DNA of 64,000 nt from Peptococcaceae bacterium (GTDB lineage Bacteria; Bacillota; Desulfotomaculia; Desulfotomaculales; Desulfocucumaceae): the NCBI GenBank assembly GCA_023512435.1, contig JAILZP010000003.1:85708-149707 (forward strand), in the 5' to 3' direction. The translations under genes were made by a program, and so were the position numbers. Below the pieces are notes generated by a model, which made no database searches, was not told the DNA's origin, and saw only the letters and a program-made list of their open reading frames with translations. Below, piece after piece: positions 1-64,000 of the stretch (its first letter is position 1; every line of letters begins with the position of its first letter).

Positions 1-109
1 CAAGCCCGGGGTGGTGGCAAAGGGCGGGGATGTGGATGCCCCCGGCCAGTGCCGCCTGCAACACCGTTTCACCGCTCCTGAAATTTACAGCCAGGCCGTT
101 GATGATCAT
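1..109 (-). CDS. N-terminus of a [2Fe-2S]-ferredoxin-domain subunit (NuoG / HndD / formate dehydrogenase alpha type), cut by window edge
   Basis: Only the first 36 codons are visible. They begin MIINGLAVNFRSGETVLQAA and continue to IPALCHHPGL, the plant-type [2Fe-2S] fold found at the N-terminus of NuoG, NADP-reducing [FeFe]-hydrogenase HndD and NAD-dependent formate dehydrogenase alpha. The first cluster cysteine (in ALCHH) is visible; the rest lies off the window. The ATG starts 1 nt after the TGA of the NuoF-like gene, so the two are translationally linked. The window cannot show whether this is a hydrogenase, a formate dehydrogenase or another NADH-linked subunit. Confidence 0.7.
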   Translation of the reverse strand, partial: MIINGLAVNFRSGETVLQAALAGGIHIPALCHHPGL

Positions 110-110
110 C

Positions 111-2054
111 TCAGGCACCGGGCATCCCCCTTCCCGTAAAGAATATCGCCTCCTGGGGGCATATCCTGTAACAGGCCCCGCAACGGGTGCAGCTTTCCTG
201 GCTGATAACCCGCGGCTGGTCGTCCCGGCCCAGGATGGCGCCGCCGGGACATTCTTCGGCGCACAGGCCGCAGCCGATGCACAGTTCGGGGTTGATCCGG
301 TAAACCGTCAGGTTCCGGCAGACCCCGGCGGGACAGTGTTTGTCCTTTATATGGGCCTCGTATTCGGACCGGAAATACCGCAGGGTGCTCAACACCGGGT
401 TGGTGGCCGTCTGCCCCAGCCCGCACAGGGAGGCGTCCTTGACCACCCGGGACAGTTCATCCAGGGTGTCCAGGTCTTCCGGCCGCCCTCCGCCCTGGGT
501 GATGCGATCCAAAATGTCCAGGATTTCCGCCGTCCCTTCCCGGCAGGGCGTGCACTTTCCGCAGGACTCCCCGGCGGCGAAGGTCATGAAGTAGCGGGCC
601 ATGTCCACCATGCAAACACTTTCGTCCATGACCACCATTCCCCCCGACCCCATGATGGTGCCGGCCCCGGTGAGGCTTTCGTAGTCCACGGGCAGGTCAA
701 CCAGGGATGCCGGGATGCAGCCGCCGGAGGGGCCGCCGGTCTGCACCGCCTTGAGCTTCCTGCCCCCGTCCGGGCCGCCCCCGGCCCCCAGCACGATGTC
801 CCCGATGGTGGTGCCCATGGGAACCTCCACCAGCCCGCTGTTTTTCACCTTGCCCACCAGGGCGAAGACCTTGGTGCCCCTGCTGCCGGCGGTTCCGAGA
901 CCGGCATACCAGTCCCCTCCCCGGCCGGCGATCAGGGGGATGTTGGCCAGGGTCTCCACGTTGTTGATGCAGGTGGGTTTTCCCCAGAGACCCTGCCTGG
1001 CCGGGTAGGGGGGCCGGGGCCGCGGTTCGCCGGGGTGACCCTCGATGGAGGCGATCAGGGCGGTTTCTTCGCCGCAGACAAAGGCTCCGGCCCCCATGAC
1101 CACCTCCACGTCAAAGGACAGCCCGGAATTCAGTATGTTTTCACCCAGCAGGCCCAGTTCCCGGGCCTGGGCGATGGCGTGCCCCACGGTTTTGATGGCC
1201 AGCGGGTATTCAGCCCGGACGTAGATAATGCCGTGCCGGGCGCCCATGCAGTAAGCGCCTATGATCATGCCCTCCAGCACGCTGTGCGGGTCGCCCTCCA
1301 GGATGCTGCGGTCCATGTATGCTCCGGGGTCTCCCTCGTCCCCGTTGCAGATGATGTACTTTTCATCATGACCGGATCCTGCCGTGATTTCCCACTTCAG
1401 GCCGGTGGGGAACCCGGCTCCGCCCCGCCCGCGCAGGCCGGATTTTTTAATCTCCGCGATGATTCCGGACGGGTCCCCGGCCAGGGCTTCGGCCAGGGCC
1501 CGGTAACCGCCCCGGGCCGCGTATTCATGGATGCTGAAAGGGTTTATGCAGCCGCAGTTCCGGGTTGCCAGCCTGACCTGGGGGCGGTAGAAATCAAGAT
1601 CGGCCAGCAGGCCCAGGTTCCCGGGCGGAGGGCCGAGATCTATTTGCCGGCCGGTGACGACCAGGCGGTCTTCAACTTCGGCACCCAGGGCCCGTTTTTG
1701 ATAAACCTCTCCGCCGGCCAGGGCCGAAACAAGCGGCCCGGCGTCGGCCGGCTGTACGCCTGAGTAATAAATCCGGGCCTTTCCGGGCTCCAGGACGGTC
1801 ACCAGGGGCTCCCGGCTGCACAGGCCCGGGCAGCCGGCGGGTACCAGGGAAGCGTCCAGGCCCCGGCGTTCCAGCTCGTCCCCGATGCTTTCGTAAATCC
1901 TTCCGGATCCGGCGGCCCTGCCGCAGGAGGCCATGGCCACCGCTATCCTGGGCCGGCCCGGGTACAGGAGTTCCAGGCCTTTCTTCTCCAGGGCCTGCAA
2001 GTCACGGCCGGATTCGACCCGGTGTTTAATTCCGCCTTCAGTCACCGGGCGCAC
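111..2054 (-). CDS. NuoF/HndC-like NADH:acceptor oxidoreductase flavoprotein subunit with C-terminal 2x[4Fe-4S]
   Basis: 647 aa, FMN/NAD(H)-binding subunit of a soluble NADH dehydrogenase, bifurcating hydrogenase or formate dehydrogenase. Domains in order: a thioredoxin-like region (~35-115), the NuoF core with the FMN/NADH motifs GRGGAGFPTG and NGDEGDPGAYMDR, GAGAFVCGEETALIASIEG, an SLBB region, the [4Fe-4S] motif CGKCTPCREGT, and a C-terminal two-cluster ferredoxin domain (CIGCGLCAEECPGG and CTRCGACYRICP). This long form is typical of HndC/HydB, not of complex I NuoF. It overlaps the NuoE-like gene by 17 nt and is followed within 1 nt by a [2Fe-2S] subunit. It lies in the same minus-strand run as the AOR, so NAD(P)-coupled aldehyde oxidation is possible but inferred. 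Confidence 0.92.
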   Translation of the reverse strand: MRPVTEGGIKHRVESGRDLQALEKKGLELLYPGRPRIAVAMASCGRAAGSGRIYESIGDELERRGLDASLVPAGCPGLCSREPLVTVLEPGKARIYYSGVQPADAGPLVSALAGGEVYQKRALGAEVEDRLVVTGRQIDLGPPPGNLGLLADLDFYRPQVRLATRNCGCINPFSIHEYAARGGYRALAEALAGDPSGIIAEIKKSGLRGRGGAGFPTGLKWEITAGSGHDEKYIICNGDEGDPGAYMDRSILEGDPHSVLEGMIIGAYCMGARHGIIYVRAEYPLAIKTVGHAIAQARELGLLGENILNSGLSFDVEVVMGAGAFVCGEETALIASIEGHPGEPRPRPPYPARQGLWGKPTCINNVETLANIPLIAGRGGDWYAGLGTAGSRGTKVFALVGKVKNSGLVEVPMGTTIGDIVLGAGGGPDGGRKLKAVQTGGPSGGCIPASLVDLPVDYESLTGAGTIMGSGGMVVMDESVCMVDMARYFMTFAAGESCGKCTPCREGTAEILDILDRITQGGGRPEDLDTLDELSRVVKDASLCGLGQTATNPVLSTLRYFRSEYEAHIKDKHCPAGVCRNLTVYRINPELCIGCGLCAEECPGGAILGRDDQPRVISQESCTRCGACYRICPQEAIFFTGRGMPGA

Positions 2055-2511
2055 CCCCCGGGATTGCGGATTTGATCAGTTCGTCCACGGTTTCCGGCTT
2101 GACCCGGGCATGGACCGACCCGTCAATGCTCACCACCGGGGCCAGGCTGCAGCAGCCCAGGCATTTCACCGACTCCAGGGTAAATTTCCCGTCGCCGGTG
2201 GTGCCGCCCTCGGATACTCCCAGTTTCTTTTCCAGTTCGGCGGTTACCCGGGCCGCCCCCTTGACGTGGCAGACCGTGCCGTGGCAGACGCCGATGATAT
2301 GTTCCCCCCTGGGCTGCAGACTGAAGGAGGTGTAAAAGGTGGCCACTCCGTATAACTGGCTCAGCGGCAGGTTCAGTTCTTCGGCCGCCGCCCGCAGGGC
2401 TTCCTCGGGCAGGTGCCTGTATTTTCGCTGGATTTCCTCCAGGATGCTTAATACCCTGCCGTTTGGCGACGTGTGCCGTTTAACGATGTCCGTATATTCG
2501 TTTCCGGTCAA
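2038..2511 (-). CDS. NuoE/HndA-like [2Fe-2S] thioredoxin-fold subunit
   Basis: 157 aa, the small electron-entry partner of the NuoF-like protein. The family's two cysteine pairs are seen: CHGTVCHVKGA and VKCLGCCSLAP, which hold a [2Fe-2S] cluster in a thioredoxin fold. The N-terminal helical part (EEIQRKYRHLPEEALRAAAEELNLPLSQLYGVATFY) is typical of NuoE. The start is TTG, overlapping the TGA of the upstream ThiF-like gene (TTGA arrangement), with a GGGGTGAG SD upstream. It is part of one tightly packed minus-strand operon. Confidence 0.92.
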   Translation of the reverse strand: MTGNEYTDIVKRHTSPNGRVLSILEEIQRKYRHLPEEALRAAAEELNLPLSQLYGVATFYTSFSLQPRGEHIIGVCHGTVCHVKGAARVTAELEKKLGVSEGGTTGDGKFTLESVKCLGCCSLAPVVSIDGSVHARVKPETVDELIKSAIPGGAPGD

Positions 2512-3257
2512 ATAGACTCACCCCTTCCACAGACCGGACAGAGGGGATCCCGGGCGACAGGCCGGGTGGTCCACTCCATGAAGGCCAGGTCAAAAAAGAT
2601 CAGCCGGCTTCCGGCGGGTCCGCCGATGCCGGTCAGGTGGCGGATGATTTCCGCCGCCGAGATGATTCCGGCCTGCCCGGCGGCCACGCCGATGATCGGG
2701 TTGTCCCCCTGTTCCGGGAAACTTTCGTCAACCAGGCAGCCCAGGCATCCCCCGTCTCCGGGGCTGAAGACCACGTAGCCGCTGAAATTCTGCACGTACG
2801 AATGCACGGCCGCCTTCCGGAAGCGCAGGCAGGCCCTGTTCACGGCCAGCCGGTGGCGGTTGCGGTCAAAACAGTCCGCCACCGCCCCGGACCCGGCTAC
2901 AAGTCTGTCTATTTCCTCATCCCCGGCCTGGACACGGAAAACCTCCAGGTTTATTTGGGGGTTGAGTTTCTTCAGGGCCTCCGCCGCCGCTTCCACCTTG
3001 GGCCTGCCCACATCGGAACAGCCGTACAGGATCTGCCGGTTCAGGTTGCTGGCCTCGACCAGGTCGCCGTCCACCAGGGTCATCCTCCCCACGCCGGCGG
3101 CGGCCAGGTAAAGAGCGGCGGGGCAGCCCACACCGCCCAGCCCCAGGACCAGCACATGGGCGCCGGCCAGGGCCAGCTGGGCTTCCGGGCCGAAGCCCGG
3201 AATGCCCAGCTGCCTCAGCCAAACGGGGCTGGAGATTGTCTTATCCGACCCGGTCAT
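2508..3257 (-). CDS. ThiF/MoeB-family adenylyltransferase (E1-like)
   Basis: 249 aa. It adenylates the C-terminus of a ubiquitin-like sulfur carrier; MoeB does this for MoaD in molybdopterin synthesis. The nucleotide-binding motif LGLGGVGCPAALYLAAAGVGR, the acidic/Arg motif VDGDLVEASNLNRQ, and two zinc-binding Cys pairs (CLGC and the C-terminal CPVC) are seen. It overlaps the MoaD-like gene by 1 nt (ATGA) and lies between it and the NuoEF-like genes. Placement next to a tungsten/molybdenum-pterin enzyme suggests a dedicated cofactor role. The partner carrier here has an unusual C-terminus, so the reaction could differ. Confidence 0.88.
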   Translation of the reverse strand: MTGSDKTISSPVWLRQLGIPGFGPEAQLALAGAHVLVLGLGGVGCPAALYLAAAGVGRMTLVDGDLVEASNLNRQILYGCSDVGRPKVEAAAEALKKLNPQINLEVFRVQAGDEEIDRLVAGSGAVADCFDRNRHRLAVNRACLRFRKAAVHSYVQNFSGYVVFSPGDGGCLGCLVDESFPEQGDNPIIGVAAGQAGIISAAEIIRHLTGIGGPAGSRLIFFDLAFMEWTTRPVARDPLCPVCGRGESI

Positions 3258-3556
3258 CAGGCTGCCCCGCTGATTACCCCGAAGGACACCGTGTCCCCGT
3301 CTTTAAGGACGGTGTCGAGGCCGTCGGGGTATGATTTTTTATCGTTTATGTCGCGGCTGTTCAGGTTGGCGTTGCAGTAAAAACGGTCGCTGTACAGCGG
3401 CTTGATGAAGCAGAGGTCCCTGAATTTGTAGCCGTAGCGGGCGGCAAGGCGATCGATGAGGTCCTGCAGGGTGCAGCTTTCCGGCAAGGTCATCTCTTCG
3501 TGAATTTTTTTGGTTAACGAACTGATAAAGCCGTAGTAGCGCACTGTAATCCTCAT
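3257..3556 (-). CDS. MoaD/ThiS-family beta-grasp protein lacking the C-terminal Gly-Gly
   Basis: 99 aa. The N-terminus MRITVRYYGFISSLT and the core (TLPESCTLQDLIDRLAARYG ... VLKDGDTVSF) fit the MoaD/ThiS ubiquitin-like fold, including the region just before the tail. Sulfur carriers of this family normally end in Gly-Gly; this one ends ...VISGAA, confirmed by reading codons back from the TGA at 3257-3259. It may be inactive as a sulfur carrier, be a structural AOR partner, or need trimming. The next gene is its likely E1, overlapping by 1 nt. Confidence 0.8.
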   Translation of the reverse strand: MRITVRYYGFISSLTKKIHEEMTLPESCTLQDLIDRLAARYGYKFRDLCFIKPLYSDRFYCNANLNSRDINDKKSYPDGLDTVLKDGDTVSFGVISGAA

Positions 3557-3574
3557 CCCGATACCCCCGGCGGT

Positions 3575-3609
3575 GAAGCTTTAAGCTATAAGCTGTAAGC
3601 GGTAAGCTG
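3575..3609. repeat. Heptanucleotide tandem repeat after the AOR stop codon
   Basis: Read on the plus strand, five near-identical 7-mers run in tandem: GAAGCTT, TAAGCTA, TAAGCTG, TAAGCGG, TAAGCTG. They start immediately beyond the AOR stop codon, in the 53-nt gap before the MoaD-like gene. No known function; probably a slipped-strand microrepeat. Copy number would be expected to vary between strains. Confidence 0.75.
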
Positions 3610-5532
3610 CTAGCCCATTTTCTCCAGATAGGCCCGGCGGTAGGGCGCCAGCTCCTCCACCAGTTCATCCAGGCCGTATTCCGCCAGGACCTCGTCCAAC
3701 GGGAAGCCGGTGGCCTCGTCCCAGCCGCGCACTTTATAATAAAGCGGGCGCAGTTCTTCGAAGGGGAATACCGTTCCCTTGTTGGGGCCGACGGGCATGG
3801 GCTCTCCGGTGAAGCGCTCCGGCACCGTGTCCTCCAGCCTGCCCACCAGCAGGCGGTTCCAGAAGGCCCTCTCCAGGGTCGCAATCCGTCCGCCGATCTT
3901 CAACAGGTCCTCCACGGTGTAGTCGACGCCGGTGCAGGCTGAAAGAATCCTGGCCATGTCCTCCGGCAGCACGGCGAAGGACCAGGAATGGGAGAAGGTG
4001 CACATGGTCAGGCAGTCCCCCACCGCCTTGACTTCCTCCTGGTATTTCTGCATCTCGGGCTTCTTTACCGGGGAGAGGCGGCTTTCGGCCTCGGCGGTGC
4101 CCAGTATTTTTTCCACCAGGCCGGGGTAAAACTGGCCGGTCAGCTCAAGGCAGGGCAGTCCCTGCAGGTGGTCTCCGCCGCGGCGTCCGGTGCCGAAACC
4201 GATGCCGAAGGCGAAGCCCAGGCCCCGGGGGTCGTCCTGGGACATGTCGTTGCCCTTGACGGTCATGGTGTACTCAAAGCCCCGGTTGAAGTGCAGGGCC
4301 GACCGGTAGGAGCCCTCGGCCAGGATATTGCCCAAGCCCTCCCGGTAGACAATCATTTTAATCAGTTTGTCAACTGTTTCCTGGTCTCCCCACTCCAGGG
4401 ACAGCCCGCCGGTGTCCGCGGAGGTCAGCAGGCCCTTTTCCCAGCAATCCATGGCCCACCCGATGGCGCCGCCCAGGGAGCAGGAATCCATGCCGTACTC
4501 GTTCACCAGCAGGGAATTGTGGATCACCGCCTCGATGTCCAGTATTCCGAGCCTGGGACCGACGGCGGTAAGGGTTTCGTATTCGGGGCCGCCGGTTTTT
4601 TCGCCGGCGTATTTCCCGCCGGGTATTTTGCTGAAGCGCCCGCAGGAAATGGAGCAGGCGAAACAACCCTCCCGGTGGGCCAGGTAGTGGTCCCGGTGCC
4701 TTTCGCCCCTGAGCTTGTCGGCCTCGGGGTGGAAGCCGGCCTGGAAGTTGCGCCAGCAGAACCATCCCTGCTCGTAGTTGGCCGGCATGGTCAAAAGCCA
4801 GGTGCCCTGGTCGTACAGCATCTGGACCATGATATCGGCTTTCATTTTTTCCCGCACTTTGGCGCACTCTTCGAAAAACTCCTTGGGCCGGGCCAGGTTG
4901 ACCGGCCTGGTGCCGCGCACGGCCACCGCCTTCAGCTTTTTGGACCCCATCACCGCCCCCATCCCGGTGCGGCCGGCGGCCCTGGAAACGTCGTTGATAA
5001 CGCAGGCGAAGCGGACCAGGTTTTCACCGGCCGGCCCGATGGCGGCAATATGAATGTCGGGGTCTTTCAGTTCCTCCTTGATTATGGCGTCGGTTTCCGA
5101 CAGGGTTTTGCCCCATATGTGGCCGGCATCCCTGATCTCCACCCGGTCGTCGTCGATCCACAGGTACACCGGTTTTTCGGCCTTGCCCTGGATCACCAGC
5201 TGGTCGTAGCCGGCGTACTTAAGCTCGGGACCCCAGTGCCCGCCCATGTTGGCGTCGCCGAAACCGCACGGGTACTGCAGGGGGGACTTGGAGGTGATGG
5301 TGGTGCGCCCGCTGGAGGGAGAAAATGTCCCGGTCAGCGGGCCGACGCCGAAGATGAGCCGGTTTTCTGCGTCAAAGGGGTCGATTTCGGGCCCCACCTC
5401 CTGGTACAGCAGGGCCGAATTGAAGCCCCTGCCGCCCAGCCACATTTTTCTGAATTTGGCGTCAATGGATTCCACCGTTATTTTTCCGGTGGTCAGGTCA
5501 ACCCTCAGTCTTTTGCCGTTCCAGCCGTACAT
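3610..5532 (-). CDS. Aldehyde:ferredoxin oxidoreductase family (tungsten/molybdenum bis-pterin enzyme)
   Basis: 640 aa, full family length. It oxidises aldehydes (or a related substrate) with electrons passed to iron-sulfur proteins. Visible features: the N-terminus MYGWNGKRLRVDLTTGKI, the pterin-binding stretch with GRTGMGAVMGSKKLKAVAVRG, and the [4Fe-4S] motif CFACSISCG (C-x2-C-x3-C) with a fourth cysteine late in the protein (in LTMCTFSHSW). The ATG overlaps the last base of the ferredoxin-like gene's stop. An iron-sulfur partner precedes it and MoaD/ThiF-like genes follow, a common AOR operon form. The substrate cannot be told from sequence. Confidence 0.95.
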   Translation of the reverse strand: MYGWNGKRLRVDLTTGKITVESIDAKFRKMWLGGRGFNSALLYQEVGPEIDPFDAENRLIFGVGPLTGTFSPSSGRTTITSKSPLQYPCGFGDANMGGHWGPELKYAGYDQLVIQGKAEKPVYLWIDDDRVEIRDAGHIWGKTLSETDAIIKEELKDPDIHIAAIGPAGENLVRFACVINDVSRAAGRTGMGAVMGSKKLKAVAVRGTRPVNLARPKEFFEECAKVREKMKADIMVQMLYDQGTWLLTMPANYEQGWFCWRNFQAGFHPEADKLRGERHRDHYLAHREGCFACSISCGRFSKIPGGKYAGEKTGGPEYETLTAVGPRLGILDIEAVIHNSLLVNEYGMDSCSLGGAIGWAMDCWEKGLLTSADTGGLSLEWGDQETVDKLIKMIVYREGLGNILAEGSYRSALHFNRGFEYTMTVKGNDMSQDDPRGLGFAFGIGFGTGRRGGDHLQGLPCLELTGQFYPGLVEKILGTAEAESRLSPVKKPEMQKYQEEVKAVGDCLTMCTFSHSWSFAVLPEDMARILSACTGVDYTVEDLLKIGGRIATLERAFWNRLLVGRLEDTVPERFTGEPMPVGPNKGTVFPFEELRPLYYKVRGWDEATGFPLDEVLAEYGLDELVEELAPYRRAYLEKMG

Positions 5533-6008
5533 CAGTGTTCACCGCCCTCGATCACTTTTTTGTAGAACTGCCTTCTCCTGGCCATCAGGGACTGGTCCAC
5601 GGTGGTGTACTCAAGGGCGCCGGAGGGGCAGAATTTGGCGCAGGCGGGGTCTCCGCCGCAGAGGTCGCACTTGATGGCAACGCGCTTTTCGGGGTGGTAG
5701 ATGGCCTGGCCCAGGGGGCATACGGTTGAACAGGCCCGGCAGCCTATGCACTTGCTCTCATCCATGATCAGAGCCCCGGTTTCGGCCTGGACGGAAACCG
5801 CACCCGCCGGGCAGACCAGCATGCAGTAGGGGGTGGTGCAGTTGGCGCAGGTGGCCGGGACGCTTATTCCCTGGGCCTCCCACTTGATTACCCTGACCCT
5901 TGACAATTGGGGGCTGCACTTGTTTTCGTGCACCAGGGAGCAGGCCATTTCGCAGGTCCGGCAGCCGGTGCACTTGCCGGCATTGACCACAAGTGTTTTT
6001 AGAGCCAA
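5532..6008 (-). CDS. Polyferredoxin-type electron-transfer subunit for AOR (DMSO-reductase FeS-subunit fold)
   Basis: About 158 aa with four cysteine clusters: CTGCRTCEMAC, CANCTTPYCMLVC, CIGCRACSTVC and CDLCGGDPACAKFC, the four-[4Fe-4S] layout of DmsB/HycB-type proteins. It likely carries electrons from the AOR subunit encoded immediately downstream. Possible starts are GTG at 6017 and TTG at 6008; the SD (GAGGTGAT) sits ~6 nt before the TTG and overlaps the GTG, so TTG is preferred. It is the first gene of the minus-strand redox operon. Confidence 0.9.
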   Translation of the reverse strand: MALKTLVVNAGKCTGCRTCEMACSLVHENKCSPQLSRVRVIKWEAQGISVPATCANCTTPYCMLVCPAGAVSVQAETGALIMDESKCIGCRACSTVCPLGQAIYHPEKRVAIKCDLCGGDPACAKFCPSGALEYTTVDQSLMARRRQFYKKVIEGGEH

Positions 6009-6468
6009 TACGATCACCTCTTTTTAATATTTTATATTTTCAGACAAAGGCCGGCGACAACCGGCCCAAAACGAGCTTGTACAATTGGCAGGGAAGGTTT
6101 TTCGTCCACTGAAACCTGACATGGATGAACAATTTTTTTACTGACGCTACGGTTTTGATTCTACTTGCAAATTAAATTCCACCAAACGCAAGCCTTTGAT
6201 TTAACCCTAAAAAAGCCTTTTATTAACCAAGTCCCCATTGCCCGGTATATTTCTGTACCATTTTATTAATTGCCGGCGGGTTTTTTCCCTGGGTGCCGGT
6301 TTGTTGCAGTAAGTTCAGCATATACAAAAATGTACCACCCCGGTAAAATATGTACCATGGCGTTCTGTGATCAAAAAACTGTCTGTTGTGTGATTTAAAT
6401 CATATCTAATAAGAGTCTTTTGAAATAAATTTATAAATGTAAAAATTGATGTCAGGGAGGAATCGGAA
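6009..6468. other. Divergent intergenic region between the AOR operon and hcp
   Basis: A 460-bp AT-rich non-coding stretch. It contains three copies of TGTACCA (6254-6260, 6331-6337, 6351-6357). Two of them close short inverted repeats of the form GGTA-N7/8-TACC (6244-6259 and 6342-6356). It also holds the CRP/FNR-like site listed separately. No convincing ORF was seen. It probably carries promoters for both directions. Confidence 0.6.
6389..6404 (+). promoter_or_regulatory. CRP/FNR-family (HcpR-type) operator upstream of hcp
   Basis: The palindrome TGTGA-TTTAAA-TCATA has the five-base arms and 6-nt spacer typical of CRP/FNR-family sites. HcpR regulators of hcp genes in Desulfovibrio and Clostridia use TTGTGA-N6-TCACAA-like sites. 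It is centred ~72 bp before the hcp ATG. AT-rich -10 candidates (TAAATT at 6427, TATAAA at 6432) would put it ~42-48 bp before the transcript start, a normal activator position. No HcpR gene is in the window. Confidence 0.55.
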
Positions 6469-7755
6469 ATGTTTTGTTACCAGTGCGAGCAAACGGCCGG
6501 CGGGACCGGCTGCACCAAGGCGGGAGTGTGCGGGAAGAACGAGGACATCGCCAGCCTGCAGGACACCTTGATTCTCGGGTTGAAAGGCATAGCCGCCTAC
6601 GCCTACCACGCCGGGGAACTGGGAGCCCGGGACGAACAGGTGGACGCTTTCATGCACGAGGCGCTGTTCACCACTCTGACCAACGTGAATTTCGACCTGA
6701 AAGACCACATCGAAAAGGTCCTCAGGTGCGGCGAGATGAACCTCAGGGCCATGGAACTGCTGGACAGGGCCAATGTTGACCGGTTCGGGTCCCCGGAGCC
6801 CGTCCGGGTGTCCACCGGCTTCAAGCCCGGCCCGGGGATAGTGATCACCGGCCACGACCTGCTGGACCTCTATGAACTGCTGAAGCAGGCCGAGCCGGAA
6901 GGCGTGAGCGTGTATACCCACGGTGAAATGCTGCCGGCCCACGCCTACCCCGAGCTGAAAAAGTTCAGGAATCTGGCCGGGCACTACGGGTCGGCCTGGC
7001 AGAACCAGAAGAAGGAGTTCGATGAATTTCCCGGCGCCATCCTGGGAACGACTAACTGTGTCCTGATCCCCAAGGATTCGTATAAAGACCGCATGTTTAC
7101 CTGCGGTATCGCCAGGCTGCCGGAGGTTGTCCACATCAAGGACCGCGACTTCAGGGCGGTGATAGAGAAGGCCAAGTCCTGCCCGCCCCTGCCCGGGAAA
7201 GAGGGCAGTGTGGTTCTGACCACCGGCTTCCACCACAACTTTGTCCTGTCCATAGCCGACAAGATTATCGGCGCGGTGAAGGCCGGCAAGATCCGTCACT
7301 TCTTCCTGGTGGGCGGCTGCGAGGGTTCCAAGGCCTCCCGCAGCTACTACACCGAGTTTGTCCGGAAAGTGCCGAAAGACTGCGTGGTCCTTACCCTGGG
7401 CTGCGGCAAGTACCGCTTCAATCACCTGGACCTGGGGGACATCGACGGCATTCCGCGCCTGATCGACATGGGCCAGTGCAACAACGCCTACTCGGCCATC
7501 CAGGTGGCCGTGGCCCTGGCCAAGGCCTTCAACTGCGGGGTCAACGACCTGCCGCTGTCCCTGGTGCTCTCCTGGTTCGAGCAGAAGGCGGTGGCCATCC
7601 TGCTTACCCTGCTGCACCTGGGCGTGAAGAACGTCCGCATCGGCCCCTCGGCGCCGGCCTTCCTGACGCCCAACGTGCTGGCCGTCATCCAGCAGAACTA
7701 CGGCCTGAAGCTGATCACCACACCGGACCAGGACCTCAATGAAATACTGGGTTAA
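6469..7755 (+). CDS. hcp: Hybrid cluster protein / hydroxylamine reductase (short class)
   Basis: 428 aa. Hcp carries a [4Fe-4S] (or [2Fe-2S]) cluster and a hybrid Fe-S-O cluster and reduces NO or hydroxylamine in nitrosative-stress defence. The N-terminal cysteine motif MFCYQCEQTAGGTGC..AGVCGK is seen, plus GPGIVITGHDL, HFFLVGGCEGSK, LTLGCGKYRF and the region around NCGVNDLPLSLVLSWFEQKAV, which supply hybrid-cluster ligands. At 428 aa it belongs to the shorter Hcp class lacking the extra N-terminal helices (class I/II are ~550 aa). The ATG has an AGGGAGG SD. The CRP/FNR-type palindrome upstream fits nitrosative/redox control. Confidence 0.95.
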   Translation: MFCYQCEQTAGGTGCTKAGVCGKNEDIASLQDTLILGLKGIAAYAYHAGELGARDEQVDAFMHEALFTTLTNVNFDLKDHIEKVLRCGEMNLRAMELLDRANVDRFGSPEPVRVSTGFKPGPGIVITGHDLLDLYELLKQAEPEGVSVYTHGEMLPAHAYPELKKFRNLAGHYGSAWQNQKKEFDEFPGAILGTTNCVLIPKDSYKDRMFTCGIARLPEVVHIKDRDFRAVIEKAKSCPPLPGKEGSVVLTTGFHHNFVLSIADKIIGAVKAGKIRHFFLVGGCEGSKASRSYYTEFVRKVPKDCVVLTLGCGKYRFNHLDLGDIDGIPRLIDMGQCNNAYSAIQVAVALAKAFNCGVNDLPLSLVLSWFEQKAVAILLTLLHLGVKNVRIGPSAPAFLTPNVLAVIQQNYGLKLITTPDQDLNEILG

Positions 7756-7773
7756 CTGAGATGTCCGGGACGG

Positions 7774-7807
7774 GGAGGGGTGTGCCCGGTGCACCCCTCC
7801 TTGTATT
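7774..7807 (+). terminator. Probable intrinsic terminator after hcp
   Basis: A perfect 9-bp stem, GGAGGGGTG (7774-7782) with CACCCCTCC (7792-7800), is followed by TTGTATT. The T-tract is imperfect. It would end hcp transcription before the cupin gene or attenuate read-through. Confidence 0.55.
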
Positions 7808-7830
7808 AAGCAATGAGGGAGGTTTTTTCC

Positions 7831-8178
7831 TTGTCCGGGGTCTTGATGAAAAACATTGAATTCTCAAAGGTGCTGGTATTGAAGGACCTGGTCGGCTACC
7901 AGGAGGGGCAGGTGGTGAGCAGGACCCTGGCGCAGCTGCCCGGGGTGAGCATCACCCTGTTCGCCTTTTCCAGGGGCGAGGGGATCAGCACCCACAGCGC
8001 CCCCGGTGACGCCATGGTGCAGGTCCTGGAGGGCGAGGCCGAAATAACCATCGGCGGCGGGGTGTTTACCGTAAAGGCCGGGGAATCGGTGGTCATGCCC
8101 GCCGACGTGCCCCACGGCCTGGAGGCCAGGGAAGCCTTCAAAATGCTGCTCACCGTGGTTAAAAGAACCGGATCGTAA
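7831..8178 (+). CDS. Small cupin-domain protein
   Basis: About 115 aa, a single cupin barrel. The metal-site pattern is partly seen: SRGEGISTHSAPGDAMVQVLEGEAEITIGG for motif 1 and ADVPHGLEA for motif 2. ATG 7813 has no SD, but TTG 7831 in the same frame has AGGGAGG (7816-7822) 8 nt upstream, so TTG is chosen; an internal ATG at 7846 is also possible. It follows hcp closely. The family is broad; stress or small-ligand sensing is a guess. Confidence 0.8.
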   Translation: MSGVLMKNIEFSKVLVLKDLVGYQEGQVVSRTLAQLPGVSITLFAFSRGEGISTHSAPGDAMVQVLEGEAEITIGGGVFTVKAGESVVMPADVPHGLEAREAFKMLLTVVKRTGS

Positions 8179-8204
8179 AACAGGGAGCGACGGATCATGC
8201 CGGA

Positions 8205-8241
8205 AAGCCCCCGTCATTGCCCTTCGGCAAACCGGGGGCTT
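8205..8241 (+). terminator. Intrinsic terminator after the cupin gene
   Basis: AAGCCCCCG (8205-8213) pairs with CGGGGGCTT (8233-8241), with a loop that contains a smaller GCC-TTCG-GGC-like hairpin. AT-rich sequence follows. It ends the hcp-cupin side; the next gene comes from the other strand. The remaining stretch to 8537 shows no gene. Confidence 0.65.
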
Positions 8242-8537
8242 AAAATTTAAAGGTTCCCGTTCCATGATGTCATTCCCGCTTGGGGTAATGCCTGGCAACT
8301 GCACTTGGAAGTGCTGGATCAGCAGGATGCCGGCCTGCAGTCGTTTTTGTTAAAATATTCCATATGTTTGTTCGGATCGTGATCTTCTTTCCCGGCGGGC
8401 TGGTCAGGGCCTTTAACCGCCCGCTGGAACGGGAGAGAATACCGGCCTCCCTTAATCAGCCGGCTGCTTCCGGGCTGGCGGCCAGGGGGGATGAGCGGGA
8501 AACCGGAGTTTGATTTTCTGGGGTCACGGCTTACCGG

Positions 8538-9935
8538 TTATTTCACGCTAGGAAAATATTTTTCTATGCGTCTCTGAAGCGAGTAGCGGCTTAAACCGAG
8601 CAGCCGCGATGCCTGGCTTACGTTCCAACGAGATTCGTTCAGGGCTATTTTGATGTATTCTTTCTCCAGGCTGGTGAGGGTCGCTTCCAGAGAAAAGTTC
8701 TCCGGTATTTTCTTTCCATCCAGGGCGGAAAGACTTTCGGTGCCGGCGTTGCATTCAGAGTTCTGCATGCTGAACATGTGAGTCGGCAGGTGTTTCAGGC
8801 CGATTATTTCACTGTCGCATAATATAGCCAGATGCTCTACGACATTTTTTAATTCCCTCACGTTGCCGGGCCAGCCGTATTCCTGCAAAACACACAGGGC
8901 TTCCGGTGAAAACCGTGCAATCCTTTTATTAAACTGTTTGTTAAAAAGGTTCAGGAAGAACCCGGCCAAAAGAGGGATATCCTCTTTTCGCTCCCTTAAC
9001 GGAGGAAGCCTGACCGGGACAACGTTGATCCGGTAATACAGGTCGTCGCGGAACGTTTTTTTTGCCACCATTTGTTCCAGATTGCGGTTGGTGGCTACGA
9101 TCACGCGCACGTTTACGGAGTGTTCCTGCAATCCTCCCAGGCGGGAAACTTTGCGGTCTTCCAGGAACCGCAGCAGCTTCACCTGCATCTCTAATGGCAA
9201 CTCACCGATCTCATCTAAGAAAATGGTGCCTTCGTCCCCCAGCTCCAACAAGCCTTTTTTAGGTTTGGTGGCGCCGGTGAAGGCGCTTCTTTCAAAGCCG
9301 AACAATTCGCTCTCCAGAAGGCTGGGAGGGATTGCGCCGCAATTGATGGCAATAAAGGGTTTTTCCGCCCGAATGCTCTTTTTGTGCAGGGTGCGGGCCA
9401 CCAGTTCTTTTCCGGTTCCCGTTTCCCCAGTGATTAAAACAGTGGTGGTATCGGCTGCGGCTAGAGCTTCAACTTTTTTCAGTACTTCCGACATGGCCGG
9501 GCTGCAGTGGACTATTTCCTGGTTGGACAGCAACTGTTGCTGTTTCCGGAAAAGATGGCTTTCTCTCTCGATTTGCAGCGAAGATAAGGCCCGTTCGATT
9601 AAAAACTTGATTTCAACGAGGTCGAAGGGCTTGTTGAGGTAGTCGTACGCTCCCATTTTAATGGCGGTGACGGTGGAGGAGGTGGTTCCGTACGCGGTCA
9701 TAATGATCACCATTGTATCCGGTGACCCTTTGCGGATATCGGCAAGCACGTCCAGGCCGTCCCGGTCGGGCAGCTTCAAATCCAGAAAAATCAGATGGTA
9801 ATTTTCCCCCAGCATTTTCACTGCATCCAATCCGCTCTTTGCCACATCGGCTTGATATCCCCAGTTGGTTAGCGCTTCTTTCAGGGACAGGCGAAGGGTT
9901 GGCTCGTCATCAACTATCAGGATTCGCTTGCGCAT
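8538..9935 (-). CDS. Sigma54-dependent response regulator (NtrC/DctD type)
   Basis: 465 aa. Receiver domain (1-120) with acidic pocket (VDDE) and phospho-acceptor Asp in LIFLDLKLPD. AAA+ domain (~145-380) with Walker A GETGTGKE, the sigma54-contact GAFTGA-type loop as SAFTGATKP, and GTIFLDEIGELPLEMQVKLLRFLE. The C-terminal Fis-type HTH reads ALNESRWNVSQASRLLGLSRYSLQRRIEKY. It starts 4 nt after the kinase gene. Two divergent -24/-12 promoters upstream of the operon and of the TRAP genes are its likely targets. Confidence 0.96.
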   Translation of the reverse strand: MRKRILIVDDEPTLRLSLKEALTNWGYQADVAKSGLDAVKMLGENYHLIFLDLKLPDRDGLDVLADIRKGSPDTMVIIMTAYGTTSSTVTAIKMGAYDYLNKPFDLVEIKFLIERALSSLQIERESHLFRKQQQLLSNQEIVHCSPAMSEVLKKVEALAAADTTTVLITGETGTGKELVARTLHKKSIRAEKPFIAINCGAIPPSLLESELFGFERSAFTGATKPKKGLLELGDEGTIFLDEIGELPLEMQVKLLRFLEDRKVSRLGGLQEHSVNVRVIVATNRNLEQMVAKKTFRDDLYYRINVVPVRLPPLRERKEDIPLLAGFFLNLFNKQFNKRIARFSPEALCVLQEYGWPGNVRELKNVVEHLAILCDSEIIGLKHLPTHMFSMQNSECNAGTESLSALDGKKIPENFSLEATLTSLEKEYIKIALNESRWNVSQASRLLGLSRYSLQRRIEKYFPSVK

Positions 9936-9939
9936 GGGT

Positions 9940-11697
9940 TCAAACCTCCGTTTTAACCGGCAGTTTTACCACCATCTGGGTTCCTTTGCCGGTTTCAGAA
10001 ATCACGTCGATTTCACCTTCGTTTTCGTTGACCAGCCTTTGTACGATGGTCAGTCCGAGCCCGCTCCCGTCCGGATCGGTACTGAAGAAAGGCCGAAAAA
10101 TCTTGTTAACATTTTCCGGGGGAATGCCTTTTCCTTCGTCGGAGACGGCAAAACTCAAATAAGAAGCAGACAGGGAATAAAGCGAGACTTTTATTGTCGA
10201 CCCGCACGGAGAAGCTTTTATGGCGTTCAAGATAAGGTTCAGCAGTATTTGTTTCAAGTGGTCCGGGTCCACGTAAAGCCGGGGCAGTTCGGGGGGAAGC
10301 CGGTTTTCAAAACAGATCCGCTTTTCCTTTAACAGCCTTAAAACCAGGCCGGAAATCGATTTTAAAGAATCGTTCAGGCAGACTCCGGTACGGTTAGGCG
10401 CTTGGGGACGGGCGAGGTTGAGCATATTAACGATAAGGCCGTTTATTCTGTCTATCTCCGTGGAGATGGCCGTTACAAGCTGGTTTGTCTTCATGTCGGA
10501 GGGAAGTTGGTCGGCCAGGACCTGGCTGCAAGTCTTTATTCCGGCCAGCGGGTTGCGTATTTCATGGGCCAGCGACGCTGCAATTTCCCCGAAAGAAGCC
10601 AGTTGCTTCACCCTTTCCATGTTACGCTCGAAACGCCGCTTGTCGGTCGTGTCTTCAAACAGCAGCATTATCGCAATGCTTTTTCCTTCATTGTCGTATA
10701 CCAGTTCCGTCCTGCCCGATATACAGAGGTTTTCTTCACCGTCTTTAATGTTGTGCTCCCAGGACACCGGTGAACTGTTTTCGCGGCACAGTTCCAGGCA
10801 GTGCCTTTTCAGAAGCGAAAGCAGCTGGTGGTTGTTCCCGACCCATCTCTGAACGATCTCTTCCTCACTTAATTTTAATATTTTTCTTGCCGTCGGGTTG
10901 GCCTTCAGGACAGATTGGCCGTCATACGACGCAGTGATGATGCCGGTTGAAATACTGCTGAGAATAGCGTCGTTAAATTGCTGCATGTGCCTTATTTCAT
11001 TGAGGTTTTCCTCGATTCTCCTGATCATTTTGGAAAATGAGCCGGCCAAAATTCCTATTTCGTCATTGCGGTTTACGGGCAGGTTGTATGTGCCCTCGCC
11101 GGGAATCAGTTCCTGGCAAATGCCCACAAGTTTTTTTATTGGTATGGTGATGTGATGGGCAAGAAAGATGGTTATTTCAACGGCCAGGATGCCGGCCAGC
11201 AATCCCACCAGCAGGACATATTTTTGAAAGAAGAGGAGAGGTTCCGGAAAAGGTTCGATCAGCACCGGAAGCCCAATCAGCCGGTCTTCACCGGGCGAGT
11301 AGGACGCGACCAGCCACAGTGTTTCGCTGAACAGTCTGTCGCTCCTGTATAATAAGATGTTCTCAACCTGCTGTCCGGGCCCGGACATCTCTCGCCTCAA
11401 GGCCATTATCCGGTCGCCGTGCGGCTTAAGCAGGGAGGGAAATTTGACGAACCGGCCACGTTCCAGTAAGACCACGTCTTCCCCCAGCAATTCCGACAGC
11501 GCCGCGACTCTGTCGGCGGAGTTTTGGTGTTGCAGGAATTGTTCAGCCCTGAGCAATATTTTTTTGACTTCGTTCATGCGATAGTTGACGTAAAACTGGT
11601 AACCGCCCCAGTATGCAACCGCCGCAATGGTTACGGTAAGCGACAGAACCACCAGCAGAAAGGGAATCATTATTTTGCGCTCGATGGAAAGCTTCAT
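9940..11697 (-). CDS. Membrane sensor histidine kinase (HAMP-PAS-HisKA-HATPase)
   Basis: 585 aa from the ATG at 11697, chosen because AGAGG lies ~5 nt before it; an upstream ATG at 11724 would overlap the symporter gene. TM segments at ~10-32 and ~160-185 flank an extracytoplasmic sensor region. HAMP follows, then a PAS-like segment (~230-340), H-box SLAHEIRNPLAGI, N-box LLNLILNAIKAS, and ATP motifs DEGKGIPPE and GSGLGLTIV. It pairs with the response regulator 4 nt downstream. The signal is probably the solute carried by the adjacent symporter or TRAP system (inference). Confidence 0.95.
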   Translation of the reverse strand: MKLSIERKIMIPFLLVVLSLTVTIAAVAYWGGYQFYVNYRMNEVKKILLRAEQFLQHQNSADRVAALSELLGEDVVLLERGRFVKFPSLLKPHGDRIMALRREMSGPGQQVENILLYRSDRLFSETLWLVASYSPGEDRLIGLPVLIEPFPEPLLFFQKYVLLVGLLAGILAVEITIFLAHHITIPIKKLVGICQELIPGEGTYNLPVNRNDEIGILAGSFSKMIRRIEENLNEIRHMQQFNDAILSSISTGIITASYDGQSVLKANPTARKILKLSEEEIVQRWVGNNHQLLSLLKRHCLELCRENSSPVSWEHNIKDGEENLCISGRTELVYDNEGKSIAIMLLFEDTTDKRRFERNMERVKQLASFGEIAASLAHEIRNPLAGIKTCSQVLADQLPSDMKTNQLVTAISTEIDRINGLIVNMLNLARPQAPNRTGVCLNDSLKSISGLVLRLLKEKRICFENRLPPELPRLYVDPDHLKQILLNLILNAIKASPCGSTIKVSLYSLSASYLSFAVSDEGKGIPPENVNKIFRPFFSTDPDGSGLGLTIVQRLVNENEGEIDVISETGKGTQMVVKLPVKTEV

Positions 11698-13154
11698 AAC
11701 CTCTGTTCCCTTGCTTTTTGGCAATAACCGATTCCCAGGTACAGCACTACGGAGACGATAACCCCCGGCATTGCCGGGTGAAGGTTGATGGTAACTGGTC
11801 CCGTGGCGAACCAGGCGAACCAGATCAAGATTGTAAGCAACCCCCCGGTGACCGATGTCAACGCTTGCAGGAAGGAGGGCCTGCGCAGGAAAAGTCCTCC
11901 AATCAGGGGCGCGAGGAAGGTTACCGCCACCACCCCCCAGATATAGCTGCCGAATATCAAGAGCTGCATAGGCGGGTTTAAGGCCAGCAGCAGAGCCAGC
12001 GAACCGCCCAGGACGATTGCCAGCCGGTTGGCCAGCAGCAGCTTTTCTTCACTGGCGCCCGGGTCGATCAGGTTGCGGTATATGTCGTGCACTGCGCTGC
12101 TGGCTATGATCAGGAGTTGGGAGTTGGCGGTGGAAACGGCGGCGGAGATGATGCTGATGAGAACGACACAGCCGAAAATGGTGTTCATAAAGTTTTTGGA
12201 AAAGTAAGGCAAAACCTCGTCCGGGCTGTTTAAGGGAGCGCTGGGCATGATCACCCTCGCACCAAGCCCTGTAATCAGGCAGGCGAAGTAAATCATCAGG
12301 AGCAGAAGGGCGGAGATAAGTATCATTCTGACGGTTGTCCGGTGGTCCCTGGCGGCAAGGATGCGGACGGCATACTGCGGGTTGGCGGAAAGGCCGAGGC
12401 CCCAGCCGAAAAAGGTGGAGACGTAGAAAAGGAGGGAAAACTGGCCGTTGGAATAGGGGTCCAGCATAGCTCCCGGCGAAGTTTCGCGAAAGTTGAAGAG
12501 GGGAGCCCCGGCCACGTTTGCAGTTTGCAGGAATAGTTCACGCAGGCCGCCGACGTGATCGATCACCAGCCAGGCCAGCCCGGCGGTGCCGATAATGATG
12601 AACGACACGTGCAGGGAGTCTGTCCGTACCACCGAATACATTCCGCCGAAGGTTGTATAGAGCACGAACACGTATGCGAATAAAATAGCCATGGCATAGG
12701 GCACATCCAAAAAATTGCTGATAACAATGCCGACCCCGCGGATTTGCATAGCTATGTAATAGAGATAACACCCGAGGAGCACCAGGGCGGTTAGGGCCTG
12801 TAAAATCCTGCTGTCGTACCGGTGGCGGAGAAATTCCGGTATTGTCAATATATCGTATTTTCTTAGGCGCCCTGCAAAAAACAACATTATAGACAGGCCG
12901 GCAAACCAGGCCAGCACGCTGTAAAGAATGGTGGATATGCCGAAAGTGTATACATTTCCGGTAAAACCCAGCATGGAGGCGGCGCTGAACCAGGTGGCGA
13001 TAAAAGTTCCGACTGACGGGGCGGTTCTGAGGGAACGGCCGGCAAGGTAAAAATCCTGCATGTTTTTTGTCTTGTCCAGGCCGTGGTAACCGAACAGAAG
13101 AATTAAACCTGAGTATATCAGAAAAGCCAGAACGTAAAAAAACCAGCTGGGCAT
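11694..13154 (-). CDS. Sodium:solute symporter (SSS family)
   Basis: 486 aa, ~13 predicted TM helices. SSS family signatures include DFYLAGRSLRTAPSVGTFIATWFSAASMLGFTG near the N-terminus and the later ISIISAAVSTANSQLLIIASSAVHDIYRN. Relatives transport proline, pantothenate, acetate or other carboxylates with Na+. It overlaps the kinase gene by 4 nt, so symporter, kinase and regulator form one operon. It may be a transporter or a co-sensor for the kinase. A sigma54-type promoter lies ~100 bp upstream. Confidence 0.93.
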   Translation of the reverse strand: MPSWFFYVLAFLIYSGLILLFGYHGLDKTKNMQDFYLAGRSLRTAPSVGTFIATWFSAASMLGFTGNVYTFGISTILYSVLAWFAGLSIMLFFAGRLRKYDILTIPEFLRHRYDSRILQALTALVLLGCYLYYIAMQIRGVGIVISNFLDVPYAMAILFAYVFVLYTTFGGMYSVVRTDSLHVSFIIIGTAGLAWLVIDHVGGLRELFLQTANVAGAPLFNFRETSPGAMLDPYSNGQFSLLFYVSTFFGWGLGLSANPQYAVRILAARDHRTTVRMILISALLLLMIYFACLITGLGARVIMPSAPLNSPDEVLPYFSKNFMNTIFGCVVLISIISAAVSTANSQLLIIASSAVHDIYRNLIDPGASEEKLLLANRLAIVLGGSLALLLALNPPMQLLIFGSYIWGVVAVTFLAPLIGGLFLRRPSFLQALTSVTGGLLTILIWFAWFATGPVTINLHPAMPGVIVSVVLYLGIGYCQKAREQRL

Positions 13155-13255
13155 AATAAAAGGCCGTACCTTTTTTGAATATGTATTGAAAGCTGCATTA
13201 GTAACTATAGTAAACTATGGTTTATTATATTTGAATGGGATCCATAACTTACGAT

Positions 13256-13271
13256 AGCAAAAAATATGCCA
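13256..13271 (-). promoter_or_regulatory. Sigma54 (-24/-12) promoter for symporter-kinase-regulator operon
   Basis: On the minus strand the sequence TGGCAT-ATTTT-TTGCT matches the sigma54 consensus TGGCAC-N5-TTGCW in spacing and in all key bases. It lies ~100 bp before the symporter ATG at 13154. With the sigma54 regulator encoded in this operon, autoregulation is likely. Confidence 0.75.
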
Positions 13272-13295
13272 TTCTAAAAAAACATTTTTTTAGAA
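13272..13295. repeat. 24-bp near-perfect palindrome beside the minus-strand sigma54 promoter
   Basis: TTCTAAAAAAA (13272-13282) and TTTTTTTAGAA (13285-13295) form an 11-bp perfect inverted repeat with a 2-nt centre. It directly abuts the -24 box of the minus-strand promoter. It could be a bent-DNA element, a regulator site or a cruciform; no known consensus was recognised. Confidence 0.6.
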
Positions 13296-13414
13296 TTCTA
13301 TCACGAAACTCTATTTGTGTACAGGTACAGGCGGTTTATGACAATATTTGCCAGGACAGAGTGTTCAAAAACGCACATTTTTTTAAGAAACAGCGGGCGG
13401 TTTTGCACGTACGG

Positions 13415-13447
13415 AGAATGGGCCAACTGTGCAATATCGCCCATTCT
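13415..13447. promoter_or_regulatory. Candidate enhancer (UAS) for the sigma54 regulator
   Basis: AGAATGGGC (13415-13423) and GCCCATTCT (13439-13447) form a perfect 9-bp inverted repeat with 15 nt between. It sits ~100 bp from the plus-strand -24 box and ~160 bp from the minus-strand one, usual distances for a shared NtrC-type enhancer. A hairpin in RNA is the alternative reading, but no gene upstream would need it. Confidence 0.55.
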
Positions 13448-13530
13448 TTTGTCTTATTGCATTATTGCTGATTCGCACATGAGGGAGCCATGTGGATTAA
13501 AATATTTAGTTTTTTTAGGGACTTTTGTGA

Positions 13531-13546
13531 TGGCATGCTGTTTGCG
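13531..13546 (+). promoter_or_regulatory. Sigma54 (-24/-12) promoter for the TRAP-PxpABC operon
   Basis: TGGCAT-GCTGT-TTGCG matches TGGCAC-N5-TTGCW with the invariant GG and GC in the right spacing. The transcript start would be near 13558, ~60 nt before dctP. It forms a divergent pair with the promoter at 13256-13271. Confidence 0.75.
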
Positions 13547-13615
13547 TGAGTAAAAAACGGTTCCGGAACTTATATAGAAAGCTTTAATAATTAATAATTA
13601 TGTGGGGGTGTTTTT

Positions 13616-14659
13616 TTGAGTATGTTTAAAAAATTAAGTGTGGCAACCCTTATTGTGTCCCTGCTCATTCTTTTTTCAATAATTGCCGGGTGCGGGGGCG
13701 GAAAGCAGGCGGATGAGGCAAAATCATCCCAACCTGTCAAATGGACGGCGAATTCAGTTTGGCCCCCGGAAAACCACCAAAGCGCGGGCCTGCAGGAGTT
13801 TGCGGAGAAAGTTAAAAAGGCGACTAACGGGAAAGTGGAAATCTCGGTTCAGACTGGTGGAGCTCTCGGCTACAAAGGGCCGGAACTTCTTAAGGTGGTT
13901 CGCGACGGGCTTGTGCAAGTATCTGACATTCTTACCAGCGGAGTGGCGGGAGACGAGCCGATATTTGGTGTGGTTACCCTGCCGTTCCTCATCCAAAGCT
14001 TCGAGGAGGGAAAGATACTGAACGACATCGCCCGTCCCTACTTTGATAAGGTTGCGGAAGAAAAATGGCAACAGAAGATCCTGTATGTTGCTCCATGGCC
14101 GGCTGCCGGACTGTGGTCCAAAGGCAAGGTGGAGTCCGTAGCTCAAATGAAAGGACTTAAGACCCGTACCTATGACAAGAACGGCGCTCTGGTAATGGAG
14201 GCCGTGGGAGGCACACCTTACCCGCTGCCCTTCAGCGAAGTATACTCGGCGCTGGCCACCGGGGTTATCGATTCGGTTTTGACATCCACTCCCACAGCCG
14301 TTGATGCCAAGTTCTGGGAGGTTCTGAAGTACTATGCGCCGATCAACGTTACCATGGCCACGGACCTTGTGACGGTCAACCTCAAGGCCTTCAATGCCCT
14401 TGACAAGGAGACCCGGGAAGCACTGATCAAGGCCGGTAAAGAAATGGAAACCGAAATGTGGGCCAAGGTTGCCAAACTGGACAAGGAAAAAGAGGCCCTT
14501 TGCAACGAGAAAGGCATTGTTACCGTCAAGCCCAGCAAAGAATACATGAATGAACTGTCGGCAATCACGAAAAACATCCGGGAAGAATGGCTGAAAACTG
14601 CCCCTCCGGAGGCCAAGGAAATCGTTGCCAAGTTCCAAAAACAGGTTGGCCGTCAATAA
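13616..14659 (+). CDS. dctP: TRAP transporter substrate-binding lipoprotein (DctP)
   Basis: 347 aa. The N-terminal signal ends in lipobox IAGC (followed by GGGKQAD), so the protein is a lipid-anchored extracellular receptor. The DctP fold is seen, including the region MKGLKTRTYDKNGALVMEAVGGTPYPLPFSEVYSALATGVIDSVL, which holds the family's ligand-carboxylate-binding arginine. Start is TTG 13616 (SD GGGGGTG ~8 nt upstream) or ATG 13622. DctQ and DctM follow, then the 5-oxoprolinase genes, suggesting a cyclic amide or amino-acid-derived carboxylate as ligand (inference). Confidence 0.95.
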   Translation: MSMFKKLSVATLIVSLLILFSIIAGCGGGKQADEAKSSQPVKWTANSVWPPENHQSAGLQEFAEKVKKATNGKVEISVQTGGALGYKGPELLKVVRDGLVQVSDILTSGVAGDEPIFGVVTLPFLIQSFEEGKILNDIARPYFDKVAEEKWQQKILYVAPWPAAGLWSKGKVESVAQMKGLKTRTYDKNGALVMEAVGGTPYPLPFSEVYSALATGVIDSVLTSTPTAVDAKFWEVLKYYAPINVTMATDLVTVNLKAFNALDKETREALIKAGKEMETEMWAKVAKLDKEKEALCNEKGIVTVKPSKEYMNELSAITKNIREEWLKTAPPEAKEIVAKFQKQVGRQ

Positions 14660-14667
14660 GCAAGGCA

Positions 14668-14709
14668 GAGGAGTGACCGAAAAGGGTGTAATACTTTCGG
14701 TTACTCCTC
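14668..14709 (+). promoter_or_regulatory. Strong hairpin between dctP and dctQ
   Basis: GAGGAGTGACCGAAA (14668-14682) pairs with TTTCGGTTACTCCTC (14695-14709): 15 bp with one G-U pair and no T-tract. Such intercistronic hairpins after binding-protein genes usually stabilise the upstream mRNA and lower expression of the membrane subunits. Confidence 0.7.
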
Positions 14710-14737
14710 TCCGTTATTAACTCAAGGGGGATGAGAC

Positions 14738-15271
14738 ATGGAAAAATTCGTTCGCCTGTGTGACCGCCTTTCCCATGCATGTGGAATGATGGCAGGATTC
14801 ATGATGATCGCCGCTCTGGCGTTGATACTGATCGAGATTGTAATTCGCACCCTTTTCAGCATGACCCTGTATATCACTGAAGAATACACCGGTTATCTTA
14901 TGGTGGCGATTACTTTTCTTGCCCTGTCTTACACACTCAAAGAGAAAGGCCATATCCGCATGGTTTTTCTGCATGTAGTACTGAAAGGAAAAGCGCGGAT
15001 TGGCCTTGACATCTTTGCGTATGTTGCCGGTCTGGCGTTATGCGCCGCCATTACCGTGACCACCGCCGGTTTCTTTTGGGACTCTGTGGTTTCAAAGAGC
15101 CAGTCGATGCAGATTTCCGGAACCTATCTTGCCATTCCCCAGTTCTTTATGCCGTTGGGTGCTTTCATGATGGCGCTGCAATTCGCTGCTGAGATCGGCC
15201 GGTCGATAATTCATATCCGTTCGGAAAGGGTGGAGGATCTGGAAGTTGAGTCCAGCGCCCTGGGCCGTTGA
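14738..15271 (+). CDS. dctQ: TRAP transporter small membrane subunit (DctQ)
   Basis: 177 aa with four predicted TM helices (~15-37, 48-66, 87-108, 128-150), normal for DctQ. Short motifs such as ITEEYTGYLMVAITFLALSYTLKEKGHIRM match the family. SD AAGGGGG precedes the ATG. It works with DctM and the lipoprotein DctP in Na+-driven uptake. Confidence 0.93.
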   Translation: MEKFVRLCDRLSHACGMMAGFMMIAALALILIEIVIRTLFSMTLYITEEYTGYLMVAITFLALSYTLKEKGHIRMVFLHVVLKGKARIGLDIFAYVAGLALCAAITVTTAGFFWDSVVSKSQSMQISGTYLAIPQFFMPLGAFMMALQFAAEIGRSIIHIRSERVEDLEVESSALGR

Positions 15272-15294
15272 CACCGAAATAGGTGGTGACTGAC

Positions 15295-16596
15295 TTGGAT
15301 TTGATGAACGTATCTCTTACAATATTGGGCCTTCTTTTCCTGTTTCTGGGAAGCAGCATATGGATCGGCTTATCCCTGTTCCTTGTAGGCATTGCAGGTT
15401 TCGCAATCTTTACAAGCAGCCCCCCCCTCAATATCCTGTCCAATATCCTTTGGAACAACACGAGCGGATCTACCATGATTGCCCTTCCGCTGTTCATATT
15501 CATGGGAGAGGTGCTTTTTCGGAGCAAAATATCAGAGAACCTGTTCAAGGGTCTGTCCCCCTGGATGAACAATCTGCCCGGCCGCCTGATCCACGTGAAT
15601 ATTGCAGCCAGCGCCCTGTTCGCCGCCGTGAGCGGCTCGTCCGCAGCCACCACCGCCACCGTGGGGAAGATTACAGTCCCCGAACTGCTGAAACGAAACT
15701 ACAGTGAGTCTCTCAGCCTTGGGTCCCTTGCAGGGGCCGGATCACTGGGGTTTCTCATCCCTCCAAGCCTGGTGATGCTCGTCTATGGCATTATGGCGGA
15801 GGTCAGTATCGGCAAACTATTTATAGCCGGCATCATCCCGGGTATCATCCTGGCCGCCGCCTTCAGCCTTTTTGTGATGTTTCGGTGCATTGTCAACCCG
15901 AATCTTGCGCCCTGTGGAGACTTGAAGTATAACTGGAAGGATCGCATTCAGGCGATCCCGCAACTGCTCCCGGTAATATCACTGATACTATTGGTGCTGG
16001 GGAGTATCTACACGGGATGGGCCACTCCAACCGAAGCGGCTGCCGTGGGTGTGGCCGGATCTCTCTTTTTTGCCAGGATCACCGGCAGTATGAATATGAA
16101 AATATTCCGGGAGTCAATGCTGGGGTCAGTGAAGATGAGTTGCATGATCATGTTGATTGTGTGCGGGGCTTCGTATTTGTCCGTGGCGGTGGGTTATCTC
16201 GGCATTCCGGCCGGCCTCACCAGATTCATCGGCACCCTCGGGCTTTCCAATTACGAACTGATAGTGATTCTGTCGGTCATGTACATTATTCTGGGCTGCT
16301 TGCTGGATGGCTTCTCCATGATCGTCATGAGCCTTCCCCTGGCTTTGCCGCTGATCAAGGCGACCGGGTTTGATCCCCTTTGGTTCGGCATCTATCTCGT
16401 GATTATGATTGAGGTTGCACAGATAACGCCTCCCGTGGGATTTAATCTTTTCGTCATTAATGGTCTTGTTGAAAGGAGCATCTTCAAAATTTCCTGGTAT
16501 GCACTTCCCTCCTTTGTGATCATGCTGCTTGTCGTTGCGTTATTGACGGCTTGCCCGGAGATAGTGCTTGTACTGCCGAACAAGATGATAAAATAG
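15295..16596 (+). CDS. dctM: TRAP transporter large permease (DctM)
   Basis: About 433 aa, ~12 TM helices. Family motifs: ALPLFIFMGEVLFRS, VSGSSAATTATVGKITVPEL, GSLAGAGSLGFLIPPS and QITPPVGFNLFVING. The start is ambiguous: GTG 15283 overlaps the SD AGGTGGTGA, whereas TTG 15295 lies ~8 nt after it and is preferred; ATG 15304 is also in frame. It follows dctQ by a short gap. Confidence 0.93.
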   Translation: MDLMNVSLTILGLLFLFLGSSIWIGLSLFLVGIAGFAIFTSSPPLNILSNILWNNTSGSTMIALPLFIFMGEVLFRSKISENLFKGLSPWMNNLPGRLIHVNIAASALFAAVSGSSAATTATVGKITVPELLKRNYSESLSLGSLAGAGSLGFLIPPSLVMLVYGIMAEVSIGKLFIAGIIPGIILAAAFSLFVMFRCIVNPNLAPCGDLKYNWKDRIQAIPQLLPVISLILLVLGSIYTGWATPTEAAAVGVAGSLFFARITGSMNMKIFRESMLGSVKMSCMIMLIVCGASYLSVAVGYLGIPAGLTRFIGTLGLSNYELIVILSVMYIILGCLLDGFSMIVMSLPLALPLIKATGFDPLWFGIYLVIMIEVAQITPPVGFNLFVINGLVERSIFKISWYALPSFVIMLLVVALLTACPEIVLVLPNKMIK

Positions 16597-16687
16597 ATTA
16601 GGCCGTTTTTCTTTCAAGTGCCTGATAAAGTTATCGGAGCGGGTGTCTGTTAAAAATTTTTGCTGGCTTAACGGACGGGAGGATTAT

Positions 16688-17449
16688 ATGCTGCAGATTG
16701 ATTTGAACTGTGACCTGGGGGAGAGTTACGGCAGGTACAGGATCGGAATGGACGAACAGATAATACCAATTGTTTCGTCAGTAAATATAGCGTGCGGATA
16801 TCACGCCGGCGACCCGACGGTAATGAGGAAAACGGTTGAAATCGCGGCGGCTCACGGGGTGTCCATCGGGGCTCACCCCGGGTTTCCCGACCTTCAGGGT
16901 TTCGGCCGGCGGCGGATGGATATTGGGCCCGAAGATTTAACAAACATGCTGGTTTACCAAATCGGAGCCCTGCAGGCCTTCGTAAAGTCATCGGGTTTAA
17001 CTTTAAACCATGTTAAGCCCCACGGGGCCTTATACAACATGGCCGCGGTAAACCGGGAAACAGCCCGGGCCATTATAAAGGCGGTTCAGATGGTGGATCC
17101 GAACATCATCCTCGTTGGGCTTGCCGGCAGCGTCCTGGTCACGGAGGGCCTCAAGTGCGGGCTGAAAGTGGCCAGTGAGGTTTTTGCCGACAGGACGTAC
17201 CGGGCCGACGGCACGCTGACGCCCCGGGGAACTCCCGATGCTTACATACACGACCCGGAAGAAGCCGCCGACAGGCTGACGGAACTTATATCGACAGGGT
17301 GCATAAGGGCTGCGGATGGAACCTTATTAAAGGTTTCCGCCGACACCGTCTGCGTTCACGGGGACAATGAAAAAGCGGTCCAGTTTGCCCTGGCCTTAAG
17401 AGAGAGGATGGAATCGGCGGGAGTGGCCATTAAGCCAATGTCTTTTTAG
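16688..17449 (+). CDS. pxpA: 5-oxoprolinase subunit A (LamB/YcsF family)
   Basis: 253 aa. PxpABC hydrolyses 5-oxoproline (pyroglutamate) to glutamate with ATP. Hallmarks are the N-terminus LQIDLNCDLGESYGRYRIG, the metal-site-like stretch SVNIACGYHAGDP, VSIGAHPGFPDLQGFGRR and VKPHGALYN. ATG 16688 is chosen for its GGGAGG SD; the longer open frame from 16643 lacks one. Co-encoded with pxpB, pxpC and the TRAP transporter. Confidence 0.94.
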   Translation: MLQIDLNCDLGESYGRYRIGMDEQIIPIVSSVNIACGYHAGDPTVMRKTVEIAAAHGVSIGAHPGFPDLQGFGRRRMDIGPEDLTNMLVYQIGALQAFVKSSGLTLNHVKPHGALYNMAAVNRETARAIIKAVQMVDPNIILVGLAGSVLVTEGLKCGLKVASEVFADRTYRADGTLTPRGTPDAYIHDPEEAADRLTELISTGCIRAADGTLLKVSADTVCVHGDNEKAVQFALALRERMESAGVAIKPMSF

Positions 17450-17482
17450 AAGCACTGACTGAATACCGGGAGGAGCATCGCG

Positions 17483-18244
17483 TTGCTGGAAAAAAGCATT
17501 TTCCCTTTGGGTGACAGGGCCTGCCTGGTGACTTTCAGGCCGGAGATTTCTCCGGCCGTTCAAAGAAAGGTTTCCTCGCTGGAAAAACGCCTGAAAGAAA
17601 AGGGGATGGCCGGCATCGTTGAAACGGTGCCGGCTTACTGCAGCCTGGCGGTATACTATGATCCCTTATCTTTGTCGTATGACGAGATGCTTTTTTTATT
17701 GGAAAAAATCCTGGAGGACGATGAAGGTGTGGCTCCGACGGAGGATGATCATGTCAGGGTGGTGGAGATACCAACTTTGTACGGGAATGATTGCGGGCCG
17801 GATTTGATTGATGTGGCCCGGCATTGCGGCCTGACGCCCGAAGAGGTGATCGAGCGCCACAGATCGAGGGACTACCTTGTTTACTTTATCGGATTTACCC
17901 CGGGATTTCCCTACCTGGGGGGGATGGATAAGAGGCTTAAGACACCCCGGCTGGAAGATCCCAGACTGAACATTCCCGCCGGGTCGGTGGGGATAGCCGG
18001 GGAACAGACCGGCATCTACCCGGTGGACAGCCCGGGAGGATGGCGGATTATCGGGCGGACCCCGGTTCCTCTTTATCAGCCGGTGAAAAACCCCCCGACC
18101 CTGTTGGAAGCTGGCGACTATGTCCGGTTTGTCCAGGTGGAAAGGGAAGTATACCACCGCCTGGAAGAGGAAGTGCGCAGGGGTTCCTGGAAGCCCCGGG
18201 TGGAGTTGCGGCGCCGTGTGGAGGTGGAAACGACCCTTGCGTAG
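17483..18244 (+). CDS. pxpB: 5-oxoprolinase subunit B (KipI/AHS1 domain)
   Basis: 253 aa of the allophanate-hydrolase subunit 1 family, forming the PxpBC complex. Typical motifs: FPLGDRACLV near the start and the conserved core YFIGFTPGFPYLGGMDKRLKTPR, then VPAGSVGI-like IPAGSVGIAGEQTGIYPVDSPGGW. TTG start with GGGAGGAG SD. B. subtilis KipI was first described as a KinA inhibitor, but the PxpABC context supports the enzyme role. Confidence 0.94.
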   Translation: MLEKSIFPLGDRACLVTFRPEISPAVQRKVSSLEKRLKEKGMAGIVETVPAYCSLAVYYDPLSLSYDEMLFLLEKILEDDEGVAPTEDDHVRVVEIPTLYGNDCGPDLIDVARHCGLTPEEVIERHRSRDYLVYFIGFTPGFPYLGGMDKRLKTPRLEDPRLNIPAGSVGIAGEQTGIYPVDSPGGWRIIGRTPVPLYQPVKNPPTLLEAGDYVRFVQVEREVYHRLEEEVRRGSWKPRVELRRRVEVETTLA

Positions 18245-19190
18245 TCCGCTATTGCGAATAGTTCAGGGCGGGCTGCTTACCACCGTCCAGGATAAAGGCC
18301 GTTACGGCTACCAAAGGTACGGGGTGCCGGTAAGCGGGGCCATGGATTCATGGTCCTTGAAGGTGGCCAATATATTAATCGGCAACGGGGAATCCTGTGC
18401 AGGCCTGGAAATCACCGTCCTGGGGCCGAGGATCGAGTTTTGCCGCGATACGTTCGTCTCCATATGCGGCGGCGACCTGAGCCCGCTTTTGGACGGCGAG
18501 CCGATGCCCATGTGGCAGGGTTTGAAGGTCAGGCGCGGGCAATTGCTGTCCTTTGGCGGAAGGGTGTCCGGTTGCCGGGCATACCTTGCCGTGGCAGGAG
18601 GTATAGATGTGCCGGAAGTGATGGGCAGCAGGTCCACTTTTTTGCGCGGCGCCACGGGGGGCTTTGGCGGAAGGGCGCTGAAAGACGGGGATGTTCTGTA
18701 CGGAGGCGAAACTCAGGCCGCAGCCAGGCTATTGAAATTGAACCCGGACTTCCGGCCTGACCTGGATCGAAAGGAATGGGAGCTAAGGGTAATCATGGGG
18801 CCGCAAGATCATTATTTTACCGGGGAGGCCCTGGAAGTTTTTTTAAGCGAGCACTTTACCGTCTCCCTCAATTCGGACCGCATGGGGATAAGGTTGGAAG
18901 GCAGGGTGCTGGAATATAAAGACGGCGCAGATATTCTTTCAGAGGCCGTGGCTTTTGGGTCCGTTCAGGTACCGGCCCACGGCCGGCCCATTGTATTAAT
19001 GGCCGAAAGTCAAACAACCGGAGGATATGCAAAAATAGCCAATGTAGTTACGGTGGATCATTCCTTTGCCGCCCAGTGCATGCCGGGCGACAAAATCCGT
19101 TTCAGTTCCGTCACTTTGGAATTTGCCCACCGGCTGGTGCATGAAAGAGAAACAGGTTTGAGAAGGGGCTTGGTTATTGTTGATCATTAA
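18237..19190 (+). CDS. pxpC: 5-oxoprolinase subunit C (KipA/AHS2 domain)
   Basis: About 317 aa. AHS2 motifs: VQGGLLTTVQDKGRYGYQRYGVPVSGAMD and, later, MGIRLEGRVLE, VQVPAHGRPIVLMAESQTTGGYAKIANV. The upstream open frame from 18120 lies inside pxpB and is not conserved. TTG 18237 (8 nt overlap with pxpB; GGAGGT SD 11 nt before) is the likely start, with TTG 18252 as alternative. Last gene of the TRAP-Pxp operon. Confidence 0.93.
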   Translation: MRSPLLRIVQGGLLTTVQDKGRYGYQRYGVPVSGAMDSWSLKVANILIGNGESCAGLEITVLGPRIEFCRDTFVSICGGDLSPLLDGEPMPMWQGLKVRRGQLLSFGGRVSGCRAYLAVAGGIDVPEVMGSRSTFLRGATGGFGGRALKDGDVLYGGETQAAARLLKLNPDFRPDLDRKEWELRVIMGPQDHYFTGEALEVFLSEHFTVSLNSDRMGIRLEGRVLEYKDGADILSEAVAFGSVQVPAHGRPIVLMAESQTTGGYAKIANVVTVDHSFAAQCMPGDKIRFSSVTLEFAHRLVHERETGLRRGLVIVDH

Positions 19191-19319
19191 AAAAAAATTA
19201 AAACCACGGGGGAAACAGAGAGCAGAGGCAATAACCGGGGACGGTTCCCTGACTCCGGAATAATCAACGGTTTCTTTATGGTATTGGCCTTTTGGGTCAT
19301 CCGTTCCGGCCAAGTAAAC

Positions 19320-19345
19320 AAGCGCACCACAAAAGTGATGCGCTT
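19320..19345 (-). terminator. Terminator of the two-P-loop ATPase gene
   Basis: AAGCGCACCAC (19320-19330), loop AAAA, GTGATGCGCTT (19335-19345): 11 bp that pair fully on the minus strand with one G-U. TTGTTTA follows on that strand. It sits just after the 19354 stop and may also end the convergent pxp transcript. The ~120 bp between pxpC and it show nothing else. Confidence 0.65.
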
Positions 19346-19353
19346 CTGCTGTT

Positions 19354-20484
19354 TTAAAGGTTTGCCGAAATTGCTTGCTTTTGCTCCTCCGCCAGTTCCA
19401 GGATGCGGGCCAGGGTTTTTTCCCGGCGGGCGTTGATTTCGTCAAAGTTCATGTACGGCACGTAGAAGGTCTCCATGCGGTCGTGTTCGGCCTTGGCCCT
19501 GGCGATGAAATCCACGGCCAGCTCCATGCTGCGGCGGTACATCTCCCGGGCGGCGGTCTTTTCGGCCAGGTACTGGCTGTTCAGCGCCGGGTTCACGAAC
19601 TGCATGGTGTCGATGACCCGGTCCCCCTCCCGGGGCTTGTAGAAGTGGGGCTCCACCGAGTTGATCACCGCCGTGTCCAGGGCCGGGATGACCAGGTGGT
19701 CTATGTTGTCCGGGGAGAGGGCGCAGTGGTAGGCCTCCACGTTGAACCCGCGCATCATGGCGGCGTCCATGAGCCTGCCGACCAGGGTGGTCTTGCCGGT
19801 GCCGTCATCCCCGCTGATGATGTATCTTTTGCCCAGGCGGTCCACCACGGTGTCCAGGTGGCTCACCGGGCCGTCCGGGGTGATGGCCGTGATGAAGAGA
19901 TGCCTGGCCCGGGGCTTGCCGGTCTGCCGGTCCCTGCCCTCGAAAATCTCGTGGGTCAGTTCCAGGCACAGTTTGTCCAGGGATCCCACGTCCAGGGCGC
20001 CGGTGTCCCGGTAGTAAGACTCCACCTGGTCCAGGAATATCTTGGCGCTGGCCAGGTAGCCGTATGCCCGGCGGAAAAGCCTGCCCACCTCCCGGTTGGC
20101 CTCCAGGATCTCCTGCTTTTTGCCCGCGATGCCCCTGGCGTTCCAGTGGTCCCCCAGGTGGATGATCTCGTCCACCGCCCCGGGGTTCTTGGGATCCACA
20201 ATGTGGGGGGCCGTGCCGTCGAGAAGCGCCACCCTGACGGCCGGTATCACCACGCCGTCCAGGGACCCGTTGTCCGAGGAGCAGCAGTGAAATTCCACGT
20301 CGTATCCCCTCTCCAGCATGGCCTCTCCTATTTTCCTCATGAAGGTGGATTTGCCCACTCCCGGCCCGCCCTTGATCACGAAGATCCTGGAGGCGTCGGG
20401 CTCGATGATGTAGTCGTAGAAGGAATAGAAGCCCTTGCTGGTGTTGCCGCCGGGAAAGACCTTTTTGAGCCTGCCGATGCCCAT
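19354..20484 (-). CDS. Two-P-loop ATPase of the PRK06851 type, function unknown
   Basis: 376 aa with two similar nucleotide-binding halves: Walker A GGPGVGKST at ~35-45 and GDDGTGKTT at ~220-230. The family is conserved in Clostridia but has no assigned reaction; it resembles nucleotide kinases or P-loop ATPases. ATG follows an AAGGAGG SD. It is transcribed alone, away from the neighbouring riboswitches, with its own terminator. No membrane segments. Confidence 0.85.
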   Translation of the reverse strand: MGIGRLKKVFPGGNTSKGFYSFYDYIIEPDASRIFVIKGGPGVGKSTFMRKIGEAMLERGYDVEFHCCSSDNGSLDGVVIPAVRVALLDGTAPHIVDPKNPGAVDEIIHLGDHWNARGIAGKKQEILEANREVGRLFRRAYGYLASAKIFLDQVESYYRDTGALDVGSLDKLCLELTHEIFEGRDRQTGKPRARHLFITAITPDGPVSHLDTVVDRLGKRYIISGDDGTGKTTLVGRLMDAAMMRGFNVEAYHCALSPDNIDHLVIPALDTAVINSVEPHFYKPREGDRVIDTMQFVNPALNSQYLAEKTAAREMYRRSMELAVDFIARAKAEHDRMETFYVPYMNFDEINARREKTLARILELAEEQKQAISANL

Positions 20485-20757
20485 TGTACCTTAACCTCCT
20501 TTTGGGGATTTGAAAAAACGGCCCGTCAAAGGCTGCCCAGGGGTTTATCAACGGTGCCGCCCCCGGGTCAATACACTAATATATGCCGGGCCGCCGCGAT
20601 GTGACATCCTCTGCAGGAAGATCATAGACACCACGGCGGGTCGATTGCGGTGGACAGCGATCCGGGCAGGAAAAGCGCCCTCACCGACGCCCTTCCGGCC
20701 GGGCTGATCCCCGGTAGCCCCCGGCGGCGGGCGGCCGGGACCGGGTGCTGGCAGGTA
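20485..20757. other. Intergenic region before the corrinoid locus
   Basis: Apart from the SD and promoter of the minus-strand ATPase gene no gene or structured RNA was recognised. The plus-strand promoter at 20758 follows. Confidence 0.5.
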
Positions 20758-20786
20758 TTGACATGATGTGGGCCCAGTGTTATTAT
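20758..20786 (+). promoter_or_regulatory. Sigma70-type promoter of the tandem cobalamin riboswitches
   Basis: TTGACA (20758-20763), 17-nt spacer, TATTAT (20781-20786). Near-consensus, and ~18 nt before the first riboswitch's P1 stem. Confidence 0.8.
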
Positions 20787-20803
20787 GGGTTAAAATTGAA
20801 AAT

Positions 20804-20978
20804 TCGGGACAAGTGATTCTACTTGTTAAAGTAGAACTTAAAAGGGAAGCCGGTGCGATTCCGGCGCGGTCCCGCCACTGTGAAGGGGAGCCCTTCTGCA
20901 TGACGCCACTGGGGAGGCACATGCCGGGAAGGCGCAGAAGGGGCAATGAACCTGAGCCAGGAGACCTGCTTGTTCCGG
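20804..20978 (+). ncRNA. Cobalamin riboswitch 1 (of a tandem pair)
   Basis: Adenosylcobalamin-type aptamer. The conserved B12-box region is seen: GAAGCCGGTGCGATTCCGGC, then GCGGTCCCGCCACTGTGA, and the 3' element GAGCCAGGAGACCTGC. P1 is formed by CGGGACAAG (20805-20813) with CTTGTTCCG. It is followed by its own intrinsic terminator, and then by a second full cobalamin riboswitch with no gene between. When the ligand binds, transcription should stop. Confidence 0.95.
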
Positions 20979-21058
20979 TCCTTACGGGCGTGCCCACGAC
21001 GGATGGGAAAGAGGTCCCGGGCTTGATTCATATTCCGGGAAGCAAAGCCGGGTTTTAT

Positions 21059-21089
21059 CCCCCTGCGGACATGGGTGCGGGGGGTTTTT
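21059..21089 (+). terminator. Expression-platform terminator of cobalamin riboswitch 1
   Basis: CCCCCTGC (21059-21066) pairs with GCGGGGGG (21077-21084), one G-U, followed by TTTTT. Upstream GCTTGATTC..AAGCAAAGCCGGG sequences could form the alternative fold. Confidence 0.75.
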
Positions 21090-21120
21090 AATTTACGGGC
21101 CGGCCCGGACAATTTAATAT

Positions 21121-21295
21121 TTATAAAACGGGTGCCTTATTTCAGGACGGGCTTAAAAGGGAAGCCGGTGCGATTCCGGCGCGGTCCCGCCACTGTGAAG
21201 GGTAGAAGTCCCGCACTTTGTCACTGGACGACATTTCCGGGAAGACGCGGGGTGCTTCGATGATCCTGAGCCAGGAGACCTGCCCGTTTTATACG
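21121..21295 (+). ncRNA. Cobalamin riboswitch 2 (tandem copy)
   Basis: A second complete aptamer. It repeats the core GAAGCCGGTGCGATTCCGGC and GCGGTCCCGCCACTGTGA exactly and has GAGCCAGGAGACCTGC. P1 pairs ATAAAACGGG (from 21123) with CCCGTTTTAT. The variable peripheral arms differ from copy 1, so the duplication is old or partly converted. Its terminator lies just before cbiZ. Confidence 0.95.
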
Positions 21296-21363
21296 AACCA
21301 TTACCTACGGGCGATAGGGAGGGTTGATGTTTGTGTTGTTTGCACCCAGCTGCAAGGGATAGA

Positions 21364-21395
21364 ACCCCCGGCCTCCCGCAGGCCGGGGGTCTTTA
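21364..21395 (+). terminator. Expression-platform terminator of cobalamin riboswitch 2
   Basis: ACCCCCGGCCT (21364-21374), loop CCCGC, AGGCCGGGGGT (21380-21390), then CTTTAG: a perfect 11-bp stem 33 nt before the cbiZ start. The T-tract is short. Confidence 0.75.
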
Positions 21396-21427
21396 GTCGG
21401 CAATTTTATATGCGGGAGGAAGGTGCT

Positions 21428-22144
21428 TTGCCGGACAAACTTCTGGTTTTTGGAGGGCAGGTTCCCATCCACGGAATAAGATGCTGTGTCTACCGCCATT
21501 CGACGTTTGCCGTTTCGTCGGAGAGGCCGCTCAACGTGGTCAGTTCCGCCGTGTTGGGAGGGAATTTGAGGGAGGCCGAACACATAATCAATCACTCCGT
21601 GGACGAGGGATACAACGGCAGCGATCCAGAGGAGGATCTCAAGCAGGTGGCGCTGCGTCTGGGTTTAAGGGGCAACGTTGTAGGAATGATGACGGCTGTA
21701 CGCGTTAAGCACACCGTGTTAAGACAGGGGAGGCAAAAAGACCTTTTGGTGGCCGCCTTTTGTACGGTGGGCACCGGCAACCCGGGGGTGGCAGGGTTGC
21801 CGGCCGGGAAGGTGCAGCAACGGTACAAGCCGGGCACCATCAACATTATTTTGCTGATTGACGGGAATTTGACCGGCGCCGCCATGGTGAACGCCGTGAT
21901 AACGGCCACCGAAGCAAAAACCAGGGCTTTGTTCAAGGCAAGAATCAGCCTGCCAGGAGGTGAGCCGGTTACAGGCACCACCACTGACGCCATTGTTGTG
22001 GCCTGCACGGGCAGGGGGGATCCCCTGCGCTACGCCGGGACGGCCACAAGCCTTGGGTATTTGATAGGAAAAACCGTTTACAGTGCTGTTTTGCGCGGAA
22101 TCGAGGGGTATTTGTCAAGGCATGGCGGCGGGGGACAGGGGTGA
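21428..22144 (+). CDS. cbiZ: Adenosylcobinamide amidohydrolase (CbiZ)
   Basis: 238 aa. CbiZ removes the lower-ligand side chain from cobamides/adenosylcobinamide so imported corrinoids can be rebuilt. Family features: NVVSSAVLGGN near the start, the AVRVKHTVLRQGRQKDLLVAAFCTVGTGNPG stretch, TINIILLIDGNLTGAAMVNAVITATEAKTRAL and GTTTDAIVVACTGRGDPLRYAGTATSLGYLIG. ATG 21410 is in frame, but GGGAGGA lies 7 nt before TTG 21428, so TTG is used. It directly follows two cobalamin riboswitches and heads the ECF operon, indicating corrinoid remodelling after uptake. Confidence 0.93.
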   Translation: MPDKLLVFGGQVPIHGIRCCVYRHSTFAVSSERPLNVVSSAVLGGNLREAEHIINHSVDEGYNGSDPEEDLKQVALRLGLRGNVVGMMTAVRVKHTVLRQGRQKDLLVAAFCTVGTGNPGVAGLPAGKVQQRYKPGTINIILLIDGNLTGAAMVNAVITATEAKTRALFKARISLPGGEPVTGTTTDAIVVACTGRGDPLRYAGTATSLGYLIGKTVYSAVLRGIEGYLSRHGGGGQG

Positions 22145-22244
22145 AGGGCCATCGCTGTCCATCCAATCAATTCGCCACACGCGCAGGATGCTTCAGGGCG
22201 GGCATGGATCCAAAAACGCCGGGATCGAGGTGTTTAAACTTAAA

Positions 22245-24809
22245 ATGGGCAGACATGGAATTAATTTTCGCTATCTGGCGATTATGCTGGCATTATGCCT
22301 TCTCACCGGACTGGCGGCTCCGTTCGGACTGTCCGGCGGGGCTGCGGCCGCGGATCAAACGCCGGCGTATTCAGCCGCAGAGATGGCCGGCAAAGCCGTT
22401 GACTTTATCAAGCAGAAGTACAGGGCCGGGGAGAAAGCGGACGGTTACGCCGTCTTCGTGCTGACCCTGGCCGGCGAGGACCTGTCGGCGCCGGAATGGG
22501 TCTATGGCGGCAAGACCCTGAAGGATTCGGTGCTGGATTCCGTTTATGCAACATTAAGCGATCCGTCTTCCGCCGGGACGAAGGACGTAGCCCTCCAACT
22601 GCTGGCGGCAAGCCGGTGGGCCGGCGGGGATCAGGCCGACCAGCTGGCGGCCATCCTGGCGGGGCGGCAGAAGGATAACGGCGCCTTTGACGACAACGTC
22701 TATGTTGATATGCCGGCCTATGAGGCGCTGGGCAGGGCCGGGCGGATCAGCGTGATCAACGCCGTATACGCCCGGGGCTATATTCTGGGCAGCCAGTGCA
22801 ACACGGCCGGGGACAATTACGGATCCTGGGGCGGCACATGGGCCGGGGTGTTTTACCCTGACTTTATGACCACGGCCCAGGCTGTCCGGGCGCTCACGTA
22901 CCTGCCCGGAGCCGGCGGCGATGAGGCTGTCCAGGCGGCCGTGGCCAAGGGCCTTGCCTACCTGAAAGGCTTGCAGCAGGCGGACGGCGGCGTCTATTCC
23001 GCCTGGGACGACCCGGCCGTGGACAACTCCGAGTTAATCCGCACCCTGAACAGGCTGGGTGTGGATCCCGCTTCCGCCGCCTGGAAAAACTCCGCGGGCC
23101 TGACCCCGGCGGACTACCTGCTTAACAAGAGCATGAACCAGGACGGGAGTTTCGGTTCTGTCGGAAACGTCTTCTGCGCCGCCGAGGTGCTGGACGCGCT
23201 TCTGACGGTGAACGGGCAGGGCGGCCCCGGTGGAGGCGGCCAGCCGCCGGCGGAGGAAGACCGGTGCAGTGTCGGCGTGGCGGTGGTCGGCCAAAGCGGG
23301 GATCTGCTTTTCGGTCCGGACAGCGTCACGGTGAGCAAGTCAGGCAGGTGGGGACTCACGGCCCTGGGGGCGCTCCACGCCACGGGACTGCCGTACGAGG
23401 AGGACGGCGGTTTTGTCAGGAGCATAGCCGGGCAGGCCAACAGGGGGATGAACGGCTGGATGTACAAGGTTAACGATACGGTGCCCGCGGTGGCGGCGTC
23501 GTCCAAACCGGTGGGCGGGGGAGACCGGGTGATCTGGTGGTACAGCAAGGATATGAATTTCTCAGGCCCCACCTGGGACAGCCTTCTTAAGCCGAATGTT
23601 TCCGTTCAGCCGGATCCGCAGACGCCGGCCGGCCCCAAGGAGCAGATCGGGCTGCTCCCCGCCGCCCTGCGGGCTTCGGACGGTGCCCTGGCGGAGCTGG
23701 AAAAAATCGTCCGGCTTAGCCCCAATGAAATGGAAGCAATGTTGGGCACCCCGGATGAACAGTCCGGGGCCGTGGCCGTGGCCGTGGCAGGCAGCTTACG
23801 GCCTCCGGACCTGGCCGCCATTGCCGCTTTGAAAAAGGAGCTGGACCAAAATGCGGTGGACCTGGTTAAAAAGGTGGCGGCCGGTTCGGGGGGCGCTCTC
23901 ACGGACGCGGGGGCCGAGGTTGCCCTGGTCATTCCGGCCGGGGCGCTTGGCCGTGACGTGGAAATAACCGTTAAAGAGACGGCTGCCGGCAGCGGCGCCG
24001 GGACCACGGCACCGCCCGGTTTCCGCCTGGTGTCCGCCGTGTACGACTTTGGGCCGGACGGGACTTCTTTTGCCCTGCCGGCTACCCTGATCATAAAGGT
24101 GGCCGTCCCGCCCCTGGTCAGGCCGGAAAATCTGGCCCTGGCCCGGTACGATAAACCCACCGGCAAGTGGATGACCATCCCGGCGGTGGTGGATGCGGAC
24201 AGGGGATTGATCCTGGCCATGGTCCGGCACTTCAGCCATTACGCAGTATTCGCCGGGGAGCCTGTGAAACCCTTTGCCGACGTTACCGCTGATTCTTTCG
24301 GCTGGGCGAAGGAACCCGTGGAGAAGCTGGCCGGGGCCGGGATTGTCGCCGGAGTGGACGGAACGCATTTTGAGCCGGCCCGGGCGGTGACCAGGGCGGA
24401 ATTCGCCGCGTTGCTGGTCAGGGCGCTGGGCCTGCAGGCGCAGCCCGGCGCCGCCCCTCCCTTCAACGATGTACGCCCCGGCGACTGGCATTCCGGGGCG
24501 GTTAGCGCGGCCCACGCCGCCGGGCTGATCGCGGGCTGCGGTGACGGCACTTTCCGCCCGGACAGCGCCGTCACCAGGGAGGAAGCGGCGGTTATGCTGG
24601 CAAGGGCCATGAAACTTCAAGTCGCGGAACAGAAACTGCCTTTCGCCGACGGGGACAGGGTTGCCTCCTGGGCCAGGGCCGGCGTTGCGGCCGTGGCGGC
24701 CCAGGGACTGATCAGGGGTTTCCCGGACGGCTCCTTCCGGCCGGATGCCGCGGCCAGCCGGGCCCAGTGCGCGGTGACGGTTTACCGGATGCTGGCAGGC
24801 GAGAATTAA
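22245..24809 (+). CDS. SLH-anchored intrinsic-factor-like protein: alpha/alpha-barrel repeats + DUF4430 (transcobalamin-like) + 3 SLH domains
   Basis: About 854 aa from ATG 22245 (GTG 22230 also possible). Signal peptide ~1-37. Residues ~45-335 are prenyltransferase/squalene-cyclase-type helical repeats (KNSAGLTPADYLLNKSMNQDGSFGS is one), the fold of the N-terminal domain of intrinsic factor. Residues ~355-470 are DUF4430, with GMNGWMYKVNDTVPA and GDRVIWWYSKDM. A beta region with VALVIPAGALGRDVEITVKE follows (~575-670). Three SLH repeats end the protein (PFADV..WAKEPVEKL, PFNDVRPGDW, PFADGDRVASW). The domain order repeats human intrinsic factor/transcobalamin plus a cell-wall anchor. It lies between cbiZ and the ECF genes under cobalamin riboswitches; corrinoid capture is inferred. 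Confidence 0.88.
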   Translation: MGRHGINFRYLAIMLALCLLTGLAAPFGLSGGAAAADQTPAYSAAEMAGKAVDFIKQKYRAGEKADGYAVFVLTLAGEDLSAPEWVYGGKTLKDSVLDSVYATLSDPSSAGTKDVALQLLAASRWAGGDQADQLAAILAGRQKDNGAFDDNVYVDMPAYEALGRAGRISVINAVYARGYILGSQCNTAGDNYGSWGGTWAGVFYPDFMTTAQAVRALTYLPGAGGDEAVQAAVAKGLAYLKGLQQADGGVYSAWDDPAVDNSELIRTLNRLGVDPASAAWKNSAGLTPADYLLNKSMNQDGSFGSVGNVFCAAEVLDALLTVNGQGGPGGGGQPPAEEDRCSVGVAVVGQSGDLLFGPDSVTVSKSGRWGLTALGALHATGLPYEEDGGFVRSIAGQANRGMNGWMYKVNDTVPAVAASSKPVGGGDRVIWWYSKDMNFSGPTWDSLLKPNVSVQPDPQTPAGPKEQIGLLPAALRASDGALAELEKIVRLSPNEMEAMLGTPDEQSGAVAVAVAGSLRPPDLAAIAALKKELDQNAVDLVKKVAAGSGGALTDAGAEVALVIPAGALGRDVEITVKETAAGSGAGTTAPPGFRLVSAVYDFGPDGTSFALPATLIIKVAVPPLVRPENLALARYDKPTGKWMTIPAVVDADRGLILAMVRHFSHYAVFAGEPVKPFADVTADSFGWAKEPVEKLAGAGIVAGVDGTHFEPARAVTRAEFAALLVRALGLQAQPGAAPPFNDVRPGDWHSGAVSAAHAAGLIAGCGDGTFRPDSAVTREEAAVMLARAMKLQVAEQKLPFADGDRVASWARAGVAAVAAQGLIRGFPDGSFRPDAAASRAQCAVTVYRMLAGEN

Positions 24810-24876
24810 AGGGCGGCCCGCGCTGCCGGAAAAAGGCGCGTGTTTCCCGGTTGCCCCCGGGCGGGGAGTGAGCTTT

Positions 24877-25599
24877 TTGAAGAGGAAATTAATCTATGTT
24901 GTGTTGTTTTTGATAGTGACAGCCAGCATAATGGGACCGGCCATTTACGCCGGTAGAATGTCCGGCCTGAAACAGGCGGCGGATCGTCCGGCGGGCGGCG
25001 AAGCGGCCGGCCCGGCGGCAGGGGGGCGGGCATCCACTTACAGTGCGGCCGAAAACGGAGTCACGCCTGACCGGTCCGCCGCGCCGCGGGCGGATCACAG
25101 CCCTTCGGCCGGGAACACGGCCGGCCGGAGGGATGACCCGGCCGGCGCCGCCGGACAGGGCGGCGTCCAGCCGGCACGGGGGCCGGCGGCCGGACCGCCC
25201 GGCGGCGCGGAGGAGGGCGGGTGCACAGTCGGCATCGCCGTGGTGGGCATGAACGGAGAGCTGCTGTACGGGCCGGGGAACGTTGCCCTGGCCGGGAAGA
25301 ACACGTGGGGAGTCACGGCGCTGGGCGCGCTGGACGCCACCGGCCTGCCCTATACCGTGTCCGCCCGCTGGCCGGGGTTTGTCGAGGCCGTTGCCGGACA
25401 GCGCAACAAGGGGCAGGCGGGGTGGATGTTCAAGGTGAACAATGAAGTCCCGCTGGTTGCCGCCGGTCAAAAAACGGTTAATCCCGGGGACAAAGTGATC
25501 TGGTGGTACAGTAAAAGCATGGGTGACTCCGTGCCGGACTGGGACGGCCTGGTCGGGCAAAGAGGAGGAGTCAACAGCGCTGACGGCGGCAGCCGGTAG
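24877..25599 (+). CDS. Membrane-anchored DUF4430 (transcobalamin-like) protein
   Basis: About 240 aa. N-terminal signal-anchor (KLIYVVLFLIVTASIMGPAIYA), then a long Pro/Gly/Ala-rich low-complexity linker (~35-110), then one DUF4430 domain (~115-235) with GGCTVGIAVVGMNGELLYGP, KGQAGWMFKVNNEVP and GDKVIWWYSKSM. It closely resembles the DUF4430 domain of the preceding protein. TTG 24877 has CGGGGAG 9 nt upstream; GTG 24868 overlaps the SD. It directly precedes EcfT, so it may pass ligand from the surface protein to the transporter (inference). Confidence 0.85.
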   Translation: MKRKLIYVVLFLIVTASIMGPAIYAGRMSGLKQAADRPAGGEAAGPAAGGRASTYSAAENGVTPDRSAAPRADHSPSAGNTAGRRDDPAGAAGQGGVQPARGPAAGPPGGAEEGGCTVGIAVVGMNGELLYGPGNVALAGKNTWGVTALGALDATGLPYTVSARWPGFVEAVAGQRNKGQAGWMFKVNNEVPLVAAGQKTVNPGDKVIWWYSKSMGDSVPDWDGLVGQRGGVNSADGGSR

Positions 25600-25622
25600 C
25601 TGTTTTCAGGAGGTGGCGGCCG

Positions 25623-26552
25623 TTGCCGGATAAGCTTTTTTACCGGGAAAAGGGGTTGTTCCTGCAGAGCCTGCATCCCCTGGCGGCTTTTGTATACCTG
25701 GGCACGCTGCTGGTGCTGGCGCTGGCCTTTGCCAACCCGCTTTATTTGCTTGGGATCCTGCTGGTTGTGGCGCTGGCCGTCCGGGAGGCGGACGGCCTGG
25801 AGGCGTGGGAAGGTTACCTGAAAATCGCCCTGTTCATGATGGTGCCGGTCATGATCATCAACCCGCTGGTGGTTCACGCCGGAAAAACCGTTCTCTGGGA
25901 AGGTCCCCGTATTCCGGTTTTCGGCCGGCTGACCGTCTCCCTGGAGGCCGTTTGCTACGGGGCCGCCATGAGCGTCAGGCTGCTGGACATAATCAGCGTG
26001 TTCTGCCTTTACAACCTGATTGTGCACCCGGATAGGGCCTTAAACCTCTTTTCCCGCTTTGCCGGCAGGTCCGTGCTGGTGGTGTCCCTGGCCGCCAGGA
26101 TGTTTCCGGTCATGGTCAGGGAACTGGAGAGAATCCGGGGCGTGCAGCAGATGCGCGGGGTCGATTTCAACAGCGGATCGGCCCGGGAGAGGATCAAAAA
26201 ATACTCCTCTTTAATCAACATACTGCTTTTATCCTCCCTGGAGGGCTCCCTGGAGATCGCCGAGTCCATGCAGGCAAGGGCCTACGGCAGCGGTCCCCGC
26301 ACCTGCTACAGCCGGAACCCGTGGCGGCCGCGGGATGCGCTGTGCCTTTCGGCCAGCGCCTGCGCGCTTGTTGCGGGCATTTGGGGACTGCTGAACGGTT
26401 TCGGCGGCTACACTTTTTACCCGCAGCTGGACTGTTTGATCAGCGGCCCGGGAACAGTGGCGGTGCTGCTGATTGTGCTTTTCAGTTTATCCGTTCCGGT
26501 GATGGCCGGTTGGGGGTGGCGGCGCTGTCATTATTTAAAATCGAAAATTTGA
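25623..26552 (+). CDS. ecfT: ECF transporter transmembrane subunit EcfT (CbiQ family)
   Basis: 309 aa with ~5-6 TM segments. EcfT/CbiQ coupling motifs are seen: ARMFPVMVRELERIRGVQQMRGVDF and the second A-R-G-type box EIAESMQARAYGSGPRT, which contact the ATPases. TTG start with AGGAGGTGG SD. It links the S component to the ATPase pair. Overlaps the ATPase gene by ~37 nt. Confidence 0.93.
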   Translation: MPDKLFYREKGLFLQSLHPLAAFVYLGTLLVLALAFANPLYLLGILLVVALAVREADGLEAWEGYLKIALFMMVPVMIINPLVVHAGKTVLWEGPRIPVFGRLTVSLEAVCYGAAMSVRLLDIISVFCLYNLIVHPDRALNLFSRFAGRSVLVVSLAARMFPVMVRELERIRGVQQMRGVDFNSGSARERIKKYSSLINILLLSSLEGSLEIAESMQARAYGSGPRTCYSRNPWRPRDALCLSASACALVAGIWGLLNGFGGYTFYPQLDCLISGPGTVAVLLIVLFSLSVPVMAGWGWRRCHYLKSKI

Positions 26553-28219
26553 CTTATTGCTATCCGGATGCTGAAAAACCGGCCTTAAACGGGATCAACC
26601 TGGGCATAGAGGAAGGGGAGTTTGTCCTGGTGGCCGGTGAATCCGGATCGGGCAAGTCTTCCCTGGCGCGGGTGCTGGCGGGGCTGATCCCGGATTTTTA
26701 CGGGGGCCGGTTTGGCGGCAGGGTTTACTTCCAGGGGCGGGAGATGCGCGGCATCGACCGGCGCAAACTGGCCCGGCAGGTGGGCATGGTCTTCCAGGAC
26801 CCGGAAAAGCAGCTGGTGATGACCGGCGTGGAGGCCGAGATCGCCTTCGGCCTGGAGAACCTGGGGCTGCCCCGGAAGGAGATGTTCCGCCGGGTGGCCG
26901 AGGTGATCAGTTTCCTGGGGCTTGCTGAATTAAGGCAGGAGTTTACCGCCGGCCTGTCGGGGGGACAGAAACAGAAGCTGGTCCTGGCCGCCGTCCTGGC
27001 CATGCAGCCGCGGGTGCTGATCCTGGACGAACCCACGTCGCAGCTGGACCCGGTGGCCGCGGAGGAGTTCCTCAATCTGGTAAAGCGGCTGAACGAAGAG
27101 ATGGGCTTTACCGTCGTGTTGATCGAGCAGAGGCTGGAAAGGTGCTTTCACCTGGCCGACCGGGTGGTGGTCATGGAAGGCGGGCGGGTGGCGCAGGACG
27201 GCACCCCGGAACAGGCCGCCCGCTGGGCGGCCGGAATGGGGGCGCCCCTGGTTCCTTCCGTGGCCAGGTTTTTTTCGGCGCTGGGATTCCCCTCCGTGCC
27301 GGTAACTGTTAAGGACGGCAGAAGGCAATTGAGGGAATATCTCAGCGGGCGGCCCGTTTCCGGGGGGCCGGACCCCCGGAAGGAGCCGGGTTCCCGCTTG
27401 AAAGGCCGTACTCCCCTGGTGGAGGTAAAAAATTTATGGTTCACTTATCCCAACGGCAGGGAGGCGCTGCGGGACGTAAACCTGCAGGTCGGCGCCGGGG
27501 AATTTGTGGCCATCCTGGGGGAGAACGGCGCAGGCAAATCCACTTTGTTGAAAAATATGGCGGGACTTTTACGGCCGGGGCGCGGCAGGGTGATTTTAAA
27601 GGGCCGCGACCTGGGCAAATGCAAGGGCGGCTGTCCCGGCGGCCAGGTGGCCTATCTTTCCCAGAACCCCAACGACTACCTCTTTCAGGACACCGTGGAG
27701 GGCGAACTGCTGTTTACCCTGAACAATTTCGGCTTGAAGGATGACGGCATCGTTGACGAACTGCTGGAAAAACTGCAATTATCCCGCCGCCGCCTGGCAA
27801 ACCCCCGGGATTTGAGCAGCGGGGAGAGGCAGCGGGCGGCCCTGGCCTCTGTGCTGGTGACCAGGCCGGACCTGCTGGTGCTGGACGAGCCGACCCGGGG
27901 ACTGGATTATCGCCTCAAGGCCGGACTGGGCGGTTTTCTGGCCGGGCAGGCCGCGGCGGGGGCGGGGGTGGTGCTGGTTACCCACGACGTGGAGTTTGCC
28001 GCCGAATACGCCTCGCGGGTGATCATGATGTTTTCCGGCCGGATTGTCAGCGACGGCGCCAGGCATGAAACCCTGGGACAGTCGGTTTTTTACTCCACCC
28101 AGATCGGCAAGCTGTGCAGGGGCTTCTGCGACGGCATCCTGACCTTTGACGAGGCCGTGGAGAGGATCGGTCCGCTGCTTTCAGGCGAAACAGCGGTCCG
28201 GGCCGGCGCGTTGAAATGA
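26516..28219 (+). CDS. ECF transporter double ATPase (fused EcfA-EcfA')
   Basis: About 567 aa from GTG 26516; the longer open frame from 26321 overlaps ecfT and is not ABC-like. Two ABC domains in one chain. Domain 1: Walker A GESGSGKSS, Q-loop VFQDPEKQ, signature LSGGQKQKL, Walker B VLILDEPTSQLDP. Domain 2: Walker A GENGAGKST, LSQNPNDYLFQ, signature LSSGERQRA, Walker B LLVLDEPTRGLD. Both look catalytically intact. Fused forms (YkoD-like) are known in ECF systems. The gene lies between ecfT and the S component. Confidence 0.94.
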   Translation: MAALSLFKIENLTYCYPDAEKPALNGINLGIEEGEFVLVAGESGSGKSSLARVLAGLIPDFYGGRFGGRVYFQGREMRGIDRRKLARQVGMVFQDPEKQLVMTGVEAEIAFGLENLGLPRKEMFRRVAEVISFLGLAELRQEFTAGLSGGQKQKLVLAAVLAMQPRVLILDEPTSQLDPVAAEEFLNLVKRLNEEMGFTVVLIEQRLERCFHLADRVVVMEGGRVAQDGTPEQAARWAAGMGAPLVPSVARFFSALGFPSVPVTVKDGRRQLREYLSGRPVSGGPDPRKEPGSRLKGRTPLVEVKNLWFTYPNGREALRDVNLQVGAGEFVAILGENGAGKSTLLKNMAGLLRPGRGRVILKGRDLGKCKGGCPGGQVAYLSQNPNDYLFQDTVEGELLFTLNNFGLKDDGIVDELLEKLQLSRRRLANPRDLSSGERQRAALASVLVTRPDLLVLDEPTRGLDYRLKAGLGGFLAGQAAAGAGVVLVTHDVEFAAEYASRVIMMFSGRIVSDGARHETLGQSVFYSTQIGKLCRGFCDGILTFDEAVERIGPLLSGETAVRAGALK

Positions 28220-28228
28220 GGTACGGGT

Positions 28229-28972
28229 ATGGGCGAAGGCATTCCCGGCGAAAGGCCGAAAACAGCGCGGAAAATTCTTTTTCCCCTTTTTCTGATCGTT
28301 ATCCCGGGGCTGCTTTATGCCGGCATAAAGCAGGACAATTTCCTGGCCGGGCAGGGTTGGGGGCTGCTTTCGGCGGAAATGGTGCTGGCGGCCCTGGCCT
28401 TGTTCTACTGGGGATTTGAGCGGGGCGGGGCCTCCAGCCGGGAAGCAGCCTTTATCGCCGTGCTGGGGGCCGCCGCCGCCGCGGGGCGCATCCCCTTCGC
28501 CGCGCTGCCCAACGTGCAGCCCACCACGTTTTTGGTGATTGTTTCAGGCTTTGTGTTCGGCCCCAGGGCCGGATTCATGGTTGGGTCCACAGCGGCCCTG
28601 GTTTCCAACTTTTTCCTGGGCCATGGTCCCTGGACGCCCTGGCAGATGTTCGCCTGGGGCCTGGCCGGAGCTTCGGCCGGTTTGATCAGAATGGTTTATC
28701 CCGGCATAGGGACATTGGGCATGTCGGCTTTCAACTTTATCTGGGGCTACCTTTTCGGCTGGATCATGAATCTGTGGTTTTGGACGTCCTTTATCCAGCC
28801 GCTGAACTGGCAGTCCTTTCTGGCCTCATATGCGGCCAGTTTCTGGTTCGACACTTTCCACGCCGCCGGGAACGCCGCCTTTTACCTTGTCTTCGGGTCC
28901 AGTTTTACAAAGATTTTAACGCGCTTCCGGAGGAAGCTGAAGGTTAGGATTGTTGAAAACCGGGATTGTTGA
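28229..28972 (+). CDS. ECF transporter substrate-binding S component, predicted corrinoid
   Basis: 247 aa, ~6 TM helices. An S-component-type stretch is seen: PFAALPNVQPTTFLVIVSG, then FGPRAGFMVGSTAALVSNFFLGHGPWTPWQMFAWGLAG. It completes the ECF module 9 nt after the ATPase gene. Its substrate cannot be read from sequence. The cobalamin riboswitches, cbiZ and DUF4430 proteins in the same operon point to a corrinoid, as for CbrT-type ECF systems. A precursor such as cobinamide or dimethylbenzimidazole remains possible. Confidence 0.85.
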   Translation: MGEGIPGERPKTARKILFPLFLIVIPGLLYAGIKQDNFLAGQGWGLLSAEMVLAALALFYWGFERGGASSREAAFIAVLGAAAAAGRIPFAALPNVQPTTFLVIVSGFVFGPRAGFMVGSTAALVSNFFLGHGPWTPWQMFAWGLAGASAGLIRMVYPGIGTLGMSAFNFIWGYLFGWIMNLWFWTSFIQPLNWQSFLASYAASFWFDTFHAAGNAAFYLVFGSSFTKILTRFRRKLKVRIVENRDC

Positions 28973-29012
28973 CAAGGTCTCAGGAATGGATTACCATAAA
29001 GGGTGTTGGGCA

Positions 29013-29156
29013 TTGAGCAAAAATAAGCCGCTGACCACCAGAGAAGCGAACCTGATTCGGATTATCCGCACCACCAGATACGGCGAAATAAAAATAATCA
29101 TCCAGGAAGGGCAGCCCGTGAGGGTTGAGGAAATTAAAAAATCCATCAAGCTTTAG
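29013..29156 (+). CDS. DUF2292 (YezD-like) mini-protein, copy 1
   Basis: 47 aa from TTG 29013 (AAAGGG ~9 nt before); longer starts at ATG 28986 or 28950 are in frame. The core RTTRYGEIKIIIQEGQPVRVEEIKK matches the YGxIxIxIQxGxPVxVE pattern of DUF2292. A second copy at 42617 has the same core, the same Lys-Leu end and a similar leader region. Function unknown. It follows the ECF S component and precedes the first 24-nt motif/terminator element. Confidence 0.75.
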   Translation: MSKNKPLTTREANLIRIIRTTRYGEIKIIIQEGQPVRVEEIKKSIKL

Positions 29157-29163
29157 GACTAAT

Positions 29164-29214
29164 GCTGACCGGAAAACCGGAGGCACTATCTTCGAGGGTA
29201 GTGCCTTTTTTTTT
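29164..29214 (+). promoter_or_regulatory. Recurrent GCTGACCGG RNA motif with terminator, copy 1
   Basis: A 24-nt element starting GCTGACCGGAAAACCGGAGG is identical in three places in this window. It forms a CCGG-AAAA-CCGG mini-hairpin. The stem AGGCACTATC (29181-29190) / GGTAGTGCCT (29197-29206) plus a run of T follows, an intrinsic terminator. The SD of the DUF4430 lipoprotein lies directly after the T-run, so this is a leader attenuator, not an end-of-operon terminator. No match to a known riboswitch was recognised. Confidence 0.75.
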
Positions 29215-29229
29215 CAGGAGTGATGCTGC

Positions 29230-30546
29230 TTGAAAAAAATTGCCCTGTTTAAAATCGTGGTGACTGTCCTGGCGTTAAGTATGATCTCGTTTTCCGCCAG
29301 CGGCTGCTTTCCCGGAAACAGCGGCCAAATGCGGGTGATCACCAACCAGGACGGCAAAGCCGGAAGCGGAACGGCAGTTCAAAACAATGAACAGCCCGGG
29401 TACGGGGTGGGCCGGGATCAGGGCGGCCCCGGGGCAGAGGAAGGCAAGAACCGGGGGAGCGGCGGAACCGGGGTGAACGGTGGCACCACTGCGGGCGGCG
29501 GCAATGGAGAAACCGGCGGCGGCAGCCTGGACGGCGGGGAAAGTGAAGAAAAGGCAACCGGCGGAGTGGCCTACAAGGGCTACAAGGGGCCGGTGCAGGG
29601 GGAAGTCAGGTATAAGGAGGGCACCCCGGCCGGAGAGAATGCCAGGGGATTCAAGGCCTCGGGAGACATTGAAAGCCCCTACAAGGTGGATTTGATTGTG
29701 ACCAGGGACTTCGGCCACCAGAAGATGTTTGCCAGGACCGTGGGGCTGGTCAGGGACGAGGTGGGAATGGAAGTAATGTTCAGAAACCTGGACATCCAGA
29801 CCGCTTACGGGGGCGGATTCGTCAACGCCATCAACGGTCTGGAGTCCGGATACACCTTTTTTACCGGCCAGGACAGGAAAAAGCATGACTGGTTCTACTG
29901 GGTAAACGGCATCCTTTCCCCGGTGGGTGTGGCGGAGTACCGCCCCCAGCCCGGGGATGTCATCTGGTGGGACTATCACGACTGGAGCATGACCATGTTT
30001 ATACCGGCGGTGATCGGTTCCTATCCCCAGCCCTTTAAAAGCGGCTTCTGGGGAAAAAACCCAGGCACCGTGGTGATGCACACCCCGGAATACAGGGAGG
30101 ACGCCATGAGACTTAAACGGAGCCTGGAGGCCGAAGGGGTGAAGCAGGTGGACACGGCGGCCTTTGATCCGGAAGTGCTCAAGGTGCCGAAAAAATACTA
30201 CATTGTGCTGGGCCTGTGGGACAAGCTGACGGCAGAATGCGGCCTCTTGAGGGAAATAAACACCAGGAACAAGCTTGTGGGGGTTTATGTCAAATTCGCG
30301 GACGGGGAATTAAAGGCCCTTGATTTTAAAGGCAATGTCGTCTCTTCCCACAGCCGGGCGGGGGCCGTTTACGCTTACGGCGCCTTCACCGGCAGTTTGA
30401 ATCCCGTGTGGGTGGTTACGGCAACGGACGACGAGGGCTTGAGGCTGGCCCTGAACACCCTAATCAACAGCCCCGGGGACATAAAGGAACATTTTGGGGC
30501 GGTGGTTACAAAGGACGGGGTGATCAATGTCCCATATGTTAATTAA
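29230..30546 (+). CDS. DUF4430 lipoprotein
   Basis: 438 aa. TTG start (AGGAG SD). Signal with lipobox SASGC. A Gly/Asn-rich linker (~35-105) precedes a DUF4430 domain (~155-260) with KHDWFYWVNGILSPVGVAEYRPQPGDVIWWDYHDW. The C-terminal half (~265-438) contains GTVVMHTPEYREDAMRLKRSLEAEGVK and is not recognised. Its stop overlaps the following membrane-protein gene by 20 nt, so it is the first gene of the MoxR/vWA operon. A role as extracellular ligand receptor is inferred. Confidence 0.85.
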   Translation: MKKIALFKIVVTVLALSMISFSASGCFPGNSGQMRVITNQDGKAGSGTAVQNNEQPGYGVGRDQGGPGAEEGKNRGSGGTGVNGGTTAGGGNGETGGGSLDGGESEEKATGGVAYKGYKGPVQGEVRYKEGTPAGENARGFKASGDIESPYKVDLIVTRDFGHQKMFARTVGLVRDEVGMEVMFRNLDIQTAYGGGFVNAINGLESGYTFFTGQDRKKHDWFYWVNGILSPVGVAEYRPQPGDVIWWDYHDWSMTMFIPAVIGSYPQPFKSGFWGKNPGTVVMHTPEYREDAMRLKRSLEAEGVKQVDTAAFDPEVLKVPKKYYIVLGLWDKLTAECGLLREINTRNKLVGVYVKFADGELKALDFKGNVVSSHSRAGAVYAYGAFTGSLNPVWVVTATDDEGLRLALNTLINSPGDIKEHFGAVVTKDGVINVPYVN

Positions 30547-32596
30547 CAAGTGCGGTGATATATTTAAAAACCGCTGCCGGGCGCTGGCCGTGCTGGCCGT
30601 CTGCCTGGGGTTCCTGGCCTGGGGCGGCACCGCCCGGGCTTCCGGGGTGGAGATTACCATTAAGTCGGGATTTGACGGCAGGTGCAAGCTGGGCGGGCTG
30701 AATCCGGTGGTGGTGGTCATTGAGGCGGTGGGCGAAGGCCGCAAGGGGGTTTTAAAATTAAAGGCCGGTGAAAGGACCTACAGTGTCCCGGCGGAGCTGG
30801 AAAGAGGCGCCAGGAAGGCCATTCGCTTTTCCATACCCTTTTTCGGGGCGGAAGAAAGGATAGAGGCGGCCTTTGAAGGGGAAGGCGGGGATCAGGTCAA
30901 GGCCGGCCACACCCCGGTGATTCTTCCTGAAAGGACCATTTTTTTCGGCGTGCTCAGCGATTCACCCAAGTCCCTTTACTTCCTCAATGATTTGGATACC
31001 TCCGGGCTGGGCGGGGGCCGGGCCGCCGTGGTGGAGCTGGACAGGCAAATTCCGTACAGCCTTGATGAACTGGAGAATATCAATTTTATCATTGTCGAGG
31101 ATTTCAGGACCGGGGAACTGGCCGGCAGCAAAGCCAGGCTGCTGGAGGACTGGGTGGCCCTGGGAAACTGCCTGCTGGCGGGGGCCGGAGACAGTGCGCA
31201 CAAAAATCTCACCGGCCTGCTGGCCGGTTTAAGGGAGCCTTTGCGCCATGGTGACGGGGTAATGGTGCCGGTGGCTGGGGGTATCGCAGGAAGCACGCCG
31301 GAATCCCTCCGGGACGTTGTTTTAAAGCACGTTACTCCATACTCCCTGGCCATGGCGGTCAAGGGCAGCGGCCTGCAGCGGCGGGCCGCCGGGGCGGCGA
31401 AGATGGCCGGGGCGGCCGGGGGGGCGGTCAGGCCGGAGAGAAGCGGCCTGTACTTAATTTTTTCGCTGATTATACTGTATGTGCTGGCTGCCGGGGCGGC
31501 GGCCCTGGCCGGGAAGAGGCTGAAATGGGCCTTTGGCGCGGTGGTGGCTTTTTTTTGCCTGTTTTTCCTGGGCCTGTCCCTGCACGGCGGCATTTTCAAG
31601 GCGGTGGCGGGGGGGGCCGGCGTACGGGTGCACGGGCCGGTCAGCCGCACCTACGCCCTGACCTGTGTATATCCTCACCGCGGGGACGGGGCCCGCATCA
31701 AGATTTCCTGCGCCTCCTTTGCGTCGGCGCAGGGCGCCTCCCCGGAGGCCGACGCCCTGTCCAGGGAGGTGTATTGCCCCGGCAGGACCGGGCATTACAT
31801 CCACAGTTCCTCCTATGAGCCCGGCGGCGCGAAGTGCATTGTCCTGACGGCGGGCGGGGACGGCGTGATCAGCGGGGAGATCATCAACCCTCTGCCGTAT
31901 GACATGGAAAACTGCTTTATGATCATTGGCGACACCGTCATCCCCGTGGGGAAAATGGGAGGCAGGGAGAGATTGTCGGTAAAATACAGCCAGGACCATA
32001 ACCTGAGGGGCGCCGGGGACTACAACTACCTTGACCTCCTGTACCGGGCCGCCGGCGTGAAGGATCAGCGCCGGCACCTGATTGACTACTATTTTTATCA
32101 TGTGGACGATTACCGGCCCGGTGGAAGGCTGATCGGGTTCGCCCGGGAGTCGGCGGAGGTTGAGATAAACGGCGCCGGCCGGAGTTTCAGGCGCACCGTC
32201 ATGAATGTATTCCCCATAGATATCCGGGCCGGGGACGGCAGCCTGAGCCTTCCCCCGGAGGTGGTTAGGCCGGTGGCTGACTGCGGCCCGGCTGAAGAGG
32301 GCGGGTCCTGGAGGGAGTACTCCGGCGGTCCGGGCGGGGAATTAAAGCTGTACTATGTGATGCCCCCGGGCCTGGAGCCCGCTGAGATAGCCATCACCGG
32401 ATCTCCCGGGGCGGGGGAAAACAGTGTGTCCGTATACAACCGGGCCGCCGGCAGGTGGGAGGCGCTCGGGCCGGAGATCCTGGCCGGCGAAAGACTCCGG
32501 CCATACCTGTCCGCCGGCCCGCTGGCTCTCAGCGTCCGGAGCGGCGCCAGGGTATTGATTCCCCAGATGGCGGTGAAGGGGGTTGAACACCGGTGA
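30527..32596 (+). CDS. Exported/membrane protein of the MoxR-vWA operon, unknown
   Basis: 689 aa. Signal peptide ~18-40. Two TM helices at ~315-335 and ~340-360 split it into two extracytoplasmic-type beta-rich regions (~42-300 and ~365-689). No catalytic motif seen. The layout recalls the large membrane proteins that accompany BatA/BatD-type MoxR operons. It overlaps both neighbouring genes (20 nt upstream, ~4 nt downstream), indicating tight coupling with the DUF4430 lipoprotein. Confidence 0.7.
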   Translation: MSHMLINKCGDIFKNRCRALAVLAVCLGFLAWGGTARASGVEITIKSGFDGRCKLGGLNPVVVVIEAVGEGRKGVLKLKAGERTYSVPAELERGARKAIRFSIPFFGAEERIEAAFEGEGGDQVKAGHTPVILPERTIFFGVLSDSPKSLYFLNDLDTSGLGGGRAAVVELDRQIPYSLDELENINFIIVEDFRTGELAGSKARLLEDWVALGNCLLAGAGDSAHKNLTGLLAGLREPLRHGDGVMVPVAGGIAGSTPESLRDVVLKHVTPYSLAMAVKGSGLQRRAAGAAKMAGAAGGAVRPERSGLYLIFSLIILYVLAAGAAALAGKRLKWAFGAVVAFFCLFFLGLSLHGGIFKAVAGGAGVRVHGPVSRTYALTCVYPHRGDGARIKISCASFASAQGASPEADALSREVYCPGRTGHYIHSSSYEPGGAKCIVLTAGGDGVISGEIINPLPYDMENCFMIIGDTVIPVGKMGGRERLSVKYSQDHNLRGAGDYNYLDLLYRAAGVKDQRRHLIDYYFYHVDDYRPGGRLIGFARESAEVEINGAGRSFRRTVMNVFPIDIRAGDGSLSLPPEVVRPVADCGPAEEGGSWREYSGGPGGELKLYYVMPPGLEPAEIAITGSPGAGENSVSVYNRAAGRWEALGPEILAGERLRPYLSAGPLALSVRSGARVLIPQMAVKGVEHR

Positions 32597-33318
32597 ATGC
32601 GGCGGGAAATTTTCATACCGGCGGGGAAAACGGCGTCCTGGAGTCACTGTATGTTGCGGTGCTGTCCTTTATGCTGGCCGCATACATGATCCTGGTGGTG
32701 TCGCGGGAGGAGGGGTACGATCCCGGCCTGTACAGGAACGCCTATGTGTATTTTATGGTATTTGACCTGATACTGTTTTCCCTGTTTGTATCCTTCTGGG
32801 AAACAGGGGGGGCGGCCCAAGGAAAGGCGTACCTGCTGAGGGCTGCCGCCGGCGTCATCATCCTGGCGGCATCTCCGGCGCCGCTGATTCTTGCCATATT
32901 TCTGGCAGGCAGGATAAATCCCGCCAATTTTATGCTTCCCCTGATGTTGAAAGCTGTCTGGGGCCTGGCGGTGGTTTGCCTGAGAGACTTTTTGGAGGCT
33001 GTAAAACCGGGCTGGCGCTGGAACGGCTTCCTGACGGGATTTTTCATTTTTTCCGTGCTGGTGTTGAGCGGGCTGCTGGCGTTTTTTCTCACGGAATACC
33101 GGCAGGCGGTGATCACCACCCTTTACGACCGGGACATGCCAGGAGCACTTTTTCTCAATCCCCTGCTGTCCCTGGCCGGGCTTGTATACTGCCAGGCCGG
33201 GGGCGGCAGCCAGGCGGGCCTGGACCCATTTTATACCTGCCTGCTGTTCTGGGGGCTGGCGGCGGCGGCCCTGGGCACGGCGGCGGTGAAAATCCCGGGT
33301 GGTGCCGGCCGTGGCTGA
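32593..33318 (+). CDS. Polytopic membrane protein of the MoxR-vWA operon
   Basis: 241 aa, ~6-7 TM segments (clear ones around 17-35, 50-67, 78-105, 143-165, 212-232). GTG start overlaps the previous gene; its end overlaps the next by ~20 nt. No family recognised. Confidence 0.7.
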   Translation: MNAAGNFHTGGENGVLESLYVAVLSFMLAAYMILVVSREEGYDPGLYRNAYVYFMVFDLILFSLFVSFWETGGAAQGKAYLLRAAAGVIILAASPAPLILAIFLAGRINPANFMLPLMLKAVWGLAVVCLRDFLEAVKPGWRWNGFLTGFFIFSVLVLSGLLAFFLTEYRQAVITTLYDRDMPGALFLNPLLSLAGLVYCQAGGGSQAGLDPFYTCLLFWGLAAAALGTAAVKIPGGAGRG

Positions 33319-34888
33319 GACGAGGGCGGAGGCGGCGCTGAGAAAGTTGAGGAACAGGATCTGGCTGGGACACGTCCTGAACAGCCTTTCCTTCACCCTG
33401 CTGGCGTCAGCCGCAGGGGTGCTGCTGCTGGTGGCGGCTAGGCATGTCTTTGTTATACCGCACCTGACCGGCAAGGCCGCGGCACTGCTGGCGGTCCTGT
33501 GGACGGCGGGGGGGATCTGGGGGTTGGCCGGACGCCCTGGGATCAGACAGGCGGCCCTGGCGGGGGACCGGCTGGGTCTGCAGGATCGGCTTGCCACCTG
33601 CCTGGAGTACGGGAGCCGGGAAGGTGTCGTGATGGAGGCTTTCCGGGAGGAACTGGAGGATGTGCTCGCGGGATTCAGCCCGGTCCGGATGTACCGGATC
33701 GATTTTCCCTGGAGAAGGGTGCTGGCCGCGGTGATCATCTTTGCTGCGGCGGCCTGCGTTTTCTGGCTGCCGTCCTCCCGGGCGGAGGAAGCGGCCTTGC
33801 GGGAGGAGGTAAACAGGGAGCTGAGGCTGGAGGCGGAAAATGTCGCGCTGATCAGGATCGGCCTGGAGAAAGCTGCGGGAGAGGAGGAGCCAGCCGGATC
33901 ATTCAGGGAAAATGCCGCGGCCCGGCTGGAGGAATTGGAGAATAAGCTGGAACAGGGCTATGATTACAGGCAGGCCGCCCTCCAGGTGGCGGACACCCTG
34001 CAGGCCCTCCACAGGCAGGGGCGGTGGCCGGACCCCGCCGGCATAAAGGGCCTGGCGGGAATATTCGCGGGCGCCGGGGAAAAAGCCGCCATAGCCGCCC
34101 GCTTCTTGCAGTCAGGAGACGCCGGCGCAGCCGCCCGGGCCATCGAGAGTATGACTTTTAACACTGATGAACGCAGGGTCCTGCTGGAAAATACCAGCAG
34201 GCTTTTAGAGGACGGGAATCAGGCCGGAGCCTCCAGGCAGGTCCTGAAGGAATTTAAATCCGCCCTGGAGGAGGAGAGTCTTTCCGCCGGGGATCTGTCG
34301 GAGGCGCTGAGTTCGGCTCTTTCCGGCAAAAAGGAGGTGGCGGGGCTGAAGGAGGCGGAAACGAAGCTTCAAAGCATTAAGGAAAGGCTGCTGGCCAGGA
34401 GCGGCAAAAGTTTTGACAATTCCGGCGGCGCAGGCGGCGATGAATCCCGGCGGGAAGGCGCGGCGGCCCCCTGGGGCGGGGAAAACGCCGGCCGGGAAAC
34501 GGCATCGGCCCGGGGCGATTTTGGCAGCCAGTCCCGGCGGGATTCCGGCGCCTTGGGGGGAGGCGTTTCCGGCGGCGGAGAAAACGTGAAAGCGGGCCGG
34601 GAGGGCCAGGTGGCGAAAAGTGACACGCCGGTTTTCGCCCCCGCTGCGGATGCCGGATTGCTGGAGGTCAGGGGGGAATGGCAGGAGAACAGCGGCCAGG
34701 TGGGCGAAAGACGGTCGGACAGGGTGTTGGGCCTGGCGGGGGAAGCCGCCGGCTATGAGGCGCTGTACCGGGATTTTCAAAGGGAAGGCATGGCCTACCT
34801 GGACAGGTTTGAAATACCTCCCGGCAAGAGATCGCTGGTGCTGGAATACTTCAGGGGGCTGAGGGGAGATTACCGGGGTGAACAATGA
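33299..34888 (+). CDS. Membrane protein with long helical/coiled-coil region, unknown
   Basis: 529 aa. TM helices at ~22-48, ~55-75 and ~135-155 are followed by a long Glu/Lys/Ala-rich helical region (~160-370) and a Gly/Ser-rich disordered stretch (~370-470). The C-terminus EIPPGKRSLVLEYFRGLRGDY could be a docking peptide. It overlaps the MoxR gene by 11 nt. Similar proteins precede MoxR in other genomes, but no function is known. Confidence 0.7.
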   Translation: MVPAVAETRAEAALRKLRNRIWLGHVLNSLSFTLLASAAGVLLLVAARHVFVIPHLTGKAAALLAVLWTAGGIWGLAGRPGIRQAALAGDRLGLQDRLATCLEYGSREGVVMEAFREELEDVLAGFSPVRMYRIDFPWRRVLAAVIIFAAAACVFWLPSSRAEEAALREEVNRELRLEAENVALIRIGLEKAAGEEEPAGSFRENAAARLEELENKLEQGYDYRQAALQVADTLQALHRQGRWPDPAGIKGLAGIFAGAGEKAAIAARFLQSGDAGAAARAIESMTFNTDERRVLLENTSRLLEDGNQAGASRQVLKEFKSALEEESLSAGDLSEALSSALSGKKEVAGLKEAETKLQSIKERLLARSGKSFDNSGGAGGDESRREGAAAPWGGENAGRETASARGDFGSQSRRDSGALGGGVSGGGENVKAGREGQVAKSDTPVFAPAADAGLLEVRGEWQENSGQVGERRSDRVLGLAGEAAGYEALYRDFQREGMAYLDRFEIPPGKRSLVLEYFRGLRGDYRGEQ

Positions 34889-35855
34889 TATACAGGCGGT
34901 GCGGAGTTTTAAGGATATTTTCGAGACCGTGACGGCCGAGGTGGAAAAGCAGGTGGTGGGGCAGAGAGGGGTTGTCAGACACGTCCTGACGGCAATCATC
35001 GCCGGGGGCAATGTTTTGTTGGAAGGGGCGCCGGGCTTGGGAAAGACCGTGCTGGTAAAGGCCTTCGCCAGGGTGCTGGACCTGCCCTTTTCCAGGATCC
35101 AGTTCACCCCGGACCTGATGCCCTCGGATATTACCGGCACGGTGATGGTGAACAGGACTGAACGGGGGCCGGAATTCACCTTCCAGCCCGGCCCCCTGTT
35201 CAGTTCCCTGGTGCTGGCGGACGAAATCAACAGGGCCACCCCCAAAACCCAGAGCGCCTTGTTGGAAGCAATGCAGGAAGGCGCCGTCACCGTGGGAGGG
35301 GTAACCTACAGGCTGCCGGAGCCGTTTTTCGTGCTGGCCACCCAGAACCCCATCGAGATGGAGGGAACCTACCGGCTGCCCGAGGCCCAGCTGGACAGGT
35401 TCATGTTCAAGCTGGACATACGGTTGCCCGGCGAGGGGGACATTCATAGAATTATCGACGTAACCTCTCTTGCCGGTGACGGGCCGCGGGTTGAAAAGCG
35501 GCTGTCCGGGGAGGACCTGCTGAACATGAAAGCCGTCGCCGCACAGGTTCCGGTGCCGTTCACGGCCAGGGAAAGGGCGGTTAGGATAATGCTGCACACC
35601 CACCCGGACAGGACGGCCGTACCGCTGGTGAAGGAATATGTCCGCTGCGGTGCCAGCCCCCGGGGGGTGCAGTCGCTGATTGCCTCGGCCCGGGTGCTGG
35701 CCCTGGCCCGGGGCAGGTTCAACGTGTCCGCCGGAGACATTGCGGAAATGGCGGCTCCCTGCCTGAGGCACAGGTTCTTCCTTAATTTCAGGGCCGCCGC
35801 CGACGGGGTGGACGCGGACGCCATTATCAGGGAAATTTTGAAAAAGGTGATCTGA
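34878..35855 (+). CDS. MoxR-family AAA+ ATPase
   Basis: 325 aa. Walker A GAPGLGKT, Walker B VLADEINRA, sensor/arginine region ATQNPIEMEGTYRLPEAQLDRFMFK. The MoxR family acts as a chaperone that assembles or activates complexes, nearly always with vWA proteins; here DUF58 and two vWA proteins follow. AAA+/vWA pairs also form Mg- and Co-chelatases, though MoxR is a separate branch. Confidence 0.95.
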   Translation: MNNDIQAVRSFKDIFETVTAEVEKQVVGQRGVVRHVLTAIIAGGNVLLEGAPGLGKTVLVKAFARVLDLPFSRIQFTPDLMPSDITGTVMVNRTERGPEFTFQPGPLFSSLVLADEINRATPKTQSALLEAMQEGAVTVGGVTYRLPEPFFVLATQNPIEMEGTYRLPEAQLDRFMFKLDIRLPGEGDIHRIIDVTSLAGDGPRVEKRLSGEDLLNMKAVAAQVPVPFTARERAVRIMLHTHPDRTAVPLVKEYVRCGASPRGVQSLIASARVLALARGRFNVSAGDIAEMAAPCLRHRFFLNFRAAADGVDADAIIREILKKVI

Positions 35856-35898
35856 ACTGGACCGCTTTATACAGGAAATACAGAACATAGGCAGTATA

Positions 35899-36702
35899 AT
35901 GCCGCGAAAAAGGATTGCCAAGGGGGGCGGCGGGGTCCACCTGGGCGCCGGGCGGGGCGCCTCCCTGGACTTTTACGGCCACAGCCCCTATACTCCCGGG
36001 GAGGATATAAGGAAAATCGACTGGAAGGCCTATGCCAGGACTGAAAACCTTTACGTAAAGGATTTCAGCGAGGAGAGGCAGGTCCTGGTCAGGGTTCTGC
36101 TGGACAGCAGCGCCTCCATGGATTTCGGAAGCCCGGGAAAGTGGGCGTTCGCCCTCAAGCTGTCCCTGGGGCTGGCCTGCCTGGCCTTGAGGCAGGGAGA
36201 CAGGCTGTCCTTTTACACCGCCGGCCGGAGCCTGGAGGTATTAAAGGAAAGTGTGGCGGGCACGGGCCACTTTTACGATCTTATGAAGGCCGCGCCGTTG
36301 CTGAGGCCCGGGGGCGCCACGGCGCAGCAGGCCTTTACCGGCGCCGCGCCCCGGGGACCCGGAATAACCTTTATACTGTCCGATTTTTTCGGCCTGGATG
36401 CCGCCGTGGTGCTTGACCATTTCTGTTTGCCGGATCAGCAGGTGGCGGCCATCCAGGTGATCTCCCCCCAGGAACTGGACCCGCCCGCCGGAGAGGAGCT
36501 TAAACTGGTGGACGCAGAAACCGGAAGAATAAAAAGGATTCATTTCACCGCCGCAGCCAGGCGCAGATATGCGGAAAAGGCCGGGCTCTTCCTGGCGGCG
36601 ACCAGGGAACGGTGCGTCCGGAGGGGAGCCTCGTACATATTGGCCATAACCGCCACGGACCCCGTCTGTGTTCTCAAGCAGGCGCTGGAGGTGGGCGAAT
36701 GA
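35899..36702 (+). CDS. DUF58 (vWA-like) protein
   Basis: 267 aa from ATG 35899. DUF58 signature DFYGHSPYTPGEDIRKIDWKAYARTENLYVKDFSEERQ, then a vWA core with VLLDSSASMDFG. The family's N-terminal helix seems to continue upstream (DRFIQEIQNIGSI), and a good SD (AAGGTGA) stands before a CTG at 35857, so true translation may begin there with a non-standard start. MoxR partner. Confidence 0.9.
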   Translation: MPRKRIAKGGGGVHLGAGRGASLDFYGHSPYTPGEDIRKIDWKAYARTENLYVKDFSEERQVLVRVLLDSSASMDFGSPGKWAFALKLSLGLACLALRQGDRLSFYTAGRSLEVLKESVAGTGHFYDLMKAAPLLRPGGATAQQAFTGAAPRGPGITFILSDFFGLDAAVVLDHFCLPDQQVAAIQVISPQELDPPAGEELKLVDAETGRIKRIHFTAAARRRYAEKAGLFLAATRERCVRRGASYILAITATDPVCVLKQALEVGE

Positions 36703-38237
36703 CCTTTTTCAGGCCGGAGTGGCTGCTGCTGGGGGCGCTGCTGCCGCTCATCGTGCTGATCTATTTTAAAAAGAAGCAGGTCTTGGAATACCGGGTTTCC
36801 AGCCTGGAATTCTGGGAGGAGATAGAAAGGGAGATCCAGGGCGTCCGGGTCAGGCGCATAGACAGGTACCTGCCCTTGATTCTGCAGCTTTTGGCGGGGC
36901 TGATCCTGGTCCTGGCCGCCGCCGGGCCGGTGTGGGTCCGCCAGTTTGCCGGGGACAGGGTGGTCGTCGCCGTGGACTGCTCCATTTCCATGAAAGCGGT
37001 GGAGGGCGGCGCCAGCAGGTTTGATGTCGCCAGGGAGGAAGCGGGCAGGATTATCCGCGCCCTTCCCGGGGAAAGCGCGGTAAGCCTGGTGTTGCTGTCG
37101 GACGGCGTCCGGGAGCTGGCAACGGACGCCACCCCAAAAGCCGCCGGGGAAGCGCTGGAGGGAGCCGAGTGCGTCTCCCGGCCCCTGAACGCCGACTTCG
37201 CCGCCGGATACCTCAAAGGCTGTGCTTCCCCGGTGATAGTGGTGACGGACAAAGACCTGAATCTTGGGGATAGAGTGGTGCGGGTGGGGGGCGCCTTGGA
37301 CAACGCGGGCATCACCGGGGCCTCCTACGATTACTACAGCGGGAGCGTTTTCTTTACGGTGAAAAACTATTCTCAAAGCCGGAAGAGGGTCACGGTCAGT
37401 CTGTGGAGTGGCGGCCAAAGAATTGACGCCGCAGCGATGGAAGTGCAGCCCGGGGCCTGGGGGGATTTCTCTTTCGCGGCGCCGGGCGCCGACGGGCTGC
37501 TGACCCTAAAAATAGAGGACCCGGACATGCTGGAGGAGGACAACGTTTATTTCGTGCCTGCCGGAAACATGGGCAAAAAAAAGGTGCTGCTGGCCGGCGG
37601 CAACTACTTTCTGGAGAAGGCGCTGGCATCTATGGCCGATGTCAGCCTGGCCAGGGCCGGGAGCCCGGAGGAAGGCGAAGGCTGCCGGGCGGTGATTGTG
37701 GCAGGCGGCGCGGATGCGCCAGCCCTCCCGGAGGGGGCCGGGGTCTGGTACCTCGCCCCGGGCCCCGGCGGGACTGCCGGTGGGGGGGTGAAAAACGCAT
37801 ATTTGCAGGCCTATGACTCCCCCTTGACTGAAGGCCTGGCCATGAAGGGCGTTTACTTGGAGGAAGCGGCCCGGTTGGCAACAGGGGAGGGAATGCAGTG
37901 GATCCTCGGTGCCGGTGACGCCGCGGTTATGGCCGCAGGCAATGAAAATGGCAGGAAAACCGTTTACTCCAGCATTGATTTCAACCGGACCAACCTGGTA
38001 CTGCTGCCGGAATTTCCGGTGCTGGTCAGCAATATAGTCAACTGGCTGGCCGAGGACGCTGACGCGGAATATCCCGGCAATCCCCCGGCCCGCTTTGTCG
38101 TTGGCTGGGCCGACCCCGGCCCGGGGAATAATGTCCGGGCAGTCACGCCGCTGTTTTTTCCGCTGGGGGGCATAGCCCTGGCGGTCGTGCCGCTGCTGCT
38201 GGCGGCGGAGTGGGAGGTGTACAGGCGTGGGCTGTGA
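36699..38237 (+). CDS. BatA-like membrane vWA protein
   Basis: About 512 aa from ATG 36699, which overlaps the DUF58 stop (ATGA). N-terminal TM pair (~5-25, ~55-78), then a vWA domain with an intact MIDAS DxSxS (VVAVDCSISMKAVEGG), a large extracytoplasmic-type region, and a C-terminal TM (LGGIALAVVPLLLAAEW). Likely binds a divalent metal and acts with MoxR. Confidence 0.88.
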   Translation: MTFFRPEWLLLGALLPLIVLIYFKKKQVLEYRVSSLEFWEEIEREIQGVRVRRIDRYLPLILQLLAGLILVLAAAGPVWVRQFAGDRVVVAVDCSISMKAVEGGASRFDVAREEAGRIIRALPGESAVSLVLLSDGVRELATDATPKAAGEALEGAECVSRPLNADFAAGYLKGCASPVIVVTDKDLNLGDRVVRVGGALDNAGITGASYDYYSGSVFFTVKNYSQSRKRVTVSLWSGGQRIDAAAMEVQPGAWGDFSFAAPGADGLLTLKIEDPDMLEEDNVYFVPAGNMGKKKVLLAGGNYFLEKALASMADVSLARAGSPEEGEGCRAVIVAGGADAPALPEGAGVWYLAPGPGGTAGGGVKNAYLQAYDSPLTEGLAMKGVYLEEAARLATGEGMQWILGAGDAAVMAAGNENGRKTVYSSIDFNRTNLVLLPEFPVLVSNIVNWLAEDADAEYPGNPPARFVVGWADPGPGNNVRAVTPLFFPLGGIALAVVPLLLAAEWEVYRRGL

Positions 38238-40746
38238 GGGCGGCGTGAGAGCGGCCGTAATCATTGCCTGCGCCCTGGCCGGGGGATATTTCGTATGCCA
38301 GGGATTGCGGCTGCGGGGTGCGTATCCGCGGAAAAAGTTTCTGGCCTGGGCGCTATTAAAGGCCGCAACGCTGTCGTGCCTGGTGCTGGCGGCCTGGGGG
38401 TTGAGGGTGACCCTGCCCGCCGCCGGCACCACCACCATTTTCCTGGTGGACAGGTCTCTGAGCATGGAGGAAAAGGCCGGAGAAATTGAGGGTTTTATCA
38501 ACCGCCAGCTGAGGGGGAACAAGGGCGGCCGGGACAGGGTGGCGGTGGTGAGCTTTGCCCGGGAGCCCATGGTGGAGCGGCCGGTTTCCCGGGACCTGCG
38601 GGAAATAAGGCTGGAGGCAGCCCCCGACCCCAATTTCACCGATATCCAAAAGGCGCTGGAGTTCTGCCGGGAATACTTTCCCCGGGAAGACAACAAAAGG
38701 CTGGTGCTGATCACCGACGGCCGGGAGAACCTGGGCAACGCCGACCAGGCCCTGCGCAGCCTGGCGGACCGGGGGATCAACCTGGCGGTGCTGCCTGTAA
38801 TCACCCCCTCCTCCGGTGATGTCCGGCTGTTATCGCTCAAGGCCCCGGCCGGCGCCCGCAGGGGGAACGGGATCACCCTCGGGGCGGAATTGTATTCGGA
38901 CTATGACACCCGGGGGACCTTCAGACTTTATAACGGAACCGTCAAGGTACTGGAACAGCCCGTCACGGTTAAAGCGGGGAATAACACCTTTTCTTTCGGG
39001 GTGGCGGCGGCCGGGGAGGCCGGGACGGTGTTCAGGGGGGAAATAAGCTTTGCCGGGGACCGGAACCCCCGCAACGACTTTTTTACCGTGACGGTGCCGC
39101 TGCAGGACAGTCCGGCGGTGCTGGTGATCGGCGAAAGGGAGGATACCGCCAACATCGCAAGGTTGTTGGCAAGCCTGGGTTATGCCGCCGTCATCCGGCG
39201 TCCCGGGGAGGTTCCGGGGGAACCGGGGATGCTTTCCGCATATGGCGGGATTGTCCTGGCCAACGTGCGGTACCGGGACCTGCCGCAGGGTTTCGAGGCC
39301 GCCCTGCGAAACGCCGTGGAGGAACAGGGCGCCGGCCTGCTGGCCGTGGGGGGGGACAGCGCCTTCGGGCCGGGGGGCTACGAGAACACCCTTCTGGAAC
39401 AGATGCTGCCGGTGCGCTGCCGGATGAAAGGCAATGAAAAGGTTCCGGACACCGGGCTGGTGCTGGCGGTGGATTGCTCCGGCAGCATGAACGACCGGAG
39501 CGGCGGGGCGCGCAAGATTGAAATAGTGAAGGAAGCCGCCGTAAAGTCCATGGAGGCGCTGGATGAAAACGACCGTCTGGGGGTGCTGGCCTTTTCAGAC
39601 CGCCAGGAGTGGGCGGTGCCCTTCGGTCCCCCGGACCGGAAGGACGATGTCAGAGAGCGGATAGGTAAACTGGCCCCCGGGGGTGGCACCCTGATTCTGC
39701 CTGCCCTGGAGAAAGCGGTGGAAACTTTGGAGAAGGCCGAGGTCAAGGTTAAGCACATCATCCTGCTCACCGACGGCCAGGGGGAAAAGGAGGGCTACGA
39801 CGGGGTGGTTCAAAGAATAAGGGCGGGGGGGATTACCCTGTCCGCCGTGGCGGTGGGGCAGGACGCGGACCGGCAACTGATCCGGGCCCTGGCTGAAAAA
39901 GGCGGCGGCCGCGGCTATTACACCGAGCACTACCGGGATATCCCCGAAATATTTACCAGGGAAACCTACCTGGCCACCAGAAAATACCTGAACAGCAGGG
40001 AGTTTGTGCCCCGGCCCGCCGGGGGCGGCGGGCCGTACGGGGGCGAAGCCCTGCCGAAGCTGTACGGGTATACCGGGACGGGCATAAAGGATGGGGCGGA
40101 ATTGCTTCTGGAAAGCGACAGCGGCGATCCCGTGCTGGCACGCTGGCAGTACGGCCTGGGCCGGGTCGCGGCCTGGACCCCGGACCTGAGCGGCAGGTGG
40201 AGCAGGGAATGGATACGCTGGAGCGGCCTGCAGAGTTTTTTCGGCAGGGTGCTTGATGACCTGCTGGCTGTAAGTGACGGGGAGGGTCTGGATATAAACG
40301 TCAGCCAAAGGGGCTGCAGGGTGAGGGTCAGCGTCTCGGCCAGCGGCTACCAGAGGGGGCAGTCCCTTGAACTGCTGCTGTTCCCCCCATCCGGGGAGGG
40401 AAAAAGGGTGGCCCTGGAACAGGCCGGCTCCGGGGTGTTCGAAGGGGTATTCGACCTGGATCAAACCGGGAGCCACGCCCTGTACTTCCGGCTGGCGGGA
40501 GACGGCGAAATCATAAGACAGGCGAGGAGGACGGTCCACCTGGACTATTCTCCGGAGTTCGCCGGAGGCCGGGACCAGGATGTCTTTCTGCCTGCCGCCT
40601 TCGGGCAGGTGGTAGACTGGGACGCCAATGTGTTTGATCTGCCGCTGGAGAGAAAAAACGCTGCGGCCGCGCCCCTGGGCCATGTGCTGCTGGCCCTGGC
40701 CCTGGCGGCCTTTGCCGCTGAGCTCTGGGTAAGAAAGATGATGTGA
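38227..40746 (+). CDS. Membrane protein with two vWA domains and a glutamine-amidotransferase-like domain
   Basis: 839 aa. N-terminal TM segments (~8-25, ~40-60). First vWA MIDAS FLVDRSLSMEEK (~75-230), a GATase1-like segment (~290-395; VLVIGEREDTANIARLLASLGY), a second vWA MIDAS VLAVDCSGSMNDRS (~415-575), beta-rich C-terminus, and a terminal TM (HVLLALALAAFAAELWV). It overlaps the previous gene by 11 nt and ends the operon; an attenuator motif follows. Confidence 0.88.
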   Translation: MGCEGGVRAAVIIACALAGGYFVCQGLRLRGAYPRKKFLAWALLKAATLSCLVLAAWGLRVTLPAAGTTTIFLVDRSLSMEEKAGEIEGFINRQLRGNKGGRDRVAVVSFAREPMVERPVSRDLREIRLEAAPDPNFTDIQKALEFCREYFPREDNKRLVLITDGRENLGNADQALRSLADRGINLAVLPVITPSSGDVRLLSLKAPAGARRGNGITLGAELYSDYDTRGTFRLYNGTVKVLEQPVTVKAGNNTFSFGVAAAGEAGTVFRGEISFAGDRNPRNDFFTVTVPLQDSPAVLVIGEREDTANIARLLASLGYAAVIRRPGEVPGEPGMLSAYGGIVLANVRYRDLPQGFEAALRNAVEEQGAGLLAVGGDSAFGPGGYENTLLEQMLPVRCRMKGNEKVPDTGLVLAVDCSGSMNDRSGGARKIEIVKEAAVKSMEALDENDRLGVLAFSDRQEWAVPFGPPDRKDDVRERIGKLAPGGGTLILPALEKAVETLEKAEVKVKHIILLTDGQGEKEGYDGVVQRIRAGGITLSAVAVGQDADRQLIRALAEKGGGRGYYTEHYRDIPEIFTRETYLATRKYLNSREFVPRPAGGGGPYGGEALPKLYGYTGTGIKDGAELLLESDSGDPVLARWQYGLGRVAAWTPDLSGRWSREWIRWSGLQSFFGRVLDDLLAVSDGEGLDINVSQRGCRVRVSVSASGYQRGQSLELLLFPPSGEGKRVALEQAGSGVFEGVFDLDQTGSHALYFRLAGDGEIIRQARRTVHLDYSPEFAGGRDQDVFLPAAFGQVVDWDANVFDLPLERKNAAAAPLGHVLLALALAAFAAELWVRKMM

Positions 40747-40763
40747 GAAAAAATAATTAGGAG

Positions 40764-40792
40764 TTGATAAACAGGGGAAAATATGGTTAAAT
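40764..40792 (+). promoter_or_regulatory. Promoter before motif copy 2
   Basis: TTGATA (40764-40769), 17-nt spacer, TTAAAT (40787-40792). The spacer and flanks resemble the promoter before motif copy 3 (both have a GGGGAAAATATGG / GGGAAATAAATGG stretch), so the leader was probably duplicated as a unit. Confidence 0.6.
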
Positions 40793-40832
40793 CTAATTAA
40801 TATAGATGATATGGGAATTATGTTGACACGGC

Positions 40833-40879
40833 GCTGACCGGAAAACCGGAGGCACTTCACCACAAGGGAAGTGCCTTTT
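40833..40879 (+). promoter_or_regulatory. Recurrent GCTGACCGG RNA motif with terminator, copy 2
   Basis: The same 24-nt core as at 29164, then stem AGGCACTTC (40850-40858) / GGAAGTGCCT with TTTT. The terminator lies 40 nt before the TTG of the alpha/alpha-barrel gene, which is alone under this leader. Confidence 0.75.
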
Positions 40880-40918
40880 GAGTTTCAGGCCGGCTGCCGG
40901 GGAGAGGAGCGTGGCCCC

Positions 40919-42016
40919 TTGGGGTTTAGGACCGTTAGAACCGTCATGGTGCTGTTAATGACCGCGGTTTTGTGGGCCGGGATGCTCAGCGGCGCCGCCC
41001 TGGCGGCCCAGTCCAAAGCAACCCGGGAGGACGTATACAAGGCGGCCCAAAAAACCATCAGCTATTACCATAAGACCTACCGGCAAAAGGAGTATAAAGG
41101 CATATTGGACTGGCCGGCCCTGGGGCTTTTCGGCTTCGGGGAGGATGTCAGCGGCGCCAGGTGGACTGTCAACGGGAAAAACGGCGCCTGGTGGCGGGAG
41201 CAGGAGGTAAGGCAGGGCATCGGCCTTTCAAAAACCAAAAACACCGACTTCCAGCGCACCATCATCGGGGTCTGTGCCGCCGGCAAGGACCCCCGGAATT
41301 TCGGCGGCCTGAACCTGGTGGAAATAGTCAAAAACACCATGCTGCCCAGCGGCCACTTCGCCGACTCGGTGGCGGACAGAAAAACCGGCCTGCCGGTGGG
41401 GGAAGATCTGGTGAACGCCCACGTCTTCGGGGTTATCGCCCTGCACTGCGCCGGGGAGCCCATTCCAGACAAGGAAAAATGCGTAAGGTGGTTGGAGAAA
41501 CAGCAGCACAAGGACGGCGGATTCACCTGGGACGCCAAATACTTTGATGATCCGAATGATTACGAATTGGTGGAGTCGGACGTGGACATGACGGCGGCGG
41601 CTTTGATGGCCTTTGCCGTCCTCGGCGAGGACGAGGCCAATCCGGTGGTTGCCCGGGCCATTGATTTTCTTAAAAAGAAACAACTGGACAACGGGGGGTT
41701 TTATTCCTGGGGAACGGAAAATCCCGAGAGTTGCGCCTGGGTGATCCAGGCTCTGAGTCTCTTGGGGCAGGACCCCATGGGACCCGAGTGGACCAAACCC
41801 TCCGGGGGCAACCCGGTCAGCGCCCTGCTGCGTTTCCAGCTGCCCGACGGCAGCTTTACCCACGTGCTAAGCGGGGATGAAAACCTTCCCATTTACGACA
41901 ACGGCATGTCCACCTATATAGCCTTATACGCCCTGGCAGACGCCTATAATAAAAAAGCGGCCTATGACCTTTTGCACGAGAAATACAGTCCCCGGATGGG
42001 ACAGGCCTTCCAGTGA
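40919..42016 (+). CDS. Exported alpha/alpha-barrel (transcobalamin N-domain-like) protein
   Basis: 365 aa from TTG 40919 (AGGAG 9 nt before). Signal peptide with LSGAALAAQ. The rest is helical repeats of the prenyltransferase/squalene-cyclase type: KQQHKDGGFTWDAKYF, KKKQLDNGGFYSWGTENPESCAWVIQALSLLGQDP, RFQLPDGSFTHVLSG. It has no DUF4430 domain, so it looks like the alpha domain of intrinsic factor as a separate protein; the gene for a separate DUF4430 protein lies 0.8 kb downstream. Catalytic DxDD motifs of real cyclases are not evident. Confidence 0.82.
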   Translation: MGFRTVRTVMVLLMTAVLWAGMLSGAALAAQSKATREDVYKAAQKTISYYHKTYRQKEYKGILDWPALGLFGFGEDVSGARWTVNGKNGAWWREQEVRQGIGLSKTKNTDFQRTIIGVCAAGKDPRNFGGLNLVEIVKNTMLPSGHFADSVADRKTGLPVGEDLVNAHVFGVIALHCAGEPIPDKEKCVRWLEKQQHKDGGFTWDAKYFDDPNDYELVESDVDMTAAALMAFAVLGEDEANPVVARAIDFLKKKQLDNGGFYSWGTENPESCAWVIQALSLLGQDPMGPEWTKPSGGNPVSALLRFQLPDGSFTHVLSGDENLPIYDNGMSTYIALYALADAYNKKAAYDLLHEKYSPRMGQAFQ

Positions 42017-42102
42017 GTTTGCATGGCGGTCTTTTCTGCCCGGGTTCTCAATTCTCTCGTTGAGGCAATAATTCCCACAAACATTTTTTATTATTGAAAG
42101 TA

Positions 42103-42131
42103 TTGAAACAAAGGGAAATAAATGGTAAAAT
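42103..42131 (+). promoter_or_regulatory. Promoter before motif copy 3 and cobalamin riboswitch 3
   Basis: TTGAAA (42103-42108), 17-nt spacer, TAAAAT (42126-42131), ~35 nt before motif copy 3. Confidence 0.7.
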
Positions 42132-42166
42132 CACTTAAAACAATTACCAAGACCAGGTTATAACTG

Positions 42167-42215
42167 GCTGACCGGAAAACCGGAGGCACTTACCCGCAGG
42201 GGGGTGCCTTTTTCT
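42167..42215 (+). promoter_or_regulatory. Recurrent GCTGACCGG RNA motif with terminator, copy 3
   Basis: The identical 24-nt core followed by AGGCACTT(A)CCC / GGGGGGTGCCT and TTTTT. It stands ~35 nt before a cobalamin riboswitch on the same transcript, so two attenuators act in series. Confidence 0.75.
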
Positions 42216-42248
42216 TTCCCGGCCGGCCTTTTAAAAACCGAATAACTG

Positions 42249-42425
42249 ATTGCAGGGGTTCCAGGAAACATTTCCGGGTTAAAAGGGAACCGGGTGCGAA
42301 TCCCGGGCGGTCCGGCCACTGTATGCGGGGAGCGACCTTTCATAATGCCACTGCCAGATGATTGTTCCGGGCGGGAAGGCGGAGGGGAGCGGCGATCCGC
42401 GAGCCAGGAGACCTGCCCCTGCAAT
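42249..42425 (+). ncRNA. Cobalamin riboswitch 3
   Basis: Core GGGAACCGGGTGCGAATCCC and GGTCCGGCCACTGT, 3' element GAGCCAGGAGACCTGC. P1 pairs ATTGCAGGGG (42249-42258) with CCCCTGCAAT (42416-42425). It controls the DUF2292/DUF4430/propeller gene series through the terminator at 42524. Confidence 0.93.
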
Positions 42426-42523
42426 GCGGCTCAAACCTTCCGAGGAAAGGCGTGAAGCTAGCGTTAGCTCGCCGCCCGGCCAACAGCGACCGGTCTGCGG
42501 CGGCACCTGCGTCAGCAGACAGC

Positions 42524-42554
42524 ACCCCGGCATTCCAAGGAAGCCGGGGTTTTT
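42524..42554 (+). terminator. Expression-platform terminator of cobalamin riboswitch 3
   Basis: ACCCCGGC (42524-42531) / GCCGGGGT (42543-42550) with an inner TTCC/GGAA extension, followed by TTTT. ~60 nt before the DUF2292 start. Confidence 0.75.
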
Positions 42555-42616
42555 AAATGATTTGCCTAAGGCCGGGCGGGACGGTTTGGCAACAGAAATA
42601 ATCCGGAGCGGGGGTG

Positions 42617-42775
42617 GTGGCCGTAGATAAAAAATTGACTGAAGCTGATCTGAGCGAAAAGGAGAAAAATCTGCTGGAACTCATACGGGGCACCGGGTAC
42701 GGGGAGATTAGCCTGATTATTCAAGAATATGAACCGGTGGTGGTGGAGGAGGTGATAAAAAAAATAAAGCTTTAG
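42617..42775 (+). CDS. DUF2292 (YezD-like) mini-protein, copy 2
   Basis: 52 aa, GTG 42617 (GGAG 9 nt before; GTG 42614 also in frame). The core RGTGYGEISLIIQEYEPVVVEEV aligns with the copy at 29013, and both end Lys-Leu just before the stop. It is the first gene after cobalamin riboswitch 3. Function unknown. Confidence 0.75.
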   Translation: MAVDKKLTEADLSEKEKNLLELIRGTGYGEISLIIQEYEPVVVEEVIKKIKL

Positions 42776-42832
42776 GACATCCGACAACGGATAAAATTCA
42801 CAGGGCAAAAAATTAAAAAAGGAGGGGATAAC

Positions 42833-43684
42833 ATGAAGAAACTGGCAAGAAGCACGCTGCTGATGGCGTTCCTGCTGGCGCTGATGGCGGTGCCGGCCTT
42901 CGCCGGCGCCGACACCTACCCCTACCTGACCTTCGAGGATTCGCAGGATTTTACCGTGGTGGCGCCACGAATTTCGTATGAAGTAATCAGAGCCGTGGGT
43001 CTGGACGCCAACTTCGTAAAACACGATATTTCCGACCCCGAGAACATCACCTGGACCACCAGTAATCAAAATGTGGCTTTTATAATACCGGTGGAAGACA
43101 CTGTTTACGTGGTCTGTCTTAATGAAGGCACGGCCACCGTGACAGCCTCCTACACCTGCGCCGACAATACGGTGATCACCTGCTCCTCCAACGTGGTGGT
43201 GGAAAGGAGAAGCAACCCGGTAAACATGGTAAACAATGTCAGTGTGACAATTAAGGAGATCCCGCCTTTGGGCAACCCACCCAACTTTGATATCAGCCGA
43301 AGCAGCCAGGATAATCCCGCCGACCCCATCAATGTTCCCCTGTTTTCATTGACAAGTATATGGCCGGGCATTGATGATGACGATGTCCTGACAAAGGACC
43401 CCACGGCGCTGCACGCGCTGCTGTACACCCTGGAAGTGGAATTGGATGACGACAACTATCTATGGGGCGAACAGGGCTGGGACTGGGACTGGGTGCCGAA
43501 CAATGTAACCCTTCAGTTCGAGGGATCCTACGTATATCAAATTGGCGCCCACCAGTCGGGCTGGCCCACCGGCTGGAAATTCAAAGTGAATGACACAGAG
43601 TACGACATTGCTTCTTCCATCGTAAAAATAAACAGTGGCGACAAGAAGGTGGACTGGGCCTTCACCGACGACTGGCAGCCGTAG
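42833..43684 (+). CDS. Exported protein with Ig-like (Big2) and DUF4430 domains
   Basis: 283 aa. Cleavable signal peptide ending VPAFAGAD. A Big2-like segment (~45-125; ENITWTTSNQNVAFIIP...TATVTASY), then DUF4430 (~130-283) with WGEQGWDWDWVPNN, SGWPTGWKFKVNDTEYDI and GDKKVDWAFTDDW. AGGAGG SD. It may be the beta-domain partner of the separate alpha/alpha-barrel protein upstream. Confidence 0.82.
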   Translation: MKKLARSTLLMAFLLALMAVPAFAGADTYPYLTFEDSQDFTVVAPRISYEVIRAVGLDANFVKHDISDPENITWTTSNQNVAFIIPVEDTVYVVCLNEGTATVTASYTCADNTVITCSSNVVVERRSNPVNMVNNVSVTIKEIPPLGNPPNFDISRSSQDNPADPINVPLFSLTSIWPGIDDDDVLTKDPTALHALLYTLEVELDDDNYLWGEQGWDWDWVPNNVTLQFEGSYVYQIGAHQSGWPTGWKFKVNDTEYDIASSIVKINSGDKKVDWAFTDDWQP

Positions 43685-43734
43685 GAATATTTTAAAACCT
43701 GAAATCTGATCCCTGCCCTGTGAATTTATCTCCA

Positions 43735-43763
43735 CATCCCGGCCGTGTTTACAGGCCGGGATG
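43735..43763 (+). promoter_or_regulatory. Intergenic hairpin between two surface-protein genes
   Basis: CATCCCGGCC (43735-43744) and GGCCGGGATG (43754-43763) pair perfectly over 10 bp with no T-tract. A likely mRNA-stability or partial-attenuation hairpin. Confidence 0.6.
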
Positions 43764-43790
43764 TGTGCATGTGTCAAGGAGGTGCGAATG

Positions 43791-46700
43791 ATGACAAAAT
43801 TGAGAAATAATGCAAGCATTTTTTTAATCCTGGCTCTGGTGTTGACCTCTCTGTCCCCGGCCTGGGCCTTTGATCTGAAAGTGGAACCGGTTAGAGCAAG
43901 CTACCGGGGCGGAGAAAGCGTCACCGTGTCCGCGGACGTTTACGGGGCCGGCGGCGGATTCAGCTGGTTCCTCACCGACTGGGAGTCCCGCACCGCCGCT
44001 CTGGACGGCGAGGAAAAATCCATCACCTTTTCCCTGCCGGAGAATAATACCGGAGCCATGGCGATTGCCGTGGTGGAAGCCGTGTACGGCGGCGAAAGGG
44101 GCAGCATCGATATCGCCGTTGAGCCTGCCGAAGCGCCTTTCGCCGCTTTGGCAGAAGAAGGACCGCTGCGGATAACGGATCTGTGCCCGGCCAACGGAGC
44201 CACGGATGTGTCAGTGAATACAGCTGTCTATATCCGGTTTAACAAGCCGGCCAATATTGTCAAAGCAATGCCTGTTTTTAATGGCCATATAGGGATAGCT
44301 GGCCAGCAATATTCGTTGCAGCCCAATGAGGATAGGACTTTGTGGTCTCTGGCTCCGGGCAGCATCGTTTTGGCACCCAAGACAACATATACCGTTTCCA
44401 GCTTTATGAAAATCACCGATCCCGAGACAGGAGCGGTTTTATATAATTTCCCGGCGCCTGCTTTCCCGGCCTGGCAGTTCACTACGGCAGAGGAGGGCCC
44501 CTCCGGCATAGAGATCACCGACTGCCCCCGGCGGCTGCAGGTGGGGCAGTCCTACCCCCTGAAGGCGGTGGTGAAGGACAAAAAAGGGAACGTCCTGGAC
44601 TGGCCGGTGGACTGGGAGGTGGTCAGCATGAACGGCGGCGGGGCCACAGTGGATGCGGCGGGCAACCTCACCGGCACCGTGCCGGGTTACCTGCGGCTGG
44701 TCGCCCGGGCCCGGGACTACCCGGCTGTTTGTGACGATAACGAGTTCGATAATCACGTGGAGATCCGCCGGAATTTCGACCGTCACCTGCTGGAAGTATG
44801 GGTCACGGAGTTGCGAGAGAAATATAATTCCCCCCCACTGGTGGGGGCGGACGGCACCATTTACCTGACCACCGGGGGCGGAAACCCCGTCACCCGGGCC
44901 TATGACAGCGCCGGCAACAAACTGGAAGGCTTTCAGGAAATCGACGGCTGGGTTGCCGTGCTGGCCCGGATCGGGGGCCGGGAGTACCTGCTGGGGATCA
45001 AAGATAGAAAAATATGCGCCTACGATCCCGTTACCGGCCGGCTGGAATGGCAGTCCCAGGCTGTGTCGTCCGGTCTGGGCAATATCTGTGTGGACACGGA
45101 GGGCAACATCTACGCCAGCAGTATGAACGACGGCAAGGTCTACGCCTTCAGCCTGGACAGCGACCGCTACCTGTGGAGCTATTTCGCGGAAATAAACGTT
45201 TATTCAAAGCTCACCGTCGGCCCCGACAACCTGCTCTATGTGGTGGGGGGGGATAACAAGGTCTTTTGCCTGGACAGCCGGGGATCGCTCCGGTGGCAGT
45301 ACACCACCCCTACCCTGACGCAAAATTGCAATATTCCCGCCGGGGTGGAGGTGGACAGCGCCGGAAATGTCTATTTCCTGGAAAACGTGGATCCATACAA
45401 CGGCGATGAATTCAACATCTATTCCCTGAACCCCGGAGGCGGCCTGCGCTGGAGCAAAAACAAACAGAACAGCGCGTTAAAGAACCTGTTTGTGGACGAG
45501 GACGACACTCTCTACGTCACTATCACAGACTTGTCGAACAAGACCGAAAAGCTGACCCGGCTCAACCGGGAAAACGGCGAGGTGGAGAAGGAATTTGGCG
45601 TCTACGGGTGCGACCGCTTTATGCGCAGCAACGACGGCTACATTTACACCAACAAGTTCATCTTCAACGACAACCTGGAAGTGGTGGGCTATGCCGACCT
45701 GGAGGCGGTGGGCTACGCCGACGATTATTACCGCGACCTGCCCTACATGAGTTATTCCAAACTGGCCCTGTGCCCCGACGGTGCCCTGGTCAGGGTGGTG
45801 ATATCGTCCGATAAAGCCGTGGCCTTGGAGAAGGTCACCCTGGTGGACAGCGCCGGCGCCGTGCCCTCGGCCGTTGAAGTGGGGGAAAGCGAGATCACAC
45901 TGATCCAGGGGGGCACCCGGGACATATTCGCCAAGGTTAAGGACAGCCGGGGGTACCTCCTCCCCTTCCAGGCCCTGATCTACCAGACAGGCGACCCTGC
46001 TGTGGCCGCCGTGGACCAGGCCGGCAGGATCACCGCCGTGGGTGCGGGGGACACTGTCATCACCGTCAAGGTAAAGGATCACGAGAATGTTTCCGCCGCC
46101 GTATCCCTCCACGTACTGCCGCCGGGGGAAGTCACGGATATCTATTTTGTCCCCCAGCATGGCGGATCGCACGGCGGAGTTGACCTGGAGGAAAGGATAA
46201 CCTCGGTCAACGGCGTGGTGTGGGAAGAGATGGTGGTCCAGCTGGTGGTGCGGGATCAGCACGGAAATGTGCTCCAGGGCCTGCCCGTCAAGTGGACCCT
46301 GTCGGACAGCTCGGTGGTGCAGATGTATAACTATGCCGGGGGCGCGATGGGCGGTGTTTCCAAGTCCATTGCGGTGCTGAACGGCCTCAAGGAGGGCACC
46401 GCCGTCCTGCAGGCGGAATTGGACGGCTACGTCGGATTCAGCGCCCAGTTGGCGGTGCAGATCGGGCCGGCCCCTTACGAGATCCTCTGGACCCTTCCCA
46501 TAGAAGGGGACTGGGACGATAAAATCGCCTACCACACCCAGGCCGCCGACGGCACCCTGTTCATCGCCAACAAAAGGAAGCTCAAGGCCGTCAGCAGCGC
46601 CGGGGCCGTCCTGTGGGAACAGAATATCTCGGACAAATACGGCTTCATGCCGGCCATTCCGGTGGTGGACGACAGCAACGTTTATGTATACGATATCAGC

Positions 46701-47834
46701 GGCCTCAACCTTTCCCTGACGGCCCTGAACCGGCGGGACGGCAGCCTGCGCTGGAGCTTCGCCGGCGGCCTGGGCTCCGTGGAGCAGATCCGGGCCGGGG
46801 CCGGCGGTGTTTACCTGCTCTCCGACGGAGGCAAGCTGTACGGACTGGACCGGGATAGCGGCAGCCCGTTGTGGCAGTCTCCCCTGAGCCTGGGGGGCGG
46901 GGCTGTTACCCTGGGCCTGTCCGCCGGCGGGGAATTGTATTATGCCCGGGGAAGACAGGTTTTCCGGGTGCCGGGTGACGGCAGCGCCGGCCTGCTGTAT
47001 ACCGCTGAAGAGGGGGCGGCCCTGGTCATTGAGGAAATCACCGCCGCGGGCGATATCATCATGGAGAAATCCGCCGGCGGATCTTACAGCATTATTTCCG
47101 TGGGGCCGGAAGGGACGAAGAACTGGGAGAAGCCGGTGAAAACGGCGGTGGAACTGAGCAGCGCCGGCGGCGTTATCTATGCCGTCACCAGGGAGAAGTC
47201 AAATCCCACGGTCTACTTTATCAAAGAAGACGGCACGGTTCAGGCCGAGCGTGCGCTGACCACTCCCTCAACCACAGAAACAATACACAGCGATAGCCGC
47301 ACCCGCCCCCTGGCCGGATCCGACGGCATTGTCTATATTCCCCTGAACTGTCTCTATGCCGTCAACGCCGCCGACGGCCGGCAGCTCTGGACCGCGGAAT
47401 TCAAGGACGGCTTTTTCAAGCGGTCCCCCAAGAGCGCCACCCTGGATGAAAACAATGTGCTCTACCTGGCCTGCGATGATTACGGCTTCGTCGCCATCAA
47501 GAGCAAGGAGGCCGGGGTGGCCGATGAAAGCGGTTTTTACATCGACATCTCGGGCATAGGCAGCCTGAGGGGCAACACCTACCGGAACCTGACCTTCCGG
47601 GTCAAGAACAACAATAATACCGCCGGGGAGATCCGGGTGGTGGTGGCCCTGGAGGAGACCAGGGGGGGCAGCGTTCTGAGCTATGCCGCCGCCGCCGACC
47701 GGCTGGACGCCGGCGCGGTCAAGTCCTATAACTTCGGTGTGCATATTCCCGGCGCAGGCAATTTCCGGATCAGCATCAAGCTGCTGGACCAGTCCAATCA
47801 AGTGCTCACCGGAAAGATGCTGCCGGTGAGCTAG
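43791..47834 (+). CDS. Large exported Ig-like / PQQ-type beta-propeller protein
   Basis: About 1347 aa; ATG 43791 is 7 nt after AAGGAGGT (43788 also possible). Signal peptide ends PAWAFD. Ig-like domain (~25-115), SbsA-type Ig (ITDLCPANGATDVSVNTAVYIRFNKP, ~125-230), another Ig (~240-310), a PQQ/BamB-like propeller (~310-670; repeats like ICVDTEGNIYASSMNDGKVYAFSLDSDRYLW), Big2 (~690-785), a further Ig (~790-885), a second propeller (~890-1220), and a CARDB-like C-terminus. No anchor seen. Under cobalamin riboswitch 3, 108 nt after the DUF4430 gene. Confidence 0.8.
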   Translation: MTKLRNNASIFLILALVLTSLSPAWAFDLKVEPVRASYRGGESVTVSADVYGAGGGFSWFLTDWESRTAALDGEEKSITFSLPENNTGAMAIAVVEAVYGGERGSIDIAVEPAEAPFAALAEEGPLRITDLCPANGATDVSVNTAVYIRFNKPANIVKAMPVFNGHIGIAGQQYSLQPNEDRTLWSLAPGSIVLAPKTTYTVSSFMKITDPETGAVLYNFPAPAFPAWQFTTAEEGPSGIEITDCPRRLQVGQSYPLKAVVKDKKGNVLDWPVDWEVVSMNGGGATVDAAGNLTGTVPGYLRLVARARDYPAVCDDNEFDNHVEIRRNFDRHLLEVWVTELREKYNSPPLVGADGTIYLTTGGGNPVTRAYDSAGNKLEGFQEIDGWVAVLARIGGREYLLGIKDRKICAYDPVTGRLEWQSQAVSSGLGNICVDTEGNIYASSMNDGKVYAFSLDSDRYLWSYFAEINVYSKLTVGPDNLLYVVGGDNKVFCLDSRGSLRWQYTTPTLTQNCNIPAGVEVDSAGNVYFLENVDPYNGDEFNIYSLNPGGGLRWSKNKQNSALKNLFVDEDDTLYVTITDLSNKTEKLTRLNRENGEVEKEFGVYGCDRFMRSNDGYIYTNKFIFNDNLEVVGYADLEAVGYADDYYRDLPYMSYSKLALCPDGALVRVVISSDKAVALEKVTLVDSAGAVPSAVEVGESEITLIQGGTRDIFAKVKDSRGYLLPFQALIYQTGDPAVAAVDQAGRITAVGAGDTVITVKVKDHENVSAAVSLHVLPPGEVTDIYFVPQHGGSHGGVDLEERITSVNGVVWEEMVVQLVVRDQHGNVLQGLPVKWTLSDSSVVQMYNYAGGAMGGVSKSIAVLNGLKEGTAVLQAELDGYVGFSAQLAVQIGPAPYEILWTLPIEGDWDDKIAYHTQAADGTLFIANKRKLKAVSSAGAVLWEQNISDKYGFMPAIPVVDDSNVYVYDISGLNLSLTALNRRDGSLRWSFAGGLGSVEQIRAGAGGVYLLSDGGKLYGLDRDSGSPLWQSPLSLGGGAVTLGLSAGGELYYARGRQVFRVPGDGSAGLLYTAEEGAALVIEEITAAGDIIMEKSAGGSYSIISVGPEGTKNWEKPVKTAVELSSAGGVIYAVTREKSNPTVYFIKEDGTVQAERALTTPSTTETIHSDSRTRPLAGSDGIVYIPLNCLYAVNAADGRQLWTAEFKDGFFKRSPKSATLDENNVLYLACDDYGFVAIKSKEAGVADESGFYIDISGIGSLRGNTYRNLTFRVKNNNNTAGEIRVVVALEETRGGSVLSYAAAADRLDAGAVKSYNFGVHIPGAGNFRISIKLLDQSNQVLTGKMLPVS

Positions 47835-47850
47835 GAAAGGAGGCATACGG

Positions 47851-50800
47851 GTGAAAAGAATAAAATGCCTGGGACTTTTGCTGGCCGTCTTCATTTTCCT
47901 GGCCGGCGCGCTGCCGGCACCGGCGGAGGACATTCTCACCCTGGAGTGGGTGCGGAGCACCAAAAGCGAAGGCAAAGCCACCTGCCACAGTCCCATGGAC
48001 CCTCTGACGGTGGACCGGGAGGGCAATGTCTACGTCTGCAACACCGACGGATATCTTTACGTGTACACCCCGGAAAAAAACCTGAAGTGGAAGGTGAATC
48101 TGGGCCAGTACTCCAGCAACGACTGGCACCTGATGGGATTGGGGCCGGTGCTGGACGGGGAGGGGAACTGCTACATCGCTTCCCGGAGCCGGAAGGTGTA
48201 CAAAATCGACTCCGGCGGCAATGTGGTGCGGGAATTTCTAATGGCCGGAGAGGTGGCGGACGGCACCTCCCCGGTGCTTTCCGCCGACGGCGGCACCCTC
48301 TATGTGGTGACCAGGAGCAGGATCCTCTACGCCCTAAACTCCTCCGACCTGTCCAAAAAATGGCAGGTGCAAATAAAGGGAGGCGGGAATGCCATATCTC
48401 CGGTGATTTCCCCGGACGGCACGGTGGTGGTGGGCTCTAAACAGACCGTCACCGCTGTTACTCCCGGCGGCGAAATCAAATGGGAATATACCCTGCCGGG
48501 GGACAGGGAAAGGCAGCTCTACCAGTATTGGAGCCAGGGCCTGCCCAACAGGGAGAAAAGGATGCAGGTGGACGGCGCGGGCAATATCTATTTTCTGGCC
48601 ATAGTCGACACCGACGGCGACGGCAATGTCGACCAGTACCGCAGTGAGCTGTTCTGCCTGAGATCCGACGGCACTGCCATCTCCTGGCAGAAACCGATCA
48701 ATATCAATGTTTCTGAACCGGCCCTGTATGGGGATACCCTCTATTACTGCACGGCGGACAACAGGCTGCACGCCGTCAACACAGCCGACGGCGGAGACAA
48801 ATGGGAGCTTTACGTCGATGCCGAGGGCACGAGCCTTAGCGATAGAGCCCCTGCCGTGTCCGCCGACGGGAAAATTTATTTCCATATGGGCACCGTTGTG
48901 GGAGTGGTCCGGGATGACGGCGGCACCGGGGTGCTGCTGGGCAAATGCCGGCTGCCCAACAGCAGTTCAAGCTTCGTTGGCAACAGTCCGGTATCCCGGC
49001 TGGGCCCCCGTGGAGAATTCTATGTGGGATACGCGGATGTGAACTATAACTACTGGCTGGCCAAAATTGTGGATAATACTTTTGAACCCCGGCCTGCGGC
49101 AATCGAGATCAGCCCGGAGGAAAAAAATATCACCATGGCCGTGGGGGGATCGTACACCCCGGCCCTGACCCTGCGGGACACCAACGGTGTGGCCATGGAT
49201 AAAGGCGGACTGGTTTTTACCAGCCAAAACCCGGCTGTAATAAGTGCCGCCGCCGGCGTGCTTACGGCCAGGCAGGCCGGCACCGCCGCGGTGACCGTTA
49301 CCCACCCGGATAATGAAGATCTGACAGCGACCATCAATGTTACCGTCCTGGGCTCTTTAAGCGGCAGCCAACTGCGCATTGCCACCGTCCCCCTGGAGGT
49401 TTCCATCGGCCAGACCCTGCCGCTGCAGGCCGGTCTCCTGGCCGCCGACGGGAGCACCGCCATCAAGGGGGAGGCCCTGGAATGGAGCAGCTCCAACGCC
49501 GCCGTGGCCGAGGTAAGCGCCGACGGTCAGCTCAAGGGTATGCGCGCCGGCAGCGCCACCGTGAGGGTGCGTCTGACCAACCACCCGGAGATCGCCGCCT
49601 CAGCCACGGCCACCGTACGGGAGAATATTGTCCGGCGGGTTACTCTGGCGGAAATTAAGGATAAAATCAACCGCACCGTCAGTTACTATAAAAAAGGCGG
49701 AGCCCCGGGCACCGACTGGGCCGCCTTTGCCCTGAACGCCGTGGGCGAGGATCTGAATACCTATGTAACAAATGGCGGCACCTACCTGGACAACCTGGAG
49801 GCCAGGGTTAAGGAGCCCGGTTATTTAGGCTTGATGACCGACTATGAGCGCACCGTCATCGGCGTGGTCTCCGCCGGTGGGGACCCGGCCAATTTCGCCG
49901 CCGATGTGAACGGCGAGAACGGGATGAACCTGCTGGAGAAGATATACAACTACCCCAGCCTGGGCCAGGGGATCAACGCCGCAGTCTTCGCCCTGGTGGC
50001 CCTGGATGCCGCCAACGCCGATATTCCGGCGAATGCGGTGCACAGCCGGGAATCCCTGATCAGCTTCATCCTGAACAACCGGGTCAAAGAGGGCTGGAGC
50101 TACGGCGGCAGCGAGCCCGATCCGGACATGACCGGCATGGCCCTCTACGCCCTTGCCCCATATCGGGACCGCCCGGCGGTGAAAGAAGCAGGGGAGGCGG
50201 CCATCCAGTGGCTCAGCGAGGCCCAGGACGAGGACGGCACCCTGAAGTCCTGGGGCACCAAAAACAGCGAGTCCATCTCCCAGGCCATCATGGGTGTCAC
50301 CGCCTGGGGGGTGGATCCGCAGGGGCCCATGTTCACCAAGCAAAACGGCAACCTGGTCACCGGCCTTTTGGGCTTCTACTTTGAGGACAGCGGCATGTTC
50401 GGGCACCTGTACGGCACTCCCGACCCGGCCATGGCCACCGACCAGGGGCTGGAAGCCCTGGCGGCCCTGCAGCGCTATACGGAAAAGGGCTATTCCGATA
50501 TTTTCTACAAGATCGCCTCCGTCAGCAGCGGCCCCCGGGAAATCACCGCCCTGGAGATCACCCCGGAGGGGCTGGAGATTCCCCCGGGCTGTCAGGTGCG
50601 GCTTCAGGCTTCGGATCAGTCCGGAAGATATGTGGAGAATGACCAGGTTAACTGGTCCAGCAGCAATTCCGCCGTGGCCTCCATCGACGGAACGGGCCTC
50701 CTCACCGCCCATGGACCGGGTAATGTGCAGGCGACGGCCACCCTGCAAGCTGACGGAACCGTGCGGGATACGGTTTCCCTGGAGGTGTTCGGCCAGGACT

Positions 50801-51099
50801 TTGAAACAGCCAGGGTGCCTGATCCCGCCAACCCGTTCGGGGTTGACCGGACCGTGGCCCTGGAGGTAAAAAATGTTTCCGGAGAAAAAAAGACAGTGGT
50901 TATGATCATCACCCTGGTGAACAGAGATACCGGGAAAATGACGCACAGCTCATACGTCACCAGAGAAATTGCCCCCGGCGAGACGGCGGAACTGGCTGGA
51001 GGGGTGAATGCGCCTGAATCCGGCAGTTATCAGGTTAAGACAATGCTCTGGAACGGCTGGGACAAATTAAGGCCTCTGATGACTGCCGTCGAGCAATAA
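47851..51099 (+). CDS. Exported beta-propeller / Big2 / alpha/alpha-barrel protein
   Basis: 1082 aa, GTG start with AAAGGAGG SD. Signal peptide ends APAEDI. PQQ-like propeller ~30-390 (LTVDREGNVYVCNTDGYLYVYTPEKNLKW), two Big2 domains ~410-585, a transcobalamin-alpha-like helical repeat domain ~590-890 (ESISQAIMGVTAWGVDPQGP resembles the 40919 protein), Big2 ~905-985, CARDB-like C-terminus. It combines, in one chain, the propeller of the preceding protein and the alpha domain of intrinsic factor. Confidence 0.82.
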   Translation: MKRIKCLGLLLAVFIFLAGALPAPAEDILTLEWVRSTKSEGKATCHSPMDPLTVDREGNVYVCNTDGYLYVYTPEKNLKWKVNLGQYSSNDWHLMGLGPVLDGEGNCYIASRSRKVYKIDSGGNVVREFLMAGEVADGTSPVLSADGGTLYVVTRSRILYALNSSDLSKKWQVQIKGGGNAISPVISPDGTVVVGSKQTVTAVTPGGEIKWEYTLPGDRERQLYQYWSQGLPNREKRMQVDGAGNIYFLAIVDTDGDGNVDQYRSELFCLRSDGTAISWQKPININVSEPALYGDTLYYCTADNRLHAVNTADGGDKWELYVDAEGTSLSDRAPAVSADGKIYFHMGTVVGVVRDDGGTGVLLGKCRLPNSSSSFVGNSPVSRLGPRGEFYVGYADVNYNYWLAKIVDNTFEPRPAAIEISPEEKNITMAVGGSYTPALTLRDTNGVAMDKGGLVFTSQNPAVISAAAGVLTARQAGTAAVTVTHPDNEDLTATINVTVLGSLSGSQLRIATVPLEVSIGQTLPLQAGLLAADGSTAIKGEALEWSSSNAAVAEVSADGQLKGMRAGSATVRVRLTNHPEIAASATATVRENIVRRVTLAEIKDKINRTVSYYKKGGAPGTDWAAFALNAVGEDLNTYVTNGGTYLDNLEARVKEPGYLGLMTDYERTVIGVVSAGGDPANFAADVNGENGMNLLEKIYNYPSLGQGINAAVFALVALDAANADIPANAVHSRESLISFILNNRVKEGWSYGGSEPDPDMTGMALYALAPYRDRPAVKEAGEAAIQWLSEAQDEDGTLKSWGTKNSESISQAIMGVTAWGVDPQGPMFTKQNGNLVTGLLGFYFEDSGMFGHLYGTPDPAMATDQGLEALAALQRYTEKGYSDIFYKIASVSSGPREITALEITPEGLEIPPGCQVRLQASDQSGRYVENDQVNWSSSNSAVASIDGTGLLTAHGPGNVQATATLQADGTVRDTVSLEVFGQDFETARVPDPANPFGVDRTVALEVKNVSGEKKTVVMIITLVNRDTGKMTHSSYVTREIAPGETAELAGGVNAPESGSYQVKTMLWNGWDKLRPLMTAVEQ

Positions 51100-51170
51100 A
51101 ATGGGAGAGGGCGGCAGGGCTTGCGGGAAAAACCGGCCCCCGCCCGCATTTCAAGACAGGAGGTTGGGCG

Positions 51171-54100
51171 ATGAACTGCGTCAGGATGAAAATACTTCCA
51201 TTGCTGCTGGCGCTTCTGCTGGTAATGAATATTTTGCCCTTTTCCGCTCCGGCGGCGGAGGGCATCACCTGCAATGTGGAAAAGGAAGGCACTAATGTTA
51301 CCATCAGAGGAAACACCTTCCCCGGCTCCCTGGTGTCCCTGGTGGTCACCAGGAGCATAGACGGCAGCAGGAGCTATCTGGACCAGACCTCCACCGGCCA
51401 GGACGGATCATATTCCTTCAGTTTCGCCCTGGACGGCGGCGACTATCGGGCCACCGTGTCCTGCAACGGGCTGCACAGGCAGTGTGACATCAAAATCAAA
51501 ACCAGCGACACCAAAACCGTGACGGTACGAGTAGAGGGAAAAACGGCCACCAGGCTGCCCCGGACCGAAGTCTCCATTCTGGCCGGGGAAACCACCCTCT
51601 TTGACGCCATCACAAGCGCCCTGGACAGCACCCGTGTTAAGTATGATGTGGCCAACGGGTTGATCCATGCCATAGCCGGCGAAGAGGGCTGGCAGTGGCT
51701 GATCAATAACCGGGGCGGCATGTACCTGCCCACCACCACCCTGTTTGGCGGGGAAGAGATCGTTCTGGTGGACGACCTGGTCTGGAACCCCACCATCACC
51801 AGACTGACGGTTTCTCCGGCCGGCGTCAAGGCGGGTGAGACATTCACCGTCACCTTGGAAAAGCTGAGCGGCGATTACTCTGCACCGGCTACAGGCCAGC
51901 CGGTGCTGTTCAACGGCGAAGCCAGGATCACCGACGGCTCGGGCCGGGTCACCTTCACCCCCGGCAACAAGGGGATTTTCAGCGTGACCTGCGAGCCCGT
52001 CGATCCCAGCCTGATCCGCCCGGTGCCGGTACTGGTGAACGTGACGGGCAGCGGCGGCACCACTGCCGGATCGAAACCCGCGGGCGGGGACATCTCCGTA
52101 AGAATGCGTATTGAAGGCTACCGGGGCACTGTTATGGACGGATACGTCACCTTCAAGCCTGAAGACTATAAAGGCGGCGACGGGAAATACCGCTTCACCG
52201 GCCCGGACGGAGTGGAATACGTAAACGACCGCGCCACCGTTCTGCTGGCCACCGTGGTGGCCTGGAACCAGAACGGCATTAGGGATAACAGGGTCACCCA
52301 CAATGACAACTATGTGGCCCGGATGGCCGGGGAAGAAGAATTCGACTTCAGAGGCAAGCACATCACCAGCGGCTGGTTGGTCCGGGTAAACAACAATCTG
52401 ATCAACCAGGGCGTGGGCGTATGGCCTGTGAAAGACGGGGACAGAATCGAATGGTATTACGGCGACGTCAACTCCTATTTCGGCACCATGGAAGTATCCC
52501 CCACCAGCCTCAATGCCGGTGATAGCATAAAAGTCAAAGTTTTCGGCCAGAGCAACGGCGGCATGAGCATGAGCAACACCGGGAGAAAGGAGCCCATGGA
52601 GGGAGCCGCCGTATATGTGGGAACTCAGGAATACACCACAGGCTCCAACGGCGAGGCGGAAATAACCATGAACAACCCCGGCACCTATGAAATATACGCG
52701 GTCAAGCTGGACAAGGACTCCTCCAGCGGGGGCCATTATTTCCCCCTGATGTCCAGGACGGAAAAGGTGATAGTAACCGTAAGCGGCAAAGCCGTGACTG
52801 AAGTTCCCGTGCCTGAAAATCCCTCGGATGCCGCCGGGGTGATCAAAAAAGTGCTGGAAACCGGCTCCCCCGCCGAAACACTGGTGGCCGAAGCCGTAAA
52901 GGCCGCCGCCAGAAGCCTGGCCAACGGCCTGAAAAAGGTCAAAACGGCCGGTGACGCCAACAAGCTGTTCAATGACACCGCCGCAGTGACCGCGCTCCTC
53001 GGCAGCGCCGCGGACCGCATAAACAGCGGTGATCCAGCCCTGACCTTTGCCGGGGCCTGCGCAGAAATAGCCGGCGTGCTGGCCGGGCTGGCCCCGCAGG
53101 TCAGCGGCGGGGACGGCAAAAAGACCCTGGAGGAAGCGGCTGCTCAGACCATTGACAGCGTGGCGAAAGTGATGGCTGTCATCGCCGACAGGGGCAAATT
53201 GCAGGAAACCGCCCACAATCTGCTGGACTCGGTGGCAAAGACGCTGGCGTTCCTGGAAAGAGAACAGGCCCGGACATTGGGGGAAAGAGCGTTGAACATG
53301 GCCCGGCAGGCGGTCCGGAGGATGGTGAGAGAAACCCTTGCCGGGGAAACCGAAGGAGACCTGTTAAGGGCGGTTATCAGCCCGGACCTGGCCGGGGAAC
53401 TGGCCGGAAACGCCGTCCGGGTCGTGGCCGAACTGGAACAGAAGCTGGCCAGGATGGGCATAGGGGAGGACCTGCAAAAAGACAGGCGGGCAATAATTGA
53501 TGTTCCTCCCCGGGGAGAGAAAGCGGTGGAAATCACCCTTTCCGCCGGGACATTGGAGACCGTTGCCTCCAGCGGGACCGTCCTGGTGGTCAACACCTCC
53601 GCGGCATCCTTTGCCATAACGCCGGATGCCTTCGGACCGGGGGCGAGGGGCAGGGACCTGGTTTTAAGAGCCGCCAGGGTTGGCGCCGGCGACATGAGCG
53701 GGACGGAAATACCCCCGGGCAGCGCGGTGGTGGACCTGGAGGCCATGGCGGGGGACCAAAGAATAGACAGCTTCAGCAGCCCGATGGAAGTAGGCATACC
53801 CTACCCAGGAACCCCGCAGAACCCGGCGGCGGCAGCCGTGTTTCTATTAAGGGGCGGCGGCGGGCTGGAGCCCGCGGGCGGCGTCTATGACCCGGCCACC
53901 GGGATGGTGAAATTCCTGGCGGATCGCTTAGGCAAATACCTGGCCAGGGAATCGGTCAAACAATTCAGTGACCTGGCCGGCCACCCCTGGGCCGTAGAAG
54001 CGGTGGAAGTCCTGGCGGGCAAGGGTATCATCAACGGCAAGGGAGAGAACTATTTTGATCCCGGCGCGAACATCACCCGGGCGGAATTCGCTGTCCTGGC

Positions 54101-54512
54101 GGCCAGGATGCTGAAGTGCGGGACGCCGGAAGGGGCAGACCTGCCCTTCAAAGACGTGGACGAAGGCGCCTGGTACCGCCGGGCGGTGGCGGCGGCCCAT
54201 GCCGGAGGCCTGGTAAGCGGAGTCGCCCCGGACCGGTTCGAACCCGAAGGAAACATCACCCGGCAGGAAATGGCCGTCATCATAGCCAGAGTGCTGCTGA
54301 AAAAGGGATATAAAAACGGAAAATCCGAAGACCTGGCGGCCTTCCGGGACCGGACGGAGATGGCGTCCTGGGCGGAAGGACCGGCGGCCCTGGCGGTGCG
54401 GGAAGGCATCATATCCGGGGTGGGCGGCGGCAGGTTCGCCCCCAGGGACAGGGCCACCCGGGCCGAGGCCGCAGTGATGCTGCACAAGCTGTACGGCCTG
54501 ATGCTGCGGTAG
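51171..54512 (+). CDS. SLH-anchored protein with two DUF4430 domains
   Basis: 1113 aa, ATG with AGGAGG SD. Signal peptide ~1-29. An Ig-like region (~30-105), DUF4430-1 (~108-200; GEEGWQWLINNRGGMYLP), a beta domain (~205-300), DUF4430-2 (~305-440; ITSGWLVRVNNNLINQGVGVWPVKDGDRIEWYYGD), an Ig-like domain (~445-545), a helical region (~550-780), a beta segment (~785-930), and three SLH domains (~935-1110). The only recognised anchored protein in this second gene series; it may hold the soluble ones at the wall. Confidence 0.85.
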   Translation: MNCVRMKILPLLLALLLVMNILPFSAPAAEGITCNVEKEGTNVTIRGNTFPGSLVSLVVTRSIDGSRSYLDQTSTGQDGSYSFSFALDGGDYRATVSCNGLHRQCDIKIKTSDTKTVTVRVEGKTATRLPRTEVSILAGETTLFDAITSALDSTRVKYDVANGLIHAIAGEEGWQWLINNRGGMYLPTTTLFGGEEIVLVDDLVWNPTITRLTVSPAGVKAGETFTVTLEKLSGDYSAPATGQPVLFNGEARITDGSGRVTFTPGNKGIFSVTCEPVDPSLIRPVPVLVNVTGSGGTTAGSKPAGGDISVRMRIEGYRGTVMDGYVTFKPEDYKGGDGKYRFTGPDGVEYVNDRATVLLATVVAWNQNGIRDNRVTHNDNYVARMAGEEEFDFRGKHITSGWLVRVNNNLINQGVGVWPVKDGDRIEWYYGDVNSYFGTMEVSPTSLNAGDSIKVKVFGQSNGGMSMSNTGRKEPMEGAAVYVGTQEYTTGSNGEAEITMNNPGTYEIYAVKLDKDSSSGGHYFPLMSRTEKVIVTVSGKAVTEVPVPENPSDAAGVIKKVLETGSPAETLVAEAVKAAARSLANGLKKVKTAGDANKLFNDTAAVTALLGSAADRINSGDPALTFAGACAEIAGVLAGLAPQVSGGDGKKTLEEAAAQTIDSVAKVMAVIADRGKLQETAHNLLDSVAKTLAFLEREQARTLGERALNMARQAVRRMVRETLAGETEGDLLRAVISPDLAGELAGNAVRVVAELEQKLARMGIGEDLQKDRRAIIDVPPRGEKAVEITLSAGTLETVASSGTVLVVNTSAASFAITPDAFGPGARGRDLVLRAARVGAGDMSGTEIPPGSAVVDLEAMAGDQRIDSFSSPMEVGIPYPGTPQNPAAAAVFLLRGGGGLEPAGGVYDPATGMVKFLADRLGKYLARESVKQFSDLAGHPWAVEAVEVLAGKGIINGKGENYFDPGANITRAEFAVLAARMLKCGTPEGADLPFKDVDEGAWYRRAVAAAHAGGLVSGVAPDRFEPEGNITRQEMAVIIARVLLKKGYKNGKSEDLAAFRDRTEMASWAEGPAALAVREGIISGVGGGRFAPRDRATRAEAAVMLHKLYGLMLR

Positions 54513-54731
54513 GGAAAAGCCGGTCAGTCCGGGTTAAATGTCCGGACCCGGAATTCATCCGTTCCGGGGACGGCTGTAACCGCAATGCCCATGCCGGAAA
54601 CCGCAGGGGTAAAACCACGGCGGCCCTGGTGACGGAAATGTTGGAGAAAAGGCACTGCTGCCAAAAGGGAGTACCCGCCCGGGACGGCATTGCGCGATGA
54701 TAATTGCGCGGCAATATCATAATAAAATAAC

Positions 54732-54760
54732 TGGACAAACCAACCGAAACGGTGTTAAAA
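54732..54760 (+). promoter_or_regulatory. Promoter before cobalamin riboswitch 4
   Basis: TGGACA (54732-54737), 17-nt spacer, TTAAAA (54755-54760). No other element was seen between 54513 and here. Confidence 0.6.
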
Positions 54761-54778
54761 TGAAAATAACCGAATAGC

Positions 54779-54957
54779 CTGTCCAGGTTTCCCCGGCCTT
54801 TGCCGGGGATGAAAAGGGAACCGGGTGCAAATCCCGGACGGTCCGGCCACTGTGAGTGGGGAGCGTCCCCCGTTGATGCCACTGGGTCTGTAATGTCAAG
54901 GCCCGGGAAGGCGGGAGAGACGCCGGGATCCATGAGTCAGGAGACCTGCCTGGGCAG
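54779..54957 (+). ncRNA. Cobalamin riboswitch 4
   Basis: Core GGGAACCGGGTGCAAATCCC and GGTCCGGCCACTGTGA, 3' element GAGTCAGGAGACCTGCC. P1 pairs CTGTCCAGG-type sequence (from 54779) with CCTGGGCAG. Downstream genes encode DppB/DppC-type permeases. Confidence 0.93.
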
Positions 54958-55033
54958 AGAGTAGAGTGTCGCCTTCCGTGGAAAGGCCAGGTGCTTGCAG
55001 GGCAAAGTGTGCAAAGGTGTGCCGCCTTTGAAG

Positions 55034-55075
55034 GGCCCGGCTTTCGTGGAAGAGCCGGGCCTTTCCGATTTTTAA
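55034..55075 (+). terminator. Expression-platform terminator of cobalamin riboswitch 4
   Basis: GGCCCGGCT (55035-55043) / AGCCGGGCC (55053-55061), then TTTCCGATTTTT. The following ~230 bp show no gene; a perfect 8-bp hairpin GAAATGGC-CGAA-GCCATTTC is at 55253-55272. Confidence 0.75.
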
Positions 55076-55310
55076 ACCCAAACTCCATACTTCATTGCAT
55101 TGCCCGGCGGGCGGGCGGCCCGCCGGGAGACACTTTTAAAAGCACGGTGCCTGTCCCGGAGAGCCTCCGGGGCTTGTTCGCACTTATTCTGCATACTTTT
55201 TTCGGGGGGAGAAGGATTTTTATGCCGGGCAGAGAACAGTATATATACACATGAAATGGCCGAAGCCATTTCCTCTTGACGGCAAAAAAAGGCAATAACC
55301 CATAACGCGG

Positions 55311-55360
55311 CCATGAAGGCTATTCTTCCGCGACTGGAAGAATGTGCTTTCATGGTTTTT
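55311..55360 (+). terminator. Second hairpin/terminator before dppB
   Basis: CCATGAA (55311-55317) / TTCATGG (55349-55355) with inner ATTCTTCC / GGAAGAAT pairing and TTTTT following. A second possible stop point between riboswitch 4 and the permease genes, or the end of an unseen short transcript. Confidence 0.65.
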
Positions 55361-55473
55361 GTTATTTAAGCCTTTTTGCAATTTCATCCGGGCGTAAATT
55401 CAGGCACAGCCATGGAGGCCTGGCGTCCTGCCGCAGCGGGAGAGGGTTTTCATGGTTTTTTGTTCTGCGGGAA

Positions 55474-56427
55474 GTGACGGCCATCAAACGGTACCTGCTA
55501 AAACGGCTATTCTATCTTCTTCCGGTGATGCTGGGGGTTTCCGTCATTACCTTCGGGCTGGTCAACCTGGCCCCCGGAGACCCGGCCGAAATCATCCTGC
55601 GCACGGGCGGGGCCGATCCAAGCCGGGAGGCCGTTCTTGCCCTCCGGGAGGATCTGGGCCTGAACGACCCGGTCCATATACAGTACGGCCGGTGGCTGCG
55701 GGGCGTATTCCGTCTGGACTTGGGCAACTCCTTTTGCACCGGCAGGCCGGTGGCCGGGGAGATTCTGACCCGCCTTCCGGCCACCCTTGAGCTGACCGTG
55801 GCGGCATTGTGCTTCATGCTGTTTCTTTCCGTACCTGCGGGGATTCTCGCCGCCCTGTACCGCCACACCGCGGCCGACCACCTGAGCCGGATTTGCGCCC
55901 TGATCGGCGCCTCACTGCCCGGTTTCTGGCTGGGACTCGTGCTGATTTACTGTTTCTCCGTGAAATTGGGGCTGTTGCCGGTGATGGGCCGGGGGGGCTG
56001 GAGACACCTGGTGCTTCCGGCGGCGACCCTGGGTTTGGGGATGGCCGCCGTCTACGCCCGCCTGCTGCGGGCAAGCATGCTGGACGTCTTGAGCCGGGAT
56101 TACATCAAGGTGGCCAGGGCCAAGGGTTTAAAAGAAAAGTGGGTGATTGGGAGGCACGCCCTGAAAAATGCCCTGCTTCCGGTGGTGACCCTGCTCGGCA
56201 TGAGCTTCGGCCACCTGCTGGGCGGGGCGGTAATCGTGGAAACCATTTTCGCCTGGCCGGGGGTGGGGAAATTCGCGGTGGAGGCCATTTTCAACAGGGA
56301 CTACCCGGTGATTCAGGGCTATGCCCTCTTCATGTCGCTGGTGTTTGTGCTGGCCAATCTGCTGGTGGACATCTCCTATGTCTTTATTGACCCGCGCATC
56401 CGCCTGGGAAGGGGAAGACAGCCGTGA
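55474..56427 (+). CDS. ABC transporter permease, DppB/NikB type
   Basis: About 317 aa from GTG 55474; upstream residues of the longer open frame are not family-like. ~6 TM. Family motifs: LLKRLFYLLPVMLGVSVITFGLVNLAPGDP and the EAA-type loop DYIKVARAKGLKEKWVIGRHALKNALLPVVTLLG. This family moves peptides, nickel or related ligands. Placed after cobalamin riboswitch 4, a corrinoid- or cobalt-related cargo is inferred. No solute-binding protein or ATPase is visible before the breakpoint. Confidence 0.88.
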   Translation: MTAIKRYLLKRLFYLLPVMLGVSVITFGLVNLAPGDPAEIILRTGGADPSREAVLALREDLGLNDPVHIQYGRWLRGVFRLDLGNSFCTGRPVAGEILTRLPATLELTVAALCFMLFLSVPAGILAALYRHTAADHLSRICALIGASLPGFWLGLVLIYCFSVKLGLLPVMGRGGWRHLVLPAATLGLGMAAVYARLLRASMLDVLSRDYIKVARAKGLKEKWVIGRHALKNALLPVVTLLGMSFGHLLGGAVIVETIFAWPGVGKFAVEAIFNRDYPVIQGYALFMSLVFVLANLLVDISYVFIDPRIRLGRGRQP

Positions 56428-57172
56428 GCGACTGTTTGCAGCTCTTCAATCGGAAAAAAGTCTGCGATTGTCCGGACAGCGTATCAGAGACCGGCGAGGG
56501 CGTGATGGCTCCCGCCCTGAAAAGGCTGGCCAAAGACAAGCTGGCCCTGCTGGGTCTCGGCATCATCGCCGCCGCCGTCGCCGTGGGTGTATTCGCGCCG
56601 TACCTGGCCCCCAACGATCCGGAGAGGGTGGTGCTGGCCCAAAGGCTGGCCCCGTCCGGCGCGCAGTATCCCCTGGGCACGGACCACCTCGGCCGCTGCA
56701 TCCTATCCCGCCTGATCTGCGGGACCCGGGTTTCACTGTCTGCCGCGGCGCTTGTTTTGACCACCATCATGCTGATCAGCATTCCAATCGGCGCTGTTTC
56801 GGGCTACGTGGGGGGATGGCTGGACAACCTCATCATGAGGATCGTCGATATCCTTCTCGCTTTTCCAGGCCTGGTCCTGGCCCTGGTTATCGCCGGCCTG
56901 CTGGGGCCGGGACTGATCAATGTGATGATTGCCCTGGCCTCCGTATGGTGGGTGGGGTACGCCCGGGTTGTCAGGGGTATGGTCCTGTCGGTGAAGGAAA
57001 GGGAGTACGTGCTGGCGGCCAGGGCCTGCGGGACATCCGGCTTCGGCATCGTTGCCCGCCACATCCTGCCCAACGCGCTGTCCCCGGTGATTGTCCTGGC
57101 CACTCTGGATATGGGCAAGCTGATCATTGCCATTTCGGGGCTTTCCTTTCTGGGGCTGGGCGCCCAGCCGCC
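56424..57172 (+). CDS. ABC transporter permease, DppC/NikC type, 3' end missing
   Basis: About 249 family-like residues. GTG overlaps the dppB stop. Typical motifs: YPLGTDHLGRCILSRLICGTRVSL, EAA loop YVLAARACGTSGFGIVARHILPNAL and the terminal SGLSFLGLGAQPP. DppC proteins then continue with ~30-40 residues starting near P-E-W-G; here the frame instead turns into unrelated sequence at ~57173. The reading frame stays open by chance to 57446. The gene is therefore truncated at the junction. Confidence 0.85.
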
Positions 57173-57180
57173 ACGGAACT
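57165..57180. other. Junction of two unlike sequences
   Basis: Left of here DppC is normal; right of here a minus-strand oxidoreductase is normal. Both lose their 3' ends at the same place. Codon use and word composition change. A 16-bp perfect palindrome, GGCTGGGC-GCCCAGCC (57154-57169), ends at the joint. No transposase or integrase is visible. Confidence 0.75.
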
Positions 57181-59401
57181 CGGAGGCTCCGCCCGGACAG
57201 AAGGCGACGCAGTCCATGCACACCGTGCACTCGCTGGGGTGGCTGGAAAAGTCGCTGGGCTCGATGGCCCCCATGGGGCAGATCTGCGCGCAGAGGGTAC
57301 ACTCGCCGCAGTTCCAGTTGATGCACCGGCGCGCCTCGCTCACCGCCTGCTGCGGCGTCAGGGTCCGGCGCACCTCGGCAAAGCCTTTCACCCGCTCGGC
57401 AGCAGCAAGCAGCGCCGGAGCAGTCCGCTCCTTCTTGGCCGGCTGACGCGCCGACGGCAGCTCGCTGAACGGGATACGTCGCTTCTCAGGCTCTTGGACG
57501 ACCGTGGCCTCGCCGCGCAGGTAGCACTCGATGGCTGCAGCCACCTTGCGCGCCGCGCCGACCGCCTCGGTGACGGTGGCTGGGCCGCTGGCGGCATCGC
57601 CAGCTGCAAAAATGCCGGGAACGGTCGTCACGCCGGCAGCATCGGTCTTGATGGTGCCGTTGCTCAAGACCTCGACGCCGCTGCCCTCCAGCCAGGTCGT
57701 GTCGGTGTACTGCCCGATGGCGGGGATGACGGTATCGACCGGCACGGTGAACTCGGAGCCGGGGACCGGCACCGGCCGCCGACGCCCGGAGCTATCGGGC
57801 TCGCCCAGCTCGAGGCGGATGCACTCCATGCCCACGACCCGGCCGTTCTCGCCGATGATGCGCGTGGGGGTTGCCAGGTACTGGATCTTGACCCCTTCTT
57901 CCTCGGCCTCCTCGATCTCCTCAGCCCGGGCGGGCATCTCCTGCCGCGAGCGCCGGTAGAAGATGGTGACCTCGGAGCCGAGGCGCAGGGCGCAGCGGGC
58001 GGCGTCGATGGCCACATCGCCGCCACCGATGACGGCGACCCTCGAGCCGATGGTGGCCTTGCCGGTGAGGTTCACATCCCGTAAAAAGTCCACGCCGTGC
58101 ACCACGCCGGCAAGGTCCTCGCCGGGTACGTCCAGCTTGCGGCTCTTGTGGGCGCCGACCGCGATGAGCACGGTGTCGTAGGTCTTGCGCAGCTCGGCGA
58201 GCCGGGCGCCGTCAACCGCGACGCCGGTCTGGATCTCGACGCCCTGGCGGCGGATCTCGTTGATGTCCGCCTCGAGCACCTCACGCGGCAGGCGGTATCG
58301 GGGGATACCCGCCGCCAGCATGCCGCCTGGCACAGGAAGCTTCTCAAAGACCTGTACGGCATAGCCTGCGCGGCGCAGGTGGAAGGCGGCGGTCAGGCCG
58401 GCCGGACCCGCGCCGATGATGGCGACCTTCTTGTCCTTCGTGACCGGCACCGGGCGCAGCTTGCTGCCGCCGTGCTGGCGGACCCAGTCCCCGACAAAGC
58501 GCTCGACGGCGTTGATGCTCACCGCCTGGTCGCACTCGGCGCGATTACAGCCGGACTCGCAAGGGTGCGGGCAGACGTGCCCACAGACGGTAGTCAGCGG
58601 GTTCGTCTGGCGGATCAGGTCGGACGCCTGCCCGTACCGGCCTCGGGAGGCGAGGGCCAGAAAGCCGGTGACGTTCGTGCCGGCGGGGCAGTCCAGCCGA
58701 CAGGGCTGTACCCCCTCCTTGCGCACAGCGCGCTTGAGCCAGGCCCAGCGGGAGAGCAGTCCGATCGTTGCGCCGAGCGGGCACAGGTACCGGCACCAGA
58801 AGCGCCGCTCGATCAGGTTGAGCACGAGCATGACGATAAAGACCGCGGCGATAGCCCAGGAGATGGCGGCAGCCTTGGGGGCCGGCGCCGTCCCCGTGAT
58901 CGGCGGGATGAGGTACAGGCCCTTGAGCGCGGGCCCGATGACGGGCACCTTCGCCAGGGCCGGGTAGACCACGCCGGCGAGGCCGCGGATGATGGCCGTG
59001 ATCGGGTCGAGGTACATGAAGGCCAGGCTGCCCAGGACCGCCATGACCAGGATGGTGAACAGAATGTAGTACTTGGCCTGTCGCAGCTTGAGGGGCACGC
59101 CCCGTCGGCCCCGGGGGCCGTACAGGTCAAGGATGGTGCCGGCGGGGCAGATCCAGCCGCACCAGACCCTGCCCACCACCAGTGTCACAGCCACCGTCAG
59201 CAGAATGGGCAGAAGGGTGAGAATCAGGCTGCGCGACGCGAGCGTCGCGCCGACCCCCAACAGGGGGTTAAGGCGGGAGAGAATGTTCAGCGGAAGGGCG
59301 AACCCATTCCCGCCCCGGGCCCGGGCCAGCAGGTACCCAAAGAGGACCAGGGCCACAAGCTGCACGAGCTGGCGGAGGCGCCGCCACAGTGTACCACTCA
59401 C
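57173..59401 (-). CDS. Membrane polyferredoxin (NapH-like) fused to GltD-like FAD/NAD(P) oxidoreductase, 3' end missing
   Basis: About 743 aa visible. Start GTG 59401, 9 nt after GGAGGAGG. N-terminal TM region with NapH-type motifs CGWICPAG and CRYLCPLGATIGLLSR (~1-240), then a GltD-type Fe-S domain (CGHVCPHPCESGCNR), FAD motif IIGAGPAGLTAAFHL, NAD(P) motif VIGGGDVAIDAARCA, and a C-terminal ferredoxin domain (CGECTLCAQICP, CTVCMDCVAFCP). The reading frame past 57173 into the dppC region is chance. It likely passes electrons from NAD(P)H across or along the membrane to the reductive-dehalogenase-like enzyme next to it (inference). Confidence 0.85.
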
Positions 59402-59436
59402 GAGAACCAACCTCCTCCGATGCAATCAGCTACGTC

Positions 59437-60951
59437 CTACCTAATCCAATCCCGCTGGAGATGCTGCGCCCAGGGGCACGCTGCCACGCAGTTGGCGCAG
59501 TCGATTCCATTGGCGCGCCAGAAGAGATAGCACTGTTCAACGTTGACCGGCCATCGCAGGATGCCGGTGCGGTTGGAGATCGACGTCGGCTCGGCGGTGC
59601 GGTCGCCCCACTGGATCGCCTGCGCCGGGCAGGAGTGGGCGCACATGAGGCAGCGCTTGCAGTACTGCTGCAGGCCAAAGTCGATCGGCTTGTCGGGCAC
59701 AAGCGGCAGGTTGGTCAGCACCTTGCAGATGCGCTGCCGGGGCCCGAACTGCGGCGTGATGAGCAGGCCGTTCCGCCCCAGCTCTCCGAGCCCGGCATCG
59801 ATGGCTAACGGGATGTTCTGGGTCGTGTCGTTGCCCGAGGGCACCGCCGGATAGCCAAGCATCCGAATGTACTTGGCGAGCGATGCCGCGATCTCGGCCA
59901 TGCGCGAGTAGCCGAGCGTCGTCGCTGCGCTCCCCATAAAGCCCGGGGAGCCGTTCATGTGCTTCCAGTCCATCTCCACGGCGATGACGATGGCGTACTT
60001 GTAGGGTATCTCCAGCTTGCCGTAGGCCCCGGTCTCGCGTTCAAAGTAGTGCGAGTACACCCAACGCGGATCGATCTCGCAGATGCCGACGAGGGAGGCA
60101 CCGAAGAAGAACGCGGCCTCTTTGACCCGTGCCGTCATCTGCGCCGGGTCGTCTATGGGGATGCGGTTGGGGTTGACCGGGTCATCCCAGCTGTACAGGC
60201 CGTCTACGCCCATGAGGTGCCCCGAGAAGCCCGTGTACTTGGGGTGCAGGCTGCCGACCAGGTCATCGACAAAGATGGCGCCTGCCCGCAGCGCTGCGGC
60301 ATCGAACGGCTCGGGCTCCTTGCGGCGCAGGGGCGGCGTGACGGCCGCCAGCCTGGCCTTGTACTCCTCGTCCCAGACCGTGCGGGAAAAGACGATGTTC
60401 TTCTGATCAAAGCGCTCGACCGGCCCGACGATAAAGCGGGCGTAGGTTGGCTCGTCGACCCTGCGGATGGTGGGCATCCTGCGGGCGTGGTACTCGAGGG
60501 CGTGGTTGCGCAGGTCCTCGGCGCGGGAGAAGGTCTGGCCGCACGCTTCGCAGAACCAGCCACTGCTCCGCCAGGCAGGCAACGGCTCGGGCGTGGCCGT
60601 TGGCTGCGGCCGCGGCGTAGGCTCCCGTGTCGGCACGACGGCCTCAGGATGGGCGGCCCGGGCATGGGCTTCCAGCTCCTCCCGCGTGCGGAACCGGAGT
60701 CCGCAGTAGAGGCACTCGTAGTTATAATCGGGATCCCACGGGAGCGTTGCGGTTGGCGTGGACCCGGCGAGCGCAGCCTGCGCGGGCGTGCCGGGTGTGC
60801 TCGGGGTCGTCGGCGTCTGCCGGGCGCAGGCGGCTGCCGCCTGTGCGGTGCCCAGTGAGAGGCCGAGCGCAGCCGCACGGCGAACAAAGGCACGCCGCGT
60901 GAGCGTCCCACCTGCCAGCTGTGCCTGCAGGTCCTTCATCAGCCTGATCAT
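59437..60951 (-). CDS. Reductive-dehalogenase-like Tat-exported corrinoid/Fe-S enzyme with two C2H2 zinc-finger-like motifs
   Basis: 504 aa. Twin-arginine leader (LTRRAFVRRAAALGLSLG), possible lipobox-like AAAAC, Thr/Pro-rich linker. Two classic C2H2 patterns follow: ECLYC..(x12)H(x4)H at ~80-102 and FCEAC..(x12)H(x4)H at ~135-157, separated by a proline-rich spacer. The rest matches RdhA (AGLGELGRNGLLITPQFGPRQRICKVLT) and ends in two [4Fe-4S] motifs, CKRCLMCAHSCP and C-x10-CANCVAACP. RdhA enzymes bind a base-off corrinoid and reduce organohalides or related substrates. Neighbours supply membrane and electron-transfer functions. Zinc fingers are not a known part of RdhA. Confidence 0.85.
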   Translation of the reverse strand: MIRLMKDLQAQLAGGTLTRRAFVRRAAALGLSLGTAQAAAACARQTPTTPSTPGTPAQAALAGSTPTATLPWDPDYNYECLYCGLRFRTREELEAHARAAHPEAVVPTREPTPRPQPTATPEPLPAWRSSGWFCEACGQTFSRAEDLRNHALEYHARRMPTIRRVDEPTYARFIVGPVERFDQKNIVFSRTVWDEEYKARLAAVTPPLRRKEPEPFDAAALRAGAIFVDDLVGSLHPKYTGFSGHLMGVDGLYSWDDPVNPNRIPIDDPAQMTARVKEAAFFFGASLVGICEIDPRWVYSHYFERETGAYGKLEIPYKYAIVIAVEMDWKHMNGSPGFMGSAATTLGYSRMAEIAASLAKYIRMLGYPAVPSGNDTTQNIPLAIDAGLGELGRNGLLITPQFGPRQRICKVLTNLPLVPDKPIDFGLQQYCKRCLMCAHSCPAQAIQWGDRTAEPTSISNRTGILRWPVNVEQCYLFWRANGIDCANCVAACPWAQHLQRDWIR

Positions 60952-61043
60952 GTACAGTATCCTCCGTTTGCCGCTGTCGCCCGTGGCGGATGCAGGTCCG
61001 CGGGAGGGCGTCTGGGGGCAGGGTCGGGTGGCCGGATGGCCTG

Positions 61044-61601
61044 TCAGCTACCAGAGGGTGTGTCGGCCTGGTCTCGGCCTGCCCGGGGGCGCGGGGCCGG
61101 GATACGCACCCAGGGGTGTAGCAGACTGGCAAGCAGGGCCACGATGCCTCCCGCGCCGAGCAGATAGATGCCCCGGCCAAAGCTGGTGATCATCTCGACG
61201 ACCGCAATGTCGATCTGCCCGAAGGCGTGGCCCTCCAGAGGAACGCCGTATCCCCGGGCCACATGCCCGATGCGCCGCAGGAAGGCGTACAGCACACCGG
61301 CAATGAGAAGGGCCACGAGTGCCGGGATGATGCGCCCCAGTTTGCCTCGGAGCGGGCTGGCCAGCAGGCACAGGACGACGCAGGCAACAAGCACCGGTAC
61401 CATGATGGACATCTGGGCGGTACGGCGGTAACCGAGAAGCTCGGGGAGCTCGCCTGCGATGACGTACGGGTAGAGGATGGCACGGCCGCCACCGGACCCA
61501 CTGGCAAAGGCGAGCGTCCACCATGGATACTTGAAGGAGGCGGTAATCAGGCCGGCGGCGATGAGCGAGAGGATATTGAACCTAGAGAGTACGCCCCTCA
61601 T
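61044..61601 (-). CDS. Integral membrane protein beside the RdhA-like gene
   Basis: 185 aa from ATG 61601 (AAAGGAG 5 nt before); the longer open frame to 61796 lies in another gene. Four to five TM segments (~5-22, ~35-48, ~60-80, ~88-108, ~148-165). It might anchor the RdhA-like enzyme, like RdhB, but it is twice RdhB's size and shows no similarity I recognise. Confidence 0.7.
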   Translation of the reverse strand: MRGVLSRFNILSLIAAGLITASFKYPWWTLAFASGSGGGRAILYPYVIAGELPELLGYRRTAQMSIMVPVLVACVVLCLLASPLRGKLGRIIPALVALLIAGVLYAFLRRIGHVARGYGVPLEGHAFGQIDIAVVEMITSFGRGIYLLGAGGIVALLASLLHPWVRIPAPRPRAGRDQADTPSGS

Positions 61602-61612
61602 GTTGCTCCTTT

Positions 61613-62518
61613 CTAGCTCAAGAGCCGGGTGAACAGCCTGAGCAGCCTCCGGTGCCGCGCGAGCGCCGGGAAGCGGCGGCGTGCCCACTCCCTGGCTGCG
61701 AGGCGGGATATCAGCCGACGTGCCAGGCTGAACTTTTTGATGCGGGCCCCGGTCGGGCAGACGTACCAGTAGCGCGGTGCCACGACCGGCGGCCACCGGC
61801 CGCTCACGATCTTGATGACCTCGAGGGCGGCCAGCACCGATACCAGCCAGACGGTAACGCAGAGCTGGGCATGGGGGCGCCGGCCCTCACACCACTCCTC
61901 GAACCACTCCTCCTGCCATTCGCCTTCCGTCAGGTAGTACAGGGCCACACGACGCACCTCTGGGCTCTCTGTGAAGGCCTTCAGCTCCTCGTAGCCCAGC
62001 CCTAAGGGCATCGACATGCACTCGGCAGCCGAAGGGCTCGATGGCAGGAAGGTCGTCGTGCGGCCAAAGGCGCCGATGGGATAGGCCATTACGGCCGGCG
62101 TGCCGACCGAGCGGGCCACATCGATGGTCAGCATGCTCAGCGGCCAGTCGTCGGCAGCGCAGACGACGACGTCGAACCCGCGCACCACCTCGGCCGCCTC
62201 GCTCATCTCGAGCGCCCGCTCGAGGGCCGTGACCTCTGCAGCGGGATTGATGCGCAGGATGCTCTCCTTGGTGCACTGGGCCTTGCTTCGGCCCAGGGTG
62301 TCGCAGAAGCAGCTGATCTGGCGGTTGATGTTGGAGGGCTCATAGGCCTCAGGGTCCATGAGCGTGAGGTGCTCGACCCCGCTCCGTGCGAGGACCTGTG
62401 CCACGACACCGCCGACGCCCCCGCACCCGATGATGAGCACGCGGGCGGCACGGATGCGCGCCTGCTCGGAAGGGGTAAAGATACCCAGGTTACGCCAGAA
62501 TGCCTCCTCATAGTGCAT
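61613..62518 (-). CDS. ThiF/HesA-family E1-like protein
   Basis: 301 aa from ATG 62518 (the upstream part of the open frame is Arg/Ser-rich and not protein-like). Nucleotide site LIIGCGGVGGVVAQVLARSGVEHLTLMDPEAYEPSNINRQ; the paired zinc cysteines of MoeB are not evident. C-terminal TM-like and basic segments (VSVLAALEVIKIV, then an Arg-rich tail). It lies between an AOR gene and the RdhA-like operon; role in pterin sulfur chemistry is inferred from the AOR neighbour. Confidence 0.82.
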   Translation of the reverse strand: MHYEEAFWRNLGIFTPSEQARIRAARVLIIGCGGVGGVVAQVLARSGVEHLTLMDPEAYEPSNINRQISCFCDTLGRSKAQCTKESILRINPAAEVTALERALEMSEAAEVVRGFDVVVCAADDWPLSMLTIDVARSVGTPAVMAYPIGAFGRTTTFLPSSPSAAECMSMPLGLGYEELKAFTESPEVRRVALYYLTEGEWQEEWFEEWCEGRRPHAQLCVTVWLVSVLAALEVIKIVSGRWPPVVAPRYWYVCPTGARIKKFSLARRLISRLAAREWARRRFPALARHRRLLRLFTRLLS

Positions 62519-62618
62519 GGGGCGTCCATCCTCACTAGCCTGGTCTATAGTAGACGCGAGGCCCCGGGCGGGTCTCCCCGCCGGGGCCTCGCCCACAGGT
62601 AGATCGGTCCGTCTGCGG

Positions 62619-64000
62619 TTAGCGGAGCTTGGCCGCGATCGCCTCAGCGACGTCGTCGATGCCGAGCTCTTTGAGCTTTTCGGCGGTCGGGATGCCCTTG
62701 TCCTCGGTCCAGCCGCGCTTCTTCCAGTACTCGGGCAGGAGCTGGTCGAAGACCTTGGCCATGTCGCCGTCGTAGGCCATCTTGCCCTTGTGCGGGCCGG
62801 CCGGCAGCGGCTCCTTGAACCAACGCTTGGCCGGGAGCATCTCCGGGCAGTCCCATTCCTTCTTGGGATCCTTGATGCCCTGGCAGTACAGGTTGAAGAG
62901 CCGGCCAAGGGCATAGGCGCGCTCGCCCACCCGGCCGATCTCGGCCTCCTGAAAGTCCTCCCAGCCGGTAGCCGCCTTGATCATGTCCACCGTCTTCCCG
63001 GTCCAGTGGCCGGCCGAGAAGCTGCAGATCACGAGCGAGTTATTGAACGCCTGGACGTTCTCGGCAGCGATGGCGGCATCCGTGTCCCCCTTGTTGAAGG
63101 GTATCCGGCTGCCGCTGGTGTGCTCGGTCGGCCGGATGGCCACGAGGTAGGACATGGCGTTGCCGCACGCATTGGCGCGGACGCCGTGGGCGGGCTGGGC
63201 GTAGCGGTGGCACGTCATGGAGTAGTCCATGATCTCGGGGTTGCCCTTCTTCTGGGCAAAGTACTTGGCCGTCTCGTAGGTGCCGCGAGCCAGCACATCG
63301 CCGATGCCCTCGCGGGCAACGATCTTTTTGACGATGGCGTCGACGGCGTGCACATCGCCCCACTGGATGTCGATGCCGTCGAGGTCGGCGGGGGTGATCA
63401 GTTCGCGCTGGCGCAATTCCATCAGCAGCGCGAGCAGGGCCCCGCCCTCGATAAAGTCGATGCCATAGTCGTCGTGGATAAAGGTCGTGTACTGCGTCTT
63501 GGCCAGCGCCTCGGCGCGGTCAAAGTGCGTGCCGGTGAAGGGGTCATCCGGGGTGGCGCCGGGCATCTCGAGGTAGCCGAGGTTGCCGCCGACCATGCCC
63601 ATGGCCTCCCAGTCCGGCATGTCGCTGATCGTGCGATCCATGAGAGGATCAGCGCTCGTCGTCTCGACCGGGTACAGGCAGTGCATGGCGCAGCCCGGGC
63701 AGGACTGCTTCCGTACAAAGCTGGCCACATCCATGAACGGACCGGAGAGGGCCATGACCGTGTGTGGATCGGCCCAGGCCTCCCACTGCCAGTTGCGGAT
63801 GGGGAAGTCGCTGGACGCGTTCGAGTGGGCATAGCCGATGCGGGCGGTGCCATAGGAGCGCCACCCATAGTCGTTCTTCTCGGTCGACTGGATCGCCTGT
63901 GTCAGCTCGAGGAAGCGGGCCTTGTCGGCCAGGGGGTGCCCCTTGGTGCCGCGGATCACGATGCCCTTGAGGTTCTTGGAGCCAAAGATCGCCCCGGCAC
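62619..64000 (-). CDS. Aldehyde:ferredoxin oxidoreductase family, N-terminus off window
   Basis: 460 C-terminal residues. At the window edge AGAIFGSKNLKGIVIRGTKG is the AOR pterin-region motif, so ~170 N-terminal residues are missing. The Fe-S motif CPGCAMHC (C-x2-C-x3-C) is seen, with later family segments (DYSMTCHRYAQPAHGVRANACGNAMSYL). Sequence is clearly different from the AOR at 3610-5532. It precedes the ThiF-like gene on the same strand, ~100 bp apart. Confidence 0.9.
   Translation of the reverse strand, partial: AGAIFGSKNLKGIVIRGTKGHPLADKARFLELTQAIQSTEKNDYGWRSYGTARIGYAHSNASSDFPIRNWQWEAWADPHTVMALSGPFMDVASFVRKQSCPGCAMHCLYPVETTSADPLMDRTISDMPDWEAMGMVGGNLGYLEMPGATPDDPFTGTHFDRAEALAKTQYTTFIHDDYGIDFIEGGALLALLMELRQRELITPADLDGIDIQWGDVHAVDAIVKKIVAREGIGDVLARGTYETAKYFAQKKGNPEIMDYSMTCHRYAQPAHGVRANACGNAMSYLVAIRPTEHTSGSRIPFNKGDTDAAIAAENVQAFNNSLVICSFSAGHWTGKTVDMIKAATGWEDFQEAEIGRVGERAYALGRLFNLYCQGIKDPKKEWDCPEMLPAKRWFKEPLPAGPHKGKMAYDGDMAKVFDQLLPEYWKKRGWTEDKGIPTAEKLKELGIDDVAEAIAAKLR

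Follow-up and report, generated by a model that had tools for sequence, protein, structure and literature searches.

The window, that is, the whole stretch of 64,000 nucleotides analysed (positions 1-20500 of it covered in part, by Pfam), harbors a B12 locus with four RF00174 matches, a CbiZ gene, all components of an ECF transporter and seven proteins, predicted to be exported, that contain alpha/alpha toroid and/or DUF4430 domains. The covariance model revealed exactly four cobalamin riboswitches above the gathering cut-off, all on the plus strand, at 118.7–134.2 bits; the whole genome has eight RF00174 matches. The riboswitches and neighboring signals are:

20758..20786, + strand: promoter-like site, TTGACA-17-TATTAT, 7 nt 5' of riboswitch 1 (consensus match only)
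20794..20987, + strand: cobalamin riboswitch 1, tandem (RF00174, 118.7 bits; gathering 31.5)
21059..21084, + strand: terminator-like hairpin and T run 3' of riboswitch 1, 9 pairs then TTTTT, predicted expression platform
21113..21301, + strand: cobalamin riboswitch 2, tandem (RF00174, 134.2 bits)
21373..21389, + strand: terminator-like hairpin 3' of riboswitch 2 (suggestive only)
42103..42131, + strand: promoter-like site 5' of riboswitch 3 (consensus match only)
42239..42434, + strand: cobalamin riboswitch 3 (RF00174, 133.6 bits)
54732..54761, + strand: promoter-like site 5' of riboswitch 4 (consensus match only)
54768..54967, + strand: cobalamin riboswitch 4 (RF00174, 124.6 bits)
55474..56427, + strand: NikB/OppB-type permease led by riboswitch 4, probably with a GTG start (NF045470 Opp2B, 442.9 bits; cut-off 350)

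The promoter-like site ahead of riboswitch 1 matches the consensus at 11 of 12 positions, with a TG ahead of the second hexamer. The terminator-like hairpins are suggestive only, since four occur in the stretch, both strands counted, against 2.5 ± 1.4 in shuffled sequences. Riboswitch 4 heads a NikB/NikC-type permease pair and not a DUF4430 gene.

Downstream of the tandem riboswitches lie the genes for corrinoid salvage and transport:

21428..22144, + strand: CbiZ, adenosylcobinamide amidohydrolase, likely TTG start (PF01955, E 4.8e-61, 206.5 bits)
25623..26552, + strand: ECF T component, CbiQ-type (PF02361, 45.9 bits)
26531..28219, + strand: ECF A components, a single protein with two ABC ATPase domains, approximate start (PF00005 in two stretches; TIGR04520, 379 bits)
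28229..28972, + strand: ECF S component, CbrT-like (best PDB match 6fnp_A; PF12822 above cut-off)

The 308-aa frame of CbiZ begins within riboswitch 2; its likely start is the TTG at 21428, behind a ribosome-binding-like GGGAGGAAGG stretch. The ATPase protein scores above cut-off with both TIGR04520 and TIGR04521. For the S component, phmmer gave the vitamin-B12 S component CbrT (6fnp_A, E 4.2e-14) as the best PDB match, and PF12822 and PF07155 lie just above cut-off. The transporter, which the initial annotation had linked to corrinoids, thus carries an S component of the B12 type.

B12 riboswitches often govern cobalt uptake. The CbiQ-type T component, the CbiO-type ATPases and the NikB/NikC-type permease pair under riboswitch 4 would also agree with a CbiMNQO-type importer of cobalt (or nickel) that has accessory binding proteins, and such genes were termed "implicated in cobalt transport" in a 2007 paper (PMC1796856). 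This cobalt reading was rejected because the S component is not CbiM: in profile scans and phmmer it matched PF12822/PF07155 and CbrT and no CbiM model. Moreover, the genes between 24868 and 28972 follow one another without a gap that could hold CbiN, the operon is headed by the corrinoid-salvage enzyme CbiZ, and a metal ion would have no need of the two-domain cobalamin-carrier fold described below. We therefore regard a metal transporter as very unlikely. The transporter resembles ECF-CbrT of Lactobacillus delbrueckii, which carries cobalamin and cobinamide, in its homologous S component and its T and A components (Santos et al. 2018, PMC5997447). The S component of that system, from an nrdJ-cbrS-cbrT-pduO cluster, was predicted to use a single ECF module in common with seven other S components (PMC5997447), whereas the present locus encodes the module together with the S component, is riboswitch-led and adds the toroid/DUF4430 proteins. 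A Peripla_BP_2 substrate-binding protein, as in BtuFCD, was absent among the locus proteins scanned and in this 88%-complete genome.

The remaining members of the locus are predicted surface proteins:

22245..24809, + strand: predicted exported protein with an alpha/alpha toroid, DUF4430 and three SLH repeats (both PF14478 and PF00395 exceed the cut-off; structure model)
24868..25599, + strand: short DUF4430 protein, one N-terminal hydrophobic segment (PF14478, 53.5 bits)
29230..30546, + strand: predicted lipoprotein, DUF4430 + BcsB-like C-terminal domain
40919..42016, + strand: predicted exported stand-alone alpha/alpha toroid (PF13243, 43 bits; cut-off 26.1)
42833..43684, + strand: predicted exported Big_2-like + divergent DUF4430 protein (PF14478, 17.6 bits, under the cut-off of 23.8)
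43761..47834, + strand: predicted exported PQQ-type beta-propeller + Big domains (PF13360, E 4.3e-35)
47851..51099, + strand: predicted exported beta-propeller + Big_2 + toroid protein (PF13360, PF02368; toroid 13.9 bits, below cut-off)
51171..54512, + strand: predicted exported DUF4430 + three SLH repeats (PF14478, 36 bits; PF00395, 122 bits)

DUF4430 exceeds the Pfam cut-off in four proteins (22245, 24868, 29230 and 51171), and the 42833 protein displays by eye the GWKFKVN...W motif despite its sub-cut-off score. The toroid exceeds the cut-off in 40919 only; in 22245 it scores 21 against 26.1 bits and is seen in the structure model, and that of 47851 is common to cassette members by phmmer. 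Homologs of the 40919 toroid sit within the cassette in other genomes, and in many genomes of the class the short 24868-type protein is paired with a large one. The initial annotation had listed the four riboswitches, CbiZ, a full ECF transporter and at least six exported toroid/DUF4430 proteins, and all of these were recovered: the exported proteins number seven, with signal- or anchor-like starts judged by eye, and the transporter comprises the PF02361 protein, two ABC domains and the S component. Two corrections apply: an unrelated-looking MoxR/DUF58/BatA/VWA block lies inside the stretch (30527-40746), and riboswitch 4 leads permeases.

Structure modeling covered two proteins, 22245 and 29230. 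The barrel and DUF4430 part of the 22245 protein (nt 22335-23582) was modeled with AlphaFold2, at a pLDDT of 90. In the model, an N-terminal alpha/alpha toroid is followed by a C-terminal beta-grasp (SLBB, DUF4430) domain in one protein, the order seen in animal intrinsic factor, transcobalamin and haptocorrin. A Foldseek search of 350,542 PDB chains returned these carriers as all of the best 15 of 747 matches to the whole chain, aligned over 418–462 columns at 12%–16% identity. The intrinsic-factor match anticipated in the initial annotation is therefore found for both folds but not for their arrangement: the two domains have no common superposition with the animal carriers, and the rmsd is about 24 Å over both domains in this ligand-free model, the linker of which has a pLDDT under 50. 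Sequence comparison by itself gave no link to transcobalamin and intrinsic factor: neither single proteins in phmmer nor the profiles A2, A3 and A4 matched these carriers among PDB sequences, and the best A3 matches were to its own low-complexity linker. What ties the domain family to these carriers is Pfam, the 2007 paper (PMC1796856) and the fold. The 22245 protein is predicted to be a cell-wall-anchored corrinoid-binding protein, and the 24868 protein is predicted to be a membrane-anchored beta-type domain. The locus proteins also differ from the animal carriers in their predicted cell-wall anchoring by SLH repeats, without receptor-mediated endocytosis.

The gene set is more than a chance assembly, since it is found again, together with its riboswitch, in other members of the phylum. 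Of 61 DUF4430 regions in the class, 49 have a same-strand riboswitch upstream, as do 58 of the 80 regions from the rest of the phylum; a locus of Moorella thermoacetica also carries both the riboswitch and DUF4430. Some contigs duplicate other genome records, so counts pooling them are not independent. The 80 regions came from 85 DUF4430 genomes outside the class (four without listed coordinates, and one, G300, at a contig start). Into the riboswitch model R1 went 19 sequences, each an RF00174 match; 15 came from class loci that also entered the counts, and no rest-of-phylum locus seeded it. Enrichment over the genome-wide density is about 120-fold, an approximate value because that density came from RF00174 with stricter filters and R1 was seeded by counted loci. 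Rfam confirmed 15 of 16 R1 matches at 14 low-scoring loci. Among the matches listed, 57 of the 62 DUF4430 genomes in the class carry a CbrT-like S component (co-occurrence 57/62 and 57/61); because nearly all sequences in profile A6 are S genes next to DUF4430 genes, other kinds of S component may have been missed. The operon order with the importer T, A and S components also recurs, where the CbiO label takes in any close ABC ATPase.

These counts bear on a further explanation, in which the ECF-CbrT-type transporter imports corrinoids alone and the toroid, DUF4430 and SLH proteins are co-regulated surface-layer or adhesion proteins binding, for example, polysaccharide. SLH repeats, Big and beta-propeller domains and the BcsB-like domain of 29230 are typical of surface proteins, and ECF-CbrT was shown to import B12 with ATP, no carrier being named in the available text of that report (PMC5997447). 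Against it stand the co-occurrence of DUF4430 with the CbrT-like S component, the 7 of 80 regions outside the class in which a small DUF4430 gene adjoins an S gene and the neighborhood lacks a toroid, and the toroid–DUF4430 combination, which found animal B12 carriers alone among its best 15 matches. We consider this explanation improbable.

Taken together, the riboswitch-led proteins, predicted to be exported and to have the intrinsic factor/transcobalamin fold, probably capture corrinoids extracellularly and would deliver them to the CbrT-like ECF transporter, and corrinoid-repressed scavenging is the best reading of the system. The gene content, the riboswitch and fold matches, the CbrT homology and the repeated occurrence of the set are observations, whereas export, binding of corrinoid, the relay, the direction of regulation and the range of substrates are inferred. 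We thus propose a putative model. Initially, low intracellular corrinoid would let the riboswitches allow transcription to continue. The SLH-anchored toroid–DUF4430 and membrane-anchored DUF4430 proteins might then trap cobalamin or its precursors between the toroid (alpha) and the beta-grasp (DUF4430), the two domains belonging to a single protein or to two, one with only the toroid and one with only DUF4430. Afterwards, the captured corrinoid would travel inward via wall and membrane to the S component, and the T/A/A' module would import it. Finally, CbiZ would cut adenosylcobinamide-type corrinoids for re-assembly by CobS-type enzymes. Holding corrinoid extracellularly for other ends, such as extracellular corrinoid enzymes or a store, appears the least likely of the readings: Burroughs et al. 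(2007, PMC1796856) describe putative extracellular enzymes of Syntrophomonas that carry SLBB domains, and a reductive-dehalogenase-like frame lies in the same window past a suspected junction, but the recurrent operon order with the importer and CbiZ at its head argue for import. A more specific version of the scavenging model has, in our judgment, about an even chance of being right: an ECF vitamin transporter fed by dedicated extracellular carriers, which would be the bacterial equivalent of intrinsic factor and perhaps the stock from which it descended, with toroid and beta-grasp halves fused (22245) or split (40919 with 24868 or 29230) that close on the corrinoid and hand it from the wall to the CbrT-type S component. 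Given the fold matches and the DUF4430–riboswitch co-occurrence elsewhere, neither structure nor co-occurrence overturns the interpretation in the initial annotation, which is partly supported: it gains from the carrier folds, the CbrT-like S component and the riboswitches, except that the placement of the two domains differs from that in intrinsic factor.

The central idea has been put forward before. The initial annotation held that no such bacterial pathway had been described, which is wrong as to prediction: Burroughs, Balaji, Iyer and Aravind predicted in 2007 that bacterial toroid–SLBB proteins in CbiO/CbiQ operons scavenge B12 (PMC1796856). Their scavengers likewise join a secreted or surface SLBB (DUF4430-type) domain to an alpha/alpha toroid, come with another, paralogous SLBB protein and include Ig-like and beta-propeller fusions; Desulfotomaculum and Moorella are named (PMC1796856). 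In contrast, riboswitch, S-layer, SLH and CbiM are absent from the main text of that paper, and CbiQ is described there as implicated in the transport of cobalt. New here are the riboswitch link, the CbrT link, the two-domain model and the wall-anchored architecture. We found no experimental test of a bacterial DUF4430 or toroid protein in the open-licence PubMed Central literature. The Bacteroides surface lipoprotein BtuG captures B12 ahead of a transporter, much as predicted here; it is, however, a beta-propeller partnering the outer-membrane BtuB (PMC6977713), whereas the propellers of 43761 and 47851 are PQQ/BamB-type by Pfam, that of 43761 matching PQQ-type, BamB and designed propellers among others. 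If true, carriers with the intrinsic-factor fold anchored in wall and membrane would alter the prevailing picture and join the 2007 prediction of transcobalamin-like scavengers to the type of transporter for which B12 transport was demonstrated in 2018. They would also account for the widespread family that is still named DUF4430, offer a bacterial relative with which ideas on the origin of the animal B12 carriers can be tested, and tell how many anaerobic Firmicutes compete for corrinoids.

Two other gene families were compared across genomes. BtuF is absent from this 88%-complete genome and from the one same-genus genome, which is not general because BtuF-family proteins occur in 46 of 62 DUF4430 genomes versus 27 of 51 others (odds 2.6, p 0.03); mutual exclusion of DUF4430 and BtuF was accordingly rejected. 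SLBB bacteria were described in 2007 as usually without key B12 synthesis enzymes (PMC1796856), whereas CbiD is present in 36 of the 62 DUF4430 genomes of the class, this genome included. Auxotrophy as the reason for the system was set aside, the difference from other genomes (39 of 51) being a weak trend only (p 0.047).

Four cobalamin riboswitches lie in the window (G000:C73:85708-149707; genome 88% complete, 80 contigs), all of them on the + strand. Gene order suggests three apparent transcription units, in which the predicted exported proteins are named by their start coordinates.

Riboswitches and apparent transcription units of the locus
20794-20987, +, cobalamin riboswitch 1 (Rfam, above gathering)
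21113-21301, +, cobalamin riboswitch 2 (Rfam, above gathering)
42239-42434, +, cobalamin riboswitch 3 (Rfam, above gathering)
54768-54967, +, cobalamin riboswitch 4 (Rfam, above gathering)
Unit 1, head: tandem riboswitches, CbiZ, 22245 (toroid + DUF4430 + 3 SLH), 24868 (DUF4430)
Unit 1, middle: CbiQ, fused double ATPase, S component, 29230 (DUF4430, lipobox-like start)
Unit 1, end: unrelated-looking block 30527-40746, then toroid protein 40919
Unit 2, behind riboswitch 3: 42833 (Big_2-like, sub-threshold DUF4430); 43761 and 47851 (beta-propellers, Big domains; toroid in 47851); last, 51171 (DUF4430 + 3 SLH)
Unit 3, behind riboswitch 4: NikB/NikC-type permeases

Sigma-70-like sites precede the first riboswitch of units 1, 2 and 3 by 7, 107 and 6 nt, respectively. 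Riboswitches 1, 2 and 4 are each trailed by a terminator-like hairpin; because such patterns occur at about the level of shuffled sequence, transcription attenuation is a prediction only. The block at 30527-40746, between the 29230 lipoprotein and 40919, encodes unknown proteins, MoxR, DUF58, BatA and VWA; MoxR-like frames also occur near some cassettes of other genomes. The protein at 22245-24809 contains one toroid, and many of its relatives of about 1,150 residues align to it in at least two successive blocks ahead of DUF4430, as if their toroid had been duplicated. The two large PQQ/BamB-type beta-propeller proteins of the riboswitch 3 operon (43761-51099) might form a second capture module.

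A phmmer search of all PDB sequences with the S component as query gave a single significant match, 6fnp_A (E 4.2e-14). This entry is ECF-CbrT, which was shown to import cobalamin and cobinamide (PMC5997447). Judged by sequence, the transporter of unit 1 is of the B12 type. Family-model scans of the locus proteins matched no CbiM-type component; given this and the CbrT match, the names CbiQ and CbiO are not a sign of cobalt transport here.

The arrangement recurs within the class, where DUF4430 is present in 62 of 113 genomes. In the 61 besides the source genome, a region of at most 20 kb about the best match was examined, using a riboswitch covariance model (R1) built on 19 RF00174 matches. 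A same-strand upstream riboswitch was found in 49 of the 61 regions. Among the other 12, there are nine in which the contig extends no more than 2,566 bases upstream, and three (L066, L068 and L072) have an RF00174 match 12.4-12.7 kb upstream. Altogether 62 riboswitches were observed against 0.52 expected from an approximate genome-wide density. CbiQ, CbiO and S occur together in 47 regions, a toroid in 56, and all four with a riboswitch in 37. The elements are mostly arranged as riboswitch, toroid+DUF4430, DUF4430, (toroid), CbiQ, CbiO-CbiO, S, the stand-alone toroid gene being elsewhere or missing in some cassettes.

Beyond the class, DUF4430 was present in 85 sampled genomes of the phylum, and 80 regions were fetched. 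Of these, 58 carry a same-strand upstream riboswitch, 57 CbiQ+CbiO+S, 65 S, 66 a toroid and 49 the whole set with a riboswitch, while four have no cassette part; 82 of 83 riboswitch matches are on the strand of the DUF4430 gene. Rechecking 14 loci with low R1 scores by Rfam confirmed 15 of 16 matches as RF00174 above gathering; the one left over was a second match in L055. Of 77 named contigs picked solely by their match to the DUF4430 profile, 59 carry a riboswitch upstream, those of Moorella thermoacetica, Desulfofundulus, Pelotomaculum and Syntrophomonas wolfei among them, and all 87 riboswitch matches are same-strand.

A profile made from 20 S components matches 61 of the 113 class genomes: 57 have both DUF4430 and S, five DUF4430 only, four S only and 47 neither. 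At least 61 of 73 S matches in the class have DUF4430 within 12 kb. In seven of the 80 out-of-class regions (L165, 10334-11207; L173, L186, L198, L204, L205 and L216), a DUF4430 frame of 99-185 residues adjoins the S gene, with no riboswitch or toroid found in the region and no CbiQ nearby; for L186 the absence of riboswitch and toroid is uninformative because the contig ends 290 bases upstream. The L165 S protein matches 6fnp_A (E 8.6e-12) and overlaps a frame encoding a DUF4430 protein whose start resembles a lipobox. This minimal pair supports a link of DUF4430 with the CbrT-like S component.

We infer that the locus is a corrinoid-repressed scavenging system, with binding, hand-off and regulation all predicted. 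Toroid and beta-grasp proteins at wall and membrane would capture corrinoid, the ECF-CbrT-type transporter would import it, and CbiZ would process it inside the cell; CobS is encoded elsewhere in the genome. In animal carriers, cobalamin is bound by the beta domain before the alpha domain closes on it, and association of the two requires cobalamin (PMC11107200). Such closure would permit split pairs, which we propose for 40919 with 24868 or 29230. CbiD is present in the source genome, so uptake would add to synthesis. No BtuF-family protein was found in this 88% complete genome; 46 of the 62 class DUF4430 genomes have one, so its absence is not a class rule.

Burroughs et al. 2007 (PMC1796856) described bacterial toroid+SLBB fusions, naming Desulfotomaculum, together with paralogous SLBB pairs, beta-propeller and Ig fusions and CbiO/CbiQ operons, and proposed B12 scavenging. 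The present system appears to be a variant of a kind already predicted there. The same paper remarks that SLBB bacteria usually lacked key B12 synthesis enzymes, whereas 36 of the 62 class DUF4430 genomes have CbiD. This count is new here, and so are the identification of the S component as CbrT-like, the statistics on riboswitches, the fold match of both domains, the predicted SLH anchoring and CbiZ heading the operon. A search of the open-licence literature turned up no experimental test of such a system. UniRef names of several DUF4430 proteins start 'Transcobalamin-like C-ter', and the domain is matched by PDB 3u7z, a Ruminococcus gnavus structural genomics entry titled 'putative metal binding protein'.

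NikB/NikC-type permeases near cobalamin riboswitches (55474-57180 in the window) also occur in two of the 61 class regions (L030, 16981-17942; L034, 16222-17066) and perhaps supply cobalt. At 57170-57200 the NikC (+) family match ends at frame residue 252, or 211 of the 258 positions of the model. The match of the opposite-strand gene 56807-59425 ends at the same place, five positions before the model end, its frame continuing without a stop, and GC climbs from about 0.60 to 0.69; this is possibly a contig misjoin or rearrangement point. Reductive dehalogenases are corrinoid enzymes, and a reductive-dehalogenase-like frame lies at 59437-60951 (-; TIGR02486, 200.6 bits, cut-off 160.35, residues 311-496 only); its tie to the corrinoid system is uncertain because it lies beyond the suspected junction. 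At 13616-19190, a TRAP transporter (DctP/Q/M) is followed by LamB/YcsF and carboxyltransferase-domain genes, together forming a 5-oxoprolinase-like set.
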